A stretch of 64,000 bases of DNA, from contig NZ_CP054931.1 in assembly GCF_013364355.1 (NCBI RefSeq), forward strand, positions 744,001 to 808,000, read 5' to 3'. Below the pieces are notes generated by a model that searched no databases, was not told the origin of the DNA, and worked only from the letters and a program-made list of their open reading frames with translations. A program made the position numbers and the translations under genes. Below, piece by piece: positions 1-64,000 of the stretch (positions are counted from its first letter, which is position 1; the number at the start of each line of letters is the position of its first letter). This DNA comes from Stenotrophomonas sp. NA06056 (lineage in GTDB: Bacteria > Pseudomonadota > Gammaproteobacteria > Xanthomonadales > Xanthomonadaceae).

Positions 1-1290
1 TCGCTGGGTGCGGTGCATGCCGCGTTCAAACCACTGGATGGGCGCTTCCGCGATTTCATCGCGATCCCCAAGGCCAACGGGTACCAGTCGCTGCATACCG
101 TGCTGTTCGGGCCGTACGGTTCGCCGATCGAAGTGCAGATCCGCACCGAGGAGATGGACCTGATCGCCGAACGCGGCGTGGCTGCGCACTGGACCTACAA
201 GTTCGGCGGTGATTCGCCCAACAGCGCGCAGAGCCGCGCGCACGCCTGGATCGTCGAACTGATCGATTCGCAGCGTGCTGCGGGTTCGTCGCTGGAGTTC
301 CTCGACAACGTCAAGGTCGACCTGTTCCCGGACGAGGTCTACCTGTTCACGCCGAAGGGCAAGATCCTCGCCCTGCCACGTAATTCCACCGCGCTCGACT
401 TCGCCTATGCCGTGCATACCGATGTCGGCAACATGGCCGTGGCCTCGCGCGTGGACAAGAAACTGGTGCCGTTGCGTACCAAGCTGGTGTCGGGGCAGTC
501 GGTGGAGATCATCACCGCGCGCTCGGCCACGCCCAAGCCGCAGTGGCTGGAGTTCGTGGTCACCAGCAAGGCGCGCACCGCCATCCGCCACCAGCTCAAG
601 CAGCTGGAGCACGAAGATGCCGTGCAGCTGGGCCACCGCATGCTCGACCGCGCGCTGGAGGCCATGGACAGCTCGCTGGAACGGCTGCCGAAGGGGCGCC
701 TGGATGCGTTCCTGGCAGAGCACCGGTTCCCGCGCCTGGAGGCCCTGCTGGCCGAAGTCGCGCTGGGCAACTGGATGCCGACCCAGGCCGCACAGGCGCT
801 GATGGCGTACGCCGAACTGCGCGGCGGCGCGCATTCGCGCCACAGCTCGCAGGAAAAGATCCTCATCAACGGCAGCGAGCGCGGCGTGGTCACCTTCGCC
901 GGCTGTTGCCAGCCGATTCCGGGCGACGACATCATGGGTTACCACACCGCCGGCAAGGGCATCGTGGTGCATCGCATGGATTGCCCGAACCTGGCCGAGC
1001 TGCGCAAGTCGCCCGAGCGTTGGGTGCTGATCGGCTGGGACACCACCGTATCCGGCGACTACGACACCTCGCTGGTGGTGGAAGTGGAGAACGGCACCGG
1101 CGTGCTCGCACAGCTGGCTGCAGCGATCGCGCAGAGTCATTCCAACATCGAGCGCGTGGATTACCTGGACCGCGATTTCAACGCCGCGGTGCTGGCGTTC
1201 AACATCCAGGTACGCGACCGCAACCACCTGGCCGAAGTCATGCGTCGCCTGAGGCGCCTGTCGGTCGTGCAGGCGGTTCGCCGCCAGTAG
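1..1290 (+). CDS. spoT: Bifunctional (p)ppGpp synthase/hydrolase SpoT, 3' part
   Basis: The reading frame is open from base 1, so the N-terminal hydrolase (HD) domain and the start of the synthetase domain lie outside the window. What remains begins in the synthetase domain, which would transfer pyrophosphate from ATP to GDP/GTP. A TGS domain follows at about nt 310-510 (LPRNSTALDFAYAVHTDVGN). Next come a helical region, the conserved CCQPIPGDDI segment (nt 904 on) of the RIS/zinc-finger region, and a C-terminal ACT domain (nt ~1070-1285) used for regulatory sensing. The stop codon TAG is formed by the GTAG of a SMAG repeat. The downstream order ridA-recG is typical of Xanthomonadaceae. Assignment to SpoT rather than RelA rests on this context and is fairly secure. 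Confidence 0.93.
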   Translation, partial: SLGAVHAAFKPLDGRFRDFIAIPKANGYQSLHTVLFGPYGSPIEVQIRTEEMDLIAERGVAAHWTYKFGGDSPNSAQSRAHAWIVELIDSQRAAGSSLEFLDNVKVDLFPDEVYLFTPKGKILALPRNSTALDFAYAVHTDVGNMAVASRVDKKLVPLRTKLVSGQSVEIITARSATPKPQWLEFVVTSKARTAIRHQLKQLEHEDAVQLGHRMLDRALEAMDSSLERLPKGRLDAFLAEHRFPRLEALLAEVALGNWMPTQAAQALMAYAELRGGAHSRHSSQEKILINGSERGVVTFAGCCQPIPGDDIMGYHTAGKGIVVHRMDCPNLAELRKSPERWVLIGWDTTVSGDYDTSLVVEVENGTGVLAQLAAAIAQSHSNIERVDYLDRDFNAAVLAFNIQVRDRNHLAEVMRRLRRLSVVQAVRRQ

Positions 1291-1309
1291 ATCCACGCCA
1301 TGCGTGGAT
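1287..1309 (+). repeat. SMAG-type palindrome 1
   Basis: GTAG followed by the palindrome ATCCACGC-CA-TGCGTGGAT. The GTAG overlaps the spoT stop codon. A second copy follows 40 bp downstream in the same orientation. Confidence 0.9.
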
Positions 1310-1348
1310 GATTCCGGCCGTGCCGGCCCGCCGCGCGGTTCATGCGGG

Positions 1349-1371
1349 GTAGATCCACGCCATGCGTGGAT
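1349..1371 (+). repeat. SMAG-type palindrome 2
   Basis: Same sequence as the copy at 1287, same strand, just upstream of the ridA promoter region. Confidence 0.9.
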
Positions 1372-1385
1372 GCATCCCCACCCGG

Positions 1386-1391
1386 TACAAT
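1386..1391 (+). promoter_or_regulatory. Likely -10 box of ridA
   Basis: TACAAT, 38 bp before the ridA start. No convincing -35 box is visible. Confidence 0.4.
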
Positions 1392-1428
1392 CACCGCTCT
1401 GTTTTCCCCCAACGCACCGGAGCGACCC

Positions 1429-1815
<387 letters not shown>

Positions 1816-1821
1816 CCCCAC

Positions 1822-3933
1822 GTGGCACGCAAGGCGGCGGTCACTCCGGCACTGTCACCCTCCGGTGAAGCATCGCTTGCGATGCTCGCCGGCGTCGGTC
1901 CGGCCGTGGCCGCCAAGCTGCAGGCGCGTGGCCTGGCCACCCTGCAGGATCTCTGGCTGCACCTGCCGCTGCGCTATGAGGACCGCACCCGGCTGACCCG
2001 CATCGAAGACCTGCGCAACGGCATTCCGGCGCAGGTGGAAGTGCGGGTGGTCGCCGTCGAGCGCGGCATGCGCTACCGGCCGATGCTGAAGGTGGCGGTG
2101 GAGGACGAAGGGCAGGGCACCCTGGTGCTGCGCTTCTTCCACTTCCGCCAGCAGCAGGTCGGCCAGTTCGCGGTCGGCAATCGCCTGCGCTGCTTCGGTA
2201 CGCCCAAGCCCGGGCACCTGGGGTTGGAGATCGTCCATCCCAGTTACCAGCTGCTGGGGCGCAATGACGACCCCGATCTCGGCGATCGCCTCGACCCGGT
2301 GTATCCCACCGTCGAAGGCGTTGGCCCGATGACCATGCGCAAGCTGATCGGCCAGGCGCTTGATCGCCTGCCGGAAGAAAGCACGCTGGAACTGCTGCCG
2401 ACCGGCTGGCTCGACGGCCTCGGCCTGCCATCGCTGCGCAGCGCGCTGCTGACCGTGCACCAGCCACCGCCGGATGCCGATCTGGCCGCACTCGCTGCTG
2501 GCACCCATCCAGCGCAGCGCCGGCTGGCGATGGAAGAGCTGCTGGCGCACCACCTCAGCCTGCGGCGCCAGCGCATTGCATTGCAGGCGCATCACGCGCC
2601 GCCGCTGGCCGGTCCCGGCAAGCTGGCCAAGGCGCTGCTCAAGCAGCTGCCATTCGCGTTGACCGGTGCGCAGGCGCGCGTGTTCAAGCAGATCCGCGAA
2701 GACCTCGCACGGCCCAGCCCGATGCTGCGGCTGGTGCAGGGCGATGTCGGTTCCGGCAAGACCGTGGTGGCCGCGTTGGCGGCGATGCTGGCGGTGGAGC
2801 AGGGCAAGCAGGTCGCACTGGCCGCGCCCACCGAACTGCTGGCCGAACAACATCTCAACAACCTGCGCGGCTGGCTGGAACCGCTGGGCGTGCGTATCGC
2901 CTGGCTGGCCGGCAAGGTCACCGGCAAGGCGCGCGCGAAGGTGATGGAACAGGTGGCCAACGGCGAAGCGCAGGTCGTGGTGGGTACCCACGCGCTGATG
3001 CAGGAAGCGGTGGTGTTCCAGGATCTGGCCCTGGCCATCGTCGACGAGCAGCACCGCTTCGGCGTGCACCAGCGGCTTGCGCTGCGCGACAAGGGCAAGG
3101 GCGGCAACAACGTGCCGCATCAGCTGGTGATGACCGCCACGCCGATTCCGCGCACGCTGGCGATGTCCGAATACGCCGACCTGGATGTATCGGCCATCGA
3201 CGAACTGCCACCGGGCCGCACACCGGTACAGACCGTTGCATTGAACAACGATCGTCGCCCCGAGCTGATCGAGCGCATCGCCCTGGCCTGCCAGGAAGGG
3301 CGTCAGGTCTATTGGGTGTGCACACTCATCGAAGAAAGTGAAGAACTGGATGCCACGCCCGCGCAAGCCACCTACGAATCGCTGCAGGCGCTGCTGCCCG
3401 GCGTGCGCGTGGGGCTGGTGCATGGCCGGCTGAAAGCGGCCGAGAAGCTGGCAACGATGGTCGCGTTCAAGGCCGGCGACATCGACCTGCTGGTGGCGAC
3501 CACGGTGATCGAAGTGGGCGTGGACGTGCCCAACGCCTCGCTGATGGTGATCGAGAATGCCGAGCGCCTGGGCCTGGCCCAGCTGCATCAGCTGCGTGGC
3601 CGCGTCGGCCGTGGTTCGGCGGTGTCGCGCTGCGTGCTGCTGTACCAGGCACCGCTTTCGCAGATGGCGCGCGAACGCCTGCAGACCATGCGCGAAACCA
3701 ACGACGGTTTCGTCATCGCCGAGAAGGATCTGGAACTGCGCGGTCCCGGCGAACTGCTGGGCACCCGCCAGACCGGCCTGGCCGGTTTCCGCATTGCCGA
3801 TCTGGCCCGCGATGCGGGTTTGCTGCCGGGCGTGCATGAACTGGCCGAACGCCTGTTGGCGCAGCAACCGGCGCTTGCAGATCGCGTGGTGCAGCGCTGG
3901 ATCGGCACGGCCGTGCGTTACGCCTCGGCCTGA
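1822..3933 (+). CDS. recG: ATP-dependent DNA helicase RecG
   Basis: 703 residues, close to the ~690-705 typical of RecG, a superfamily 2 double-strand DNA translocase that reverses stalled replication forks and processes Holliday junctions and R-loops. An N-terminal wedge/OB-fold region covers about residues 60-250. Walker A GDVGSGKT is at 307-314 and the DEQH box at 408-411 (DEQHRFGVHQR). Motif III MTATPIPRTLAM, the C-terminal helicase domain with TTVIEVGVDVPNAS and QLRGRVGRG, and the RecG-specific C-terminus also follow. The start is a GTG 6 bp after ridA; no better upstream start exists. It is probably co-transcribed with spoT and ridA. Confidence 0.95.
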   Translation: MARKAAVTPALSPSGEASLAMLAGVGPAVAAKLQARGLATLQDLWLHLPLRYEDRTRLTRIEDLRNGIPAQVEVRVVAVERGMRYRPMLKVAVEDEGQGTLVLRFFHFRQQQVGQFAVGNRLRCFGTPKPGHLGLEIVHPSYQLLGRNDDPDLGDRLDPVYPTVEGVGPMTMRKLIGQALDRLPEESTLELLPTGWLDGLGLPSLRSALLTVHQPPPDADLAALAAGTHPAQRRLAMEELLAHHLSLRRQRIALQAHHAPPLAGPGKLAKALLKQLPFALTGAQARVFKQIREDLARPSPMLRLVQGDVGSGKTVVAALAAMLAVEQGKQVALAAPTELLAEQHLNNLRGWLEPLGVRIAWLAGKVTGKARAKVMEQVANGEAQVVVGTHALMQEAVVFQDLALAIVDEQHRFGVHQRLALRDKGKGGNNVPHQLVMTATPIPRTLAMSEYADLDVSAIDELPPGRTPVQTVALNNDRRPELIERIALACQEGRQVYWVCTLIEESEELDATPAQATYESLQALLPGVRVGLVHGRLKAAEKLATMVAFKAGDIDLLVATTVIEVGVDVPNASLMVIENAERLGLAQLHQLRGRVGRGSAVSRCVLLYQAPLSQMARERLQTMRETNDGFVIAEKDLELRGPGELLGTRQTGLAGFRIADLARDAGLLPGVHELAERLLAQQPALADRVVQRWIGTAVRYASA

Positions 3934-3938
3934 TCCCT

Positions 3939-4006
3939 GTAGAGCCGAGCCCATGCTCGGCTGCCGTTCGCGCTGCGCGCGTGCATCGAGCATGGATCGC
4001 CCCTAC
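3939..4006 (+). repeat. SMAG dimer, convergent, arms diverged
   Basis: A forward copy (3939-3962, GTAG plus AGCCGAGC-CC-ATGCTCGGCT) faces a more degenerate reverse copy ending CTAC at 4006. The unit is therefore bounded by GTAG and CTAC and follows the recG stop. Confidence 0.7.
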
Positions 4007-4014
4007 AAAAGCCT

Positions 4015-4037
4015 ATCCACGCATGGCATGGATCTAC
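4015..4037 (-). repeat. SMAG-type palindrome, reverse orientation
   Basis: ATCCACGC-ATG-GCATGGATCTAC on the plus strand. It lies between the convergent ends of recG and the small minus-strand gene. Confidence 0.85.
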
Positions 4038-4046
4038 TGGTATCTG

Positions 4047-4457
4047 CTAGACGGCAGTCAACTGCGTCCCCATGTATTCGGACAAACCACGGCAGGCCAG
4101 CAGCAGTCCTTCGCGGATGTCATCGCCTATCTGCTGCACTTCTTCGCCGTCCACGCGCACGCGCTCACTGGCGTGCAGCATCTCCAGCAGCATGATCAGC
4201 CCGGCATTGGCGCGGTCGATGCGGGCCAGCGCCACACGTTGCCCCGGCGTATGCCACCGGCTTGGCCACGGCTGACCGTCGGCACCTTCGCCCTGACGGA
4301 TGCGCCTGAGGCAACCCAGCAAGGTGAAGCCGTCATCCGCAGGTGCGCTCGCAGGGGCGGCGAGGGTGGTTTCCAGGGCCTGCGCCAGTTCATCGGGGAT
4401 GCTGGCGGCGGCGTCGCCGAGCGTGGCGAACAGGAAGGGATAGCGGGATGCGGTCAT
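4047..4457 (-). CDS. Conserved-looking hypothetical protein, 136 aa
   Basis: I do not recognise a function. The chosen start gives MTASRYPFLFATLGDAAASI; the open frame continues upstream to 4655, but that part lies in inverted repeats and reads as low-complexity Arg/Pro-rich sequence, so I treat it as non-coding. The protein is mostly helical in appearance and acidic overall, with no signal peptide, membrane segment or cysteine motif; Gly/Trp/Arg residues cluster in the middle (LLGCLRRIRQGEGADGQPWP). The C-terminus (DDIREGLLLACRGLSEYMG) looks amphipathic. It stands alone between recG and the nucleoside hydrolase, converging on recG, and its upstream region is unusually structured (see 4487-4695). 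Confidence 0.7.
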   Translation of the reverse strand: MTASRYPFLFATLGDAAASIPDELAQALETTLAAPASAPADDGFTLLGCLRRIRQGEGADGQPWPSRWHTPGQRVALARIDRANAGLIMLLEMLHASERVRVDGEEVQQIGDDIREGLLLACRGLSEYMGTQLTAV

Positions 4458-4486
4458 GTCGGCAGTCCTTGTGCGCAAGGCAAGAG

Positions 4487-4695
4487 GCCACCCACGCGAA
4501 GGCGAGGGTGGCGGGCGGTGAGTGGTTGCAATACCGGTGACTGCCTCAAGAACGCCGGCGGGCGCGAAGCCCCCACGCACCGCCCGCCATAAAACGCACG
4601 GACGGATTGCCTGCCGGACGCCACGCAGGAACACGCGCGCAACGCCGGCAGGCAAGCGTAAACAACAAGGCAGTCAAACGGGATTGCAAGCCCGT
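4487..4695 (-). other. Cluster of nested inverted repeats upstream of the 4047-4457 gene
   Basis: At least five perfect pairings are visible: 4487-4493 with 4506-4512 (7 bp); 4509-4520 with 4578-4589 (12 bp, TGGCGGGCGGTG type); 4526-4532 with 4683-4689 (TTGCAAT); 4539-4546 with 4668-4675 (GACTGCCT); and 4607-4617 with 4645-4655 (TTGCCTGCCGG). A short ACGGG/CCCGT hairpin sits at 4678-4695. The 4526/4689 and 4539/4675 pairs nest into one long stem that encloses the 4607/4655 hairpin. The 4509-4520 pairing crosses that stem, so it must be an alternative fold or a pseudoknot. The strand is assumed from the downstream gene. Confidence 0.5.
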
Positions 4696-4774
4696 GCCAT
4701 CCGTTGTCGATGGCCTCTCATGATGTCCACGACAGCCCCCGTCGCTTCAATCAGAATCATTGGAAAAATCGAAA

Positions 4775-4792
4775 ACGCTGCAGTTGCAGCGT
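4775..4792. repeat. Short perfect hairpin
   Basis: ACGCTGCA-GT-TGCAGCGT, an 8-bp stem with a 2-base spacer, in the gene-free stretch 4458-5181. Confidence 0.5.
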
Positions 4793-4844
4793 GGCCCTGC
4801 GAGGCGGGCTGATTACGTCATTGTTCTCGATCCTTCCGACATCC

Positions 4845-4867
4845 ATCCACGCATGGCGTGGATCTAC
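4845..4867 (-). repeat. SMAG-type palindrome, reverse orientation
   Basis: ATCCACGC-ATG-GCGTGGATCTAC on the plus strand; perfect arms and a terminal CTAC. It is followed by an unusually AT-rich stretch to about 4920. Confidence 0.88.
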
Positions 4868-4936
4868 CAATTCCATTTCCATCGATTCCGTCAATTGCAT
4901 TTCCAGAAATCCGGCAGCCGCACGTAACCTGTCGAA

Positions 4937-5038
4937 GGCGGGGTGGGTCCGGTGGTGGGGGTGTCCGCGGCATGGATGCCGCGGCCAAGCCCCCAGGGAT
5001 GGGTTCACGGCGTCCCCCGCAACCGGACCCATCCCGCC
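4937..5038 (+). ncRNA. Structured repeat element, copy 1 (candidate RNA or mobile palindrome)
   Basis: The outer stem 4937-4953 pairs with 5022-5038 (17 positions, one of them G-U). Inside is a hairpin CCGCGGCAT-GG-ATGCCGCGG (4965-4984), and GGGGG at 4957-4961 can pair with CCCCC at 5014-5018. Two further copies with different stem sequences but the same architecture and the same GCATGGATGC or CCATGGATGG tip lie at 58930-59033 (minus) and 59229-59334 (plus). This copy ends 143 bp before the nucleoside hydrolase start. It is typed ncRNA because of the conserved fold; transcription is not demonstrated. Confidence 0.5.
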
Positions 5039-5181
5039 ACCCCAAGGAATGCCAGCTTTTGCCGTTGCCGTTGCTCCTGCCCTTGCGGGTGCAGGGCGCC
5101 GCCCTGCCGAACCCGAACCCCCATACTTGCAACGGTCATCTTCCCGGTCCACACTTCGTTGCCGATCTGAAGACGGCAACG

Positions 5182-6120
5182 ATGACCAAGAAGATCCCGC
5201 TGTTGATCGATACCGACCCCGGTGTCGACGACGCACTGGCCCTGCTGATGGCCTTCGCCGATGAACGGCATGACGTGGTCGCCCTGACCATCGCCGCCGG
5301 CAACGTAGGCCTGCAGTACACCGTCCGCAACGCCCTCAAGCTCTGCGACATCGTCGGCCGCGCCGACGTGCCGGTGTTCGCCGGCAGCCCCGATCCGCTG
5401 CTGCATCCGTCCGTTGACGCCGCCCACGTGCATGGCCGCGATGGCTACGGCGACGTCGATCTGCCGCCGCCGAGCCGCCAGGCCGACGCCGAACATGCCG
5501 CATTGGCGATCCTGCGTCTGTCGCACGAACATGCCGGCGAACTGATGCTGGTGATGCTCGGCCCGCTGACCAACCTGGCGCTGGCGCTGAAGCTCGATCC
5601 GACCCTGCCACAGCGCATCAAGCGCATCGTGGTGATGGGCGGGGCAGTCACCTGCCACGGCAACATCACCCCGGCAGCCGAATTCAACATCGCCTTCGAT
5701 CCGGAAGCGGCGCACGTGGTGTTCACCTCGTTCAAGCACCTGCTGGTGTCGGACTGGGAAGCCACCGTTGCCCACGGCCTGCCGCTGACCGAAGCCGAGC
5801 AGTGGCTGGGCGCCGATTCCGATCGCGCGCGCTTCTACGAGCTGATCTCGCGCAAGACCCGTGGCCTGTCCGAAGACAGCAAGGGCGGCCGTTGGTACAC
5901 CGCCGATGCGCTGGCCATGGCCTGGGCGCTGAACCCGGAAGGCCAGCTGCAGGTCGAGTCGCGGCCGCTGAATGTGGAGCTGAACGGCACGTTCAGCCGT
6001 GGCGCCACCATCGTCGACTGGAACCGCCAGACCGGCCAGCCGGACAACTGCGATCTGCTGATGGCCTACGACCAGGGGCGTTTCGAGGCCCTGGTACGCC
6101 AGGCCCTGGGCGCAGGCTGA
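5182..6120 (+). CDS. Inosine/uridine-preferring nucleoside hydrolase (IunH/RihA-type)
   Basis: 312 residues, the normal length of this family, which cleaves the N-glycosidic bond of ribonucleosides to give base and ribose in salvage. The N-terminal Ca2+-binding signature IDTDPGVDDALALLMA is at residues 9-24, followed by the family motifs VFAGSPDPLL, HVHGRDGYGD and MLGPLTNLALAL, and VMGGAVTCHGNITPAAEFNIAFDPEAA. A C-terminal Asp lies in the DALAMAWALNP segment. The ATG that places the DTDPG motif at the very N-terminus was chosen; the longer upstream frame runs through the structured element at 4937-5038. A hairpin at 6136-6161 follows the gene. Exact substrate preference cannot be read from the sequence. 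Confidence 0.92.
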   Translation: MTKKIPLLIDTDPGVDDALALLMAFADERHDVVALTIAAGNVGLQYTVRNALKLCDIVGRADVPVFAGSPDPLLHPSVDAAHVHGRDGYGDVDLPPPSRQADAEHAALAILRLSHEHAGELMLVMLGPLTNLALALKLDPTLPQRIKRIVVMGGAVTCHGNITPAAEFNIAFDPEAAHVVFTSFKHLLVSDWEATVAHGLPLTEAEQWLGADSDRARFYELISRKTRGLSEDSKGGRWYTADALAMAWALNPEGQLQVESRPLNVELNGTFSRGATIVDWNRQTGQPDNCDLLMAYDQGRFEALVRQALGAG

Positions 6121-6135
6121 GGCCAGTTCCCCCGC

Positions 6136-6161
6136 ACTGGTTGCCCCGGGCGGCAACCAGT
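6136..6161. terminator. Inverted repeat between the nucleoside hydrolase and rpmE2
   Basis: ACTGGTTGCC (6136-6145) pairs perfectly with GGCAACCAGT (6152-6161), loop of 6. There is no T-run, and the left arm overlaps the likely -35 region of rpmE2, so it may be a terminator or an operator. Confidence 0.4.
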
Positions 6162-6170
6162 GCTTATAAT
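6141..6170 (+). promoter_or_regulatory. Promoter of rpmE2
   Basis: TTGCCC (6141-6146), an 18-bp spacer, then a consensus TATAAT (6165-6170), 38 bp before the start codon. Confidence 0.6.
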
Positions 6171-6208
6171 GCCGCTCTTGACCACCAGCCCATTTACGGT
6201 GTGAGCCC

Positions 6209-6451
6209 ATGAAGGCCGATATCCATCCGAACTACCGCGACGTCGTCTTCCATGACGTCACCTCCGATTTCAAGATCCTGACCCGCTCGACCATGGCGAC
6301 GAAGGAAACCATCAAGTGGGAAGACGGCAACGACTACCCGCTGGTGAAGGTTGAAATTTCCTCGGCTTCGCATCCGTTCTACACGGGCAAGCACAAGGTC
6401 ATCGACACCTCGGGCCGTATCGACAAGTTCCAGAAGCGCTACGCGCGCTGA
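6209..6451 (+). CDS. rpmE2: 50S ribosomal protein L31 type B
   Basis: 80 residues, starting [16 protein letters not shown] and containing [17 protein letters not shown], the signature of L31. It lacks the zinc-binding cysteines of type A L31, which makes it type B (zinc-independent). It contributes to the central protuberance of the large subunit and to contact with the small subunit. In several bacteria the type B gene is repressed by Zur when zinc is plentiful; I see no recognisable Zur box here, only the inverted repeat at 6136-6161. It is transcribed alone, with a consensus TATAAT upstream and a strong terminator immediately downstream. Confidence 0.95.
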
Positions 6452-6474
6452 TACGTCGTACCCGGTTCGAACCG

Positions 6475-6505
6475 ACGGCCGCGCTCTGCGCGGCCGTTTG
6501 TTTTT
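6475..6505 (+). terminator. Intrinsic terminator of rpmE2
   Basis: 9-bp perfect stem ACGGCCGCG/CGCGGCCGT, loop CTCTG, then TTGTTTTT. Confidence 0.9.
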
Positions 6506-6652
6506 GTCCAGCGCCTACCCAACGGGCGTTTGGATGGACGGAACACTGCGTCCTTGTGACACCGCTTTTGCCGATCCGGGCCGCTTGCTGGCAGGGTGCC
6601 GGCTGCCTGTCGTCTACGACTTCTGTCTAGCGCCGGGGAAATGCTGCTGTGC

Positions 6653-6658
6653 GATAAT
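6653..6658 (+). promoter_or_regulatory. Possible -10 box of gltA
   Basis: GATAAT, 89 bp before the GTG start of gltA; no clear -35 partner. Confidence 0.35.
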
Positions 6659-6747
6659 GACCTGATCCCCGGCACAGGCCGAGGACGTCATTCACGTGCC
6701 TGACCAATGCGCTTGGGCAGGCGCCTTCCCATGAAGGAGCGCACACA

Positions 6748-8025
<1,278 letters not shown>

Positions 8026-8050
8026 TCGCTCTGCGTAGTTTGTGCTGGAG

Positions 8051-8080
8051 ACGCCCCGCGATTGCGGGGCGTTTTTTTTT
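8051..8080 (+). terminator. Intrinsic terminator of gltA
   Basis: ACGCCCCGC and GCGGGGCGT form a 9-bp stem, followed by a run of nine T. Confidence 0.95.
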
Positions 8081-8094
8081 GGGGAGCGGGCTTG

Positions 8095-8165
8095 GTAGGT
8101 GCGGACCGTTGGTCCGCACGATTTCGGCGCCCGCGAAAAATCATCCACGCATGGCGTGGATCTAC
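8095..8165. repeat. SMAG dimer: forward 8095-8119, reverse 8143-8165
   Basis: The forward copy is GTAG with arms GTGCGGACC/GGTCCGCAC. The reverse copy has the ATCCACGC arms and ends CTAC. The two copies belong to different arm subtypes yet form one GTAG...CTAC unit. Confidence 0.85.
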
Positions 8166-8168
8166 GTG

Positions 8169-8235
8169 GGTGCCTACCTTGGTTGGCACGATCTCGGCAT
8201 CAAAGGAAAACCATCCACGCATGGCGTGGATCTAC
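8169..8235. repeat. Degenerate SMAG-like palindrome plus a reverse SMAG (8213-8235)
   Basis: 8169-8190 carries GTGCC/GGCAC-type arms with a damaged centre and GTGG in place of GTAG. 8213-8235 is a perfect reverse copy ending CTAC. Together with 8095-8165 this fills most of the gap between gltA and the next gene. Confidence 0.7.
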
Positions 8236-8370
8236 TGTGCCCCGGCACTTGGCACGATGTCCACCGCGCAAAGACCGCGTGATTCAAGGGTCTCTCCAGC
8301 TTCACAACCGCACGTGCAGCCTCAGGACACCAACTGCACCCGCAGCACCTGATACGGAGCGTTCGACCCC

Positions 8371-9465
8371 ATGAGTACCCGATTCGACCCACCCGAGCGC
8401 GGCCCGCTTGGTCCCGACGTCGCCACTGTCGTCACCACTCCCATCGTGCCGCCCACCAGCGAGAGCGCAGTGTCGTGGGGCGCGATTCTGGCCGGTGCCG
8501 TTGCCGCCGCTGCGCTGTCCCTCATCCTGCTCATCCTGGGTGTAGGCCTTGGCCTGTCCTCGGTATCGCCGTGGTCGTTCGAGGGCGTTTCCAAGGAAAC
8601 CTTCGGCTGGACCAGCATCGCTTGGCTCACCTTCACCGCGCTGGCCGCTTCGGGCCTGGGCGGCTATCTGGCAGGCCGACTGCGCACCAAGTGGACGCAG
8701 ATCCATGGCGATGAAACCTACTTTCGCGATACCGCGCACGGCTTTGTGTCGTGGGCGGTGGCCACGCTGCTCACTGCTGGCCTGCTGACCTCGGCCATCG
8801 GTGGCGTGCTGGGCGCCGGCGCAAAGGTGGCTGGTGCCACCGCAGGCGCCGCGGTCTCCACCGCAGGTGTTGCTGCTGCCGGTGTCGGCACCGCGGCTGC
8901 CGGCGGCCAGGAAGGCGACCTCGACTACTGGGTGGATTCGCTGTTCCGCAACGCCACCCCGCCAGGCCCGGACGCCGCCGGTGCACCTCCGGCTCCGCCG
9001 GCAGCGGGCGCAGCACCGGGCAACGGCCCGATCGACCCTGCCGCACCGCCGCCGGCCGCCGCCAGCGTTGGCCCGCGTGACGCACGCACGGCCCCGCCGC
9101 CGCCGCGCCCGATGCCGGGCAATGGCCCGATGGGTGACCGTCGCGAAGTGCGTGCCGAAGTGAACCGCATCATCATCAACAGTCTGCAGGGAGATGGCCT
9201 GGACCCGGCCGATACCCAGTACCTGTCGCAGCTGATTGCGCGCGAGACGGGCATGAGTCCCGCCGAAGCGCAGGCCCGCGTGACCGACGTGCAGACCCGC
9301 ATGCGTGCCGCGCTGGAAAAGGCCAAGACCACCGCCAAGCAGGCTGCCGATGATGCCCGCAAGGCCACGGCGTATGCCGCGCTGTGGCTGTTCATCACTC
9401 TGCTGATCGGCGCGTTCTTCGCCAGCCTCAGCGCCACCTGGGGCGGCCGTCGCCGCGACCTGTAA
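8371..9465 (+). CDS. Predicted inner-membrane protein of unknown function, 364 aa
   Basis: Not recognised as a named family. Hydrophobic segments are visible at about residues 38-62 (ILAGAVAAAALSLILLILGV), 78-100 (SIAWLTFTALAASGLGGYLA) and 120-175 (two glycine/alanine-rich spans), and one near the C-terminus (AALWLFITLLIGAFFASLSA, ~331-350). Between ~185 and 265 lies a long Pro/Ala/Gly-rich linker, probably extra-membrane. Residues 265-330 look like a charged helical domain (EVNRIIINSLQGDGLDPADT) with coiled-coil character. The first ATG after the SMAG cluster was chosen. It is followed 27 bp later by a tiny membrane protein, probably in the same operon. Confidence 0.8.
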   Translation: MSTRFDPPERGPLGPDVATVVTTPIVPPTSESAVSWGAILAGAVAAAALSLILLILGVGLGLSSVSPWSFEGVSKETFGWTSIAWLTFTALAASGLGGYLAGRLRTKWTQIHGDETYFRDTAHGFVSWAVATLLTAGLLTSAIGGVLGAGAKVAGATAGAAVSTAGVAAAGVGTAAAGGQEGDLDYWVDSLFRNATPPGPDAAGAPPAPPAAGAAPGNGPIDPAAPPPAAASVGPRDARTAPPPPRPMPGNGPMGDRREVRAEVNRIIINSLQGDGLDPADTQYLSQLIARETGMSPAEAQARVTDVQTRMRAALEKAKTTAKQAADDARKATAYAALWLFITLLIGAFFASLSATWGGRRRDL

Positions 9466-9492
9466 TCCGCATCTGATGCAAGGAGACCTGCC

Positions 9493-9564
9493 ATGAAGAC
9501 GCTTCTGCTCTGGTTCCTGGGCGTACCGATTCCGCTGTTGATCCTGTACGCGATCTTCTTCTGA
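9493..9564 (+). CDS. Putative 23-residue single-span membrane protein
   Basis: ATG preceded by AAGGAG at good spacing; product MKTLLLWFLGVPIPLLILYA plus IFF, almost entirely hydrophobic with one Lys at the N-terminus, as expected for a small integral membrane peptide. It lies 27 bp after the larger membrane protein and before an inverted repeat at 9588-9614. The Shine-Dalgarno sequence and the coherent hydrophobic sequence support a real gene; the function is unknown. Confidence 0.6.
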   Translation: MKTLLLWFLGVPIPLLILYAIFF

Positions 9565-9587
9565 GATCGTGTCGTTGAGTGAGACCC

Positions 9588-9614
9588 ATCAGGCCGCCGC
9601 GAAGCGGCCTGATG
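9588..9614. terminator. Inverted repeat, possible terminator of the 8371-9564 unit
   Basis: CATCAGGCCGC pairs with GCGGCCTGATG (11 bp, loop CGCGA); no T-run follows. Confidence 0.45.
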
Positions 9615-9638
9615 CCATCCACGTGTGCATGAGCGTCT

Positions 9639-9661
9639 GTAGCGTCGAGCCACGCTCGACT
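9639..9661 (+). repeat. SMAG-type palindrome
   Basis: GTAG followed by CGTCGAGC-C-ACGCTCGACT, a further arm subtype, between the convergent 9493 and 9705 genes. Confidence 0.8.
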
Positions 9662-9704
9662 CACGCGCGCGCAGCGCGCAGGGCAGCCAGACGCAGGCCC
9701 GGTA

Positions 9705-10472
9705 CTACGCCTCCGCGTACCGGCTCGGCGAACATCCCAGCACACGCCGGAAGGCCGCAGAAAACGCACTCGGGCTGGCATAGCCCAGGTCCAGCGCGAT
9801 GCGGGTCACCGCTTGTCCCTGTCCAAGCCTTTCGATAGCCGCCAGCAGGCACACCTGCTGTCGCCACTCGGCGAAACTCACCCCGGTATCGGCGCGGAAC
9901 AGGCGCGTGAACGTGCGCCGGCTCATGCCTGCGTCGGCGGCAACGCCATCAAGGCGGACGGCCAGCGAAGGGGTATCGAACAACGCACGGCAGACACGTG
10001 CAAGGCGAGCATCAGCGGGCAGTGGCGCGTGCAGGGAAAGCGCGGGCATCGCAGCGATCTCCGCCACCAGCAGCTGCATCAGCTTGCCGGCACGTCCGTT
10101 TTCGTCATACAGCGCAGGCAGGTCCACTGCACCCTCAAGCAGGTGTCGCAGCAGTGCAGAGACGTCGTGCACGCGGCATTGCATTGGCAGCGTCGCGGCA
10201 GCCTCGGCAGAGAGAAAGGCATTGAGCATCGTCACCGGCCCGCGCATGGTCATCTCATGGGCCAGCCCGGCCGGCACCCAGCAGGCGCGCTGCGGTGGCA
10301 CCAGCCAGCGTCCCTGTGGCGTCGTCACGCTGATGGTGCCACGCGCAGCAAATGCGAACTGGCCACGTGCATGCGTATGCCGGGGAAAGGTCGATTCCGC
10401 TGCGTAATCGTTCGAGGTGACCACGACGTCGCGGGGCAGGTCTTCGTAGGGGTCGAGCAGGGTGTCGCGCAT
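9705..10472 (-). CDS. AraC family transcriptional regulator with N-terminal cupin
   Basis: 255 residues. The N-terminal ~100 residues read as an AraC-type cupin ligand-binding domain (FPRHTHARGQFAFAARG, HTH here being His-Thr-His). The C-terminal ~100 residues hold two helix-turn-helix motifs: GVAADAGMSRRTFTRLFRAD and TRIALDLGYASPSAFSAAF followed by FRRVLGCSPSRY, the classic AraC/XylS signature. It is divergent from the alpha/beta hydrolase gene with a 93-bp shared intergenic region, which suggests it regulates that gene, itself or both. The inducer is unknown. Confidence 0.9.
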   Translation of the reverse strand: MRDTLLDPYEDLPRDVVVTSNDYAAESTFPRHTHARGQFAFAARGTISVTTPQGRWLVPPQRACWVPAGLAHEMTMRGPVTMLNAFLSAEAAATLPMQCRVHDVSALLRHLLEGAVDLPALYDENGRAGKLMQLLVAEIAAMPALSLHAPLPADARLARVCRALFDTPSLAVRLDGVAADAGMSRRTFTRLFRADTGVSFAEWRQQVCLLAAIERLGQGQAVTRIALDLGYASPSAFSAAFRRVLGCSPSRYAEA

Positions 10473-10534
10473 GGCCCGGATTCTATAGGGGATGACCCGC
10501 CATCAACGGCCGACCGGACGCACGCTTTCTAGCA

Positions 10535-10548
10535 TGGAGGCCCCTCCA
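10535..10548. promoter_or_regulatory. Palindrome between the AraC regulator and the hydrolase
   Basis: TGGAGG-CC-CCTCCA, a 6-bp perfect dyad 17 bp before the hydrolase start codon. It could be an operator or simply sequester the ribosome-binding site. Confidence 0.3.
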
Positions 10549-10565
10549 GACCGCACCGGCGCCCC

Positions 10566-11321
10566 ATGACCAATTCCTTTCACCGCGTGGGGCAGGGGCC
10601 TCACCCCGTCCTGGTCCTGCACGGCTGGTTCGGCCACGCGCACGCGTTCGAACCCATCGAGCCCTGGCTGTCGCGCGATTACTTCAGCTACGTTTTCATG
10701 GACTGCCGGGGCTACGGCGGCATGCGTGATGCGCCGGGTCACTACAGCATCGACGAGATTGCCGGCGACGCGCTGGCGTTGGCCGATGCACTGGGGTTCG
10801 ACCGATTCGACGTCGTTGGGCATTCGATGGGCGGCATGGCCATCGAGCGCATTGCCGTTCGCGCGCCACAGCGGGTCCGATCCATGCTTGCCATCGCACC
10901 GGTCCCCTGCGGCGGCATCGCCTACGACGCCGCAACGCGAAGCCTGCTTGAAGCGGCAGCCGGGGACGTCGGCTTCCGTCGGACCATCATCGACCGCAGT
11001 ACCAGCGGACGCCTGCCTGCGGCCTGGCTGCAGTGGAAGGCGGACTGTTCGATGGCGCACTCATCGCCTGACGCATTTGCCGCCTATCTGCCTGCCTGGG
11101 CGGATACGGATTTCAGCAGTGAGATCATCGGCTGCCATCGGTTGAAGGTGCTGGTGGGTGAATACGACCCCACGTTCAATCTTGCACTGATGGAGCGCAC
11201 CTACCTGCATCGCTATCGGGACGCCACGGTGGAGGTGCTGCGAAACGCCGGGCACTACCCGATGAATGAAACGCCATTGGCCCTGGTTGCGGCCATGGAG
11301 GCTTTCCTGCGGAACGGATGA
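10566..11321 (+). CDS. Alpha/beta hydrolase
   Basis: 251 residues with the full alpha/beta-hydrolase layout: oxyanion-hole motif VLHGWFGHAHAF near residue 20, the nucleophile elbow GHSMGG with Ser87, an acidic residue after a strand in VLVGEYDPTFN, and His in GHYPMNETP near the C-terminus. The lid region (~115-190) is rich in aromatic residues. Such enzymes act on esters, lactones or C-C bonds; the substrate cannot be deduced. It stands divergent from the AraC regulator, which suggests inducible expression. A gene-free AT-rich stretch follows, leading to the fimbrial operon. Confidence 0.88.
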   Translation: MTNSFHRVGQGPHPVLVLHGWFGHAHAFEPIEPWLSRDYFSYVFMDCRGYGGMRDAPGHYSIDEIAGDALALADALGFDRFDVVGHSMGGMAIERIAVRAPQRVRSMLAIAPVPCGGIAYDAATRSLLEAAAGDVGFRRTIIDRSTSGRLPAAWLQWKADCSMAHSSPDAFAAYLPAWADTDFSSEIIGCHRLKVLVGEYDPTFNLALMERTYLHRYRDATVEVLRNAGHYPMNETPLALVAAMEAFLRNG

Positions 11322-11536
11322 ATCTTCAAGGTGGATTGAACCAATGAGCAATGGAATATTTGCGTGCAATGAGGCTTATTGCATTCAGTGGATGAGGAAA
11401 GTTGCATAACCCTCAAACATTGAACGACCTCAAGGATTCCTCTTAACGTTCAGCTTTTTAGGAAAGCTTGAATAGTCTGCATGGCGCTGGGTTCCTAGCA
11501 TTCTCTCCGTCGCCCGCAACCACCTCTGCGGGCGGC

Positions 11537-11567
11537 GCCTGCCTTCCGGTCATGCCGGAAGGCAGGC
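11537..11567 (+). promoter_or_regulatory. Strong leader hairpin upstream of the fimbrial operon
   Basis: A 13-bp perfect stem GCCTGCCTTCCGG/CCGGAAGGCAGGC, loop TCATG, followed by TTTCGATTATT, ending 34 bp before the start of the major fimbrial subunit. It looks like an intrinsic terminator or attenuator. The preceding ~200 bp are AT-rich and are the only plausible place for the operon promoter, so this hairpin probably lies in the mRNA leader. Confidence 0.6.
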
Positions 11568-11601
11568 TTTCGATTATTCCCCCTGTCCGAGAGAGACACC
11601 C

Positions 11602-12105
11602 ATGCACATGTTCAAGAAGGCCGCGCTGGCTGCAGCGCTGGTCACTGCGTCGCTGTCCGCGAATGCCGCCGAAACCCACATCACCATCCTGGCCGACGTC
11701 GACCCGACCCTGGCCCTGCTGCAGGCCGACGGCAGCCCGCTGCCGGACGCCGTCAAGCTCGACCACGCCCCGGGCCGTGGCCTGATTCCGTGGTCGCAGC
11801 AGGTGCGCATCTATTCCAACGACATCGACAAGGACATCGAAGTGCGCCTGATCAACGAGCCGGTGCTGATCGGCGATGCCGCCGGTACGCCGTCGGTGCC
11901 GCTGAAGGTCAGCCTGAACAGCCGCGAGCTGGGCCTGGCTGCCACCGATTACCTGGCTGCCGATCTGTTTGACGGCGCGCTGCCGGGTGCGTCGGTGTCC
12001 ATGCCGCTGCAGATCGCACAGAAGACCCCAGGCGCCATCACCGTGGCCGACCGCTTCCAGGGCATGGTCAGCATCGCCATGAAGCAGAAGACCGCCAGCC
12101 CGTAA
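11602..12105 (+). CDS. CS1-type (class 5) fimbrial major subunit
   Basis: 167 residues with a clear signal peptide (cleavage after ANA, about residue 25; MFKKAALAAALVTASLSANA). The mature part matches the CooA/CfaB/CblA family in length and pattern: AETHITILADVDPTLALLQA at the N-terminus, which donates the strand in fibre assembly, LIPWSQQVRIYSNDIDKDIE in the middle, and a C-terminal GMVSIAMKQ strand. It would polymerise into the pilus shaft in the periplasm and at the cell surface. It is the first gene of a complete fimbrial operon. ATG 11608 is a possible alternative start. Confidence 0.9.
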   Translation: MHMFKKAALAAALVTASLSANAAETHITILADVDPTLALLQADGSPLPDAVKLDHAPGRGLIPWSQQVRIYSNDIDKDIEVRLINEPVLIGDAAGTPSVPLKVSLNSRELGLAATDYLAADLFDGALPGASVSMPLQIAQKTPGAITVADRFQGMVSIAMKQKTASP

Positions 12106-12117
12106 GTTCCGCCCCGC

Positions 12118-12140
12118 GCCGGCCCGCTTGCCGGGCCGGC
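12118..12140 (+). terminator. Intercistronic hairpin after the major fimbrial subunit
   Basis: 9-bp stem GCCGGCCCG/CGGGCCGGC, loop CTTGC, ending 18 bp before the usher ATG. It is probably a partial terminator or mRNA-stabilising hairpin that lets the shaft subunit be made in excess over the usher. Confidence 0.5.
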
Positions 12141-12158
12141 CGCTTCTGGTTGCCCCCC

Positions 12159-14879
12159 ATGAAAGCTACCGCCCCCGCCGTTACCCGGCTGGCGCTCGCG
12201 CTCGCCCTGTCGCTGGCCACGCCCCTGGTCGCAGCGCGCGGCGTTCCCGCCGGCTTCGAGGATCTGGTCGAAGGCCAGACCGAGCAGCTGGACGTGCGCC
12301 TGTTCGGCCGTTCGACCGGGTTGATGCCCGTGCGCGTCACCCTCGACCACGTGCAGCTGGAAGCGCCCGCCGAGGCGCTGCAGGCGCTGCAACTGCCCGC
12401 CGAAGCACAGGCCGCGCTTCTGCCCGCGCTGTCGCAGCCGCTGCCGCGCAACAGCCACCTGGCCTGCCGCTACGGCGGCGCCGCCGCCGGTTGCGGCTAT
12501 CTCGATCCCCCGGAGGACCCCACCGCCGTGCGCGCACTGTATGACGAGGGCGAGGGCGCCGTGCGCCTGTTTGTCGCCCGCCAATGGATTCCCGGCGAGC
12601 CGGCCGCGCAGCGCCACCATCAGGTCAGCGCCAACGCCGAGAACGCCTTCCTGCACCAGCAGACGGTCAACCTCAGCGGCGGCCGCGACTACCAATCGCT
12701 GGCCGCGCAGGGGGCCGGCGTGCTGGGCCTGTTCGAGCGCGGCCATGTCTCGGCCAACTGGACCTTCAGCCACCAGCGTTACCGCAACCAGCGCACGCGG
12801 CACGACTTCCAGCTGGACAACGCCTACTACCGGCACGACATCGGCCCGGAGCACTACCTGCAGGCCGGGCGCATGGACCGCCGCAACCTGTCCAGCCCGC
12901 AGGGCGGCACCTTCAGTTTCAGCATGCTGCCGCTGGACCGTTTCCAGGGCCTGCGCATCGGCACCACCCAAGCCTACGTGGACAGCGAAGCGGCCGTGCA
13001 GGCCACGCCACTGACCGTGCTGCTGGCGCGCGATGCCCGCGTCGATGCCTTCGACGGCCAGCGCCTGCTCCAGACCTATTACCTGCAGGCCGGCATCAAC
13101 CAGATCGATACGCGGCGCTTCCCGTTCGGCAACTACACCGTCACCCTGCGCATCTACGAAGACGGCGTGCTGGTACGCAGCGAAGAAGCGCCCTTCGACA
13201 AGGGCGGCGACTGGGCCGACAGCAGCGTGCAGTGGTTCCTGCAGGGCGGCCGCCGCAGCGAGCGCCGCAGCGACCAGTTCGACGGCGAGATGGCTGCCAT
13301 GGCTGGTGTACGCGTGCCGCTGGGTCGCAGCGCCACCGTCACCGCTGGCGTGGCCGACCTGGCGGGCTTCAGCTATGGCGAACTGCGCGTGGACCTGCGC
13401 CGGGTGTTCGCCACGCAGGAGATCCGCGCCAGCTTCAGCAGCATGCAGGGCAGTGATGGCAGCCGCGGGCAGCAGCACCAGCTGTCCTACCGCCGCCACG
13501 CGTCCTGGAACCTGTACCAGCAGCGCATGCGCGGCAAGGCGTGCGAGTTCCGCGACGATGCCCGCGACCAGCTCGGCTGCGCCGATTCGCTCAGCGCCTC
13601 GGTGGCGTTGCCGGTGGCCGGTGGCCATGCCTACCTGGCCTATACCCGGCGCCAGACCTGGCGGCAGGGCGTGGGCATACCCGGCGATATCGACGATCCG
13701 CTGTACGGCCTGGACCCGTTGCTGCCGCCGTGGGCGCCGCGGCCCAGCCGCGAACCGCAGCTCAGCCGTACCTGGCAGGCCAGCTACAACCGCAGTGAAC
13801 GCTGGGGCGACTTCAGCGCCTCCACGCGCGTGGGCGTGTGGCAGCAGCACAACGACGGCAGCCTGCGCAGCAGCCGCGACCGTGGCGTGTTTCTCACCCT
13901 TACCCTCACCCGCCTGCAGCAGGGCGAGCGCGGCACCGCGCAGCGCCGCTACGGGCTGGACCTGCGCCAGCCGCAGCACCAGCGCCCGGATGTGACCTAC
14001 AGCGTGGCGCAGAGCCTGCGCCAGGACCACGACGACCAGTTCCGCGAATTGTCTGCCGAACTGCGCGGCAACAACAGCGACCGCTACAGCGCCACGCTCA
14101 GCGGGCAGCTGCAGAACCGCATCGGCCACACCGGCGCCACCGTGTCGCACTACCAGCAGCGCGGCCGCGATGAGCTGGCCTACAGCGCCACCCACAGTTC
14201 CGGCGTGGCGCTCGGCTCGCGCGGCCTGTACTGGGGCGGCGGCCTGGGCGCCGACGCAGGCCTGGCCGTGCAGGTGGATGGCACCGACGACCTGGAACTA
14301 ACCGGCGTGGCCGCCGAACTGCAGGTGGGCGGCCTGCGCCGCCAGCGCCTGAAGCTGGGCGACCGCCGGCTGCTGCCGGTGTCGGCGTATCAGTCGCATC
14401 GTGCCGAAGTGCAGGATGCCAGCGCGCTGGACAGCATCGCCTCCATCCGCGTGACCGGCGTGGGCGGCGCGCGCCCGCTGTTCCTGCCGCCCGGCAAGCT
14501 GCTGCGCATGCCAGTGCCGATTGAAGTGACCTACACCTTCATCGGCAACGCGCACGACCTGGCCGGCACGCCGCTGCGCGGTGCCCGCATCCTCAACGCA
14601 CCGGTGCCGGGCACCGGCAGCAACGGCGGCTTCGTGGCCGACTTCCCGCGCCGCGAAGCGGTGCTGTACCTGCTGCAGGACGACCGCCTGCTGCAATGCC
14701 CGCTGCAGGTGCGCGAGCGCCGCCAGGTGGTGCTGCTGGTGGGGGCCGTGCAGTGCGAACCGCTGAACGTGGCGCAGCTGCCGGCGGACATCCGCCAGCA
14801 GGCGCGGGTGACGCGTCTGCTGCAGGAAAAGGCGCTGATGGCCAGCAGCCAGCAGGCTGCCGCGGGAGGTGCGCGATGA
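12159..14879 (+). CDS. CS1-type fimbrial outer-membrane usher
   Basis: 906 residues, a normal length for the CooC/CfaC/TcfC/CblC ushers that form the 24-strand secretion pore for class 5 pili. There is a signal peptide (MKATAPAVTRLALALALSLA) and an N-terminal domain with GFEDLVEGQTEQLDVRLFG. The beta-barrel region includes QWFLQGGRRSERRSDQFDGE and many alternating hydrophobic strands, and the C-terminal domains include RVTGVGGARPLFLPPGKLLR and VEVTYTFIGNAHDLAGTPL-like motifs. A TTG start at 12150 is possible, but the ATG at 12159 leaves a better signal peptide. The stop overlaps the next start (ATGA), indicating translational coupling. Confidence 0.93.
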   Translation: MKATAPAVTRLALALALSLATPLVAARGVPAGFEDLVEGQTEQLDVRLFGRSTGLMPVRVTLDHVQLEAPAEALQALQLPAEAQAALLPALSQPLPRNSHLACRYGGAAAGCGYLDPPEDPTAVRALYDEGEGAVRLFVARQWIPGEPAAQRHHQVSANAENAFLHQQTVNLSGGRDYQSLAAQGAGVLGLFERGHVSANWTFSHQRYRNQRTRHDFQLDNAYYRHDIGPEHYLQAGRMDRRNLSSPQGGTFSFSMLPLDRFQGLRIGTTQAYVDSEAAVQATPLTVLLARDARVDAFDGQRLLQTYYLQAGINQIDTRRFPFGNYTVTLRIYEDGVLVRSEEAPFDKGGDWADSSVQWFLQGGRRSERRSDQFDGEMAAMAGVRVPLGRSATVTAGVADLAGFSYGELRVDLRRVFATQEIRASFSSMQGSDGSRGQQHQLSYRRHASWNLYQQRMRGKACEFRDDARDQLGCADSLSASVALPVAGGHAYLAYTRRQTWRQGVGIPGDIDDPLYGLDPLLPPWAPRPSREPQLSRTWQASYNRSERWGDFSASTRVGVWQQHNDGSLRSSRDRGVFLTLTLTRLQQGERGTAQRRYGLDLRQPQHQRPDVTYSVAQSLRQDHDDQFRELSAELRGNNSDRYSATLSGQLQNRIGHTGATVSHYQQRGRDELAYSATHSSGVALGSRGLYWGGGLGADAGLAVQVDGTDDLELTGVAAELQVGGLRRQRLKLGDRRLLPVSAYQSHRAEVQDASALDSIASIRVTGVGGARPLFLPPGKLLRMPVPIEVTYTFIGNAHDLAGTPLRGARILNAPVPGTGSNGGFVADFPRREAVLYLLQDDRLLQCPLQVRERRQVVLLVGAVQCEPLNVAQLPADIRQQARVTRLLQEKALMASSQQAAAGGAR

Positions 14880-16009
14880 GCCGGTGGCTGTGGTGGTGGC
14901 TGATGCTGTTCAGTGCGTTGGCGCTGGTGGTGCCGCAGGCGATGGCACAGCGGCCACCGGAAACGCATCCGACCGATGAGCATCGCGACATCGTGATGAG
15001 TTGGGATCGGTCTGCGATGCCGGGGGACATCGTGTTGATGCCACCGCGCACGCTGTTGGCGTACGACCATGTGGATCTGGGCAAGCGCTACGGCGAGCTG
15101 CATCTGACGTGTGTTTCTGATAGCAGCGCGGAGAGGGGGCGGTGCCCGGTGGAGGGGATCGAGGATCCTGATACTGGTCTCAGAAGTATCGCTCTGACTT
15201 TCGTTGAGCAACGCAGCCAAATGCATACAGAGTTGAGCATCCGGGGCGGGCTGGAACGGGCGCTCAGCAGTCGCGCCTGCTTGGGTGACTACTGGCAACT
15301 AGGGATCATCGCGCCATGGTCAACGTATGCCGCGGGCTGTGTGGCGGATGTTCCGGCCGGTGCAGCTGGTCAGATAGCCGTACCTGCGAATGAACTCAGC
15401 AAGCTCGTTGCAGGTATCTGGGCTGCAACGCTCGAAATCCGCGCCAACACCCCCGACACCCGCAGCCTCGCCACCTACACCTACCGCTTCGAACTCACGA
15501 TCACCGACTACGACGCGGTCTCCATCTACCTGCCCGAGTTCCAGGAAGCCGCCCCCACCGTAGGCCTCAATCTCAGCTACGACCCCATCGCCCGAACCGT
15601 CGGTGGTCGCGCGCACCTGGACATGTGCCTGTACGACGGCCTCGGTTCGCAGAGTGAGTACCTGGGGGTCACCGTGCGCGACAGCGGCACGCGTCCTCCC
15701 GGTCCCACCGGCTATTCGGTCTGGCACACCAACGGTGGCAGCGATGACAGCCAACGCATGGACTACACCGTCATCCTCGACCACAACGGCGCGCGCATTC
15801 CCGTGCGCAACGGGGTGGAAGAACAACTGCGCAACATCGATACGGCGCGGTTGCGCCTGGTGATGTTGCCCGGGATGTCGCAGCCGGTGTTCTGCGTACC
15901 CACGCCGCTCACCCTCGATACCCCGCGCGTACCCATCGACGAGAAACGCTCTGGTGCCTACCAGGGCGATCTGAAGGTCGAACTGCGCCTGCCCACCTCC
16001 CGCCCGTGA
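14876..16009 (+). CDS. CS1-type fimbrial tip adhesin (CfaE/CblD-like minor subunit)
   Basis: 377 residues with a signal peptide (MSRWLWWWLMLFSALALVVP, cleavage near AMA-Q). Position, size and the motif SYDPIARTVGGRAHLDMCLYDGLG fit the CooD/CfaE/CblD family: two-domain tip proteins with an N-terminal receptor-binding adhesin domain and a C-terminal pilin domain. Four cysteines are visible in the N-terminal domain and two in the C-terminal domain. The segment encoding residues ~80-180 (nt ~15110-15420) uses more AT-rich codons than its flanks, which may mark a diversified or imported adhesin domain. Overlaps of 4 bp with the usher and 3 bp or less with the chaperone region show a single operon. 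Confidence 0.85.
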   Translation: MSRWLWWWLMLFSALALVVPQAMAQRPPETHPTDEHRDIVMSWDRSAMPGDIVLMPPRTLLAYDHVDLGKRYGELHLTCVSDSSAERGRCPVEGIEDPDTGLRSIALTFVEQRSQMHTELSIRGGLERALSSRACLGDYWQLGIIAPWSTYAAGCVADVPAGAAGQIAVPANELSKLVAGIWAATLEIRANTPDTRSLATYTYRFELTITDYDAVSIYLPEFQEAAPTVGLNLSYDPIARTVGGRAHLDMCLYDGLGSQSEYLGVTVRDSGTRPPGPTGYSVWHTNGGSDDSQRMDYTVILDHNGARIPVRNGVEEQLRNIDTARLRLVMLPGMSQPVFCVPTPLTLDTPRVPIDEKRSGAYQGDLKVELRLPTSRP

Positions 16010-16026
16010 AGTCGATGGAGCCCACT

Positions 16027-16725
16027 ATGCATCCCGCCTTGTCCTGCCTGTTCACCTGCGCGCTGTTGCTTGCAGTCGCGCCCGCCCACGCCAACCTCAC
16101 CGTGCATCCGATGCGTACCTCGGTAGAGGCCCGGAAGGGCGCGCAGATCCGCGTGTACTCGCAATCCACCACGGCGCAGTACGTACAGGCCACCGTTCGC
16201 CGCATCGACGATCCGGCCAGCACCGACGAGCAGGAAATCGAGATCGAGCCAGCCGACGCTGCCATTGCCATTACCCCGGGCAAGTTCGCCCTGGCCGGTG
16301 GCGGCAATCGCCTGATCCGGGTCATCCCGCTGCAGCCGGTGGAGAAGGAGACCGCCTACCGCGTGTACTTCGAAGGTGTGCGCGGTCCTGATGACGCCGA
16401 GCCGGACGATCCGGCTACCCGCGCCGCCGTGGGCATGAGCCTGATCTGGGGGGCGCTGGTGAACGTGGTGCCGGCCAACGGGCATGTAGACGTGCGCGTG
16501 CAGGGCAACAGCCTGGTCAATGCCGGAACCCTGCGCGTGGGCCTGACCAGCGTGGCCGACTGCGATGCGGCGGGCGCCTGCACCGCCCATGACGTCTCAC
16601 GCAGCCTGTACCCCGGTGCATCCCTGCAATTGCCCTTTACCCCGAAGCCCGGCCATCGCCTGCAGCTGCGCTATCGGTTGACCCGCGATGGCTATCGCGA
16701 ACACGTGCAGGCGCTCGCGCTCTGA
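16027..16725 (+). CDS. Periplasmic fimbrial chaperone (CS1/alternate chaperone family)
   Basis: 232 residues with a signal peptide (MHPALSCLFTCALLLAVAPA, then HA-N). The mature N-terminus NLTVHPMRTSVEARKGAQIR and the later GGGNRLIRVIPLQPVEKETAYRVYF fit the CooB/CfaA/CblB periplasmic chaperones, which donate a strand to each subunit and deliver it to the usher. I chose the ATG at 16027 because GGAG lies 6 bp upstream; a GTG at 16006 overlaps the adhesin stop and would add seven residues. In the cable-pilus operon of Burkholderia the chaperone comes first, so its last position here is a different order. A terminator follows. Confidence 0.88.
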   Translation: MHPALSCLFTCALLLAVAPAHANLTVHPMRTSVEARKGAQIRVYSQSTTAQYVQATVRRIDDPASTDEQEIEIEPADAAIAITPGKFALAGGGNRLIRVIPLQPVEKETAYRVYFEGVRGPDDAEPDDPATRAAVGMSLIWGALVNVVPANGHVDVRVQGNSLVNAGTLRVGLTSVADCDAAGACTAHDVSRSLYPGASLQLPFTPKPGHRLQLRYRLTRDGYREHVQALAL

Positions 16726-16735
16726 AGCGCTCGAT

Positions 16736-16769
16736 CCGTCGCGGCGGCGCGCAGCGACGGGCTTCTTTT
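16736..16769 (+). terminator. Terminator of the fimbrial operon
   Basis: CCGTCGC pairs with GCGACGG, followed by GCTTCTTTT, 24 bp before the autotransporter start. Confidence 0.7.
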
Positions 16770-16792
16770 CCCTTGGCTGTTAAGGAAAAACC

Positions 16793-19700
16793 ATGAACAG
16801 AATCTATCGTCGTATCTGGTGCACTGCGCGGCAGTGCTGGATCGTTGCAAGTGAGCTGGCCACGGCACGCGGCAAGCGTGCCGCCTCATCCGGCGCAATC
16901 GTGCTGCCGGTTGTCGCATCGACCTTGATGGCATTCTCCGCGGCGGCCGAAAACATGCCCGTCGAAGAGGATGAGAGTGCCGAGGTGGCGGCGTATCTTT
17001 CCCCGAAAGGATTCAATAGCTTCGGCGCGATTCCGTTCGGAATTGGGGTGCGAAGGGATGACGCAATGGGAATTGCGGCTGCGCCGATCTACACGCAGGT
17101 GGCACTGACATCAGACTACTCCTACAGGAATTCCACCATCAATGGGGACCTGTTGTTGATGCTGGGATCGCGGTCTTCCATGACCGGGAATCGATCGGTT
17201 GCATACGGCAGCGTCATTACCGCAAATGGCGACAACAACACGGCAATCGGCTATGGCGTGGATATCACGCGAGGCGGCTACGCAACGGGTGTCGGCGCTC
17301 ATGCCATTGCCAGTGGGATTGGAACCACTGCGCTCGGCAACAATGCCAAAGCCTACTCGGAGAACTCCATCGCTATTGGTAGTGGCTCGCGAACGGTGGA
17401 GAGTCACGCAGGGGTCGCGCGGATAGCCATCGGCGGGAATGCCTTTGCAGGTACTGCCGGATACTCGGGTGCGGTGGCCCTCGGCGGGAACGCTCGCGCT
17501 GAGTACAACGGCGTCGCCATTGGCCATCACGCCAAGGCGTTGGCGGTCGGAAGCGTTGCGCTGGGGCTGAATTCGGAGGCAACCGAATCCAACTCGGTAT
17601 CGGTCGGTAGCAGCAGCACGAAGCGCCGGGTCGTCAACGTGGCAGATGCCCGTCTGTCCACCACCAGTACCGATGCAGTAACCGGCAAGCAGCTCCATGC
17701 CACCAACCAGAACGTCACCACCGCGACCAATACGGCCAATGCCGCGAAGACCACTGCCGACCAGGCACTGGTCAACACGCGACTGGTCACCCAGACCTCG
17801 GCCAGCAGCGCCGTACGCGTGGGCGGTGACAACACCGGCACCCAGCTGGATATCCGCAACAGGTCCAACGCCAACCGCAAGCTGACCGGCGTGGCCGACG
17901 CCACCCTCAGCACCACCAGCACTGAAGCGGTCACCGGCAAGCAGCTGCATGCCACCAACACCGCAGTGACCACGGCGCAGACCACCGCCACCGCGGCAAA
18001 GACCGCAGCGGATAACGCACTGGGCCAGGTGACCACCGTGGCCGGTCTGGTCGGGCAGGTCTCCGCCAGCGGCAATGTGCGCTTGGGCGCGCAGAACACC
18101 GGCACCGTGCTGGATGTAGCCAACAAGAATGGTGCTGCCCGCCGCATCAGCAACGTGGCCAATGCCACGCTCAGTGCATCCAGCACCGATGCCGTGACCG
18201 GTCAGCAGCTGCATGCCACCAACACAGCGGTGACCACCGCGCAGACCACCGCAACCGCCGCGAAGACGACCGCAGACAATGCCCTGGGTCAGGTGACCAC
18301 CGTGGCCGGTCTGGTCGGACAGGTTTCTGCCAGCGGCAATGTGCGCCTCGGCGCGCAGAACACCGGCACCGTGCTGGATGTGGCCAACAAGAATGGTGCT
18401 GCCCGCCGTATCAGCAATGTGGCCAATGCCACGCTCAGTGCCTCCAGCACCGATGCCGTGACCGGTCAGCAGCTGCATGCCACCAACACGGCGGTGACCA
18501 CCGCGCAGACCACCGCAACTGCCGCGAAGACGACCGCAGACAATGCCCTGGGTCAGGTGACCACCGTGGCCGGTCTGGTCGGGCAGGTGTCCGCGACCGG
18601 AAATTTACGCTTGGGTGCGCAGAACACCGGCACCGTGCTGGATGTAGCCAACAAGAATGGTGCTGCCCGCCGCATCAGCAATGTGGCCAACGCCACGCTC
18701 AGTGCCTCCAGCACCGAGGCCGTGACCGGTCAGCAGCTGCATGCCACCAACACGGCGGTGACCACCGCGCAGTCCACTGCAACTGCCGCGAAGACGGCGG
18801 CGGACAGCGCCATCAGCCAGGTAGGTACCGTGGCCGGTCTGGTCGGGCAGGTGTCGGCCAGCGGCCAGGTTCGCCTGGGCGCCGAGAACACCGGCACCGT
18901 ACTGGACGTGTCCAACAAGAACGGCGCGCGCCGCCGCATCCAGAACATCGCCAACGGCATCCTGGGCGCATCGAGCACCGATGCGGTGACCGGTCAGCAG
19001 CTGTTTGCCACCAACGAGCGCGTAGGCTCGGCAGAGACGCGGAACGAGGCCCAGGATCTGCAGTTGGTGGATCATGCTGATCGTCTGGCTGATCATCGCG
19101 TGGATCTGGACCGCTTGCGCGCCGACTTCGATGGCTTCGAACCGGATCTGGAAGGTGTGGTGAAGTTCAACGCCGAGCGGACCTTGGTGGATCTCGAGGG
19201 GGCCGTGGTGAAGGGAGTTGGACCTGGGGATATCAGCTCGGCTGCCAGTACGGATGCGGTGAACGGTGGGCAGTTGTTTGCCACCAATGCCCGGATCGAG
19301 CAGATGGAGCAGGGTAGTCGCTTCCTGCAGGTTGGCTACGACGAGTTCAGTGAGGATGCGTCGGCTGGGTGGTTGGGTGTCGCCATCGGGGATTCCGCAG
19401 AGTCGTCACCGACTGGTGAAGGTGGCACCGCTGTGGGCAGTTTCTCGAAAGCGCTTGGTGTTAACTCGGTTGCGTTGGGGCGGGCTTCGTGGGTGGTAGA
19501 AGAGGCAACCGAGGGTTTCGCGCTAGGTTCTAGCTCGCACGTTCAGGCTAGTGGGGGCGTTGCCTTGGGAGCTCGTGCAGTTGTTGGCGCTGACGCAGAA
19601 GGTGCTGTAGCCCTTGGGTATGGGGCAATCGCTGACGAGGCGAATACGGTTTCTGTTGGGACAAAGGGGCGGCAACGCCGGATCGTAAATGTGGGTCGAG

Positions 19701-21580
19701 GCCACGCTGAGAATGACGTAGTTGCAGTTGCACAACTCAGGGAGTCTCTGGCAACCCTTGGAGGTGGTGCCGGCCTCGATGCCAGTGGCAACATCATCGC
19801 GCCCACCTACGCGATTCAGGGGAGCAACCACAACACCGTCGGCGATGCGCTGACCGCGCTGGATGGTGCGGTGGTTGTGACCGATGCGCGGGTCGGCTCG
19901 CTGGAAGGCAAGCTGCGCTCGGCATTCCAGGACACCGGGATCCGCGCTGATGGTTTGAACCAACTCACGCTGTCCGGCGCACAGGGTGCGGTGCTGACCA
20001 ATCTGGCTGATGGTCGAATCGCAGCGGGCAGTCGCGATGCAGTGACGGGTAGCCAGTTGCACGATGCCAAGCAGGAGATCGCCCGCAATCGCAGCGATCT
20101 GGATGCGCTGCGCGACTCTCAGGTGACGGGTAACGATCTTGCACGCTTGTCTGCGGCTGAGACAGGGAGCGTAATTGACTTCGGCGGCGCGACACTGACC
20201 GGCGTAGCGGATGGCGAGCTGTCCGCAGGAAGCAAGGATGTTGTGAATGGCCGGCAGCTGTACGCCACCAACCAGCGCATGGATGGCCTTGAGCAGGGAA
20301 GCCGCTTCATGAAGGTCGGCTATGACGATCTGAGCATTGATGCATCGGCGGGCTGGCTGGGTGTGGCTATCGGCGATTCCGCGGAATCTTCCCCGACTGG
20401 CGAAGGTGGCACTGCTGTGGGGAGTTTCTCCAAGGCGTTTGGAACGAATTCAGTGGCATTGGGGCGTGCGGCCTATGTCACTGCGACGGCGATGGATGGC
20501 TTTGCTTTGGGTGCTAGTTCGCATGTTCAGGCTAACGGAGGCATCGCACTTGGTGGCAGGTCTGTGGTGGAAGCGGGTGCGGCGGGAGCCGTTGCGCTGG
20601 GTCACGCTTCCATTGCGGATGAAGCCAATACTGTTTCCATAGGCACCAAAGGACGGCAGCGCCGCATCGTAAACGTAGCCAACGGCCGCAACGCCCAGGA
20701 TGCCACCACCGTCGCCCAACTCAACGCCACCCTCGCCACCCTAGGCGGCGGCGCTCACATCGACAGCAACGGCAACATCATCGGCCCGCACTTCACCGTC
20801 CAGGGCCAGCAGCAGTCCACGCTCAACGATGCACTGCAGTCGCTTGATGGCGCTGTCACCAGCCAGGGCTCGCGCGTGGACAAGGTGGAAACCCAGCTCC
20901 GCTCCGTCTTCCAGGACACCACCACCCGCAGCGACGGTCTGAACCAGCTCACCCTGGCCGGTGCACAGGGCATGGTCATCTCCAACGTGGCCAACGGCCG
21001 GGTGGCTGCCGGTAGCCGCGACGCCGTCAACGGCGGCCAGCTGCACGACGTGCAGCAGCAGCTCAACGGCCGCATGGACGGGCTGGAGCAGCGCATCGAC
21101 GGCCAGCCGCAGGCACGCGTTGCCGCCAACGCCGCCGGTGCACCCGAGGCCCCCACGCCGCCGGCCGAAACGCCGACCGTGGTTGATGCCGGCAAGGCCC
21201 CCAACGCCACGCCGGAAACCCCGAAGGAGCCGACCCCGCAGGTCGACACCGCCGATCTGGAAAAGATGCTCGCCCGCGCCAACGAGTACAGCGATGGCAT
21301 CTCGCGCGAGGTGGATCGTCGCCTGGACAAGATGGACAAGCGCTTCAACCGCATGGCGGCGATGAGCAGCGCGCAGAGTGCGATGGCCATGAACACCGCC
21401 GGCCTGAGCACCTACAACCGCCTGGGTGCGGGCGTGGGCTACAGCGATGGCGAATCGGCCATGGCGGTGGGCTACCAGCGCGTGCTCAACGAAAAGGGCT
21501 CTGCCACCTTCAGCCTAAATGGCGCGTTCACCAACAGTGGCGAACGCACCGTGGGCGTGGGTGTGGGCATCGGCTGGTAA
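16793..21580 (+). CDS. Trimeric autotransporter adhesin (YadA/Hia type)
   Basis: 1595 residues. The N-terminus MNRIYRRIWCTARQCWIVAS is an extended signal peptide region (ESPR) followed by a hydrophobic core ending near AAA-E. Residues ~70-270 are YadA-head repeats (many [ST]-V-A-[IL]-G patterns). From ~275 to 740 come trimeric neck modules (DAVTGKQLHATN) joined to 88-residue repeats. Two long copies of a head segment start at about residues 838 and 1167 (GSRFLQVGYDE and GSRFMKVGYDD). A Pro/Ala-rich stretch, a coiled coil (~1480-1520) and a C-terminal YadA anchor (YNRLGAGVGYSDGESAMAVG ... GVGVGIGW) finish it. The anchor forms the 12-strand trimeric barrel in the outer membrane. It probably mediates adhesion or biofilm formation; the ligand is unknown. 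Confidence 0.95.
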   Translation: MNRIYRRIWCTARQCWIVASELATARGKRAASSGAIVLPVVASTLMAFSAAAENMPVEEDESAEVAAYLSPKGFNSFGAIPFGIGVRRDDAMGIAAAPIYTQVALTSDYSYRNSTINGDLLLMLGSRSSMTGNRSVAYGSVITANGDNNTAIGYGVDITRGGYATGVGAHAIASGIGTTALGNNAKAYSENSIAIGSGSRTVESHAGVARIAIGGNAFAGTAGYSGAVALGGNARAEYNGVAIGHHAKALAVGSVALGLNSEATESNSVSVGSSSTKRRVVNVADARLSTTSTDAVTGKQLHATNQNVTTATNTANAAKTTADQALVNTRLVTQTSASSAVRVGGDNTGTQLDIRNRSNANRKLTGVADATLSTTSTEAVTGKQLHATNTAVTTAQTTATAAKTAADNALGQVTTVAGLVGQVSASGNVRLGAQNTGTVLDVANKNGAARRISNVANATLSASSTDAVTGQQLHATNTAVTTAQTTATAAKTTADNALGQVTTVAGLVGQVSASGNVRLGAQNTGTVLDVANKNGAARRISNVANATLSASSTDAVTGQQLHATNTAVTTAQTTATAAKTTADNALGQVTTVAGLVGQVSATGNLRLGAQNTGTVLDVANKNGAARRISNVANATLSASSTEAVTGQQLHATNTAVTTAQSTATAAKTAADSAISQVGTVAGLVGQVSASGQVRLGAENTGTVLDVSNKNGARRRIQNIANGILGASSTDAVTGQQLFATNERVGSAETRNEAQDLQLVDHADRLADHRVDLDRLRADFDGFEPDLEGVVKFNAERTLVDLEGAVVKGVGPGDISSAASTDAVNGGQLFATNARIEQMEQGSRFLQVGYDEFSEDASAGWLGVAIGDSAESSPTGEGGTAVGSFSKALGVNSVALGRASWVVEEATEGFALGSSSHVQASGGVALGARAVVGADAEGAVALGYGAIADEANTVSVGTKGRQRRIVNVGRGHAENDVVAVAQLRESLATLGGGAGLDASGNIIAPTYAIQGSNHNTVGDALTALDGAVVVTDARVGSLEGKLRSAFQDTGIRADGLNQLTLSGAQGAVLTNLADGRIAAGSRDAVTGSQLHDAKQEIARNRSDLDALRDSQVTGNDLARLSAAETGSVIDFGGATLTGVADGELSAGSKDVVNGRQLYATNQRMDGLEQGSRFMKVGYDDLSIDASAGWLGVAIGDSAESSPTGEGGTAVGSFSKAFGTNSVALGRAAYVTATAMDGFALGASSHVQANGGIALGGRSVVEAGAAGAVALGHASIADEANTVSIGTKGRQRRIVNVANGRNAQDATTVAQLNATLATLGGGAHIDSNGNIIGPHFTVQGQQQSTLNDALQSLDGAVTSQGSRVDKVETQLRSVFQDTTTRSDGLNQLTLAGAQGMVISNVANGRVAAGSRDAVNGGQLHDVQQQLNGRMDGLEQRIDGQPQARVAANAAGAPEAPTPPAETPTVVDAGKAPNATPETPKEPTPQVDTADLEKMLARANEYSDGISREVDRRLDKMDKRFNRMAAMSSAQSAMAMNTAGLSTYNRLGAGVGYSDGESAMAVGYQRVLNEKGSATFSLNGAFTNSGERTVGVGVGIGW
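17877..18996 (+). repeat. 264-bp tandem repeats in the adhesin stalk
   Basis: Repeat boundaries fall at 17877, 18141, 18405, 18669 and 18933, exactly 264 bp (88 codons) apart. The units at 18141 and 18405 are nearly identical at DNA level; the first and last units are more diverged. Confidence 0.9.
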
Positions 21581-21588
21581 GCCATGAC

Positions 21589-21630
21589 GCCCCGGCGTGG
21601 TGCGCGTAACGAGCCCCGCCGCGCCGGGGC
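21589..21630. terminator. Inverted repeat after the adhesin gene
   Basis: GCCCCGGCG (21589-21597) pairs with CGCCGGGGC (21622-21630); long loop, no T-run. It could be a weak terminator between the adhesin and the next gene. Confidence 0.4.
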
Positions 21631-21649
21631 CATTGCAGAGGAAATTGCG

Positions 21650-22387
21650 ATGTACAACTTCATGAGCCGCTTCATGACCTACCGGCGCTACTACGTCTGG
21701 CGCGCCCGCATCCGCTACGTCACCCACGACATGGATACGTGGACGCTGGCGTGCCTGGTGCTGATGATCTGCATGGGGCTGATGGTGTGGGGATTCTGGC
21801 GCGTGTTGAACGTGCCGCAGCCGCGTATCCATCCGCAGGCCGCTGCCGTGCGGGTGGAGGTGCTGACCGACGAAGCGATCCATCGCATCGTGCTGGTGCG
21901 CCACGGCGGCACGACGCCGGGTGATCCCTTCTACAGTGCTGCCGAGATCCGCGGCAGCACCCAGCGCACGCTGCGGGTCCGGCAGACGTTGCAGGACCCG
22001 GTGGCATTGAAGCTGCAGGCGGACATGTACGCCGACGTCGCCGACTACATCAACGCTACGGGTACCTGCATGCCGTTTCCCTGCCGCCGCGTGAGCATGC
22101 GCATCGAACAGCTGCAGCGGTCGGGCCGTGAAAGTGCCGTACGCAACAAAGCTCTGGCCGAGATTCTGCAGGTGCCGTGGTATCTGGTGCCGAACCTTGA
22201 TGGCGAACGCATGCGGGTGCGCAGTGGTTGGTCGGATGATTTCCAGGATGTGTACTCGCACACCTGGCACCTGCACGACATGCAGAAGATGCATGCGCGC
22301 ATGATGGCCGAATATCCCCACCGTGCCGCGGTGCCGTGGCTTGCGCGATTGGCAAGCCCGTCCGAAGAAAAGTTGATCTTCCGCTAG
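21650..22387 (+). CDS. Membrane-anchored protein of unknown function next to the adhesin
   Basis: 245 residues, not recognised. The N-terminus is strongly basic (MYNFMSRFMTYRRYYVWRAR), followed by one membrane span at about residues 36-58 (WTLACLVLMICMGLMVWGFW). The remainder would be periplasmic (or cytoplasmic) with a CMPFPCRR motif that could form a disulfide, and a C-terminal region rich in His and Met (HTWHLHDMQKMHARMMAEYP). AGAGGA lies upstream of the chosen ATG; the longer frame from 21584 lies inside the inverted repeat. It directly follows the adhesin gene on the same strand, so a role in adhesin export or display is possible but unproven. Confidence 0.75.
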   Translation: MYNFMSRFMTYRRYYVWRARIRYVTHDMDTWTLACLVLMICMGLMVWGFWRVLNVPQPRIHPQAAAVRVEVLTDEAIHRIVLVRHGGTTPGDPFYSAAEIRGSTQRTLRVRQTLQDPVALKLQADMYADVADYINATGTCMPFPCRRVSMRIEQLQRSGRESAVRNKALAEILQVPWYLVPNLDGERMRVRSGWSDDFQDVYSHTWHLHDMQKMHARMMAEYPHRAAVPWLARLASPSEEKLIFR

Positions 22388-22394
22388 CGCTGGT

Positions 22395-22738
22395 CTTCCA
22401 GTAGAGCCGAGCCATGCTCGGTTGCTTTCTGTTCCAGCATCCGCGGGGCCTGAAGCATAGTGCGGACCAAGGTCCGCACCCACCAAAGACAGATGGCTAC
22501 CCATGACTTCCAGTAGAGCCGAGCCATGCTCGGCTGCTTTCTGTTCCAGCATCCGCGGGGTCTGAAGCATAGTGCGGACCAAGGTCCGCACCCAACAAAG
22601 ACAGATCGCTACCCATGACTTCCAGTAGAGCCGAGCCATGCTCGGCTGCTTTCTGTTCCAGTATCCGCGGGGCCTGAAGCATAGTGCGGACCAAGGTCCG
22701 CACCCACCAGAGGCTGGTCGCTACCTGCCAGAGGCGGA
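22395..22738. repeat. 112-bp tandem repeat (about 3 units) of paired SMAG elements
   Basis: Units begin at 22395, 22507 and 22619, exactly 112 bp apart. Each holds a forward SMAG (GTAG at 22401, 22513, 22625; arms AGCCGAGC/GCTCGGCT) and a second palindrome GTGCGGACC-AA-GGTCCGCAC (22460, 22572, 22684) in the opposite orientation, with GTGG in place of GTAG. This fills the gap between convergent genes. I see no other feature in it. Confidence 0.9.
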
Positions 22739-22744
22739 TCGCTG

Positions 22745-23389
22745 TTACGCGCCGATGTAGGCGGTGATCTCCGTCTCGGCCAGCAACTGCCGCAACTGCG
22801 CGGCCGACGCCCGGCGCATGGGTTTCTCATCCACCGGCGACAGCGGCGCCTGACGCAGGGCGTCGTAGGGCAGTACCGCCAGGTCGAAGGTCAGTTCTTC
22901 GGCGCTGAACACCCACACCGGCACATCCAGGCTGCGCTCGCGGTCCATCCGCAGGCGCCGCGTACGCGATTCGGCGGGGATGCGATGCTCATCCAGGAAG
23001 CGATGTACGGCTTCGGGGTCGTCACTGTGCAGGTGCAGCTGCACGGGGCTGTTGGCATCCGCAGTGCCCTCGAGCACCGGCCCGGCCAGGCGCGGCGAGA
23101 ACCCGTGCAGGAACTCCAGCGCACGCAGGGCGGATTCGCGTCGTCGCTGCAGTTCGCTGCCGTGCTGCGGGCCAGAGAACAGCCGCTGGTACTCGCGCAG
23201 GGCCTGTTCGATCTCGACGTTGCGGGGCAGCGAGGCATCGTCGTGGATGCCAAGACGACTGGCGGCCTTGAGCTTGGCCTGGTGGAAGTCGCGGATTCCG
23301 CCTTCGGCCATCAGCCGGGCGGCTTCGTGGGCGAGGCGATGACGCCGTTCGCGGGTCTGGCTGGCAGCATGCTGGTGAGCGCGGTGCAT
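22745..23389 (-). CDS. Conserved-looking hypothetical protein, 214 aa
   Basis: Function not recognised. I chose the ATG at 23389 (MHRAHQHAASQTRERRHRLA), with GGGAG upstream, over the longer frame to 23434. The N-terminal ~85 residues are basic and helical and end with an Asp/Arg-rich segment (ASRLGIHDDASLPRNVEIEQ). Residues 85-214 look like a small alpha/beta domain (VQLHLHSDDPEAVHRFLDEH, LDVPVWVFSAEELTFDLAVL), possibly a minimal nucleotidyltransferase-like fold, but without a motif I can assign. No signal peptide. It is monocistronic between two blocks of SMAG repeats. Confidence 0.75.
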   Translation of the reverse strand: MHRAHQHAASQTRERRHRLAHEAARLMAEGGIRDFHQAKLKAASRLGIHDDASLPRNVEIEQALREYQRLFSGPQHGSELQRRRESALRALEFLHGFSPRLAGPVLEGTADANSPVQLHLHSDDPEAVHRFLDEHRIPAESRTRRLRMDRERSLDVPVWVFSAEELTFDLAVLPYDALRQAPLSPVDEKPMRRASAAQLRQLLAETEITAYIGA

Positions 23390-23512
23390 GCGATGACTCC
23401 CTGTTGCGACCTGGCTACAGACTAGCGCAGGCATGTGACATCTGCGTGGGTATTCAACGGAGGTGTCAACGAGGGTTGGCGTTTACCCGAGCAGGAGGGT
23501 GCCGTTGATGCT

Positions 23513-23579
23513 GTAGAGCCGAGCCTATGCTCGGCTCAGGGGCGTCGGGTAAAGCAGCCGAGCATGGGCTCGGCTCTAC
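23513..23579. repeat. SMAG dimer: forward 23513-23536, reverse 23556-23579
   Basis: Two AGCCGAGC-type copies face each other, giving GTAG...CTAC boundaries. The copies are complementary over most of their length. Confidence 0.85.
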
Positions 23580-23601
23580 AACGGCGGCGCCAATCAGCGC
23601 A

Positions 23602-23653
23602 GTGCCGGGCCATGCCCGGCGGATGCCTGGGTGCCAACCAACGGTTGGCACCC
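23602..23653. repeat. Two SMAG-like palindromes without GTAG
   Basis: 23602-23620 has arms GCCGGGC/GCCCGGC; 23629-23653 has arms GGGTGCCAACC/GGTTGGCACCC. Both are near the 3' end of the penicillin-binding protein gene and could act as its terminator. Confidence 0.6.
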
Positions 23654-23668
23654 ACCGAACCTGCACCT

Positions 23669-26095
23669 TTAGAAGATATCGAACGCGGCCGCGTCGGCCT
23701 GCGGGGTGCTCTGCAGGTTGAGGTCGTAGTCGGTCAGGCGGTCCATGTCTTCCACCTTCACCCACTCCACCGCGCCGTTGAGCGTGGCCTGGACCATGCC
23801 GCTCGGCGGTTCGTTCTGGGCGATCGGGGTGTCCTTCAGCGCGGTGCGCATGTAGTCGATCCAGATCGGCAGGGCGGCCTTGCCACCGTATTCGCGGTAG
23901 CCCAGCGAGCGGAAGTCATCGCGGCCCACCCAGACGGTGGTCACGTACGGGCCGCCGAAGCCGGAGAACCAGGCATCGCGGTGGTCGTTGGTGGAGCCGG
24001 TCTTGCCGCCCACGTCCTCGCGGCCGAGCACCTTGGCCTGTGCGCCGGTGCCGCGCTGGACCACGTCGCGCATCATCGACACCAGCTGGTACGCGGTGCG
24101 GGCGTCGATCGCGCGCGGTGCGGTACGTGCATCCGGGTTGACCGGTGCTGCCGGGGTTTCGGTCTTGGCTTCAGCCTTGGCCATAGCGGCCGGGTCCACC
24201 TTCGGCGCCGGAGCGCCGAAGTTGAAGCCGTCCACCACCTGGTTCACCGGCTGGTCGCTGCTGCCGGCGCAGTCGCGGCAGGCCATCGCCGGGTTCTCCT
24301 TGAACACCAGGTTGCCATCGCGGTCGTTGACCTGGTCGATCAGCCAGGTGTCCACGCGCGAGCCGCCGTTGGCGAACACGGCATAGCCGCGGGCCACCGA
24401 CAGCGGGGTCAGCGAGGCGGTACCCAGCGACATCGACAGGTTCGGCGGCAGCTCGGATTCGGCGAAGCCGAACTGACTGATGTACTTGCGCGCGTAGTCA
24501 ACGCCCATGCCATCCAGCAGGCGCACCGAGACCAGGTTGCGCGACTGCACCAGCGCTTCACGCAGGCGCATCGGGCCGCGGAAGCCGCCGCCGTCGTTCT
24601 GCGGCGCCCAGGTCTTGCCGCGGCGGTCGCGGAACACGACCGGGGCGTCCAGCACGATCGAGGCCGGGTTGTAGCCCTTGTCGAAGGCGGCCGCATAGAC
24701 GAACGGCTTGAAGCTCGAACCCGGCTGGCGACGGGCCTGGGTGGCACGGTTGAACTTGTTGCCGGAGAAGCTGAAGCCGCCTACCAGGGCCTTCAGCGCG
24801 CCACTGTGGGCGTCCAGCGAGACCAGCGCGGACTGGCCGCGCGGCAGCTGGTCCAGCAGCCATTCGCCTTCCTTGGCACCGGCGCGCACGCGCACGATGT
24901 CACCGCGCTGCACCAGCTTGCCGGGAGTCTTGTTGGTCCACTTGGCGGCACCGGCCGGCAGTACGATCTCGGTGCGGTTGGCCAGCACCACCGTGGCGCT
25001 GCCATCGGCACCGGTGCTGGCGACGATCGCCGGCAGCAGGCCGGCCTGGCCGAACATGCCGCGCAGGTGCTCGGCCAGGGCGGCGGCGTCTTCGCCGGCA
25101 CCGACCTGCACCTGCTTCTCCACGCCGTGCCAGCCGTGGCGGTGGTCGTACAGCAGCAGGCCGTCGCGCACCGACAGGTTGGCCGCGGTCTGCAGCGTCG
25201 CGTCGATGGTGGTGGTGACGTGGTAGCCCTTGTTGACGACGTCGCCGCCGAAGCGGGCGATCATTTCCTGGCGCACCAGCTCGGCCACGTAGGGCGCATC
25301 GACCTGCACCGGCGGCTCATGCGCGGTGGCATGCATCGGCACGGCCTTGGCCGCGTCGGCCTCAGCCTGGCTGACGAACTTCAGGTCGGCCATGCGCTGC
25401 AGCACGTAGTTGTCACGGCGCTGGCGGGCGCGCTCCGGGTTGGAGATCGGGTTGCCCGACGACGGGAACTTGGGGATGCCGGCCAGCGAGGCCATCTCGT
25501 CCAGGTCCAGCTCATTCAGCTTCTTGCCGTAGTAGAACTCGGCAGCGGCGGCCACGCCGTAGGCGCGGTTGCCGAAGAAGCTCTTGTTCAGGTACAGCTC
25601 GAAGATCTCGTCCTTGCTCAGCTCGGACTCGATCTTGCGCGCCAGCAGGATCTCGGCCAGCTTGCGGGTATAGCTGTATTCGGAGCTGAGGAAGAACTGG
25701 CGGGCCACCTGCTGGGTGATGGTGGAGCCGCCGGGCACGCGCTTGTCGTTGGTGGTGGCCAGCAGCCACACCGCACGGCCGATGCCCTTGTAGTCCACGC
25801 CGCCATGCTCGTAGAAGCGGGCATCCTCGGTGGCCAGGAACGCCTGCTTCAGCTTCTCCGGCACGTCCTTCATGGTGATGGGGGTACGCCGGGTCTCACC
25901 GAACACCGCCATCAGCTTGCCGTCGGCAGCGTAGACGTACATCGGCTCCTGCATTTCCACGTCGCGCAGGGTCTGCACGTCGGGAAGCTTGGAAGAAACG
26001 GCGTAGTACAGGCCGCCAACGGCGGCCGCTCCGACCAGCGCCAGGACCAGGACAACAAGGAAGATCCAGCGCAGCCAGCGGCGGAGACGGGTCAT
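23669..26095 (-). CDS. mrcA: Penicillin-binding protein 1A (class A, bifunctional)
   Basis: 808 residues. It has an N-terminal cytoplasmic tail and membrane anchor ([20 protein letters not shown], residues ~11-30) and a GT51 glycosyltransferase domain with catalytic Glu90 in [18 protein letters not shown] and [15 protein letters not shown]. An OB-like insert and a transpeptidase domain follow, with the active-site SSFK (Ser460, Lys463), SRN (in [14 protein letters not shown]) and KTG (Lys698, GKTGSTND) boxes. It polymerises and cross-links peptidoglycan in the periplasm and is a beta-lactam target. It is divergent from pilMNOPQ, the arrangement usual in gammaproteobacteria (ponA beside pilM). 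Confidence 0.96.
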
Positions 26096-26194
26096 CGGTG
26101 TCAGATTCCGATTGCGAATTTCGTGGTCGCAGAGTATAGATTACGCAAGGTGGCGGCTGGGGTCGGCACTGGGGAGCGCAAGGGGAACTGCTAG

Positions 26195-27372
<1,178 letters not shown>

Positions 27373-27373
<1 letters not shown>

Positions 27374-28272
27374 TGGCACGCATCAATCTATTGCCCTGGC
27401 GCGCCGAGCGGCGCAAGCAACGCCAGCGCGAGTTCGGCATCATGCTGGGCATGGCCGCCCTCGGTGGCGTGCTGCTGTCGCTGATGATCTGGTTCTACTA
27501 CGACCTGCAGGTCAGCGGGCAGGGCGATCGCAACGCCTACCTGCAGACCGAGATCGACAAGGTCAAGGAGCAGAACAAGGAAATCGACCGCCTCGACGCG
27601 CAGAGAGATCGGCTGCTGGCCCGCAAGGAAGTGATCGAGCAACTGCAGGCCAAGCGCTCGCAGATGGTCCACCTGTTCGATGCGCTGGTCCGCACCATCC
27701 CTGATGGCGTGGTGCTCACTGCCCTGCAGCAGGAAGGCGACGTGCTGACCCTGGAGGGACGCACCCAGTCCAACGCCCGTGTCTCGGCCTACATGCGCAA
27801 CCTCGAAGTCTCTGGCTGGATGACCAATCCGGAGCTGGCGATCATCGAGGCGCGTGAACCGGACAAGGACAAGGACGGGCGCGCCACCGGACCGGTGGTC
27901 GACATCAAGGCATTGCCGTACGTGTTCAAGGTCAAGGTCAAACTGCCCGCGCAGAGCGAGGAAGCGACGACTACTTCGGGCCTGAACCCTGATGGCAGCG
28001 TGGCCAGCACCGCGCCGGTGGCACCGACGGTCGCACCGCTCAGTGCTGGCCCGGACGCTGCGGCGCCTGCTGCTGCAGCTTCGCAGCCGGGTACGTCGCC
28101 GGCACCGGCTGCTCCGCCTGCAACGGCTCCGTCGCAGGTACCGCCACCGCCACCGGCGGCGACGCCTGCGCCGGCCGCACCGGCAACCAAACCGGCAACC
28201 AAGACTGAAGGCAGCCGCCTGGCGCAGCCGCCGCAGGCCTTCCACGCCCCGCTGCTGGGGGATCGCGCATGA
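27373..28272 (+). CDS. pilN: Type IV pilus assembly protein PilN
   Basis: 299 residues. The N-terminus MARINLLPWRAERRKQRQRE carries the INLLPWR motif that binds PilM. One transmembrane segment follows (~24-44), then a coiled coil (~55-95) and a ferredoxin-like periplasmic domain to about residue 200. The last ~90 residues are an Ala/Pro/Thr-rich tail (PVAPTVAPLSAGPDAAAPAA), longer than in the Pseudomonas protein and probably disordered in the periplasm. It forms a heterodimer with PilO. Its stop codon overlaps the pilO start (ATGA). Confidence 0.95.
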
Positions 28273-28925
28273 GCAAGAAAGTCGACATCAAGAACCTTGA
28301 TTTCAACGACATCGGCAACTGGCCGCAGAAGGCCAAGATCGTCTTCTGCGCGCTGTTGGCCGTGGTGATCATGTTCCTGGCGTGGATGCTGCTGATCAGT
28401 GGCAAGCGTGAGGAACTGGCCGGTCTGGAGTCGCAGGAAACCGAGCTGCGCAAGGAGTTCGCCGAGCAGCAGAAGCGCGCTGTCAACCTGGAGCCGCTCA
28501 AACAGCAGTTGGCGCAGATGGAGCAGGTGCTGCAGCAGATGCTGCGGCAGCTGCCCAGCAAGACTGAAATGCCCGACCTGATCATCGACATCTCGCAGAC
28601 CGCGTTGTCCAGCGGCCTGTCCAACGAGTTGTTCGAGCCGGAGGAGGAGCAGATCAAGGAGTTCTACGCCGAAAAGCCGATCAAGCTGCGGATGGTGGGC
28701 AGTTACCACCAGTTCGGCGCCTTCGTCAGTGGCGTAGCCTCGTTGCCGCGGGTGGTGATCCTGACCATGCACGACATCAACCTCAAGCCGAAGGACAAGA
28801 CCGGTGGCAACGTCCGCGCCGGTGCGCTGGAACTGTCCGGTACGGTCAAGACCTACCGTTACCTGGATGAGACCGAAGTGGCCGAGCAGCAGAAGGCCGA
28901 GGCGGGCAAGGAGGAAAAGAAGTGA
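28269..28925 (+). CDS. pilO: Type IV pilus assembly protein PilO
   Basis: 218 residues. A short cytoplasmic tail (DFNDIGNWPQKAKIVFCALL) leads into one transmembrane helix (~24-46). A coiled coil (ELRKEFAEQQKRAVNLEPLK) and a ferredoxin-like periplasmic domain containing GSYHQFGAFVSGVASLPRVV, typical of PilO, follow. It pairs with PilN and contacts PilP. It overlaps both neighbours by 4 bp (ATGA and GTGA), so translation is coupled. Confidence 0.95.
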   Translation: MSKKVDIKNLDFNDIGNWPQKAKIVFCALLAVVIMFLAWMLLISGKREELAGLESQETELRKEFAEQQKRAVNLEPLKQQLAQMEQVLQQMLRQLPSKTEMPDLIIDISQTALSSGLSNELFEPEEEQIKEFYAEKPIKLRMVGSYHQFGAFVSGVASLPRVVILTMHDINLKPKDKTGGNVRAGALELSGTVKTYRYLDETEVAEQQKAEAGKEEKK

Positions 28926-29458
28926 TCCGTTCCTTCATTGCACGCGGTGGGATGGTGTTGACGGTGCTGCTGCTGGCCGCCTGCGGTCGCGGCGTGACCA
29001 GCACCCCGGGTGATGCACCCAATCTGGAAAAATGGGTCGAGAGCGAGCGTGCACGACCAGCGGAGCCGATCGAGGCCCTGCCGGTGATGCAGCAGTTCGA
29101 GACCTTCGAGTACTCCGCGCAGGGCATGCGCGATCCGTTCACCGATGCCTGGACCAACCCGCAGCAGGGGAATGGGGGACTGCGGCCAGATCCGAACCGG
29201 CGCAAGGAGCCGATGGAAGGCTTCCCGCTGGACGCGCTGGACATGGTCGGCACCATCGGAACAGGCGCCGGCACCGTGGCGCTGGTGATGGGGCCGGACA
29301 AGGTGACCTATCGGGTGCGTCCCGGCGGTTACCTGGGGCAGAGCGACGGGCGGGTCACCGCGGTCTTCGAAGACCGCGTGGAGCTGATCGAACTGGTGCC
29401 GGATGGCGCGGGTGGCTGGCTGGAACGTCCAGCAACGCTCGCGCTGGAAGATCAATGA
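28922..29458 (+). CDS. pilP: Type IV pilus lipoprotein PilP
   Basis: 178 residues starting at a GTG that overlaps the pilO stop. Lipobox LLAAC with Cys21 is preceded by a basic, hydrophobic signal (MIRSFIARGGMVLTVLLLAA). The C-terminal beta domain (PLDALDMVGTIGTGAGTVAL, YRVRPGGYLGQSDGRVTAVF) is the part that binds the PilQ secretin N-domain, linking the PilNO inner-membrane complex to the outer-membrane pore. It lies 21 bp before pilQ. Confidence 0.95.
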   Translation: MIRSFIARGGMVLTVLLLAACGRGVTSTPGDAPNLEKWVESERARPAEPIEALPVMQQFETFEYSAQGMRDPFTDAWTNPQQGNGGLRPDPNRRKEPMEGFPLDALDMVGTIGTGAGTVALVMGPDKVTYRVRPGGYLGQSDGRVTAVFEDRVELIELVPDGAGGWLERPATLALEDQ

Positions 29459-29479
29459 TCGTTTACTGGGGATAGCACG

Positions 29480-31459
29480 ATGACCTTTCACCAAGCCAAG
29501 GGGCTGCGTCCCATCCGGCGCTCTACCTTGAACCGCATCAGCGCGCTGGGAGTCGCGTTGATGTTGGCCTGCGCTCCGGCGCTGGCTGCCGCACCGTCGG
29601 AAAAACCGACCGGCACGGCGCTGGCCGCCACGCCGGCCGCTGCACCGGCAGGCCTGTCGGTCGCACGCATCGATTTCAAGCGCGGCGATGACGGCGCGGG
29701 CCGCCTGATCCTGCAGTTCGACGGCCAGGGCGCCATGCCCGACCTGCGCAGCCAGGGCAACAGCGTGGTGGTCGATGTCGGCAACGCGCGCCTGCCGGCC
29801 AACCTGCAGAAGCCGATGAACGTCACCGACTTCGCCACCCCGGTGCAGCGCATCGACGCCAAACCGTCCGGCGCCGGCACCCAGCTGGTGCTGAGCACGG
29901 GCGGTCCGGTCGAGTCGCTGGCCTACCAGAGTGGCAACGAGTATGTGGTTGAAATCAGCCCGCGCCAGGCCCAGGCCGCTGTTGGTGCGGTCACTGCCGG
30001 CAGCGTGACCCAGGCTGCCAAGGGCGTGCCGCAGCGCGGCTACGCCGGCAAGCCGGTGACCTTCAACTTCCAGGACGTGCCCGTGCGCACCGTGCTGCAG
30101 TTGATCGCCGAAGAGTCGAATCTGAACGTGGTGGCATCCGACTCGGTGCAGGGCAATGTGACCCTGCGCCTGGTCAACGTACCGTGGGACCAGGCGCTGG
30201 ATATCGTGCTGCGTGCCAAGGGCCTGGACAAGCGTCGTGACGGCAGCGTGGTGTGGGTTGCGCCGCAGTCCGAGCTGGCCAAGTTCGAGCAGGAGAAGGA
30301 AGACGCGCGCATCGCGATCGAAAACCGCGAAGACCTGGTGACCGACTACGTCCAGATCAACTACCACAGCGCCACGCAGATCTTCAAAGCGCTGACCGAG
30401 GCCAAGGGCATCGGTGGCAACAACGCCGGTGGTGGTGGTCAGGGTGGCAATGGCTCGATGTCGCAGGAAGACAGTGGCTTCCTGTCTTCGCGTGGCCGCA
30501 TCGTGGCAGATGAACGTACCAATACGCTGATGATCAGCGACATCCCGAAGAAGATCGCGCGGATGCGCGAGCTGATCAACGTGATCGACCGCCCGGTCGA
30601 CCAGGTGCTGATCGAGAGCCGCATCGTCATCGCCACCGATACCTTCGCGCGCGAGCTGGGCGCCAAGTTCGGTGTCAGCGGCAGCCGCGACAACGTGTAC
30701 TTCAGCGGCAACCTGGAAGCCAATGCCAAGACCCGGCAGTCGCAGGTCGACACCGACAACGCCAACAGGAAGGCGGAGCGTGACTGGGAAGCCGGTGGTC
30801 GCGTAGGCCCGCCGCCGGTGTCGGTCGGTTCGGCCATCACCCGCGGCCTGAACTGGAACCTGCCGGTAGCTGCGACCAGCAACCCGGGCTCGCTTGCACT
30901 GTCCATCCTCAACGCCGGCTATCTGCTGGATGTCGAGCTGTCGGCCATGCAGGAAGAGTCGCGCGGCGAAGTGATCTCCAACCCACGCGTGGTCACCACG
31001 AACCAGCGTGAAGCGTTGATCAAGCAGGGTAAGGAAATCGGCTACGTCACCATCAGCGCCAGCGGCTCCGGTGGTGTTGCCACTCCGAACGTGCAGTTCA
31101 AGGAAGTGGTACTGGAACTGAAGGTCACCCCGACCATCACCAACGACAACCGCGTGTTCCTCAACATGGCGGTGAAGAAGGATGAGGTCGAAAGCTACAT
31201 CGTGCTGGAAGGTTACGGCCAGGTGCCGAACATCAACCGTCGCGAGGTCAATACCGCCGTGCTGGTGGAAGATGGCCAGACCGTGGTGATCGGTGGCGTG
31301 TATGAGTTCACCGACCGCAACAGCGTCAGCAAGGTGCCGTTCCTGGGCGATGTGCCGTTCCTCGGCAACCTGTTCAAGAAGCGTGGTCGCAACAAGGACA
31401 AGGCCGAACTGCTGGTGTTCGTGACCCCGAAGGTCCTGCGCGTGGCCCGCCAGAACTGA
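29480..31459 (+). CDS. pilQ: Type IV pilus secretin PilQ
   Basis: 659 residues with a long signal peptide (MTFHQAKGLRPIRRSTLNRI... cleaved near ALA-A). One AMIN domain (~50-140) for peptidoglycan binding is followed by a secretin N-domain (PVRTVLQLIAEESNLNVVAS, VPWDQALDIVLRAKGLDKRR) and an NolW-type N-domain interrupted by a Gly/Asn-rich loop (~305-330). The C-terminal secretin domain has VEDGQTVVIGGVYEFTDRNS and VPFLGDVPFLGNLFKKRGRN. It forms the outer-membrane gate for pilus extrusion. Only one AMIN domain is apparent, which makes it shorter than the Pseudomonas protein (~714 aa). Confidence 0.96.
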   Translation: MTFHQAKGLRPIRRSTLNRISALGVALMLACAPALAAAPSEKPTGTALAATPAAAPAGLSVARIDFKRGDDGAGRLILQFDGQGAMPDLRSQGNSVVVDVGNARLPANLQKPMNVTDFATPVQRIDAKPSGAGTQLVLSTGGPVESLAYQSGNEYVVEISPRQAQAAVGAVTAGSVTQAAKGVPQRGYAGKPVTFNFQDVPVRTVLQLIAEESNLNVVASDSVQGNVTLRLVNVPWDQALDIVLRAKGLDKRRDGSVVWVAPQSELAKFEQEKEDARIAIENREDLVTDYVQINYHSATQIFKALTEAKGIGGNNAGGGGQGGNGSMSQEDSGFLSSRGRIVADERTNTLMISDIPKKIARMRELINVIDRPVDQVLIESRIVIATDTFARELGAKFGVSGSRDNVYFSGNLEANAKTRQSQVDTDNANRKAERDWEAGGRVGPPPVSVGSAITRGLNWNLPVAATSNPGSLALSILNAGYLLDVELSAMQEESRGEVISNPRVVTTNQREALIKQGKEIGYVTISASGSGGVATPNVQFKEVVLELKVTPTITNDNRVFLNMAVKKDEVESYIVLEGYGQVPNINRREVNTAVLVEDGQTVVIGGVYEFTDRNSVSKVPFLGDVPFLGNLFKKRGRNKDKAELLVFVTPKVLRVARQN

Positions 31460-31484
31460 GGCGCTGCACCTGTTGCATCCGACC

Positions 31485-31505
31485 GGGGCCGCCACGTGCG
31501 GCCCC
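31485..31505 (+). terminator. Possible terminator of pilMNOPQ
   Basis: 8-bp stem GGGGCCGC/GCGGCCCC, loop CACGT, followed by GTGTCGTTTG; 26 bp after the pilQ stop. Confidence 0.55.
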
Positions 31506-31520
31506 GTGTCGTTTGCCCAA

Positions 31521-31680
31521 GTAGATCCACGCCACGCGTGGATGGGCGCAATGGATCCGCGCCATGTCCCTCAAGTAGATCCACGCCATGCGTGGATGGG
31601 CGCAATGGATCCGCGCCATGTCCCTCAAGTAGATCCACGCCATGCGTGGATGGCCCAAGTAGATCCACGCCATGCGTGGA
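31521..31680 (+). repeat. Four forward SMAG copies, three of them in a 54-bp tandem array
   Basis: GTAG starts at 31521, 31575 and 31629 (exactly 54 bp apart), and a fourth at 31659. All use the ATCCACGC/GCGTGGAT arms in the same orientation; the first has CCACGC in the loop instead of CCATGC. The spacer between the tandem copies is a near-identical ~30 bp. The gap 31460-31768 holds nothing else apart from the hairpin at 31485. Confidence 0.9.
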
Positions 31681-31768
31681 GGCTGTTCAGCCGTTCTTGA
31701 TGCCAGCAGCCGGGCGGCCTGCGATGATGTAGGGAACCCGAGCCATCCTGCTCCGGTCAAAGGCCCCC

Positions 31769-32794
31769 ATGAACCTGCCTCCGCCGATGCCCGAATCCAT
31801 TTCTCCGCCGCCTGCCCCCGTCACCTCACGCCTGCATGCGGCCTTCAGCAACCTGCGCGACGCGCTGTCGGCCGAGATCGTCGGCCAGGCGGCGCTGGTC
31901 GAACGCCTGCTGATCGCCTTGCTGGCCGATGGCCATCTGCTGGTGGAAGGTGCCCCGGGCCTGGCCAAGACCACGGCCATCCGGGCCTTGGCGGCACGAT
32001 TGGAAGCAGACTTCGCGCGCGTGCAGTTCACTCCGGATCTGCTGCCTTCGGACCTGACCGGCACCGAGATCTGGCGCCCGCAGGAAGGACGTTTCGAGTT
32101 CGTACCGGGGCCGATCTTCCACCCGATCCTGCTGGCAGACGAGATCAATCGTGCGCCAGCCAAAGTGCAGTCCGCGCTGCTGGAAGCAATGGGCGAACGC
32201 CAGGTCACGGTCGGTCGCCACACCTACGCACTGCCATCGCTGTTCCTGGTGATGGCCACGCAGAACCCGATCGAGCAGGAAGGCACCTTCCCGCTGCCGG
32301 AAGCGCAGCTGGATCGTTTCCTGATGCACGTGCGCATTGGCTATCCAGACCAGACGGCCGAGTCGGAGATCCTGCGGCTGGCCCGCGAGCGTGCCCGAGG
32401 CGCGCTGGGCGAGGCCGCAGCAGCGCCGGAAAAACTGCCGATGCAGGATGTCTTCGATGCGCGCCGCGAGGTGCTGGAGCTGCACATGGCCCCCGCGCTG
32501 GAACGCTATCTGATCGAGCTGGTGCTGGCGTCGCGCGACCCCTCGCGCTACGACGCATCGCTGGCGCGCCGAATCGCGTGGGGCGCAAGCCCCCGTGGTT
32601 CCATCGCACTGGAGCGGTGCGCGCGTGCGCGGGCGTGGTTGGCTGGACGTGATTTCGTCACCCCCGACGACGTGCGTGCCGTGGCGGCCGATGTGCTGCG
32701 CCATCGTGTCCTGCCCAGCTATGAAGCCACCGCCGAAGGCTGGGATGGCGAACGCCTGGTGCAGGAACTGCTGGCCCGGGTACCGGCACCCTGA
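31769..32794 (+). CDS. MoxR family AAA+ ATPase
   Basis: 341 residues. Walker A GAPGLAKT is at 61-68, Walker B LLADEINRAPAKVQSALLEA, then sensor 1 (VMATQNPIEQEGTFPLPEAQ) and the arginine region QLDRFLMHVRIGYPD, all typical of the MoxR (MRP) subgroup. These cytoplasmic ATPases act as chaperones that mature or activate partners with von Willebrand A domains, here presumably the BatA/BatB proteins encoded downstream. It is the first gene of a seven-kilobase, six-gene operon with 4-bp overlaps through most of its length. The two preceding short proline-rich codon stretches make the exact start slightly uncertain. Confidence 0.93.
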   Translation: MNLPPPMPESISPPPAPVTSRLHAAFSNLRDALSAEIVGQAALVERLLIALLADGHLLVEGAPGLAKTTAIRALAARLEADFARVQFTPDLLPSDLTGTEIWRPQEGRFEFVPGPIFHPILLADEINRAPAKVQSALLEAMGERQVTVGRHTYALPSLFLVMATQNPIEQEGTFPLPEAQLDRFLMHVRIGYPDQTAESEILRLARERARGALGEAAAAPEKLPMQDVFDARREVLELHMAPALERYLIELVLASRDPSRYDASLARRIAWGASPRGSIALERCARARAWLAGRDFVTPDDVRAVAADVLRHRVLPSYEATAEGWDGERLVQELLARVPAP

Positions 32795-32802
32795 GTGCGC
32801 GC

Positions 32803-33732
32803 ATGACCGGCACACCCAATGGACCTGCTCCGGGCACCAGTGATGGCGATGGTCTGCGACCGCAGCTGGCCGAGCTGGTGGCATTGCGCCGCCTTGCACA
32901 GCGTCCGCCGCCGCCTCGTCGAGGGCGTGCGGGCAGCGCAGGCCAGGCACCTTCGCCGTTGCGTGGACGCGGCATGGAATATGCAGAATCACGCGAATAC
33001 GTGGCGGGCGACGACGCGCGCCACATCGACTGGCGCGTCACTGCCCGCACCGGTCGCACGCACACCAAACTGTTCCAGGCAGAACGCGAGCGGGTCACCC
33101 TGATCGTTGCCGATACGTCGCCTGCGCTGTACTTCGGTACCCGCGTGCGCTTCAAGTCGGTGCAGGCGGCGCGCGCGGGTGCTGTCGCGGCATGGTCTGC
33201 ACAGCGCCGCGGCGACCGTATCGGCGCATTGCGCGGCAGTGAGCGTGAGGCGCCGATCGCGCCGGCCGGCGGTGCCCGCGGGGTACTTCGCGTACTCGAT
33301 GCACTCACGCGCTGGTACGCGCAGCCACCGGCCGATGATCTCGGCCTGGAGCGCGCGCTGGACCATGCTGGCCGAGTGTTGCGCCCCGGCGCGCGGATGC
33401 TGGTGCTGGCCGATCCGCAGCAGGCGATCCGCATTCCGCCGGCGCGCTGGAGCGCACTGGCCCAGCACCATGACCTGAGTCTGTTGCTGCTGGTTGATCC
33501 GCTGGAACTTCAGCCGCCAGCGGCACCCCTGCAGTTTCTCGCCGCACAGCAACGCATCGGTCTGGACCTGCGCCGGCACGATGTGCAGGCCCACTGGCAC
33601 GCACATTTTGTCGAACCCCTGCAGCAGTTGCGCAGGCAACTTGCTGCGCGTCGCGTCGATGTGCAGGTGCTTTCCACCGATGCGGCCAGCGATGCCTGGT
33701 TGGCAGCGGCTCCGACGGAGGTGCCAGCATGA
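32803..33732 (+). CDS. DUF58 domain protein
   Basis: 309 residues. The conserved DUF58 core GMEYAESREYVAGDDARHID plus WRVTARTGRTHTKLFQAERE is at about residues 58-98. A degenerate von Willebrand A-like fold follows (LIVADTSPALYFGTRVRFKS), and residues 200-260 continue the alpha/beta pattern. DUF58 proteins are always found beside MoxR and VWA genes and are thought to be cytoplasmic or membrane-associated partners in the same complex; the biochemical role is unknown. It lies 8 bp after moxR and overlaps the next gene by 4 bp (ATGA). Confidence 0.9.
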   Translation: MTGTPNGPAPGTSDGDGLRPQLAELVALRRLAQRPPPPRRGRAGSAGQAPSPLRGRGMEYAESREYVAGDDARHIDWRVTARTGRTHTKLFQAERERVTLIVADTSPALYFGTRVRFKSVQAARAGAVAAWSAQRRGDRIGALRGSEREAPIAPAGGARGVLRVLDALTRWYAQPPADDLGLERALDHAGRVLRPGARMLVLADPQQAIRIPPARWSALAQHHDLSLLLLVDPLELQPPAAPLQFLAAQQRIGLDLRRHDVQAHWHAHFVEPLQQLRRQLAARRVDVQVLSTDAASDAWLAAAPTEVPA

Positions 33733-34178
33733 GTGCCTCCCTGCCGCTGCGTGATGTGCAGTTGCCGGCTTCGCCAGCGTGGTGGCCGCCTGCTCCAGGC
33801 TGGCTGATGCTGATTGCGCTGGTGCTGCTGTTGCTGGCAATCGTTGCTGCGCTGGCATGGCGTCGACGTCGCCGCCGCCGACAGTGGTTGCAGGTGTTCG
33901 ACCAGGAAATCGCGGCAGTGACCGGCGCGCCTTCGGAACTGGCGGTCATTGCCAGCCTGCTGCGGCGTGCGGCACGTCAGGCACGCCCCGGCAGCGAAGC
34001 ATTGCGCGATGATGCGTGGTGGCAGTACGTCGATCCCAAGGACAGCCTGCCGTCTGCGCAGCGTAATCTGCTGGCCGAAGGCGCCTATCGTCCACATGTT
34101 GATGCCGCTGCCGTAGCCGACGTGCGCACGTGGGCGCGGGCGCGCTATCTGGCGTTGCTGCAGGAGCGCCGGCGATGA
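33729..34178 (+). CDS. DUF4381 domain protein, single-span membrane protein
   Basis: 149 residues. The short N-terminal segment with LRDVQLPASPAWWPPAPGWL leads into one membrane span (~24-44: LMLIALVLLLLAIVAALAWR), then a strongly basic stop-transfer (RRRRRRRQW) and a cytoplasmic helical domain (SLLRRAARQARPGSEALRDD). This is the DUF4381 layout found between DUF58 and BatA genes in gammaproteobacterial Bat loci. It overlaps both neighbours by 4 bp. Confidence 0.88.
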   Translation: MSASLPLRDVQLPASPAWWPPAPGWLMLIALVLLLLAIVAALAWRRRRRRRQWLQVFDQEIAAVTGAPSELAVIASLLRRAARQARPGSEALRDDAWWQYVDPKDSLPSAQRNLLAEGAYRPHVDAAAVADVRTWARARYLALLQERRR

Positions 34179-35179
34179 GCGCGCTGGCAGCTTACTGGCC
34201 GTGGCCGGATCTGCAGCTGGCGTGGCCGCTGGCACTGCTGGCATTGCCGCTGCCGATCCTGATGTACGCATGGAAACGGCGTGCCGACCCGGGTGCTGCA
34301 CTGCGGGTGCCTTATGCCGCTGCCGAACTGGAAGCACTGGCCGGTGGCGGCCGCGTCGGGATTTCCTGGTTGCGCAGCGGCGTGCTGTGGTTGGGTTGGC
34401 TGGCGCTGTGCGTGGCGATGGCGCGGCCGCAGCAACTGGGTGAAGCAATCACCCCGCCGCAGGAAGGCCGGCAGATGATGCTGGCGATGGACGTATCCGG
34501 CAGCATGAGCGAGCCGGACATGGTGCTTGGCGCACAGCCGGTGGAACGCCTGACCGCCGCCAAGGCGGTGCTGGCTGATTTCCTCGACCGTCGTGCCGGC
34601 GATCGCGTCGGCCTGCTGGTGTTCGGTGACCGTGCCTACACACTCACGCCGTTGACTGCGGATCTGTCCAGCGTGCGCGATCAACTGCGCGACAGCGTGG
34701 TCGGCCTGGCCGGGCGCGAGACCGCCATTGGTGATGCCATCGCGCTGGCGGTCAAGCGTCTGCGCAACCAGCCCGAAGGGCAGCGTGTACTGATCCTGCT
34801 GACCGACGGTGTCAGCAACGCCGGTGTGCTGGAGCCCCTGCGCGCAGCCGAACTGGCGCGTGCCGAGGGCGTGCGCGTGCACACCGTGGCGTTTGGCAGC
34901 GACGGTAGTGCGCGGTTCTTCGGCATTCCGGTGGCCGCCGACCGCGACCCGGTGGATGAGGCAACGTTGCGCAGGATCGCCGAGATGACCGGTGGCCGCT
35001 TCTTCCGTGCGCGTGATACCGACCAGCTGGTCGGTATCTACGCCGAACTGGACAGGCTGGAGCCGATCGCTGCGAAGGGACCGACACTGCGCCCGCGCAA
35101 CGAGCGCTATGCATGGCCGCTGGCTGTCGCGCTGCTGCTGGGCGCGTTGGCGTGGGTATGGCCGGAGCGCCGCCGATGA
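34175..35179 (+). CDS. batA: BatA-type von Willebrand factor A membrane protein
   Basis: 334 residues. Two N-terminal hydrophobic segments (~13-32, ~65-82), a VWA domain with an intact MIDAS motif DVSGSMS starting at Asp106, and the matching Thr/Asp later (LLTDGVSNAGVLEP). One C-terminal membrane span (~308-327) follows. This is the Aerotolerance/BatA arrangement: a VWA domain held at the periplasmic face. Bat proteins are linked to stress tolerance in Bacteroides and Leptospira; the role here is inferred. It overlaps both neighbours by 4 bp. Confidence 0.9.
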   Translation: MSALAAYWPWPDLQLAWPLALLALPLPILMYAWKRRADPGAALRVPYAAAELEALAGGGRVGISWLRSGVLWLGWLALCVAMARPQQLGEAITPPQEGRQMMLAMDVSGSMSEPDMVLGAQPVERLTAAKAVLADFLDRRAGDRVGLLVFGDRAYTLTPLTADLSSVRDQLRDSVVGLAGRETAIGDAIALAVKRLRNQPEGQRVLILLTDGVSNAGVLEPLRAAELARAEGVRVHTVAFGSDGSARFFGIPVAADRDPVDEATLRRIAEMTGGRFFRARDTDQLVGIYAELDRLEPIAAKGPTLRPRNERYAWPLAVALLLGALAWVWPERRR

Positions 35180-37029
35180 GCGCCACCTTCCTGAAGATGC
35201 CCGACTGGAGCACGTTCGATTGGAGCGCGCTGCATTTCCTGCGCCCGGAATGGTTGTGGATGCTGGCGGCACTGCCGTTGATCGTAGCGGTAGCCATCTA
35301 CCGGCAGCGACGCAGCGATGCGTGGCGGCAGGCGGTCGATGCCCATCTGCTGTCGCACCTGTTGGCGGGCGAGGGGAAGCGACGCGCCCGCCTGCCATGG
35401 GCGTTGCTGCTGGGCTGGACCCTGGCTGCACTGGCGATGGCTGGCCCCAGCTGGCGGCAGCAGGCACAGCCGGTCTATCAGGCCAGCGCGCCGCTGGTGG
35501 TCGTGCTGGATCTGTCCAGCCGCATCACCACGACCGATCTGCCACCTTCGCGCCTGCTGCAGGCGCGGGCAAAGATCGGTGCGTTGCTGCGCGCCCGTCA
35601 AGGTGGGCAGGTGGGTTTGGTGGTGTATGCCGAAGACGCCTATACCGTAGCGCCGTTGACCGATGACGCGGCCAACGTGGCGCTGTACCTGGACGCGCTG
35701 TCGCCGGAGGTGATGCCGCGTGATGGCCAGCGCGCCGACCGTGGCATCGACTGGGCGGTGCAGTTGCTGCGCCAGACCGGTGCCCTGCGCGGGCGGATCC
35801 TGCTGGTCAGCGACCAGGCTGACAGCGAAGCAGTGCTTGCGGCAACGCAGGCGCATGGCCTCGGCCTGCAGGTGTCGGTGCTGGGCCTGGGCACGCCGTC
35901 CGGCGCCGCCTATCGCGACGGACAAGGCCAGATCGCACAGGCCGCGCTGGACGAAACCAGCCTGCGCGCTGTCGCAACCGCAGGCGGCGGGCGTTACCAG
36001 CGCATCGCCAGCGATGACCGTGACCTGCAGGCATTGGATGTGCTCGATGCCAGCGATGGCGGCGCACTGCAGCGGCCTGGGCAGGCCCGGCAATGGCAGG
36101 ACGAAGGCTATTGGTTGTTGCCGCCGATGATGCTGTTGGCATTGCTGGCATTCCGCCGTCGCGCGGTGCTGGCGGTGGTGCTGGCCGTGGGGCTTCTGCC
36201 CTTGAGCGGGCAGCTGCAGGCGCAGCCGCGCGCGTCGGCACCGGCAGCAGGCACGTTGTGGGAGCGTGCCGACCAGCGTGAGCATGCGCGCCTGGCCGCG
36301 GGCGTGCAGGCCTACCGTCAAGGCGATTTCGCCACGGCCCGCAAGCAGTTCGAAGGCATCGACAGCGACGCGGGGTGGTACAACCTCGGCAATGTGCTCG
36401 CCCGCCAAGGTGACTACGACGGCGCCATCGCCGCCTATGACAAGGCACTGGCGCGCCACCCGAAGATGGCCGACGCCGTCGCCAACCGTGCCGTGGTCGA
36501 TGCCGCGCGCAAGCGCAAACCGCCGTCGAGCAACAGCCAAGGGCAGGGCAAGGGACAGCAGAAGCCGCAGCAGGGGCAGCAGCAGAACCAGCAGGGCCAG
36601 CAGGGCCAACAAGGCCAACAGGGCCAACAGGGCCAACAGGGCCAACAAGGCCAACAAGGCCAACAAGGCCAACAGAATCAGCCGCAGCAAGGCCAGCAAC
36701 AACCGCAGGGCCAGAAGGGTCAGCAGAATCCAGCGTCTGCGGGTTCCGGCCAGCAGGGCACCAAGCAGGAACCGCCGCAAGCAGCCGACGCTCAGGCCCA
36801 GGCGCAGGCAGATGCCCAGCAGCGCCAGCGCATGCAGCAGGCCCTGCAGCAGGCGCGCGCCGGTGAAGCCGGCAAGACGGCAGTGCGCGGTGATGGCGGC
36901 ACGCCGCAACAGCGCGAGGAGCAGCAGGCCGTGGAGGCCTGGATGCGGCGCGTGCCGGATGATCCGGGCGCATTGCTGCGGGCCAAGTTCCAGTTGGAAA
37001 ACGAACGTAGAAAGAGGGAAGGGCGATGA
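35176..37029 (+). CDS. batB: BatB/BatC-type fusion: VWA domain plus TPR, with Gln/Gly repeat
   Basis: 617 residues. Two N-terminal spans (~28-46, ~73-92), then a VWA domain from ~105. Its MIDAS is degenerate: DLSSR at 112-116 instead of DxSxS, so metal binding may be weak or lost. A membrane span at ~315-350 leads into a signal-like segment and a tetratricopeptide repeat (~400-442; GWYNLGNVLARQGDYDGAIA). Next is a low-complexity stretch (~456-545) dominated by Gly-Gln-Gln triplets, and a charged helical C-terminus. In many genomes the VWA (BatB) and TPR (BatC) parts are separate genes; here they are one frame. Confidence 0.88.
   Translation: MSATFLKMPDWSTFDWSALHFLRPEWLWMLAALPLIVAVAIYRQRRSDAWRQAVDAHLLSHLLAGEGKRRARLPWALLLGWTLAALAMAGPSWRQQAQPVYQASAPLVVVLDLSSRITTTDLPPSRLLQARAKIGALLRARQGGQVGLVVYAEDAYTVAPLTDDAANVALYLDALSPEVMPRDGQRADRGIDWAVQLLRQTGALRGRILLVSDQADSEAVLAATQAHGLGLQVSVLGLGTPSGAAYRDGQGQIAQAALDETSLRAVATAGGGRYQRIASDDRDLQALDVLDASDGGALQRPGQARQWQDEGYWLLPPMMLLALLAFRRRAVLAVVLAVGLLPLSGQLQAQPRASAPAAGTLWERADQREHARLAAGVQAYRQGDFATARKQFEGIDSDAGWYNLGNVLARQGDYDGAIAAYDKALARHPKMADAVANRAVVDAARKRKPPSSNSQGQGKGQQKPQQGQQQNQQGQQGQQGQQGQQGQQGQQGQQGQQGQQNQPQQGQQQPQGQKGQQNPASAGSGQQGTKQEPPQAADAQAQAQADAQQRQRMQQALQQARAGEAGKTAVRGDGGTPQQREEQQAVEAWMRRVPDDPGALLRAKFQLENERRKREGR
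36541..36710 (+). repeat. 9-bp repeat tract encoding (Gly-Gln-Gln)n in batB
   Basis: About a dozen tandem GGCCAACA(A/G)-type nonamers, several in a row identical. Each unit is three codons, so gain or loss keeps the frame. Confidence 0.85.
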
Positions 37030-38726
37030 CAGGCATGGCGAGCAGGCAATTCCGGTGGCCTCTGCCTGTGCTGGCGATGCTGCTGCTGTGGCTGCCGATG
37101 GTGGCCATGGCGCAGACGCGCGCCTGGCTGGAACAGGACAGCATCGCCGCCGGTGATACGGTCACCCTGCACATCGAGACCGATCAGGGCGCACCGGACT
37201 ATGCGCCGTTGAATGCCGATTTCTCGCTCAGCGCACAGAGCAGCAATCGCCAGGTGCAGTGGAGCAATGGCGGCGTCCAGCAACGCAACCTCTACACGGT
37301 TGCGTTGACGCCGCGCCGCACCGGTACGTTGCAGGTACCCCCGTTGCAGGTAGGCAACGCACGCACGGCACCTTTGGCGCTGCAGGTCAGTGATGCGGTG
37401 GTGGCGACCCCGCAGAGCAATGCCACGGCCTTCATCGAAACCGAGGTGGATGACCCTACGCCCTATGTTCAGCAGAGCGTGGGCGTGGTGGTCCGGCTGT
37501 ACTTCGCCTCGCAGCTGGCGTCGGGCGAACTGGTGCTCGACACCCCCAGTGGCGCTTCGCTGCAGCGGGTGGGCGAGGACCGCAGCGACGTGCGTCAGGT
37601 CAATGGCCGTCGCTACAACGTGGTCGAACGTCGCTTCCTGCTGATCCCCGAGCGCAGCGGCGCGTTGCGCGTACCTGGCGCGCGCTTCACCGGGCGCAGT
37701 GCGGGCGGTTTCTTCGATGACTTCTTCGGCAACGGTGGCGATGGCCGCATGAATGCCGTCGGCGCCGAACGCACGCTGCAGGTACAGGCGCAACCGGCGC
37801 AGGCCGTGCAGCCGTGGTTGCCGCTGCACAGCCTGCAGCTGCGCTACACCACCGCACCCAGCAGCGCGCGCACGGGCGAAGCGGCCACCGTGGTGGTCGA
37901 AGCGATCGCCAACGGCGCCACCCGGGCCCAGTTCACCGATCTGCCCGTGCCCGACCTCGGCGACGCCGCACAGGTGTTCGCCGAACCGGCCCAGTACGAA
38001 GAGACCTTCAACGGCAGTACACCCCGCCTGAAGATCACTCGACGCTATTCGATCGTGCCGCGGCAGGTTGGGTCTCTGCGCGTGCCCGGGCCGCGCGTGG
38101 CATGGTGGAATGTGGACAGCGGCAGTGCCCAGCAGGCCAGCCTGCCGGATCTGCAGCTGGCCGTGGCCGCGGGCCGGGCCGGCGCGCCGGTGGCGCAGGC
38201 GATCAATACCGATGCCGCGCTGCCGGAGGACGCCGCACCTGCCGTTGCATCCTCTCTTGCGCCGACCGCAGCCGGTACCCGGCCGTGGCCGTGGATGGCC
38301 GCCGCCGCTGGCCTGGCGCTGCTGTGGCTGTTGACCCTGGCATGGGGATGGCGACGTGGCCGCCACGCGGCTACCCGCACTACCCCGGTGCCGCGGCCAG
38401 GGGCCATTGCGCCTGCAACGTCGTCGCGTGCCAGCGTGGCCGAACTGCGTCGGGCCATCGATGGCGAGGGTTTCGACCAGGTGGAGGCGCTGCTGTGTTC
38501 GATGGCGGGCGTGGAGCGCCTGGAACAGGTGATCGAGCGCCTGGCTGACCCGGCCCAGCGGCAGACCCTGCAGGCGTTGCAGCAGGCGCGCTGGGGCGGG
38601 ACGGGCGATGTCACCGCGCTGCGGGCCCGTCTGCGCGAAAGCTTCCGTGACGGACCGCACTGGTCGGCCGCCAGCGGCACCGTCGACACTGGGCTGCCGC
38701 CGCTGTATCCGCCGCGGCAACCCTGA
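37026..38726 (+). CDS. batD: BatD-type protein (oxygen tolerance family)
   Basis: 566 residues with a signal peptide (PLPVLAMLLLWLPMVAMAQT; cleavage near AMA-Q). Repeated immunoglobulin-like beta domains span ~25-415: AWLEQDSIAAGDTVTLHIET at the start, later VQQSVGVVVRLYFASQLASG, typical of BatD. One membrane span is at ~420-440 (WPWMAAAAGLALLWLLTLAW), with a cytoplasmic helical tail. The large periplasmic part probably binds the VWA proteins. It is the last gene of the operon and overlaps batB by 4 bp. Confidence 0.9.
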   Translation: MTGMASRQFRWPLPVLAMLLLWLPMVAMAQTRAWLEQDSIAAGDTVTLHIETDQGAPDYAPLNADFSLSAQSSNRQVQWSNGGVQQRNLYTVALTPRRTGTLQVPPLQVGNARTAPLALQVSDAVVATPQSNATAFIETEVDDPTPYVQQSVGVVVRLYFASQLASGELVLDTPSGASLQRVGEDRSDVRQVNGRRYNVVERRFLLIPERSGALRVPGARFTGRSAGGFFDDFFGNGGDGRMNAVGAERTLQVQAQPAQAVQPWLPLHSLQLRYTTAPSSARTGEAATVVVEAIANGATRAQFTDLPVPDLGDAAQVFAEPAQYEETFNGSTPRLKITRRYSIVPRQVGSLRVPGPRVAWWNVDSGSAQQASLPDLQLAVAAGRAGAPVAQAINTDAALPEDAAPAVASSLAPTAAGTRPWPWMAAAAGLALLWLLTLAWGWRRGRHAATRTTPVPRPGAIAPATSSRASVAELRRAIDGEGFDQVEALLCSMAGVERLEQVIERLADPAQRQTLQALQQARWGGTGDVTALRARLRESFRDGPHWSAASGTVDTGLPPLYPPRQP

Positions 38727-38783
38727 ACCGGCGCGGCTTGCGCGCTTTGTTAGAGTAGATTCATTTTTCGAGGAATCCCGCGC

Positions 38784-40118
38784 ATGACAGCAGCTGCTGC
38801 CGACAAGAAGAAGTTGCCCCTGCATTGGAAGATGGGCATCGGCTTTGCGATCGGCCTGGTCCTGGGACTGATCGTGCACGCCCTGGGCGGCAGCGTCGAA
38901 GGCCTGCAGACCGGTGCCAAGTGGGTAATGGACTACGTCACCACCCCGGCTTCGGGCCTGTTCCTCAACCTGATCTTCATGCTGATCGTGCCGCTGATCT
39001 TCTCGGCGCTGATCATGGGCGTGTCGGAGATGGGCGACATCCGCGCGCTCGGCCGCATCGGCTGGAAGACGTTGGCCTACACCGTGCTGCTGTCCGGCAT
39101 TGCAGTGGGTATCGGCCTGGTGCTGGTCAACCTGCTCAAGCCCGGCGCAGGCGTCGACCCGCAGGTGGCCGCGCTGATGCTGTCGGAGAACGCCGAGCGC
39201 AGCAAGGAAATCGTGGCGGGCATCCATGGCACGCCGAAGGGCATGGACATGCTGCTGTCGATCGTGCCGAGCAACGTGCTGCAGGCCGCGTCCGACAATG
39301 GCGCGATCCTGTCGCTGATGTTCTTCGCGTTGATGTTCGGCATCGGCATGGTGCTGACCGACGAGGCCAAGGTGGCTCCGCTGCGTCGCGCCATTGAAGG
39401 CGTGTTCGAAATCTCGATGACCCTGATCAACCTGGTCATCCGCCTGGCGCCGTATGCCGTGGCCTGCTTCATGTTCAACCTGGCCGCGCTGTTCGGCTTC
39501 GAGCTGATCATCCGCCTGGGTGCCTACGTGGGCGTGGTGGTGCTGGCGTTGGGCCTGCACATGGTGGTGACCTACGGCACTGCGGTGTGGCTGTCGGGGC
39601 GTTCGCCGCTGGCGTTCTTCCGGCAGACCCAGGAAGCGACGGTGATGGCCTTCTCCACTGCTTCCAGCAACGCCACGCTGCCGACCGCGCTGCGTGTGGC
39701 CGACCAGATGGGCCTGCCGCAGCGCGTGTCGCGCTTCGTGCTGACCGTGGGCGCCACCGCCAACCAGAACGGCACCGCGCTGTTCGAGGGTGTGACGGTG
39801 ATCTTCCTGGCGCAGTTCTTCGGTGTGGACCTGAGCATCGGCCAGCAGGTCATGGTGATGGCGGTCTGCATCCTCGGTGGTATCGGTACCGCCGGCGTGC
39901 CGTCCGGCTCGCTGCCGGTGGTGGCGATGATCTGTGCGATGGTCGGCGTCAATCCGCTGGGCATCGGCCTGATCCTGGGCGTGAACCACTTCCTGGACAT
40001 GTGCCGCACCGCGCTGAACGTGACCGGCGACCTGGCCCTGACCACCCTGGTGGCCAAGGGTGAAGCCGCGGACACCCCGGCCGAGGCAGCTGCCGCTGCG
40101 GCCCGTCTGGACAACTGA
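38784..40118 (+). CDS. Dicarboxylate/amino acid:cation symporter (DAACS family)
   Basis: 444 residues with about eight hydrophobic segments and two re-entrant loops. Signature motifs are AFSTASSNATLPTALRVADQ (serine-rich hairpin), GATANQNGTALFEGVTVIFL (transmembrane segment 7 with the NxxGT motif) and GVPSGSLPVVAMICAMVG, and LGVNHFLDMCRTALNVTGDL (segment 8, Asp/Arg/Asn that contact substrate and Na+). The Arg in DMCRTALN suggests a substrate with a side-chain carboxylate (C4-dicarboxylate, aspartate or glutamate). Inner membrane. It is monocistronic, 57 bp after batD, and has its own terminator. Confidence 0.93.
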   Translation: MTAAAADKKKLPLHWKMGIGFAIGLVLGLIVHALGGSVEGLQTGAKWVMDYVTTPASGLFLNLIFMLIVPLIFSALIMGVSEMGDIRALGRIGWKTLAYTVLLSGIAVGIGLVLVNLLKPGAGVDPQVAALMLSENAERSKEIVAGIHGTPKGMDMLLSIVPSNVLQAASDNGAILSLMFFALMFGIGMVLTDEAKVAPLRRAIEGVFEISMTLINLVIRLAPYAVACFMFNLAALFGFELIIRLGAYVGVVVLALGLHMVVTYGTAVWLSGRSPLAFFRQTQEATVMAFSTASSNATLPTALRVADQMGLPQRVSRFVLTVGATANQNGTALFEGVTVIFLAQFFGVDLSIGQQVMVMAVCILGGIGTAGVPSGSLPVVAMICAMVGVNPLGIGLILGVNHFLDMCRTALNVTGDLALTTLVAKGEAADTPAEAAAAAARLDN

Positions 40119-40136
40119 GCCAGGCAACGCCTGAAC

Positions 40137-40179
40137 GGGGTCGGGGCCTTTCCGCAAGGAATAGGCTCCGACCCCTTTT
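40137..40179 (+). terminator. Terminator of the symporter gene
   Basis: GGGGTCGG (40137-40144) pairs with CCGACCCC (40168-40175), extended by partly paired inner bases, then TTTT. The same GGGGTCGG/CCGACCCC core recurs at 59119-59159. Confidence 0.85.
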
Positions 40180-40210
40180 CATATGCGGAATCCAGCGGAG
40201 ATCAAGGCGT

Positions 40211-40233
40211 TGCCGGCCAGCGGCCGGCACTAC
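40211..40233 (-). repeat. SMAG-type palindrome, reverse orientation
   Basis: TGCCGGCC-AGC-GGCCGGCACTAC on the plus strand, ending CTAC; another arm subtype, ~90 bp before tkt. Confidence 0.8.
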
Positions 40234-40320
40234 CCTCCTTGTTGGCCTGACCCCACCCGGCGTCTGTGGGACAATAGGCCGCCCGCAGTTCCGCGGCCGC
40301 CTCCCGATTCCGACAGAACC

Positions 40321-42318
40321 ATGACGCAGCCTACCCGTCGCCAGTTGGCCAACGCCATCCGCTTCCTCGCCGCCGATGCGGTTGAAACCGCAAAGTCCGG
40401 CCACCCCGGCATGCCCATGGGCATGGCCGACATCGCCGAAGTCCTCTGGAACGACTACCACCGTCACAATCCGAACAACCCGCAGTGGTTCAACCGCGAC
40501 CGCTTCGTGCTGTCCAACGGCCACGGCTCGATGCTGCAGTACGCGCTGCTGCACCTGAGCGGCTATGACCTGCCGATCGAGCAGCTGAAGGCATTCCGCC
40601 AGCTGGGCAGCCACACCGCTGGCCATCCGGAGCGTCACGAGACCCCGGGCGTGGAGACCACCACCGGTCCGCTGGGCCAGGGTTTCGCCAACGCCGTCGG
40701 TTTTGCCTTGGCCGAGAAGCTGCTGGCACAGCGCTTCAACCGCCCGGAGCTGGAAATCGTCGACCACCGTACCTGGGTGTTCATGGGTGACGGCTGCCTG
40801 ATGGAAGGCATTTCCCACGAAGCCGCCTCGCTGGCCGGCACCTGGGGTCTGCACAAGCTGGTCTGCTTCTGGGATGACAACCACATCTCCATCGACGGCA
40901 ACGTCGAGGGCTGGTTCACCGACAACACCCCGGAGCGTTTTGAGGCCTATGGCTGGAACGTGGTCCGCGGCGTTGATGGTCACGATCCGGAGAGCATCAA
41001 GGCCGGTATCGAAGCCGCCCTGTCGCAGGACGACAAGCCGACCCTGATCTGCTGCCGCACCACGATCGGTTTCGGCTCGCCGAACAAGGCCGGCAAGGAA
41101 TCCAGCCACGGCGCACCGCTGGGCAAGGACGAACTGGAAGCCACCCGCAAGGCGCTGGACTGGAACTACGGCCCGTTCGAGATTCCGGAAGAGATCTACG
41201 CCGGCTGGCGTGCCGGCGGTACCGGCACCCTGCGTCAGGCCGAGTGGGAACAGCAGTTCGACAAGTACGCTGCACAGTACCCGGCCGAAGCCGCCGAGCT
41301 GACCCGTCGCTCGCACGGCGAGCTGCCGGCCGACTTCGTTGCCAAGGCCGATGCCTACATCGCCCAGGTCGCCGCTGAAGGCCAGACCATTGCGTCGCGC
41401 AAGGCGTCGCAGCTGGCCATCGAAGCCTACGCGCCGCTGCTGCCGGAAATCGTCGGTGGTTCGGCTGATCTGGCGCACTCCAACCTGACCCTGTGGAAGG
41501 GCAGCAAGTCCGTCGCCAGCGACGACGCCAACGCCAACTACGTGTACTACGGCGTGCGCGAGTTCGGCATGACCGCGATCGCCAATGGCCTGGCCCTGCA
41601 CGGTGGTTTCATTCCGTTCGACGCTACCTTCCTGGTGTTCAGCGACTACGCCCGCAACGGCGTGCGCATGAGCGCGCTGATCCCGGCCCACGCCATCCAC
41701 GTCTACACCCACGATTCGATCGGCCTGGGCGAAGACGGCCCGACCCACCAGCCGGTGGAGCATCTGGCCTCGCTGCGCTACATCCCGAACAATGACGTGT
41801 GGCGCCCGTGCGATGCGGTCGAGTCTGCAGTGAGCTGGAAGGCTGCGATCACCCGCCAGGACGGCCCGAGCTGCCTGGTGTTCAGCCGCCAGAACCTGCC
41901 GCACCAGCCGCGCAACGCCGAGCAGATCGCCCAGATCGAGCGCGGTGGCTATGTGCTGGCTGATGCCGCCGGCACCCCGGATGTGATCCTGATCGCCACC
42001 GGTTCGGAAGTCTCGCTGGCCACCGAAGCCAAGGCCCAGCTGGATGCGGCCGGCCTGAAGACCCGCGTGGTCTCGATGCCGTCCACTGATGTGTTCCTGC
42101 GCCAGGATGCGGCCTACCGCGAATCGGTGCTGCCGAACGCCGTGCGCAAGCGCGTGGCGATCGAAGCCGGTGTCACCGGTTTCTGGCGCCAGTTCGTCGG
42201 CCTGGACGGTGCAGTGATCGGTATCGACACCTTCGGCGCCTCGGCCCCGGCCGACAAGCTGTACCAGCACTTCGGCATCACCACCGCACACGTGGTGGAA
42301 GCAGCCAAGGCGCTGTAA
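40321..42318 (+). CDS. tkt: Transketolase
   Basis: 665 residues, standard for bacterial transketolase, a thiamine-diphosphate enzyme of the pentose phosphate pathway that moves two-carbon ketol units. The N-terminus [20 protein letters not shown] with [18 protein letters not shown] is diagnostic. The ThDP motif begins [20 protein letters not shown] and ends near [10 protein letters not shown]. The pyrimidine-binding domain has [20 protein letters not shown] and [20 protein letters not shown], and a third domain closes the protein. The ATG at the head of the conserved N-terminus was chosen. It is probably a single gene, with a GACAAT hexamer about 55 bp upstream and a strong terminator. Confidence 0.97.
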
Positions 42319-42342
42319 GCCCCGCTGCGAAGCAGGAAAGGG

Positions 42343-42374
42343 AAAGGCCGGCGCAAGCCGGCCTTTCTCGTTTT
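42343..42374 (+). terminator. Terminator of tkt
   Basis: 10-bp perfect stem AAAGGCCGGC/GCCGGCCTTT with GCAA loop, followed by CTCGTTTT. Confidence 0.9.
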
Positions 42375-42555
42375 CCGGCCGGCAACGACGACCGTTCTGT
42401 GGAATTGCCGACCATCGTGGCGATGATGACGCGATGGCCTCTTCCGCCCGGATGGCATTCCCTGCGAGAACAGGAGCCCAGGGTGGTCGCGTCAAGAGCG
42501 AGCCCGTTTCTGGATCTCGAGGGGCATGCGCTGGATGAATGTGCAAATTGCGGAA

Positions 42556-42574
42556 TGTAAGGTGATGCCTTACA
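42556..42574. promoter_or_regulatory. Palindromic operator of the higBA-type operon
   Basis: TGTAAGG-TGATG-CCTTACA, 7-bp perfect arms, 10 bp before the toxin start codon. Position and symmetry fit autoregulation by the antitoxin. Confidence 0.65.
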
Positions 42575-42584
42575 GTGTACTCAG

Positions 42585-42863
42585 GTGATCGTCAGCTTCC
42601 AGCACAAGGGACTGAAGGCACTTTATGAGCGAGGTGACGCATCAGGTGTCCGCGCTGATCATGTCGCACGCTTGCGGCGCCTGCTTCATCAGTTGGACCA
42701 GGCACATACTCCTGGAGACATGGGACTGCCAGGCAATCGTCTGCACCCACTGCGCGGAAGCTACAAGGGCTACTGGTCGGTAAGCGTGTCAGCCCATTGG
42801 CGACTGGTTTTTCGCTTCCGCGGGCTCGATGTTGAACTGGTCGACTACCTTGATTATCACTAG
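42585..42863 (+). CDS. higB: HigB-type toxin (RelE superfamily mRNA interferase)
   Basis: 92 residues, the right size for the plasmid-maintenance killer/HigB branch of RelE. The family pattern is visible: KGLKALYERGDASGVRADHV, LHPLRGSYKGYWSVSVSAHW and RLVFRFRGLDVELVDYLDYH, ending in the typical YxDYH. Such toxins cleave translated mRNA on the ribosome. The start is a GTG just after the operator palindrome. Toxin first, antitoxin second is the characteristic HigBA order. It lies 11 bp before higA. Confidence 0.9.
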   Translation: MIVSFQHKGLKALYERGDASGVRADHVARLRRLLHQLDQAHTPGDMGLPGNRLHPLRGSYKGYWSVSVSAHWRLVFRFRGLDVELVDYLDYH

Positions 42864-42874
42864 GAAGCTATCCG

Positions 42875-43180
42875 ATGCCGTTGCATGACCCGCCCCATCC
42901 TGGGGAAGCGCTACGTGAAGACATCCTGCCCGCGATCAACATGACCATAAGTGCACTCGCGCTCCACCTGGGGTACTCACGTGGGCAGCTGTCGACGATC
43001 ATCAACGGCCATGCGGGCATTTCCGCAGAGCTGGCGTACCGCCTGGAACTGGCTGGTCTGGGCAACGCGCGGATGTGGTTGGCAATGCAGGCGGCCTATG
43101 ATCTATGGCAGGCAGAACATCGGGAACATCCTCCGATCAAGCGTCTCTATCTCGCCGATGCCTTGAACCACCAGCAGTAG
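42875..43180 (+). CDS. higA: HigA-type antitoxin (XRE-family DNA-binding)
   Basis: 101 residues. The N-terminal PPHPGEALREDILPAINMTI is the VapI/HigA signature, followed by a helix-turn-helix (LALHLGYSRGQLSTIINGHA) and the conserved ISAELAYRLELAGLGNARMW. It should bind HigB and repress the operon through the palindrome at 42556. The TAG stop is provided by the GTAG of a SMAG repeat, so the C-terminus (ALNHQQ) may have been altered by the repeat. Confidence 0.93.
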   Translation: MPLHDPPHPGEALREDILPAINMTISALALHLGYSRGQLSTIINGHAGISAELAYRLELAGLGNARMWLAMQAAYDLWQAEHREHPPIKRLYLADALNHQQ

Positions 43181-43198
43181 ATCCACGCCATGCGTGGA
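43177..43198 (+). repeat. SMAG-type palindrome overlapping the higA stop
   Basis: GTAG plus ATCCACGC-CA-TGCGTGGA; lies between the convergent higA and NADAR genes. Confidence 0.88.
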
Positions 43199-43204
43199 GG
43201 GACG

Positions 43205-43753
43205 TTACATCGCGTCCCGCACGTCCATCAGCGCAAACCCCAGCAGGTTCAATCCGCGCCACTGCGCCGGATTGTGTGCGTCGACGTGATCCTTGGCCAA
43301 GCCGATACCCCAGACGAAATCCACCGGACTGGCTTCCACCAGCACCTGGTCTGCCGTGGCACGCAGGAAATCGCCCAACGCCGCATTCTGCGAAAACTTG
43401 GCCCGATTGCCTTCGACCACCAACGCGTAGCGCGCCTGTGCCCAGAGCGCCTCATCGAAGCCCTCGATCTTCCGGCCCAGCGCTTTCACTTTGTCGGGCG
43501 TGTGGCTGGCCAGTACCTGGTCGAGGATATCGGTGGCACCAAACAGACGCGCTTTGCCGGCCATCATGAAGTGCTCGGCGGTGGGGTAGTGCACGCCATC
43601 AATGTTGAAGCCTGCGTCGTACCACTGGCTGAAACACGATGCCGCCACGCCTGTGCGCGGCGGCTGGTGGCCCCAGAAACAGAGATAGCGAAGATGCTCG
43701 CCATCGGCCTGGCGGCGTTGCAGGTCATGCAGGAAACGGGAATCGTTGTTCAT
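43205..43753 (-). CDS. NADAR family protein (YbiA/RibX-like N-glycosidase)
   Basis: 182 residues from the chosen ATG at 43753 (MNNDSRFLHDLQRRQADGEH); the longer frame runs into a SMAG repeat. Hallmarks are LCFWGHQPP near the start, CFSQWYDAGFNIDGVHYPTA and EHFMMAGKARLFGATDILDQ, and WAQARYALVVEGNRAKFSQN. Family members cleave the N-glycosidic bond of ADP-ribose-type or riboflavin-pathway intermediates, or remove ADP-ribose from nucleobases. The family fold is well recognised; the substrate here is unknown. Just upstream (on the plus strand) sits a toxin-antitoxin pair. Confidence 0.9.
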   Translation of the reverse strand: MNNDSRFLHDLQRRQADGEHLRYLCFWGHQPPRTGVAASCFSQWYDAGFNIDGVHYPTAEHFMMAGKARLFGATDILDQVLASHTPDKVKALGRKIEGFDEALWAQARYALVVEGNRAKFSQNAALGDFLRATADQVLVEASPVDFVWGIGLAKDHVDAHNPAQWRGLNLLGFALMDVRDAM

Positions 43754-43783
43754 CCGCACAGAATAGCGTGCCGCGTTGCTACG

Positions 43784-43841
43784 GTAGGTGCCAACCTTGG
43801 TTGGCACTGATCTGTATCCGCCGGGCGTGGCCCGGCGCTAC
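43784..43841. repeat. SMAG dimer: forward 43784-43808, reverse 43819-43841
   Basis: The forward copy has GTGCCAACC/GGTTGGCAC arms, the reverse copy CGCCGGGC/GCCCGGCG arms and ends CTAC. It occupies the space between the NADAR gene start and the end of the next minus-strand gene. Confidence 0.85.
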
Positions 43842-43852
43842 CGTCTGCGCGG

Positions 43853-45805
43853 CTATGCGGTGCGCGCCAATGCCAGCCGCAGCAAACGCGCGTTCAACCG
43901 CTCGCCTAAATCCTTGGGTGACTGCAGTTCCATCCGCTGCAGGTACACCGCGTCGCCATCTCCCGCAGGCTGCCACAGCGCGGCCCACACGGTGCGCAGC
44001 TTGCTACCGCGCGTCTGCGTGTTGGCCTTCAGCCAGCCCAGTGCCTTCACCAGCACCTGCTCGATCTCGGTGAAATCGCTGCCCAACGGGTAATCGGGCA
44101 GGGTGCCATCGCTGCGGAATGGCGCCAGCGCTGCCGCCAGTGCTTGCGGTGTGTTGCGCTGCTGCCGCTGTGCATCCGGTTGTGCCGTTGCTACCAGCTT
44201 GCGGGCGGAGAAGGCCTGCTGCAGCAGCGCGTCCTGGAATGGCGCTTCGGTGATCGCCGCCATCGCATGCACGCAGTCGTCGTCGGTCAGGCCACGCACG
44301 TCGGCGATGCCGTACTCGTTGAGATAGATGTCACGCAGGTGGCGCGGAATGGTCGTGTGCCCGTAGTTCCAGCGCACATTGGATTCGCGCTGGCCACGAT
44401 CATCACGGGCGGCGCGGAACATCAGCACACTGCGCGCTTCTGGCAGCGCGTGGGCCATCGCCACGAAGTTGTACTGGCCGCCAACGCCGGAGACCACGCG
44501 TCCGTCTTCCAGTGCATCGGATACCGCTGCGCCCAGCGCGGTGGCCATCATGCAGGAATTGAAGAAGCGTGCGTGCCGGCGCTGCAGGCGTTCCAGCGTT
44601 TCATTGCCGCCGTACAGCTGGTTGATCTCGCTGATGCGGCGCATGCCGATCGCCCGGCATTCGTCCTCGGGCAGGGTGCGCAGCCATTCGTAGAATTCGG
44701 ATGAGCCGAGGTAGAACGCACCGTGCAGGTACTCGCCCTCCGCCTCCAGAGTGGCGTGGTCGATGGACAGCGTGCTGCCATTCTCGATGCGTTGCATCAG
44801 CGCCAGGTCATCATGCACCTTGCGCTTGATCACGCCGGTCTGCACCAGGCGGCGGAATCCCTCGTTGAGCATTTCGCTGCAGCCGTACAGGCCGATCTCG
44901 AACGGGTCCAGCCCGCCGATCTCCTGTACCAGCGGATGGCTGGCCAGTTGCGGGTCCAGCGCGTCCAGCACGCGCCGGTAGCGCGCATTGTCAGTGTGGC
45001 GCAGCACCAGTGCATGGCTGAGCGCATCGGCCAGGGTGCCGATGCCGATCTGCAGCGTGCCGCCGTCGCGCACCAGGGTGCTGGCATACAGGCCGATGGC
45101 ATAGTCGGCGTCGGCCACCGGTTGCCGCGGCAGCCCGAACAATGCCGGATACGGCGCTGGCGGGGTGATGACCAGATCGAAGAAGGACACGTCGACCGTG
45201 GCCGTGCCGCCCAGGTACGGCAGCTGCGGATCGATCTCGGCGACCAGCAGCGGACGCGGCAGGCCGCGTGCGGTCATCGCGTCCAGCGTGTCCTGGGTGA
45301 TGTCGTTGTTGCAGGACAGCGACAGGCGCCGGTCGTCCGGGCGCATCGCTACTTTCTGCACGATCACCTGCGGCGCGCGCTGGGCGACGGCGTCGGCAGC
45401 GTGGGTGTAGTTGAGGCTGGTGTAGCTGGACTGCGCCTGCCGCGAACCGAGCAGTGCACCGGACTGCATGTAGAACTCTTCCACCTGCACATGCGCTGGC
45501 AACGCATCGCGGGCGATTGCATCGGCATAGGCCAGGCGCGGGAAGTCTTCACCGAAATGGCGGGCCGCGAACGGCGCCATGAAGCGCGCTTCCAGGCCGT
45601 CGCCGCGGGCCTTGGGCGGGTTCAGCGACAGCGCGGTGTACAACTGCAGCGGTCGCGACGGGTCCTGCTCGACACGCGCATACAGGGCGTTGAGCAGGCG
45701 GTGAGGTTTGCCCAGCGCCAGCGGCGCACCGATCCGCAGCGGCCCGTCCACGCGCGCGAACAACCAGTCAACGGCGGCGTCCAGGTCGGTGAGGTGTTCG
45801 GTCAT
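43853..45805 (-). CDS. Acetyl-CoA hydrolase/transferase family protein, long form
   Basis: 650 residues from the ATG giving MTEHLTDLDAAVDWLFARVD. The family's C-terminal half is clear: ISEINQLYGGNETLERLQRR, then MMATALGAAVSDALEDGRVV and SGVGGQYNFVAMAHALPEAR, which form the CoA-transferase glycine-rich loop. The N-terminal half (RIGAPLALGKPHRLLNALYA) is the acetyl-CoA hydrolase N-domain. Ordinary members are about 500 residues; this one has an additional ~100-residue C-terminal extension. Class I CoA transferases move CoA via a glutamyl thioester; the acyl group cannot be inferred. 35 bp separate it from the flavin reductase-like gene upstream, which suggests an operon. Confidence 0.85.
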   Translation of the reverse strand: MTEHLTDLDAAVDWLFARVDGPLRIGAPLALGKPHRLLNALYARVEQDPSRPLQLYTALSLNPPKARGDGLEARFMAPFAARHFGEDFPRLAYADAIARDALPAHVQVEEFYMQSGALLGSRQAQSSYTSLNYTHAADAVAQRAPQVIVQKVAMRPDDRRLSLSCNNDITQDTLDAMTARGLPRPLLVAEIDPQLPYLGGTATVDVSFFDLVITPPAPYPALFGLPRQPVADADYAIGLYASTLVRDGGTLQIGIGTLADALSHALVLRHTDNARYRRVLDALDPQLASHPLVQEIGGLDPFEIGLYGCSEMLNEGFRRLVQTGVIKRKVHDDLALMQRIENGSTLSIDHATLEAEGEYLHGAFYLGSSEFYEWLRTLPEDECRAIGMRRISEINQLYGGNETLERLQRRHARFFNSCMMATALGAAVSDALEDGRVVSGVGGQYNFVAMAHALPEARSVLMFRAARDDRGQRESNVRWNYGHTTIPRHLRDIYLNEYGIADVRGLTDDDCVHAMAAITEAPFQDALLQQAFSARKLVATAQPDAQRQQRNTPQALAAALAPFRSDGTLPDYPLGSDFTEIEQVLVKALGWLKANTQTRGSKLRTVWAALWQPAGDGDAVYLQRMELQSPKDLGERLNARLLRLALARTA

Positions 45806-45840
45806 GCGGGGCGGTCCTGCTTCGGGGGGGAGTGCGGGCA

Positions 45841-46398
45841 TTACAGCATGTCGGGCTTGAACCGCCGTCGACGCGAGACTTCGGCGCCGGACACCATGAA
45901 CTGGCCATCGCCGCGGTAGTGGAACGTGCGCGGCAGCTTCGGCCGCGGCGCCACGTGCGCGCGCACGATTTCCCAGATGAAGAGATTGCTCGATTCGACC
46001 TGGCTGTCGTCATGCAGGCGGCACTCAAAACTGGAATGGCACTGGCCCACCAGCGGCGCCCCCACATCCCGCGCCGGCACCGCATCCAGGCCAAACCTGT
46101 CGAACTTGTCCACGTCGCGCCCGCTGCAGTTGCCGATGTCGACCACGGTGTCCAGCAGTTCCACCCCCGGCACGTTGATCACGCATTCGCCGCTGTCCCG
46201 GGCGAGGGCAAAGCTGTGGTTCTCGTTCCACAGATAGGTGGCCACCAGCGAGGGCGAAAAGCCCATCACCATGTGCCAGCCCATCGTCATCAGGTTGCGC
46301 TGGCCCTGCGCTGCAGTGCTGACCAGCACGATCGGGCCCGGTTCCAGGAAGCGGCGTGCGTCCTCGACGGGGTAGTCCTTCTTGCGCAGCGGCTTCAT
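45841..46398 (-). CDS. Flavin reductase-like/FMN-binding split-barrel protein
   Basis: 185 residues from the ATG at 46398 (MKPLRKKDYPVEDARRFLEP). The split-barrel flavin reductase pattern is visible: GPIVLVSTAAQGQRNLMTMG, WHMVMGFSPSLVATYLWNEN and GECVINVPGVELLDTVVDIG, ending in HYRGDGQFMVSGAEVSRRRR. Such proteins bind FMN and reduce it with NAD(P)H or act as oxidoreductases. The gene is divergent from blaI with 118 bp between them, so the BlaI-type operator could also control it; this is inference. Confidence 0.87.
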   Translation of the reverse strand: MKPLRKKDYPVEDARRFLEPGPIVLVSTAAQGQRNLMTMGWHMVMGFSPSLVATYLWNENHSFALARDSGECVINVPGVELLDTVVDIGNCSGRDVDKFDRFGLDAVPARDVGAPLVGQCHSSFECRLHDDSQVESSNLFIWEIVRAHVAPRPKLPRTFHYRGDGQFMVSGAEVSRRRRFKPDML

Positions 46399-46461
46399 GC
46401 AGGCTCCGTGGGCGGTGGGTTCGATGCTGGTCCGGGGTGGATGAACCGCATGTCGAGGGGC

Positions 46462-46491
46462 TTGACAGAGAGTTCGATTACGCGCGTAATC
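46462..46491 (+). promoter_or_regulatory. Promoter and operator of the blaI-type operon
   Basis: A consensus -35 TTGACA (46462-46467) is followed by the perfect 16-bp palindrome GATTACGCGCGTAATC (46476-46491), which covers the expected -10 region. A second, imperfect copy GATTACGGATGTAAAC (46500-46515) ends one base before the blaI start. Two TTAC-N4-GTAA dyads in a row are typical of BlaI/MecI-type repressor sites. Confidence 0.7.
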
Positions 46492-46516
46492 GGTTTGTCG
46501 ATTACGGATGTAAACC

Positions 46517-46882
46517 ATGACCCCGATCAGCGAAGCCGAGGCCGTAGTAATGGAGGTGCTGTGGCAGCAGGCACCGCGAACTGCCGACGAGGTCGTGGCC
46601 GCACTGGCCCACCGCGATTGGGCCGAGCCGACCATCAAGACCCTGCTCAACCGCCTGCTGACCAAAGGCGCCATCGCCGCCGAGCGCGATGGCCGACGTT
46701 ACCTGTACCGACCGCTGCTGCAGCGCCAGGTGTGGGTGGAGGCGCAGAGCCAGGACTTCATCGGGCGCGTGTTCGAAGGCCGTGTGGCGCCGCTGGTGGC
46801 GCATTTCAGCGAACGCGGCCAGCTGAGCGCGCAGGACATCGCCGAACTGAGGAAGCTGATCCAGGAGCTGGACCATGACTGA
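46517..46882 (+). CDS. blaI: BlaI/MecI/CopY family transcriptional repressor
   Basis: 121 residues with the winged-helix domain ISEAEAVVMEVLWQQAPRTA and TIKTLLNRLLTKGAIAAERD-type recognition helix, then GRRYLYRPLL. The C-terminal dimerisation helices (HFSERGQLSAQDIAELRKLI) follow. In known systems the repressor is cleaved when a membrane metallopeptidase (BlaR1/MecR1), here the next gene, senses a signal. It overlaps that gene by 8 bp. Whether the signal is a beta-lactam is not evident: no beta-lactamase lies in the window. Confidence 0.92.
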   Translation: MTPISEAEAVVMEVLWQQAPRTADEVVAALAHRDWAEPTIKTLLNRLLTKGAIAAERDGRRYLYRPLLQRQVWVEAQSQDFIGRVFEGRVAPLVAHFSERGQLSAQDIAELRKLIQELDHD

Positions 46883-48089
46883 GCTGCTCGACGGACTGTG
46901 GCGGGCAAGCCTGTGGCTGGCGCTGGGCGTAGTCCTGCTGGCGGTACTGCGGCCGTTGCTGGTGCGACTGGGCGGCGCCGGACTGGTGTATCGCAGCTGG
47001 TGGCTGCTGCCGCTGCTGCTGGCCGCGCTGCTGCTTCCCTTGCCGCAGGTCGCGCTGCTGCAGCATGTGCCGGCCTTGCCGCTGAAGGTCGTGCCCGAAG
47101 CAGTGGAAGGCCTGCCAACGGCGTCACTGCAATGGCCCTGGGTGCTGTTGCTGGTTTGGACACTGGGCGCCGGCCTCTGCCTGCTGCGCGACCTGCGCGC
47201 ACAGCGTCGCTTCGAACGTGGCATGGGCGGGCTGCGGGCGCGTGCCGATGGCAGCTGGCAGGCCAGTGGCGATCCCGGGCTGCCGGCGCTGGTGGGCCTG
47301 TGGCGGCCGCGCATCGTGGTCGGCCCGGATTTCGACCGGCAGTTCAACGCGCAGGAGCAGCGCCTGATCCTGCAGCACGAGCGCAGCCATCGTCGCAATG
47401 GCGATCACTGGGCCAACGGCGCGCTGTTGCTGATGCGCGCGATGTTCTGGTTCCACCCGCTGCTGCCATGGGCCGCACGTCGATTCCTGCGCGACCAGGA
47501 ACTGGCCTGCGATGCCCGCACCATTGCCCCGCAGCCCGCGCTGCGCGGCCTTTACGCCAGCACGCTGCTGAAGGCGCAGCTGGTCCACCCGGTTGCGCCG
47601 GCGGTCTGCCATTGGCGCAGCCAACCCGTGTTGAAGGAGCGTATCGCCATGTTGCAGCAGTCCAAGCGGAAGGCATTGCCGTGGGTATCGGGGCAGGTAC
47701 TGGTGGTTGGCTTGTGCCTGGGGATGGGGGCGGTGGCGTGGGCCAGCCAGAGTGGCGCAATGGCGGCCGGTCCAACGGTGGCCGTCATGGACCGGGAGAT
47801 CCGGGTCGACAAGATGCCACCACCGAGCTACCCGAAGAGCGCGGTCGAGCAGAGCCAGACAGGCGTGGTGGTGCTCCGCGTCGACGTTGATGCGCAGGGT
47901 GCTGTCAGCGATGTGCGTGTAGTGAGCGCCACCAATCCGGGTGTGTTCGAAGCGGTATCGATCGCAGCAGCGCGAAGCTGGACCTACCGCCCGGCGCTGA
48001 GGAGCGGCAAGCCGGTGGCGGGCGCCGTGCGCATTCCGATCACCTTCGCCATGGATGAGAGCGACGACGTGACGGAGACCGCCAGGTGA
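46875..48089 (+). CDS. BlaR1-like M56 metallopeptidase with C-terminal TonB domain
   Basis: 404 residues. Transmembrane segments at about 12-28, 37-57, 88-107 and 272-292 frame a cytoplasmic M56 peptidase domain with HERSH at 168-172 (HExxH zinc motif) and the downstream DQELACDART that supplies the third ligand. Instead of the penicillin-sensing domain of BlaR1, the extracytoplasmic C-terminus (~310-400) is a TonB-C-like domain (PPPSYPKSAVEQSQTGVVVL, AARSWTYRPALRSGKPVAGA). This suggests a different, probably envelope-derived, signal. It overlaps blaI and the next gene. Confidence 0.88.
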   Translation: MTELLDGLWRASLWLALGVVLLAVLRPLLVRLGGAGLVYRSWWLLPLLLAALLLPLPQVALLQHVPALPLKVVPEAVEGLPTASLQWPWVLLLVWTLGAGLCLLRDLRAQRRFERGMGGLRARADGSWQASGDPGLPALVGLWRPRIVVGPDFDRQFNAQEQRLILQHERSHRRNGDHWANGALLLMRAMFWFHPLLPWAARRFLRDQELACDARTIAPQPALRGLYASTLLKAQLVHPVAPAVCHWRSQPVLKERIAMLQQSKRKALPWVSGQVLVVGLCLGMGAVAWASQSGAMAAGPTVAVMDREIRVDKMPPPSYPKSAVEQSQTGVVVLRVDVDAQGAVSDVRVVSATNPGVFEAVSIAAARSWTYRPALRSGKPVAGAVRIPITFAMDESDDVTETAR

Positions 48090-48649
48090 TGCGCATCGCA
48101 CTGCTGATGGCAGCGGGGATGCTTGTCGGCTGCGCTACCCGGGAACGACTGAGCACCGTCGACACCCGCAATGAAAGCGTCGGCCATCATCGTCTGCACG
48201 CGGAAGGAAAAGGGGGCAGCGGCCAGGTGCAGGCGTACACGCTGGGAGCAACCGAAGGCTATCGGATGCCGCAGCTGTATGCAGCGCCGGAGCCGCAGAT
48301 CGGTGACCGTGACCCACGCACCGAGCTGGCCCCGACCACGATCTGCCTGCAGGTGGTGGTTGATGCCGAAGGCGCTGTCGAGCGAAGCCTGGCGCTGACC
48401 GACCGCAGCGAATGCGCAGCAGGCGCGGCAAGCGAGAATGCGCCTCTGCTGCAGGCGGCGCAGGAGGCGGTGTCGATGTGGAAATATTCAGCCGCCGCCG
48501 TCTGCCACTTCGCACCGGGCAAGGTGCCGAGCGACCGTGGCGACTGCGAAGGGGCCGAGCGCGTCGAACCGGTGCCGGTGAGCCTGCTGTATGCCTTCAC
48601 CTTCGAGATCGTGAAGGGCCAGCATGTGGTGCGCACGCGTGGGAAATGA
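48089..48649 (+). CDS. Putative lipoprotein of the blaI operon
   Basis: 186 residues from the ATG that overlaps the preceding stop (TGATG); a GTG at 48086 is an alternative. The signal MRIALLMAAGMLVGCATRER has a lipobox-like LVGC. The mature protein contains a segment reminiscent of a degenerate TonB-C domain (CLQVVVDAEGAVERSLALTD ... AVSMWKYSAAAVCHFAPGKV) with several cysteines. No clear family name. By position it may sense or transmit the same signal as the M56/TonB protein. Confidence 0.75.
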   Translation: MRIALLMAAGMLVGCATRERLSTVDTRNESVGHHRLHAEGKGGSGQVQAYTLGATEGYRMPQLYAAPEPQIGDRDPRTELAPTTICLQVVVDAEGAVERSLALTDRSECAAGAASENAPLLQAAQEAVSMWKYSAAAVCHFAPGKVPSDRGDCEGAERVEPVPVSLLYAFTFEIVKGQHVVRTRGK

Positions 48650-48793
48650 ATGGGGTGGGCCGGTGCACGTCCATCGGCAACGTTGCCAGTAACCTCGGAC
48701 CTGGCCCTCATGGGCTGTTCTTGCTCTTGACAGGTCTGAACGAGATGCGTAATTCAGCGATCTGCAGGCCTATGTCATCGTGAGGGGGCGGCT

Positions 48794-49240
48794 GTGCGAG
48801 CCAACAGGACAACCGTGCTTCTCCTGGCCAGCGTGGGCTGCATCGGTGCCTTTAGGGATCACGGTGGAGACGTTCCAACTCCGATGAGCCGCGAGTTCGG
48901 GGTATGCATTTTCCTTCATGCCGGTGACAGCTACCAGGTGAAAGCCCCGGGACTGGATTTTGAACAGGGATTGTTGAAGCTGGCTGGCAAGGACATTGAT
49001 GTCTACATCGGGAATCATCCTTCCTACGATGGCATTCGATGGAATCGAGACCTGAGCCCGACCCGTGGATTCGTGCTGGTCGGCACGGAGCATTCGAGGG
49101 GGAAGGACCGGGTGCTGCTCGGCACCAAACGCGCAGACCAGAAAGGCTTGATCTACGTGCAGTTCATGGGGACTGACCTCGAAGCGAAGCTTCCCGTTCT
49201 GACGCGCAGTGATCTGGTTGTGGATTGCGAACTGGATTGA
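48794..49240 (+). CDS. Hypothetical protein, 148 aa, possibly secreted
   Basis: Not recognised. GTG start with GAGGGGG at good distance; the N-terminus MRANRTTVLLLASVGCIGAF could be a signal or lipoprotein signal (VGC). The rest is a small alpha/beta or beta-rich domain (GVCIFLHAGDSYQVKAPGLD, IDVYIGNHPSYDGIRWNRDL) with a Cys near the end. Codon use is visibly less GC-biased than in the flanking genes. It is followed by a second small exported protein; the two may form a unit. Confidence 0.6.
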   Translation: MRANRTTVLLLASVGCIGAFRDHGGDVPTPMSREFGVCIFLHAGDSYQVKAPGLDFEQGLLKLAGKDIDVYIGNHPSYDGIRWNRDLSPTRGFVLVGTEHSRGKDRVLLGTKRADQKGLIYVQFMGTDLEAKLPVLTRSDLVVDCELD

Positions 49241-49313
49241 GGGAAGCAGATCTGCAAAGGATTGAGAATCCCATACCGGCCTTTGCTCCGTTCTTCCTAC
49301 AGTGGGATCTCAG

Positions 49314-49787
49314 ATGAAGCGCTCGCTTTTACTTTTTTTGCTGATGCTGGTATCCGGCTCGACGGCTGCATCGGTTTCAGTACATATCGGCGGCAAGCCA
49401 ACGGAACTTGTAACGGCGCAATCCGCGGGCATGAAGGTCGAAGTACAACTGGGCATCCGCGCGACAACTGCCGACGATCCCCGACATGCAGTCTGCGAAG
49501 GCGCACGCCCCTGCAAAGGAGTGCAATCGCTGCAGATCAGGGTCAATGGTGCGGCCTTGCCGGTCCCGCGTTCTGCCTATTTTGATCTGGTGGACCTTTC
49601 CAGTGCGAAGATCGATCTCGGCCCTAAGGGCGGCAGCCTGATGTTGCAGGGCGGTGACGCCTCGGAGAGTTACAACGTGCGTATTCGGTTCAGTAAGAAC
49701 AGGGTCCTGTCGAGAGAGATCTTTGTTGGAACGTCGCAGGATGACCTGTTGGAGGAAACCACCTACCACGAGGTGAGTATCGGATAG
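49314..49787 (+). CDS. Hypothetical exported protein, 157 aa
   Basis: Not recognised. MKRSLLLFLLMLVSGSTAAS is a good signal peptide (cleavage near TAA-S). The mature part looks beta-rich with a Cys pair (HAVCEGARPCKGVQSLQIRV) that could form a disulfide, then GGSLMLQGGDASESYNVRIR. Upstream GTG 49302 is an alternative start. Base composition is again lower in GC than the surroundings, as for the preceding gene. Confidence 0.65.
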   Translation: MKRSLLLFLLMLVSGSTAASVSVHIGGKPTELVTAQSAGMKVEVQLGIRATTADDPRHAVCEGARPCKGVQSLQIRVNGAALPVPRSAYFDLVDLSSAKIDLGPKGGSLMLQGGDASESYNVRIRFSKNRVLSREIFVGTSQDDLLEETTYHEVSIG

Positions 49788-49818
49788 CCGCCTCTCTCTG
49801 ATGGCCGTCCCCCGGACC

Positions 49819-50619
49819 TCACGCCCCGCCCTGGATGTTCGCCTTCACCGCCGGCTGCATCAGCGTTGGCTCTGCCAGCGTCGCATCACGCGCCTGACGC
49901 ACGCTGACAAATTCGGCTTCGCCCACGCCGTCATGCACGTGGATATTGTGCGCGCGCTGTTCGCCGATGGTGGTTTCATTGGCGAAATCGCGGCCGCCCG
50001 GGCCGTAGTCGTGGCAGACGAACACGCGGGTGGCATCGGGCAGGGCAAGCAGGCGCTGGATCGAGCGGTACAGCTGCGCGGCATCGCCGCCGGGGAAATC
50101 GCAGCGCGCGGTGCCGCCATCGGGCATGAACAGCGAATCGCCGGTGAAGACAGCATCGTCGATCAGGTACGCGATGCTGTCGCTGGTGTGGCCAGGCACG
50201 GCGATGATGCGTCCCTGCAACTCACCCAGTGCGAACGTCTCACCATCGGCGAACAGGTGATCGAAGACTGCATGCTCATCGGGCAGTTCCAGCCCATAGC
50301 GCGGTGCAAACGTGGCCTGCACCGCGCGGATGCCTTCGCCGATCGCCAGCGTCGCCTGCGGGAACCGCTGCTTGAGCCGCCGCCCGGCCGACACGTGGTC
50401 GGCATGGGCGTGGGTTTCCAGCAGCCAGCGCACGTGAAGCTGCTGCTGCGCGATGGCATCGAGCATCGCGCGTACCGGCGATTCGCTGCTGGCGTCGGTA
50501 TCCGGGTCGTAATCCAGTACCGGGTCGATCAGCGCCGCCTCCCTGCTGGCCGGGTCGCTGACCAGGTAGCTGAAGGTATTGCTGTCACGGTGGAAGAACG
50601 ATTGCACCTGGACCGACAT
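49819..50619 (-). CDS. MBL-fold metallo-hydrolase (persulfide dioxygenase/Blh-like)
   Basis: 266 residues. The metal motif THAHADH (His70, His72, Asp74, His75; sequence LLETHAHADHVSAGRRLKQR) and the later PGHTSDSIAYLIDDAVFTGD and VFVCHDYGPGGRDFANETTI place it in the glyoxalase II/ETHE1 group. The N-terminal SNTFSYLVSDPASREAALID and the HDYGP...ET motif are more like ETHE1/Blh persulfide dioxygenases than glyoxalase II. It would oxidise glutathione persulfide to sulfite and GSH. No BigR repressor or sulfur transferase is adjacent. It begins 10 bp after the S1/P1 nuclease gene and is probably co-transcribed with it. Confidence 0.88.
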   Translation of the reverse strand: MSVQVQSFFHRDSNTFSYLVSDPASREAALIDPVLDYDPDTDASSESPVRAMLDAIAQQQLHVRWLLETHAHADHVSAGRRLKQRFPQATLAIGEGIRAVQATFAPRYGLELPDEHAVFDHLFADGETFALGELQGRIIAVPGHTSDSIAYLIDDAVFTGDSLFMPDGGTARCDFPGGDAAQLYRSIQRLLALPDATRVFVCHDYGPGGRDFANETTIGEQRAHNIHVHDGVGEAEFVSVRQARDATLAEPTLMQPAVKANIQGGA

Positions 50620-50629
50620 CGGACACTCC

Positions 50630-51448
50630 TCAGCGTGTGGCGAGCACGCGGTTCAGCAACTGCGCCAGGTTCTCACCGGCCAGTCGCAGCTGCGCTTCGG
50701 CCACAGGCCGGTAGCGCGTGGTGTAGTCGTCGCCGATCTTACGCGAGGCAGGGTAAACGCCAGGTTGCACGGAAATGCGGCAGCTGGCTTCAGCCCAGCT
50801 GACGGGATCACGCTGCGGGTTGGACTGGCGTGCCAGCTTCGGCGCCGGCAGCGCGCGCAACACCGGCAGGTAACCGGCATCGTCGACCTTGCGGGTATTG
50901 AGCATGCCGCTGTCCCACAGCGAGTGCAGGTTGGTGCCGCGGTTGCCGAACTGCAGCTGGAAATCGTTGCCGCCCTTGTCGTGCGCGTAGCCGGCGTGCA
51001 TCGGCTGGTGGATGTCGCCGACCAGGTGCACGACGAACTTCAGTGCCTGCAGGCGCTCGCCATCGGCCAGGCTGCGGTCGCCGAGGATCGCGCTCTGTGC
51101 CTTCAGGGCTTCGACGATGCAGTTGCCGCCCTTGCAGTGCTTCGGCGCCTCGTAGTGGCAGCCATCTTCGGCGATGTTGACGTAGTGCCAGCCGGCCGAG
51201 CGACGGCCGAGGCCGGGGTCTTTGGCGCGCAGCTGGTCGGCCCAGGGCGCGATGCTGGCCAGGGTGGCGCCGGGTTCGGTCGCGAGCAGGCGATCGACCT
51301 CGGTGCGTGCGGTCGGGGTGAGGCGGCTGTCAGCGACTTCGGCGACAAGGCGGTGGCCTTGCGCGCCCCAGGCGTGGGCGGGGGCGGACAGGGCCAGCAG
51401 GGCCGGCGCGAGAGCGGCGGCGAGGAACAGGGAGTGCAGTGCTTTCAT
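50630..51448 (-). CDS. S1/P1-type nuclease, secreted
   Basis: 272 residues with a signal peptide (SLFLAAALAPALLALSAPAH, cleavage before AWG or WGAQ). The mature N-terminus WGAQGHRLVAEVADSRL provides the Trp1 backbone/His ligands of the trinuclear zinc cluster. Other ligands are in HYVNIAEDGCHYEAP-, VHLVGDIHQPMHAGYAHDKG and GNRGTNLHSLWDSGML-like motifs. These enzymes degrade single-stranded DNA and RNA and remove 3'-phosphate from mononucleotides. A bacterial member from S. maltophilia (SmNuc1) has been characterised, and this gene is a good candidate to be its orthologue. Confidence 0.93.
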   Translation of the reverse strand: MKALHSLFLAAALAPALLALSAPAHAWGAQGHRLVAEVADSRLTPTARTEVDRLLATEPGATLASIAPWADQLRAKDPGLGRRSAGWHYVNIAEDGCHYEAPKHCKGGNCIVEALKAQSAILGDRSLADGERLQALKFVVHLVGDIHQPMHAGYAHDKGGNDFQLQFGNRGTNLHSLWDSGMLNTRKVDDAGYLPVLRALPAPKLARQSNPQRDPVSWAEASCRISVQPGVYPASRKIGDDYTTRYRPVAEAQLRLAGENLAQLLNRVLATR

Positions 51449-51575
51449 CCGCTCATTCTAGCCGCGGGCAGGTGCCTGGGTCGTTGATGGAAAGCGGCGT
51501 GTTCCTGATCGCAGTGCCTACGCCTTCTTGATCGCAGCGACGCTACGGTATCCAGGCCACGCACGGGAGGCGGCA

Positions 51576-52703
51576 ATGATCACGACGGACAGGCGCATCA
51601 CCGCTGTACGCATGGACGAGGCTGGCTTCGATGCCGCTTTCAATGCACAGGTGCTCTGGCGCATGCGCTGGGCCTGTGCCATCGCCGCCGGATTCTCGCT
51701 CCTGTTCATCCTGCTGGACCGCCAGTGGTTGCCCGCCGATGTCGGCGGTGATGTGTTGCGCTGGCGCCTGGGCCTGCTGCTGCCGGCCCTGATGATCGGC
51801 GTGATGATGACCTTCCTGGCCCCGTGGCGCCGCCATCAGCAGCGCATCGGCGGTGCAATGGTGCTCTGCAGCGGCCTGGCGCTGGTGGCGATGGTGTGGA
51901 CGGCGCACCGTTCAGTCACAGGGTATCCCTATGAAGGGGTGAGCCTGTTCCTGCTGTTCAACTACTTCCTGTGCGGGTTGCGCTTCAAGGTTGCTTCGAT
52001 CAATGGCGCGGTGATCAGCCTTGCCTTCGCGGCGGCCGAAGTGCACGTACTGCCACATGGCCCGGCGCTGGCCGAGGCGCTGATGTTCGTGGTGGCCACC
52101 AACGTGGCCGGCATGATGGGCAGCTACATTTCCGAGCGGCAGGCACGTGCTGCATTCATCGCCGAGCAACGGCTGGATGCGATGGCCAACCACGATGGCC
52201 TGACCGGGCTGCTCAACCGACGCGCGTTCGATCGCCGTGCGAAGCAGATCTTCCAGGGGTATCTGCGCAGGCCGCATCCGCGTGGCGCATTGCGCATTGC
52301 GATGATCGATATCGACTATTTCAAACGTTACAACGATCATCACGGGCACCCGGCTGGCGATGACGTGCTGCATGCGGTTGCGGCCACGTTGGCGGCACAG
52401 CTGACGGCTGCCGATTCGGTAGTGGCGCGCTACGGAGGGGAGGAATTCGTGGCCCTCGGCCACTGGACGCCTGGCCAGCCCGAATCGGCGCCCTTCGAAC
52501 AGTTGCGGCAGCAGGTACAGGCGCTGGGGATTGCCCATGCCGATTCGGACGCAGCGCCGGTGGTGAGCGTGAGCATCGGTGTGGCACGGTGGCACGACGA
52601 TGGTGCCGATTCACTTGAACAGGCGTTGGCACGCGCCGATGTGGCGCTGTATCGCGCCAAGGAGAGCGGCCGCAACCGGGTGGAAGTGGCGACGGACCAA
52701 TAG
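51576..52703 (+). CDS. Diguanylate cyclase (GGDEF) with N-terminal membrane domain
   Basis: 375 residues from the ATG preceded by GGGAGG. About six hydrophobic segments lie between residues 30 and 195 (ACAIAAGFSLLFILLDRQW, LGLLLPALMIGVMMTFLAPW, and others), probably a membrane-embedded sensor. A GGDEF domain follows, starting AMANHDGLTGLLNRRAFDRR, with the active motif GGEEF at 287-291 and IDIDYFKRYNDHHGHPAGDD. The inhibitory I-site RxxD is absent: the residues in that position read Ala-Ala-Asp-Ser. It should make cyclic di-GMP without strong product inhibition. It stands alone, and a hairpin follows. Confidence 0.92.
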   Translation: MITTDRRITAVRMDEAGFDAAFNAQVLWRMRWACAIAAGFSLLFILLDRQWLPADVGGDVLRWRLGLLLPALMIGVMMTFLAPWRRHQQRIGGAMVLCSGLALVAMVWTAHRSVTGYPYEGVSLFLLFNYFLCGLRFKVASINGAVISLAFAAAEVHVLPHGPALAEALMFVVATNVAGMMGSYISERQARAAFIAEQRLDAMANHDGLTGLLNRRAFDRRAKQIFQGYLRRPHPRGALRIAMIDIDYFKRYNDHHGHPAGDDVLHAVAATLAAQLTAADSVVARYGGEEFVALGHWTPGQPESAPFEQLRQQVQALGIAHADSDAAPVVSVSIGVARWHDDGADSLEQALARADVALYRAKESGRNRVEVATDQ

Positions 52704-52716
52704 GAACGCGATCCTC

Positions 52717-52740
52717 GCTGGATCCACGCCATGCGTGGAT
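52717..52740 (+). repeat. SMAG palindrome with GCTG instead of GTAG
   Basis: Intact ATCCACGC-CA-TGCGTGGAT arms, with the tetranucleotide mutated to GCTG. Confidence 0.7.
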
Positions 52741-52771
52741 GCGTCGTTGCGTCGAACGACGAAAAAAGCCC

Positions 52772-52794
52772 CGGCACACACATACCGGGGCAAC
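52772..52794. terminator. Hairpin between the convergent GGDEF and ompW genes
   Basis: CCCCGG pairs with CCGGGG over a CACACACATA loop. Confidence 0.5.
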
Positions 52795-52825
52795 ATGCTG
52801 CGAGGGTTTTGCCTGTAGCGGGGAA

Positions 52826-52844
52826 GCGGGGGCCAAGCCCCCGC
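52826..52844. terminator. GC-rich hairpin after ompW
   Basis: GCGGGGGC-CAA-GCCCCCGC, 8-bp perfect stem 11 bp beyond the ompW stop; GTAG stands 12 bp to its left, so it may be a relative of SMAG. Confidence 0.55.
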
Positions 52845-52855
52845 CAAACAACCCC

Positions 52856-53485
52856 TTAGAACTTGAAGACGTAGGACGCGCCGTAGACCAGCGGATCGAT
52901 GTTGACCGTGCCGATCTTCTCGCCATCCAGCTTCACCTTGCTGTCGATGTCGATCCAGCGCATGTCCACGCGCAGGGCGCCCTTCTCGCCAATCGCGAAG
53001 TCGATGCCCGCATGCGCGGCCAGGCCCCACGAATCCTGCAGCTTCAGCTTGCTGCTGGCCAGCGCACCGGTGGTGTCTTCGCTGAAGAAGGTCGTGTAGT
53101 TCACGCCTGCACCGATGAACGGCGATACCTTGCCCTTGCTGTTGAAGTGGTACTGCAGGGTGACCACCGGCGGCAGCTGCTTGGTGCTGCCCACGCGGCC
53201 CAGGCCGTTGATGTTGATGTCGTGCTTGAACGGCAGCGCTGCCAGCACTTCGATGCCCAGGTTGTCGGCGATGAAGTACTCACCGGTGATGGTCGGCTTG
53301 ACGTCGTTGTCGACATCGACCTTCAGGGTGCCACCGGCCAGCCAGCCGTTGTTCGACTTCGGGGCGACCTGGTGCACGCCGGCGGAAAGGGTCCAGTCGC
53401 CCTTGGACTGGGCCATGGCCGGGGCGGCGGCCAGCGACAGGGCGGCGGCCAGGCTGGCCACGATCAGGGGGGAGGTCTTGCGCAT
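52856..53485 (-). CDS. ompW: OmpW family outer-membrane protein
   Basis: 209 residues with a signal peptide (LIVASLAAALSLAAAPAMAQ, cleavage at AMA-Q). Eight amphipathic strands and a C-terminal Phe (YGASYVFKF) are consistent with the OmpW eight-stranded barrel with a hydrophobic channel. Typical segments are WTLSAGVHQVAPKSNNGWLA, PTITGEYFIADNLGIEVLAA and PPVVTLQYHFNSKGKVSPFI. In E. coli OmpW is induced under anaerobiosis by FNR; a perfect FNR-type box lies 62 bp upstream here. Confidence 0.93.
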   Translation of the reverse strand: MRKTSPLIVASLAAALSLAAAPAMAQSKGDWTLSAGVHQVAPKSNNGWLAGGTLKVDVDNDVKPTITGEYFIADNLGIEVLAALPFKHDININGLGRVGSTKQLPPVVTLQYHFNSKGKVSPFIGAGVNYTTFFSEDTTGALASSKLKLQDSWGLAAHAGIDFAIGEKGALRVDMRWIDIDSKVKLDGEKIGTVNIDPLVYGASYVFKF

Positions 53486-53546
53486 GGGGGTGATCTCGTT
53501 GCTGGGTGGATGCGGCCAGTCTCGGCCTCACGCCGCGCTAACGCTT

Positions 53547-54683
<1,137 letters not shown>

Positions 54684-54704
54684 GGCCTGCGAAGATCGTT
54701 GCGC

Positions 54705-54735
54705 GAACCCCGGCCTGGCCGGGGTTCGTCGTTTT
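54705..54735 (+). terminator. Terminator of gap
   Basis: 9-bp perfect stem GAACCCCGG/CCGGGGTTC, loop CCTGG, then GTCGTTTT. Confidence 0.92.
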
Positions 54736-54812
54736 AGGGGTCCGGCCTGACGTAGCATGGGCGAGTCGACCGCCGCCATCGTGGCGCGCGGGATCGCATT
54801 GGAAGGCGAGGA

Positions 54813-57494
54813 ATGGAAGCACTCTTGGTCCTGGCAGTACTGGTCCTGCTGGCGATACCGCTGCTGCTGGTGGTGGCGCTGGTGATGATTGCTGGCCTGC
54901 GCCGGCGGGTCGCCGCGCTGGAGGCCGCACAGACCGTGCAGGCCGCGCCCACTCTGGCCGGGACTGTCGGCCGTGCGCCCTCGGCCGTGGCCGAGCCTCC
55001 GCGCGCGCCTGCGGCAACTCGCGAGGCCAGCAGCGAACCGTCGTTCCTGCGGCCCACGGCAACCCCGGCGCCAACGCCGGTCGCCGCCCGCGAAGCGCTG
55101 TTGCCTGCGCAGCCCGCGCGTCCGCTTCCGCCTCCGCCGTTGCCACCGGAACCCACATTGCCGCCGCTGCCGCCAGAACCGGCCCTGCCGAATCTGCTCG
55201 AGCGCGCGATCGGTGCGGTCAAACACTGGTTCACCCAGGGCAACGTGCCGGTCAAGATCGGCATGCTGGTGCTGCTTGCCGGTGTCGCCGCGCTGCTCAA
55301 GTACGTCAGCGACCAGGGCTGGCTGGTGGTGCCGGTCGAACTGCGGCTGGCGGGCATCACCGTCGGTGCGCTGGGCCTGCTGGCCTTCGGCTGGCACCAG
55401 CGCGAGCGCCGACGGATGTTCGCGCTGGCCTTGCAGGGGGGGGCCATCGGCGTGCTGCTGCTGACCATCTTCGCTGCCTTCAAGCGTTTCGATCTGCTCG
55501 CCCCGGGTTTCGCCTTTGCCAGTTCGATCGCCCTGGTCGCGGGACTGTGCGTGCTGGCGGTGGTGCAGAACTCGCGCACATTGGCGGTGCTGGGCATCCT
55601 GGCGGGCTTCATGGCGCCGCTGTGGCTGTCCACCGGCAGTGGCAACCACGTTGGGCTGTTCAGCTACTACGCCGTGCTCAACGCGGGCATTTTCGCCATC
55701 GCGTGGTATCGCCCGTGGCGTGTGCTGAACCTGCTCGGCTTCGCGTTCACCTTCGGCATCGGCACCTTCTGGGGCGTGCTGCAGTACGACGCGGCCAAGT
55801 TCGCCAGCACAGAACCGTTCCTGCTGCTGTTCTTCGCCTTCTATCTGCTGATTCCGCTGTTGTATGCGCGCCGGCAGCCGGCCGGGCGTCGCGATCTGGT
55901 CGACGGCAGCCTGGTGTTCGGCACGCCGCTGGTCGCCTTCTCGCTGCAGGCCGGCATGCTGCACGAACAACCGATGACGCTGGCCCTGTGCGCGCTGGGC
56001 CTGGCGGCGATCTATGCCTTGCTGGCACGCGCTCTGATCGCGCGCGCGTCGTACACGGTGCTGGCGCAGTCGCATGCGGTCCTGGCGGTCGGCTTTGCGA
56101 CGCTGGCGGTGCCGTTGGCCTTCTCGGCGCGGGCTACCGGCGCGGTATTCGCGCTGGAAGGCGCTGGCCTGGCGTGGCTGGGGTTGCGCCAGAAGCGCTG
56201 GTTGCCGCAGGTGACCGGTGCGCTGCTGCAGCTCGCGGCCGCATTCGCGTTCGTGGTCGGTGCCGATCATTGGCACCAGGACCAGCGCTTCCTGCTCAAC
56301 CCGACCGCAATCGGCGCGCTGCTGCTGGCCGTGGCAGGTTTTGCCGCAGCGTGGAGCTACCAGCGCAGGCAGCGCCATGACATCGCCCTGGCTTACTACC
56401 TGTGGGGCCTGCTGTGGTGGTTGGGCGGTGTCGCGCATGAAATCGGCCGCTTCTTCGAGCATTCGGCGCAGGCCGATGCCGTGCTGGTGCTGGCCGCCGT
56501 CACTGCGTGGCTGGCATCGGAAGTGCAGCGGCGCATGCCGGCGCGTGCGCTGGGCGTGACCGCGCTGACGATGCTGGCAGCGGGCTTCCCGTTGGCGCTG
56601 CTGCAGAGCGACGCGCACCAGCAGCCGTTTGCCGGATATGGCGCATTGGCGTGGGCGGTCTTCGCGGTGCTCGGCGTGCGCAGCCTGCTGTGCCTGCGCC
56701 AGGGCAGTGGTGGCGTGGCCCGTATCGCGCAGTTCCTGTGGTGGCTGCTGTGGCCGTCGCTGCTTTCGCTGCTGGCCCTGTGGGGCGGCGGCGACGCGCG
56801 CCTGGCGCAGGGCTGGACCGCGCTGCTGGTGACCCTGCCGTGGTTGCTGCTGGCGTCACTGTCGCTGTGGCGCTGGAACGTGCTGCGCTGGCCGCTGGGT
56901 GCTGCGTTTGATTCGGTGCGCCTGCCGCTGCAGAGCGTGATTTTCGCGGTGCTGGCGATGGCCTGGTTGTTCGGCCTGACCCTGGCGGGTGACGCCACGC
57001 CGCTGCCGTGGTTGCCGCTGCTCAATCCTGCCGAACTGGCGCAGTGGGTCAGCCTGTTGCTGATCGCGCGCTGGCTGTATGACGCGCACGGACCGGCGCC
57101 GCTGCAGCGCTTGCGTGTACCGGTGCTGGCCGTGGCCGGTTTCATCGCGTTGACCAGCACCGTGCTGCATGGCGTGCATCATTGGGGCGGGGTGGTCTGG
57201 GATCCGACGATGGCCCGCTTCAGCCTGGCCCAGACCAGCCTGACCGTGTTGTGGAGCGTGCTGGGCGTGATTGCCTGGGTGTGGGGCTCCCGTCGCGGCC
57301 AGCGTGTGCTGTGGATGGTTGGCGCCGTGTTGATGGCCGTGGTGCTGGCCAAGCTGGTGCTGATCGACCGCCAGCATCTGGGCAACCTGCTGGGAATCGC
57401 ATCGTTCATCGCCTACGGCCTGCTGTGCACCGTGGTGGGTTACCTGGCGCCTGCGCCGCCGAGCGCACCGCCAATCGTGGAGGAAAAACAATGA
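54813..57494 (+). CDS. DUF2339 polytopic membrane protein
   Basis: 893 residues. An N-terminal span (~3-28) is followed by a short coiled coil, a Pro/Ala-rich linker (~45-130) and then about 20 or more hydrophobic segments to the C-terminus. The family marker is the N-terminal region GNVPVKIGMLVLLAGVAALL plus KYVSDQGWLVVPVELRLAGI. The function of DUF2339 proteins is unknown; they are large inner-membrane proteins, often paired with a DUF3999 protein as here. The 4-bp overlap with the next gene (ATGA) shows a two-gene operon set inside a glycolytic neighbourhood. Confidence 0.9.
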   Translation: MEALLVLAVLVLLAIPLLLVVALVMIAGLRRRVAALEAAQTVQAAPTLAGTVGRAPSAVAEPPRAPAATREASSEPSFLRPTATPAPTPVAAREALLPAQPARPLPPPPLPPEPTLPPLPPEPALPNLLERAIGAVKHWFTQGNVPVKIGMLVLLAGVAALLKYVSDQGWLVVPVELRLAGITVGALGLLAFGWHQRERRRMFALALQGGAIGVLLLTIFAAFKRFDLLAPGFAFASSIALVAGLCVLAVVQNSRTLAVLGILAGFMAPLWLSTGSGNHVGLFSYYAVLNAGIFAIAWYRPWRVLNLLGFAFTFGIGTFWGVLQYDAAKFASTEPFLLLFFAFYLLIPLLYARRQPAGRRDLVDGSLVFGTPLVAFSLQAGMLHEQPMTLALCALGLAAIYALLARALIARASYTVLAQSHAVLAVGFATLAVPLAFSARATGAVFALEGAGLAWLGLRQKRWLPQVTGALLQLAAAFAFVVGADHWHQDQRFLLNPTAIGALLLAVAGFAAAWSYQRRQRHDIALAYYLWGLLWWLGGVAHEIGRFFEHSAQADAVLVLAAVTAWLASEVQRRMPARALGVTALTMLAAGFPLALLQSDAHQQPFAGYGALAWAVFAVLGVRSLLCLRQGSGGVARIAQFLWWLLWPSLLSLLALWGGGDARLAQGWTALLVTLPWLLLASLSLWRWNVLRWPLGAAFDSVRLPLQSVIFAVLAMAWLFGLTLAGDATPLPWLPLLNPAELAQWVSLLLIARWLYDAHGPAPLQRLRVPVLAVAGFIALTSTVLHGVHHWGGVVWDPTMARFSLAQTSLTVLWSVLGVIAWVWGSRRGQRVLWMVGAVLMAVVLAKLVLIDRQHLGNLLGIASFIAYGLLCTVVGYLAPAPPSAPPIVEEKQ

Positions 57495-58867
57495 GCAAGT
57501 GGAGCCGAGCGTTGCTGCCGGTGTTGTTGGGCGTGGCCGGTGCAGTTGCCGCGCAGGCCACGGACTACCGCGCGCAGTACGCCGAACAATGGCCGCTGAG
57601 CCTGTCCAGCGCGCAGTCCGGTGCCTATCGGGTGGTGCTGGAGCCGGCGATCTATCGCCGCGCAGGCGCCGCCGATCTGGGTGACCTGCAGGTGTTCAAC
57701 GCCGCTGGCCAAGCATTGCCGTCGGCGCTGCTGGCGCCGGACCAGCCGTTGGCGCAGCCGCCGGTACAGCGCGAGCTGCCCTGGTTCGCGCTGCCGGCGT
57801 TGGCCGAGGCCCAGCGCAACGACCTGCAGTTGCTGACCGAGCGCGATACCGATGGTCGTGTGCGCCGGGTCGAAGCTCGGCTCGGTGGTGGTGCGGTGGC
57901 GAACGGGCAGGGCGGCTGGTTGATCGATGCCAGCGTGCTCGGCCAGCAACCGTTGGCAGCGCTGGTGCTGGACTGGGCCGAAAGTGGCCAGCCGCTGCAG
58001 GCGCAGGTGCAGCTCGATGCCAGTGATGATCTGCAGCGCTGGCAGTCGATCGCCCGCGATGTTCCGCTGGTGGACCTGCAGCGCGCGGGCAAGCGCCTGC
58101 TGCAGCGCCGCCTGCAGGTCGACAGCACGGTGCGCTACCTGCGGATCCTGCCGCAGGGCGAGGCACGCCTGCCGGAGCTGCGCAGTGTATTGGCGGAACT
58201 GCCGCCGGCGCCGGCAACGGTGCCCTGGGAGTGGCTGTCGCTGACACCGACCGCACAGGGCAAGGGGGAATTCACGTTCGAACTGGATGGTCGATTCCCG
58301 GTGACCCGGGCCGACGTCGCCAGCACCGACAACAGCCTGGTGCAGTGGACGTTGTTCAGCCGCGATGATGAAGGCGCCGAATGGCAGCGCCGCAGTGCCC
58401 CGTGGATCGCCTACCAGTTGCAGCAGGGTGCACCGGGCCAGCGCCAGCAATCGGCGGCACAGCCGTTGGGCGGCATGTACCGCGACCGCTACTGGAAGCT
58501 GGTAGCGAGCCCGGTGGAGACCACCAGCGTCCCGACCCTGCGCCTGGGCTATCAGCCGGAAGTGATGGTGTTCCTCAGCCAGGGCGCAGCACCCTACGCG
58601 CTGGCCGTGGGCAGTACGACCGCGCGCCGTGCGGAGGCACCGATCGCGGTGTTGATCGAGGAACTGCGGCAGCGCAATGACCCGGCGTGGCAGCCGACGC
58701 TGGCACGGTTGGAGGGCAGTCCGGAGACGCTGGCCGGTGATGCGGCGCTGAAGCCCCAGCACGACTGGAAGGCGTGGCTGCTGTGGGCGTTGCTGGGGTT
58801 GGGGGTGCTGGTTGTTGGCGGACTGGCGTTGAGTCTGCTGAAGCAGAAGCCGTCGCCTTCGGCGTAG
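57491..58867 (+). CDS. DUF3999 protein, membrane-anchored periplasmic
   Basis: 458 residues with a signal peptide (MSKWSRALLPVLLGVAGAVA, cleavage near AQA-T). A long periplasmic beta-rich part follows (YRVVLEPAIYRRAGAADLGD at the start; VRYLRILPQGEARLPELRSV and EFTFELDGRFPVTRADVAST later). One C-terminal transmembrane span (~428-448, WLLWALLGLGVLVVGGLALS) ends in a short basic tail. DUF3999 genes accompany DUF2339 genes, so the two products probably form a complex across the inner membrane; no biochemical role is known. Confidence 0.9.
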   Translation: MSKWSRALLPVLLGVAGAVAAQATDYRAQYAEQWPLSLSSAQSGAYRVVLEPAIYRRAGAADLGDLQVFNAAGQALPSALLAPDQPLAQPPVQRELPWFALPALAEAQRNDLQLLTERDTDGRVRRVEARLGGGAVANGQGGWLIDASVLGQQPLAALVLDWAESGQPLQAQVQLDASDDLQRWQSIARDVPLVDLQRAGKRLLQRRLQVDSTVRYLRILPQGEARLPELRSVLAELPPAPATVPWEWLSLTPTAQGKGEFTFELDGRFPVTRADVASTDNSLVQWTLFSRDDEGAEWQRRSAPWIAYQLQQGAPGQRQQSAAQPLGGMYRDRYWKLVASPVETTSVPTLRLGYQPEVMVFLSQGAAPYALAVGSTTARRAEAPIAVLIEELRQRNDPAWQPTLARLEGSPETLAGDAALKPQHDWKAWLLWALLGLGVLVVGGLALSLLKQKPSPSA

Positions 58868-58929
58868 TTTGCGGCGAACGGCGCAGCCCCTCGTGGGTGG
58901 TCGGTCGTTCAGAGCAGAAGCCGTGGTTT

Positions 58930-59033
58930 GGCCGGGCGGGTGGACTGTGCAGGGGGCGCCGCAAGTACGTCCCTGTAGGCTTGGCAGCCGCATCCATGCG
59001 GCTGACACCCCTGCCCAGCCCACCCGCCCGGCC
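58930..59033 (-). ncRNA. Structured repeat element, copy 3 (minus strand)
   Basis: Outer arms 58930-58950 and 59013-59033 pair over 21 positions with one mismatch and one A/C pair that becomes G-U on the minus strand, which supports minus-strand orientation. The inner hairpin reads AGCCGCAT-GG-ATGCGGCT on the minus strand (58986-59003 on plus). Same architecture as 4937-5038 and 59229-59334. Transcription not demonstrated. Confidence 0.5.
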
Positions 59034-59118
59034 TCTGACAATTTCCGGGTGCGTCCACCCACGGAAGAGAAAAAAGAAGAGCAGGAGCAGAAGCGGGTCG
59101 CTTCGCTCGACGGCCGTC

Positions 59119-59159
59119 GGGGTCGGAGCCGTTTTCCGCAGGAAAACGGCTCCGACCCC
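59119..59159. repeat. Perfect 19-bp inverted repeat
   Basis: 19-base arms starting GGGGTCGGAGCCGTTTTCC and their exact complement, separated by GCA. It is placed between the two divergent structured elements. The outer GGGGTCGG/CCGACCCC core is the same as in the symporter terminator at 40137, so this may be a repeated terminator-like element. The rest of 58868-59506 holds the two structured elements and a repeat-rich stretch; I see no gene there. Confidence 0.75.
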
Positions 59160-59228
59160 TTCTTTCTCCATCCGACACCAGAAACCGCCTTTGCTTTCTC
59201 CGTCCGCTCCGCCTCATGAACCTGTCGA

Positions 59229-59334
59229 GGCCGGGGCGGTGTGGGCTCGCGGGGGCGTAAGCGCCATGGATGGCGCGCCCGAGCCTCCAGGGATGGATTC
59301 ACGGCGTCCCCCGCGGGCCCATACCGCCCCGGCC
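59229..59334 (+). ncRNA. Structured repeat element, copy 2 (plus strand)
   Basis: Outer arms 59229-59250 and 59313-59334 pair over 22 positions with two G-U pairs; inner hairpin GCGCCAT-GG-ATGGCGC (59261-59276). It ends 172 bp before the pgk start. Like copy 1 it is followed by a GCCGTTGC-type repeat (59367-59406). Transcription not demonstrated. Confidence 0.5.
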
Positions 59335-59450
59335 CACCCACAGCACCACGAAGCGCCAGCGCTTCGGCCGTTGCTGTTGCTGTCGCCGTTGCCGTTGCCG
59401 TTGCTTCGAAGCCTGCCGCAGGCAGCGGCGCGGCCGCCAGCCGCACCCGA

Positions 59451-59456
59451 TACAAT
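59451..59456 (+). promoter_or_regulatory. Likely -10 box of pgk
   Basis: TACAAT, 50 bp before the pgk ATG; no clear -35 box. Confidence 0.4.
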
Positions 59457-59506
59457 GGCTGTCTGCCGCACACCGGCATCCCATCTCCAGAGCCAAAGAG
59501 TTGCCC

Positions 59507-60682
59507 ATGTCCATCGTCCGCATGACCGACCTCGACCTCTCCGGCAAGCGCGTGCTGATCCGCCAGGATCTGAACGTGCCGATCGAGAATGGCCGCATCA
59601 CCTCCGAACAGCGCATCACCGCTTCGCTGCCGACGCTCAAGCGCGCGCTGGAGCAGGGCGCGGCGGTGATGGTCACCTCGCACCTGGGGCGCCCGAAGGA
59701 AGGCGTGTGGAGCGAGGCCGACTCGCTGGCGCCGGTGGCTGCGCGCCTGTCCGAACTGCTCGGCCGTGAGGTCCCGCTGGTGCGTGACTGGGTCGACGGC
59801 GTCGACGTGCAGCCGGGCCAGCTGGTGCTGCTGGAAAACTGCCGCATGAACGTCGGCGAGGGCAAGGATGATGAAGCCCTGTCGAAGAAGTACGCCGCGC
59901 TGTGCGATGTGTTCGTGATGGACGCGTTCGGTACCGCGCACCGTGCGCAGGCGTCTACCCATGGCGTGATCCGCTTCGCTCCGGTCGCTGCCGGCGGCCC
60001 GCTGTTGATGGCTGAACTGGATGCGCTGGCACTGGCCCTGGATGCACCGGCCAAGCCGCTGCTGGCCATCGTCGCCGGCAGCAAGGTCAGCACCAAGCTG
60101 GAACTGCTGGCCAACCTGGTCGGCAAGGTCGACCAGCTGATCGTCGGCGGCGGCATCGCCAACACCTTCATCGCAGCGGCCGGCTACAACGTCGGCAAGT
60201 CGCTGTACGAGCCGGACCTGCTGGACACCGCGAAGAAGATCGTGGCAGACGCCAAGGCACGCGGTGCGGACATCCCGCTGCCGGTGGACGTGGTGACCGC
60301 CAAGCAGTTCCTGCCCGACGCGGTTGCCGAAGTGAAGGCCGTTGATGCGGTGGCCGAGGACGACCTGATCCAGGACATCGGCCCGCAGACCGCCGCGCAG
60401 TACGCACAGCTGATCCAGAAAGCTGGCACCGTGGTCTGGAACGGTCCAGTGGGCGTGTTCGAGTTCGAAGCCTTCAGCAAGGGCACCGAAGCACTGGCCC
60501 GCGCCATCGCCAGTTCGCCGGCGTTCTCCATCGCCGGTGGTGGCGACACCTTGGCCGCGGTCGACAAGTTCGATATCGCACAGCAGGTCAGCTACATCTC
60601 CACCGGTGGCGGCGCGTTCCTGGAGTTCCTGGAAGGCAAGACCCTGCCGGCGGTGGCGGCTCTGGCTGCGCGCGGCGCATGA
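59507..60682 (+). CDS. pgk: Phosphoglycerate kinase
   Basis: 391 residues. N-terminal [20 protein letters not shown] with the catalytic Arg, [10 protein letters not shown], the [12 protein letters not shown] segment (typical LENxRF/M region) and [15 protein letters not shown]. The C-terminal nucleotide domain has [40 protein letters not shown] and [15 protein letters not shown] and [19 protein letters not shown]. It makes ATP from 1,3-bisphosphoglycerate. The ATG starting [13 protein letters not shown] was selected; the longer upstream frame passes through the structured element. The stop overlaps the next gene (ATGA). Confidence 0.98.
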
Positions 60683-61347
60683 GCGTTGACCTGCAGGTGG
60701 ACGGAGAAGAGCGTGCAACGCTCTTCTTCGACATGGATGGCACGCTGATCGATTCGGAAGTGGGCATCACCACCTGCATCGCCTATGCGCTGCAGAAGAT
60801 GGATCACCCGGTGCCTTCGCAGGAAACGCTGCAGGGCTGGATCGGCCCGTCGCTGCGCACCACGTTCGCGCCGCTGTTCGGTGATGCCGAACGGGTGGAG
60901 CAGGCCGTGGCCTTCTATCGCGAGCGTTTCGACGTGGAAGGCTGGCGCGAGCACACGATCTATCCGGACATCGAAGCGGCCGTACGTGCGCTGCACGAGC
61001 GGGGGCATCGTTTGGCCGTGGTCACCGCCAAGAACGAACCGCATGCCCGCCGCATCGTCGAGCATCTGCCGTTCGGTGAGCTGTTCGAGGACGTGATCGG
61101 TTCAACGCCGGATGGCTCGCGCAGCAGCAAGCCGCAGCTGGTGGGCGAGGCGCTGCATCGTCTGCAGCTGGCGCCGGAACGCTGCTGGATGATCGGCGAC
61201 CGCCGCATGGATATCGAAGGTGCCCGCCACCACGGCCTGCGCAGCGTGGGCGTGCTGTGGGGCTTTGGCGGCGAGCAGGAGCTGACCGAGGCCGGTGCCG
61301 GGCAGTTGGCCCGTGAGCCGGGGCAGCTGCTGGCACTGCTGGCCTGA
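60679..61347 (+). CDS. HAD-family phosphatase (phosphoglycolate phosphatase-like)
   Basis: 222 residues. HAD motif [15 protein letters not shown] (Asp18 nucleophile, Asp20), a helical cap domain (~30-95), motif II region [17 protein letters not shown], then motif III Lys ([15 protein letters not shown]) and motif [22 protein letters not shown]. This is the Gph/HAD-like 4.1 layout. A substrate such as phosphoglycolate or a sugar phosphate is plausible given co-transcription with pgk (4-bp overlap), but it cannot be fixed from the sequence. Confidence 0.88.
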
Positions 61348-61363
61348 CCTAGACGATGCCAAG

Positions 61364-61382
61364 CGCCGGGCCTTGCCCGGCG
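61364..61382 (+). terminator. Hairpin after the pgk operon
   Basis: CGCCGGGC-CTT-GCCCGGCG, 8-bp perfect stem followed by GTGTTTCC; resembles a SMAG core without GTAG. Confidence 0.55.
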
Positions 61383-61528
61383 GTGTTTCCGCTGCCATCG
61401 ACCAGCGTATGTCCGGAACATGTCCGTGCGATGTCCCGCAGAGTCAGGCAGCACAAGGCTGTAACCGTATACATGGGACGTGAAGGATGTGCTAATTTCC
61501 GTCCTTTAACGGGAGAGGCCCATCCATC

Positions 61529-62995
61529 ATGTTCGAGCGTCAGCGTCGCACCAAGATCCTTGCCACCCTCGGTCCGGCTACCGATCCGCCGGGCGTGCTG
61601 GAGGATCTGTTCCGCGCAGGCGTCAACGTGGTGCGCCTCAACTTCAGCCACGGTGACCCGTCCGGCCAGGCCAAGCGTGCCGCCGATGTGCGCGCCGCTG
61701 CGCAGCGTGTGGGCGTGGAAGTGGGCATCCTGGCCGATCTGCCGGGCCCGAAGATCCGCATCGAGCGCTTCGCCGAAGGCAAGGTGCAGCTCAAGGCCGG
61801 CGACCGTTTCGACCTGATTGCCAGCACCGATGCCGGCCCCGGCGATGCCACCCAGGTGGGCGTGAGCTACCTCGGCCTGCCGCAGGACGTGACCGCCGGT
61901 GACGTGCTGCTGCTCGACGATGGCCTGATGCAGCTGCAGGTGGTGGAAGTGCAGGGCGATCGCATCATCAACACCGTGCTCAACGACGGTCCGTTGTCCG
62001 ATCGCAAGGGCCTGAACAAGCAGGGCGGTGGCCTGTCGCTGGGCGCGCTGACCGAGCGTGACAAGGAACTGATCGGCATCGTCGCCAAGATCGGCGTGGA
62101 CTTCATCGCCGTGTCGTTCTGCCGCAATGCGCAGGACATGAACGATGCGCGCGAGATCGCCGAGTCGCATGGCTGCTACGCCGCGCTTGTGTCCAAGATC
62201 GAGCGCACCGAAGCCATCGAGAACCTGGAAGAGATCGTCGACGCCAGTGACGTGGTGATGGTGGCGCGTGGTGACCTGGGCGTGGAAATCGGCGATGCCG
62301 AGCTGCCGGGCCTGCAGAAGAAGATCATCAAGGCCTCGCTGGCGCAGAACAAGGTGGTGATCACCGCCACGCAGATGCTGCAGTCGATGGTCGAAAGCCC
62401 GATTCCGACCCGCGCCGAAGTGCTGGACGTGGCCAACTCGGTCATCGACGGTACCGATGCGGTGATGCTGTCGGCCGAAACCGCCGCCGGTGCCTATCCG
62501 GTCAAGGCGGTCGAAGCGATGGCCCGCATCTGCCTCGGCGCCGAGCGCCAGTTCCAGACCGAGACCGACTTCGGCGCCTCGCCGCGCAACCTGGAACGTG
62601 CCGACCAGGCCATTGCCATGGCCACCATGTTCCTGTCACAGCACGTGGGCGTGCGTGCGATCGTGGCGATGACCGAATCCGGTGGCACCGCCCGCTATCT
62701 GTCGCGTTTCCGTGCGTCGGCTCCCGTCTTTGCGGTTACCCGCCACGATGGTGCCCGCCGGCAGATGGCGCTGATGCGCGATGTGTTCCCGATCAACTTC
62801 GACAGCCGTGGCTTCACCCCGCGCGAAGCCGCACGCGGCAGTATCCGCCTGCTGGTGGAAGGCGGCATGCTGCAGGCCGGAGACCGCGTGGTGTTCACCA
62901 GCGGTGAGCACATGGAAACCCACGGCGCGACCAACACCCTGCGCCTGCTGGAAGTGGGCGACGACGGCCGCGCCAGCGGTCTCGGCGACCTTTAA
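61529..62995 (+). CDS. pyk: Pyruvate kinase
   Basis: 488 residues. N-terminal RRTKILATLGPATDPPGVLE, then VVRLNFSHGDPSGQ (substrate and K+ site), DLPGPKIRI, the catalytic Lys region FCRNAQ...ALVSKIERTEAIENLEEI and MVARGDLGVEIGDAELPGLQ and the TATQMLQSMVESPIPTRAEV/DGTDAVMLSAETAAGAYPVK signature. A C-terminal allosteric domain closes the protein. It converts phosphoenolpyruvate to pyruvate with ATP formation. It is monocistronic; a hairpin follows at 63012-63038. Confidence 0.98.
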   Translation: MFERQRRTKILATLGPATDPPGVLEDLFRAGVNVVRLNFSHGDPSGQAKRAADVRAAAQRVGVEVGILADLPGPKIRIERFAEGKVQLKAGDRFDLIASTDAGPGDATQVGVSYLGLPQDVTAGDVLLLDDGLMQLQVVEVQGDRIINTVLNDGPLSDRKGLNKQGGGLSLGALTERDKELIGIVAKIGVDFIAVSFCRNAQDMNDAREIAESHGCYAALVSKIERTEAIENLEEIVDASDVVMVARGDLGVEIGDAELPGLQKKIIKASLAQNKVVITATQMLQSMVESPIPTRAEVLDVANSVIDGTDAVMLSAETAAGAYPVKAVEAMARICLGAERQFQTETDFGASPRNLERADQAIAMATMFLSQHVGVRAIVAMTESGGTARYLSRFRASAPVFAVTRHDGARRQMALMRDVFPINFDSRGFTPREAARGSIRLLVEGGMLQAGDRVVFTSGEHMETHGATNTLRLLEVGDDGRASGLGDL

Positions 62996-63011
62996 GCCGG
63001 TTGCAGCGGGA

Positions 63012-63038
63012 GGCCAGATCCCGGCGCGGGATCTGGCC
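63012..63038 (+). terminator. Hairpin after pyk
   Basis: 11-bp perfect stem GGCCAGATCCC/GGGATCTGGCC with GGCGC loop; no T-run. Confidence 0.6.
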
Positions 63039-63079
63039 CGACTGTGAACGCGTGCGGACATTTCCTGTCCAGTGCGGAC

Positions 63080-63095
63080 ATGGAAGCGTTTCCAT
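63080..63095. promoter_or_regulatory. LacI/GalR-type operator candidate upstream of fba
   Basis: ATGGAAGCGTTTCCAT, a 16-bp near-perfect dyad around a central CG (one mismatch), the form bound by LacI-family regulators. It lies 74 bp before the fba start. Confidence 0.5.
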
Positions 63096-63130
63096 CCTGT
63101 CCTCCACGTCGGGGCAACGGGTGGCGGGGC

Positions 63131-63136
63131 TATACT
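63131..63136 (+). promoter_or_regulatory. Likely -10 box of fba
   Basis: TATACT, 33 bp before the ATG. Confidence 0.5.
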
Positions 63137-63168
63137 TACGTTTTTCCCGCACCCGCCACAGGAAATAC

Positions 63169-64000
63169 ATGAGCATCGAACAGCTGGCCGAAACCGCCCA
63201 GGCCATGGTCGCCCCGGGCAAGGGCATCATCGCGATCGACGAATCCACCGCTACCATCGCCAAGCGTTTCGCCAGCGTCGGTATCGAGAACACCGAAGAG
63301 AACCGTCGTGCCTACCGCGAGCTGCTGCTGACCACGCCGAAGCTCAACGAGCACATTTCCGGCGCCATCCTGTACGACGAGACCATCCGCCAGTCGACCA
63401 AGGACGGCGTGCCGTTCGCCAAGTACATGGCCGACCACGGCATGATTCCGGGCATCAAGGTGGACAAGGGTGCGCATCCGCTGGCCGGCTGCCCGGGCGA
63501 GCTCGTCACCGAAGGCCTGGACGGCCTGCGCGAGCGCCTGCAGGAGTACTACAAGCTGGGTGCGCGCTTCGCCAAGTGGCGTGCGGTCATCAACATCGGC
63601 GAGAGCATTCCGTCGGGCACCTGCATCGAGTCCAACGCGCATGCGCTGGCCCGCTATGCAGCGCTGTGCCAGGAATGCGGCCTGGTGCCGATGGTCGAGC
63701 CTGAAGTGATCATGGATGGCGACCACGACATCGAGACCTGCTACGAAGTCACCGAAGCCACCCTGCGCTCGCTGTTCGACGCGCTGTACCAGCAGAACGT
63801 GCTGCTGGAAGGCACCATCCTGAAGGCCTCGATGGTCATCTCCGGCAAGGGCTGCGACGAGCAGGCCGACGTCGAGGAAGTGGCCGAGTCGACCGTGATG
63901 TGCCTCAAGAGCACCGTGCCGGCGATCCTGCCGGGCGTGGTGTTCCTGTCCGGTGGCCAGAGCGACGAGCAGTCCACCGCGCACCTCAATGCCATGAACC
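63169..64000 (+). CDS. fbaB: Class I fructose-bisphosphate aldolase, 5' part
   Basis: The frame is open to the end of the window (277 complete codons); the C-terminus is missing. It matches class I (Schiff-base, metal-independent) aldolases of the animal/plant type: MVAPGKGIIAIDESTATIAK near the start, MIPGIKVDKGAHPLAGCPGE, CQECGLVPMVEPEVIMDGDH, the Schiff-base lysine Lys219 in LEGTILKASMVISGKG, and LPGVVFLSGGQSDEQSTAHL. It cleaves fructose-1,6-bisphosphate into dihydroxyacetone phosphate and glyceraldehyde-3-phosphate. The ATG is preceded by AGGAAA. The symbol is uncertain because naming of class I enzymes varies. Confidence 0.95.
   Translation, partial: MSIEQLAETAQAMVAPGKGIIAIDESTATIAKRFASVGIENTEENRRAYRELLLTTPKLNEHISGAILYDETIRQSTKDGVPFAKYMADHGMIPGIKVDKGAHPLAGCPGELVTEGLDGLRERLQEYYKLGARFAKWRAVINIGESIPSGTCIESNAHALARYAALCQECGLVPMVEPEVIMDGDHDIETCYEVTEATLRSLFDALYQQNVLLEGTILKASMVISGKGCDEQADVEEVAESTVMCLKSTVPAILPGVVFLSGGQSDEQSTAHLNAMN

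Follow-up and report, generated by a model that had tools for sequence, protein, structure and literature searches.

This locus raises the question of why three related hairpins with diverged stems should lie within one window (the whole 64,000-nucleotide stretch of Stenotrophomonas sp. NA06056 DNA that was analysed), and whether they are maintained as RNA or as a dispersed DNA palindrome. The features concerned are as follows.

4937-5038, + strand: copy 1, a single, entire hairpin (core 4955-5021)
4972-4977, + strand: loop 1 of copy 1, ATGGAT, placed by sequence and covariance model
4995-5000, + strand: loop 2 of copy 1, AGGGAT, from the sequence
58930-59033, - strand: copy 2, left half of an inverted pair (core 58948-59014)
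58992-58997, - strand: loop 1 of copy 2, ATGGAT, from the sequence
58969-58974, - strand: loop 2 of copy 2, AGGGAC, from the sequence
59034-59228, no strand: spacer between copies 2 and 3
59119-59159: a distinct perfect hairpin, GGGGTCGGAGCC..GGCTCCGACCCC, within this spacer
59229-59334, + strand: copy 3, right half of the inverted pair (core 59249-59315)
59266-59271, + strand: loop 1 of copy 3, ATGGAT, from the sequence
59289-59294, + strand: loop 2 of copy 3, AGGGAT, from the sequence
59370-59404, + strand: imperfect (TTGCTG/TTGCCG)n tract, 3' of copy 3

The coordinates and hairpin folding given for the three copies in a preliminary description agreed with the sequence and with RNAfold, which returned energies of -78.2, -81.5 and -87.3 kcal/mol. 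The pattern of a constant tip on stems that have diverged and yet remain paired was likewise seen in all three. The tip is indeed constant, but the invariant region is larger than had been thought and comprises a core of 67 columns that is gap-free in 58 of 58 distinct representatives. This core folds as a three-way junction bearing two C-ANGGAY-G hexaloops; what was described as an inner hairpin with a G/C-rich pairing is really two hairpins, each with an A-any-GGA loop. Of the 122 copies scored in the same genome, 120 carry ATGGAT as loop 1, and loop 2 reads A-any-GGA in all 58 representatives, its second base taking all four nucleotides. The consensus of CsrA/RsmA sites is ANGGA, and this freedom at the second base is what would be expected of such sites. 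Among relatives without the loop-2 scan pattern, two scorable GGA loops were present in 27/32 and fewer in 5/32. A tandem G.A lies inside the stem in 25 of 103 distinct cores from this genome.

The preliminary description had proposed that selection acts on the folded strand, and had suggested a covariation test and a covariance-model search. The first of these supported the proposal: 15 of the 22 core pairs were altered on both sides and 95.1% of cells were paired, whereas slid controls gave 1-4 such pairs with 39-51% of cells paired. None of 500 shuffles attained 15 covarying pairs (mean 11.3). The number of further pair types showed no excess over shuffles (25 versus a shuffle mean of 25.8). 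In the outer arms, the median pairing score was 31.5 within a copy versus 2.5 when arms were swapped between loci, and pairing reached at least the 95th percentile of 313 swaps in 63 of 64 copies.

The mismatches tolerated by these stems are strand-specific. On the GGA strand of 64 copies from other genomes, G.T outnumbered A.C by 96 to 8 (a lenient aligner gave 109 and 26), and by 72 to 6 when only mismatches between two Watson-Crick pairs were counted. Per copy, G.T was in excess in 44, A.C in 2, and 18 were tied. The counts in the own genome were 68 versus 18, or 68 versus 43 in a lenient count that was rechecked under three aligner settings and in which 11 of the 43 A.C were Watson-Crick-flanked on both sides. 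Such a preponderance of G.T over A.C on the GGA strand implies that one strand is selected in its folded state, and most likely this strand acts as RNA. Folded single-stranded DNA also tolerates G.T pairs.

Paired ANGGA hairpin loops are a feature of CsrA/RsmA-binding RNAs and are present in the element. We propose, at about an even chance, that it is a mobile, dispersed RNA module that would bind CsrA/RsmA, with binding, transcription and mobility inferred. The element would be a transposon-like intergenic repeat dispersed through the Gammaproteobacteria. As RNA, its GGA strand would form a long outer stem topped by the two C-ANGGAY-G hairpins about 20 nt apart, and a dimeric RsmA/CsrA may take one hairpin on each face. 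Transcripts crossing a copy could then serve as a cis site or as part of a dispersed sponge. The genome has one csrA gene. CsrA was found in 45 of 49 element-bearing genomes versus 18 of 20 element-free ones, and none was found in one genome (G196) that is 98% complete and has at least 9 element matches; CsrA presence does not discriminate the element-bearing genomes.

The element is far more abundant than the three copies first described. A blastn search with the window copies gave at least 98 merged places in the own genome, and a profile search over 71 fetched regions plus the window gave 132 matches, 123 of them spanning at least 75 profile positions. The covariance model applied to the whole genome found at least 150 copies, and the family thus reaches well past the window. 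Within the genus, 23 of 31 genomes carry the element in a patchy distribution, with copies ranging from 0 to 150 or more. It was matched in 49 of 274 sampled Gammaproteobacteria, the own genome included, and the scan pattern was found in 3 viral contigs. Many copies in the own genome are followed on their 3' side by tracts of the (TTGCTG/TTGCCG)n type.

Inverted pairs, such as that made up of copies 2 and 3, are the usual arrangement (49 pairs, or 98 of the 132 profile matches) and occur in several genera. The units are intergenic, none of 83 having more than half of its length inside a called gene. REPs accompany the element in pair spacers, and loops and half-elements have switched between copies at orthologous sites, indicating module exchange. 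We considered whether wide pairs enclose an autonomous element and rejected this, since two of them (L113 and L114) contain apparently ordinary genes, as does L161 by eye. Selection against likeness of pair members was also set aside, as 43 pairs gave a weak trend only: equally low similarity was seen in 49/300 shuffles for outer arms and 57/1000 for cores, and near-identical cores numbered 0 versus 2.9 expected (40/1000 shuffles).

The high copy number, patchy spread, paired and intergenic placement, REP association and module exchange would also fit a REP-like single-stranded DNA hairpin. The GGA strand would then be the recognition end of a transposase (Y1/HUH or other), the loops would be kept for the enzyme, and any RNA would be incidental. 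We regard this explanation as possible but doubtful. No element match up to E 0.1 was found within ~1.5 kb of 33 Y1 transposase loci, and 30 further loci gave only two matches (E 0.45 and 0.56); these 63 loci were drawn from 111 Y1 hits listed, and K279a ORF 1152 is not among them. A flanking RAYT/TIRYT transposase was accordingly rejected. Neither GTAG at the 5' end nor the TIR motif GGGGWSAS on either strand was present in the three window copies; according to the available text of PMC3733652, that motif is common to only some TIRs. REP hairpins at the same loci showed no wobble bias (G.T 5 versus A.C 10), although the cases are few and the final REP row in this control was misaligned, with 79 odd pairs. 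Finally, the fold equals that of an Rfam RNA motif, TwoAYGGAY (RF01731), which shares clan CL00106 with CsrB.

The neighbouring genes bear on a second alternative, already proposed for REPs, in which the C-rich AUCCAU strand acts at mRNA 3' ends and protects or terminates messages from convergent genes next to it. Of 123 copies, 76 have a gene stop codon facing the 3' side of the GGA strand, in 72 cases 55-151 nt from the core, and the other 47 have a gene start there. The only related annotated transcript, Ysr224 (RF02770), lies on the C-rich strand, being the antisense strand of the element in Yersinia, and its model scored 126.5 bits in Yersinia similis. This annotation fits a 3'-end role and speaks against reading the GGA strand as RNA. 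The wobble bias, however, is on the GGA strand, so that the C-rich strand would carry A.C mismatches at those positions, and a plain stabiliser would need neither two conserved loops nor a fixed core. We therefore consider a 3'-end role unlikely.

The same mixture of gene orientations does not sustain the suggested tie to metabolic genes. A promoter-like TACAAT lies at window positions 59451-59456, between copy 3 and pgk, and its ACAATG occurs near the pgk start at 27 of 29 genus loci, both with and without the element. A riboswitch or leader of pgk and the nucleoside hydrolase was rejected in view of the varied gene arrangement and of this site 3' of copy 3. Empty pgk sites in relatives were represented only by deletion remnants or distant element-free lineages, with no clean insertion boundary. 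Absence of function, with arm complementarity preserved by template-switch palindrome correction and gene conversion, would suit the loop and half-element switches but predicts neither the one-strand excess of G.T over A.C nor unpaired loops conserved across the class, and is very improbable.

Returning to the CsrA/RsmA-binding module, the 5'-side gene reads along the GGA strand in 80 of 123 copies and, within pairs, meets the antisense partner first. Read-through of an inverted pair from either side would include exactly one GGA-strand copy. We tentatively extend the proposal to a CsrA/RsmA sponge made of 150 or more read-through intergenic units spread in transposon-like fashion, with TwoAYGGAY and Ysr224 as the two strands of one element, though this fuller version is somewhat doubtful. 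If true, a high-copy mobile element would buffer global carbon-storage regulation in many Gammaproteobacteria, an RNA counterpart of transcription factor sites spread by transposons, and its copy number, from 0 to 150 or more in one genus, would help set the free regulator level. Two separately curated Rfam families would be united. It could also account for the position of Ysr224 among the most prevalent "sRNAs" in the available part of a survey that counted every instance per strain.

CsrB and RsmX,Y,Z present GGA within hairpin loops and, as sponges, are single loci with many sites each. The element shares these loops but differs in having two sites per unit and many scattered units. RsmU of Xanthomonas campestris, a genus related to Stenotrophomonas, is an RsmA-binding RNA that also has GGA motifs, but it is a single sRNA derived from an mRNA, and the available text of PMC7694677 reports no Rfam homologue. 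That text also records that RsmA binding persisted after the predicted GGA motifs were altered, and GGA loops by themselves are thus weak proof. The REP/RAYT systems and the TIR families and REPs of S. maltophilia, in the portion of PMC3733652 available, are likewise high-copy palindromes in close inverted pairs; the element differs from REP/RAYT in lacking a GTAG head and in having no match up to E 0.1 beside the 63 Y1 loci. A literature search by the element's sequence letters returned unrelated matches only.

Ysr224 occupies the place of the element in Yersinia similis and Samsonia, but its annotated strand is opposite to the GGA strand. Antisense to copies 2 and 3, its model scored 28.0 and 21.4, below the gathering score of 70 bits, in a search that covered these two copies. 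No window copy gave an Rfam match at gathering level, and for RF01731 the best among the matches listed in the own genome was 40.0 against a gathering score of 43 bits. The RF01731 threshold was passed in 3 of 30 genomes searched; among other element-bearing genomes, 3 of 20 passed it at the place and strand of the element model R1 and 17 failed. At 9 of the 12 loci fetched, R1 lay at the place and on the strand of the TwoAYGGAY match.

The preliminary description knew of no named family with such an architecture, but TwoAYGGAY has it. That motif was listed in 2010 (PMC2864571), the available table row giving human gut, gamma-Proteobacteria and Clostridiales, and the available text of PMC4333381 predicts CsrA binding and describes a tandem G.A in the stem. 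In both, an outer stem carries a pair of hairpins whose loops are of the CAUGGAUG type, on the matching strand, and the tandem G.A also occurs in the element. The element's hairpin 2 is shorter than that of the Rfam consensus, and its loop 2 is looser (ANGGAY, which is AYGGAY only if N is T or C). It is moreover repetitive, reaching 150 or more copies that are often paired, a property undescribed for TwoAYGGAY in the portions of the literature examined. The element thus closely resembles TwoAYGGAY, and what appears new is its repetition across the genome.

The element is a hairpin with two GGA loops; the strand bearing its two C-ANGGAY-G hexaloops (loops 1 and 2) is called here the GGA strand. 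The preliminary description had placed three such elements in the window, and both their coordinates and their folds were borne out:

4937-5038, plus strand, copy 1
58930-59033, minus strand, copy 2, forming one inverted pair with copy 3
59229-59334, plus strand, copy 3

The core occupies 67 columns, gap-free in 58 of 58 distinct representatives, and consists of two hairpins closed by one outer stem. Loop 1 reads ATGGAT in 120 of 122 scored copies, with one further copy unscored. For loop 2, 102 of the 122 gave an A-any-GGA-pyrimidine pick, and the remaining 20 comprise 18 picks in another register or place, one ATGGAA and one not found; the A, G, G and A of this loop are invariant across all 58 aligned representatives. 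Beyond the core the stem runs for about 18-22 more pairs, with 22 as the longest allowed in the measurement, and is of several sequence types. Changes on both sides were observed in 15 of 22 core pairs, and 95.1% of cells were paired. When partners were slid by 1-3 columns as a control, only 1-4 pairs showed both-side changes and 39-51% of cells were paired; none of 500 shuffles attained 15 such pairs or the observed paired fraction. Further pair types, however, were no more numerous than under shuffling, with 25 observed against a shuffle mean of 25.8. Pairs 11-30 and 12-29 are each unpaired in 28 of 58 rows, most commonly as tandem G.A (25 of 103 distinct cores).

The source Stenotrophomonas genome is a single contig of 4.52 Mb in which the window is positions 744001-808000. 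Using the three copies as blastn queries, we located at least 98 merged places in it. A profile search of 71 fetched regions and the window gave 132 matches; 123 span at least 75 profile positions, and the 9 shorter ones are omitted from core and strand counts. The search for further copies that had been suggested, conducted with R1, a covariance model built for the element, found at least 150 genome-wide, every one at E 4.8e-13 or better, and more in other genera. Under stricter filters, R1 matched 49 of 274 sampled Gammaproteobacteria in 43 of 221 genera, the source genome counted; three of the 49 are weak matches (E 3e-4 to 9e-4). Of 31 genomes sampled from the genus, 23 including the source have matches, and copy number ranges from 0 to at least 150 per genome. 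A pattern scan of named genomes, which fixes GGA in loop 2, returned at least 120 stretches in genera including Xanthomonas, Shewanella, Halopseudomonas, Microbulbifer, Oceanisphaera, Methylotuvimicrobium and Yersinia, and 80 of these stretches given to R1 yielded 119 matches. Two scorable GGA hairpin loops were present in 27 of the 32 R1 matches without the scan pattern and not in the other 5. The loop-2 pattern was also seen on three IMG/VR viral contigs (L368-L370).

To compare the two strands, wobble pairs were counted in 64 distinct copies from other genomes, namely 54 of the 119 R1-match rows (67-nt rows) plus pattern-matched copies in loci L084-L112, excluding the top Stenotrophomonas loci (L179, L224, L166 and L170), short-flank copies and duplicates. 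In the GGA-strand reading, the outer stems of these copies contain 1157 Watson-Crick pairs, 96 G.T, 8 A.C, 55 other combinations and 28 bulges, and their cores 21 G.T, 6 A.C and 65 others. G.T exceeded A.C in 44 copies and A.C exceeded G.T in 2, with 18 tied; leaving out Xanthomonas gave 69 G.T versus 8 A.C pairs. With a lenient aligner the counts were 109 versus 26, and 73 versus 2 in the inner 16 pairs. In the source genome they were 68 versus 18 among 118 distinct but related copies (68 versus 43 with the lenient aligner). REP hairpins at the same loci gave few of either, 5 versus 10 in total; the REPs in the window match types in the Stenotrophomonas listing of PMC2817692. The median arm pairing score was 31.5 within one copy versus 2.5 across different loci. 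Since strand-symmetric mutation or palindrome correction predicts equal numbers of G.T and A.C, the G.T excess indicates that the GGA strand is folded and selected, or is subject to strand-biased mutation, for example through transcription.

In the fetched regions, 49 neighbouring match pairs were arranged left-minus/right-plus at a spacing of 142-503 bp (median 195), and the sole other neighbours within 2 kb were halves of three copies split by insertions. Judged from coordinates, Xanthomonas, Halopseudomonas, Oceanisphaera and other genera have similar pairs, and a Saccharophagus MAG (L162:3128-3731) has four direct copies, one per approximately 180 bp. According to a purpose-made codon-usage gene caller, each of 83 units overlaps a called gene by at most half its length. 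Neighbouring genes were scored for 123 copies, pair members being counted separately. On the 3' side of the GGA strand, 76 copies face a stop codon and 47 a start; on its 5' side, the gene is codirectional for 80 copies and divergent for 43. In the source genome, the stretch from element to stop codon frequently consists of a (TTGCYG)n tract and a short palindrome. A GGGGTCRGA..CCCC hairpin was seen within several spacers; copies reading GGGGTCAG match the TIR motif GGGGWSAS and may be the TIR family of PMC3733652, the window copy GGGGTCGG being an inexact fit. This copy and other features of the window are as follows:

59119-59159, spacer hairpin
4504-4594, minus strand, C4 antisense RNA match near copy 1, 67.6 bits
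16928-21580, long called gene with internal 264-bp repeats
22395-22730, three tandem 112-bp repeats, the second and third 96 and 90% like the first

The gene downstream of copy 3, pgk, was visible in 29 of 30 loci, the source included. Pattern-scored cores numbered two in 8 of these loci, one in 5 and none in 16, with five of the 29 upstream stretches ending early at contig ends (129-573 nt); by eye, shortened remnants persist in at least four of the loci scored as having none (L278, L279, L281 and L282). Hairpin modules differ between copies at this place, and the L268 copy pairs poorly because its halves belong to two types. These differing modules, together with the mixed-type copy, point to probable gene conversion. 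In three relatives (L275-L277), one or both of the GGA loops contain structured inserts of approximately 70-90 nt, of which insert 1 is predicted to form two hairpins with AGGA in the loop. Letters like these inserts were also seen in L150, L170, L173, L240, L262 and L264. Three repeat copies are split by an element of approximately 1.2 kb, which sits at one shared site within the 5' arm of hairpin 2:

L035:1056-2273, insertion whose transposase matches DEDD_Tnp_IS110 and Transposase_20
L042:1041-2259, insertion
L045:2914-4130, insertion whose frame ends early

From copy number and patchiness, we infer that the repeat itself is mobile. Y1 transposases were suspected first because TIR families are reported in S. 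maltophilia, one of them described in PMC3733652 as self-complementary and mainly in close pairs. Within about 1.5 kb or up to the contig end, 33 Y1 loci (3 from the source genome and 30 from element-rich genomes) had no element match to E 0.1, and 30 from eight genomes of the genus had just two, at E 0.45 and 0.56. A Y1 transposase as flanking mobiliser was rejected on these 63 loci, of 111 Y1 matches listed, in which no neighbouring element copy was found.

The simplest account of the element is a putative platform for CsrA/RsmA, given its two C-ANGGAY-G hexaloops per fold, the selection on one strand and its kin in the CsrB clan; one fold would offer two sites to a CsrA/RsmA dimer. The source genome has one csrA gene. 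However, csrA does not track the element, being present in 45 of 49 genomes with it and 18 of 20 without, and transcripts of convergent neighbours carry the opposite, C-rich strand first; both count against such a platform. Our literature search, mainly of open-access text, found no description of a CsrA/RsmA-related dispersed repeat of this kind.

Matches at Rfam gathering level were absent from the window copies and from 20 diverse loci, and among 8 diverse loci there was one sub-threshold match to TwoAYGGAY (RF01731; 35.3 of 43 bits). When 30 genomes were searched for this family, 21 with R1 matches and 9 without, three reached the threshold, all with R1 matches; 14 control genomes gave none. 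R1 and TwoAYGGAY coincide in place and strand at 9 of 12 fetched loci, the other three being partial, sub-threshold matches from two genomes without R1 matches. TwoAYGGAY shares clan CL00106 with CsrB. Its entry in PMC2864571 classes it as a probable RNA with an improbable cis-regulatory role, from gut, gamma-Proteobacteria and Clostridiales, and PMC4333381 includes a prediction that it binds CsrA. Ysr224 (RF02770), which a ranking in one survey puts among its 20 most prevalent sRNAs, is antisense to the element, scoring 126.5 bits in Yersinia similis and 84.7 bits in Samsonia. The best TwoAYGGAY score in the source genome is 40.0 bits versus the curated threshold of 43, and its copies are therefore not filed as members. 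They are close relatives of TwoAYGGAY, and the same element passes the family threshold in three other genomes.
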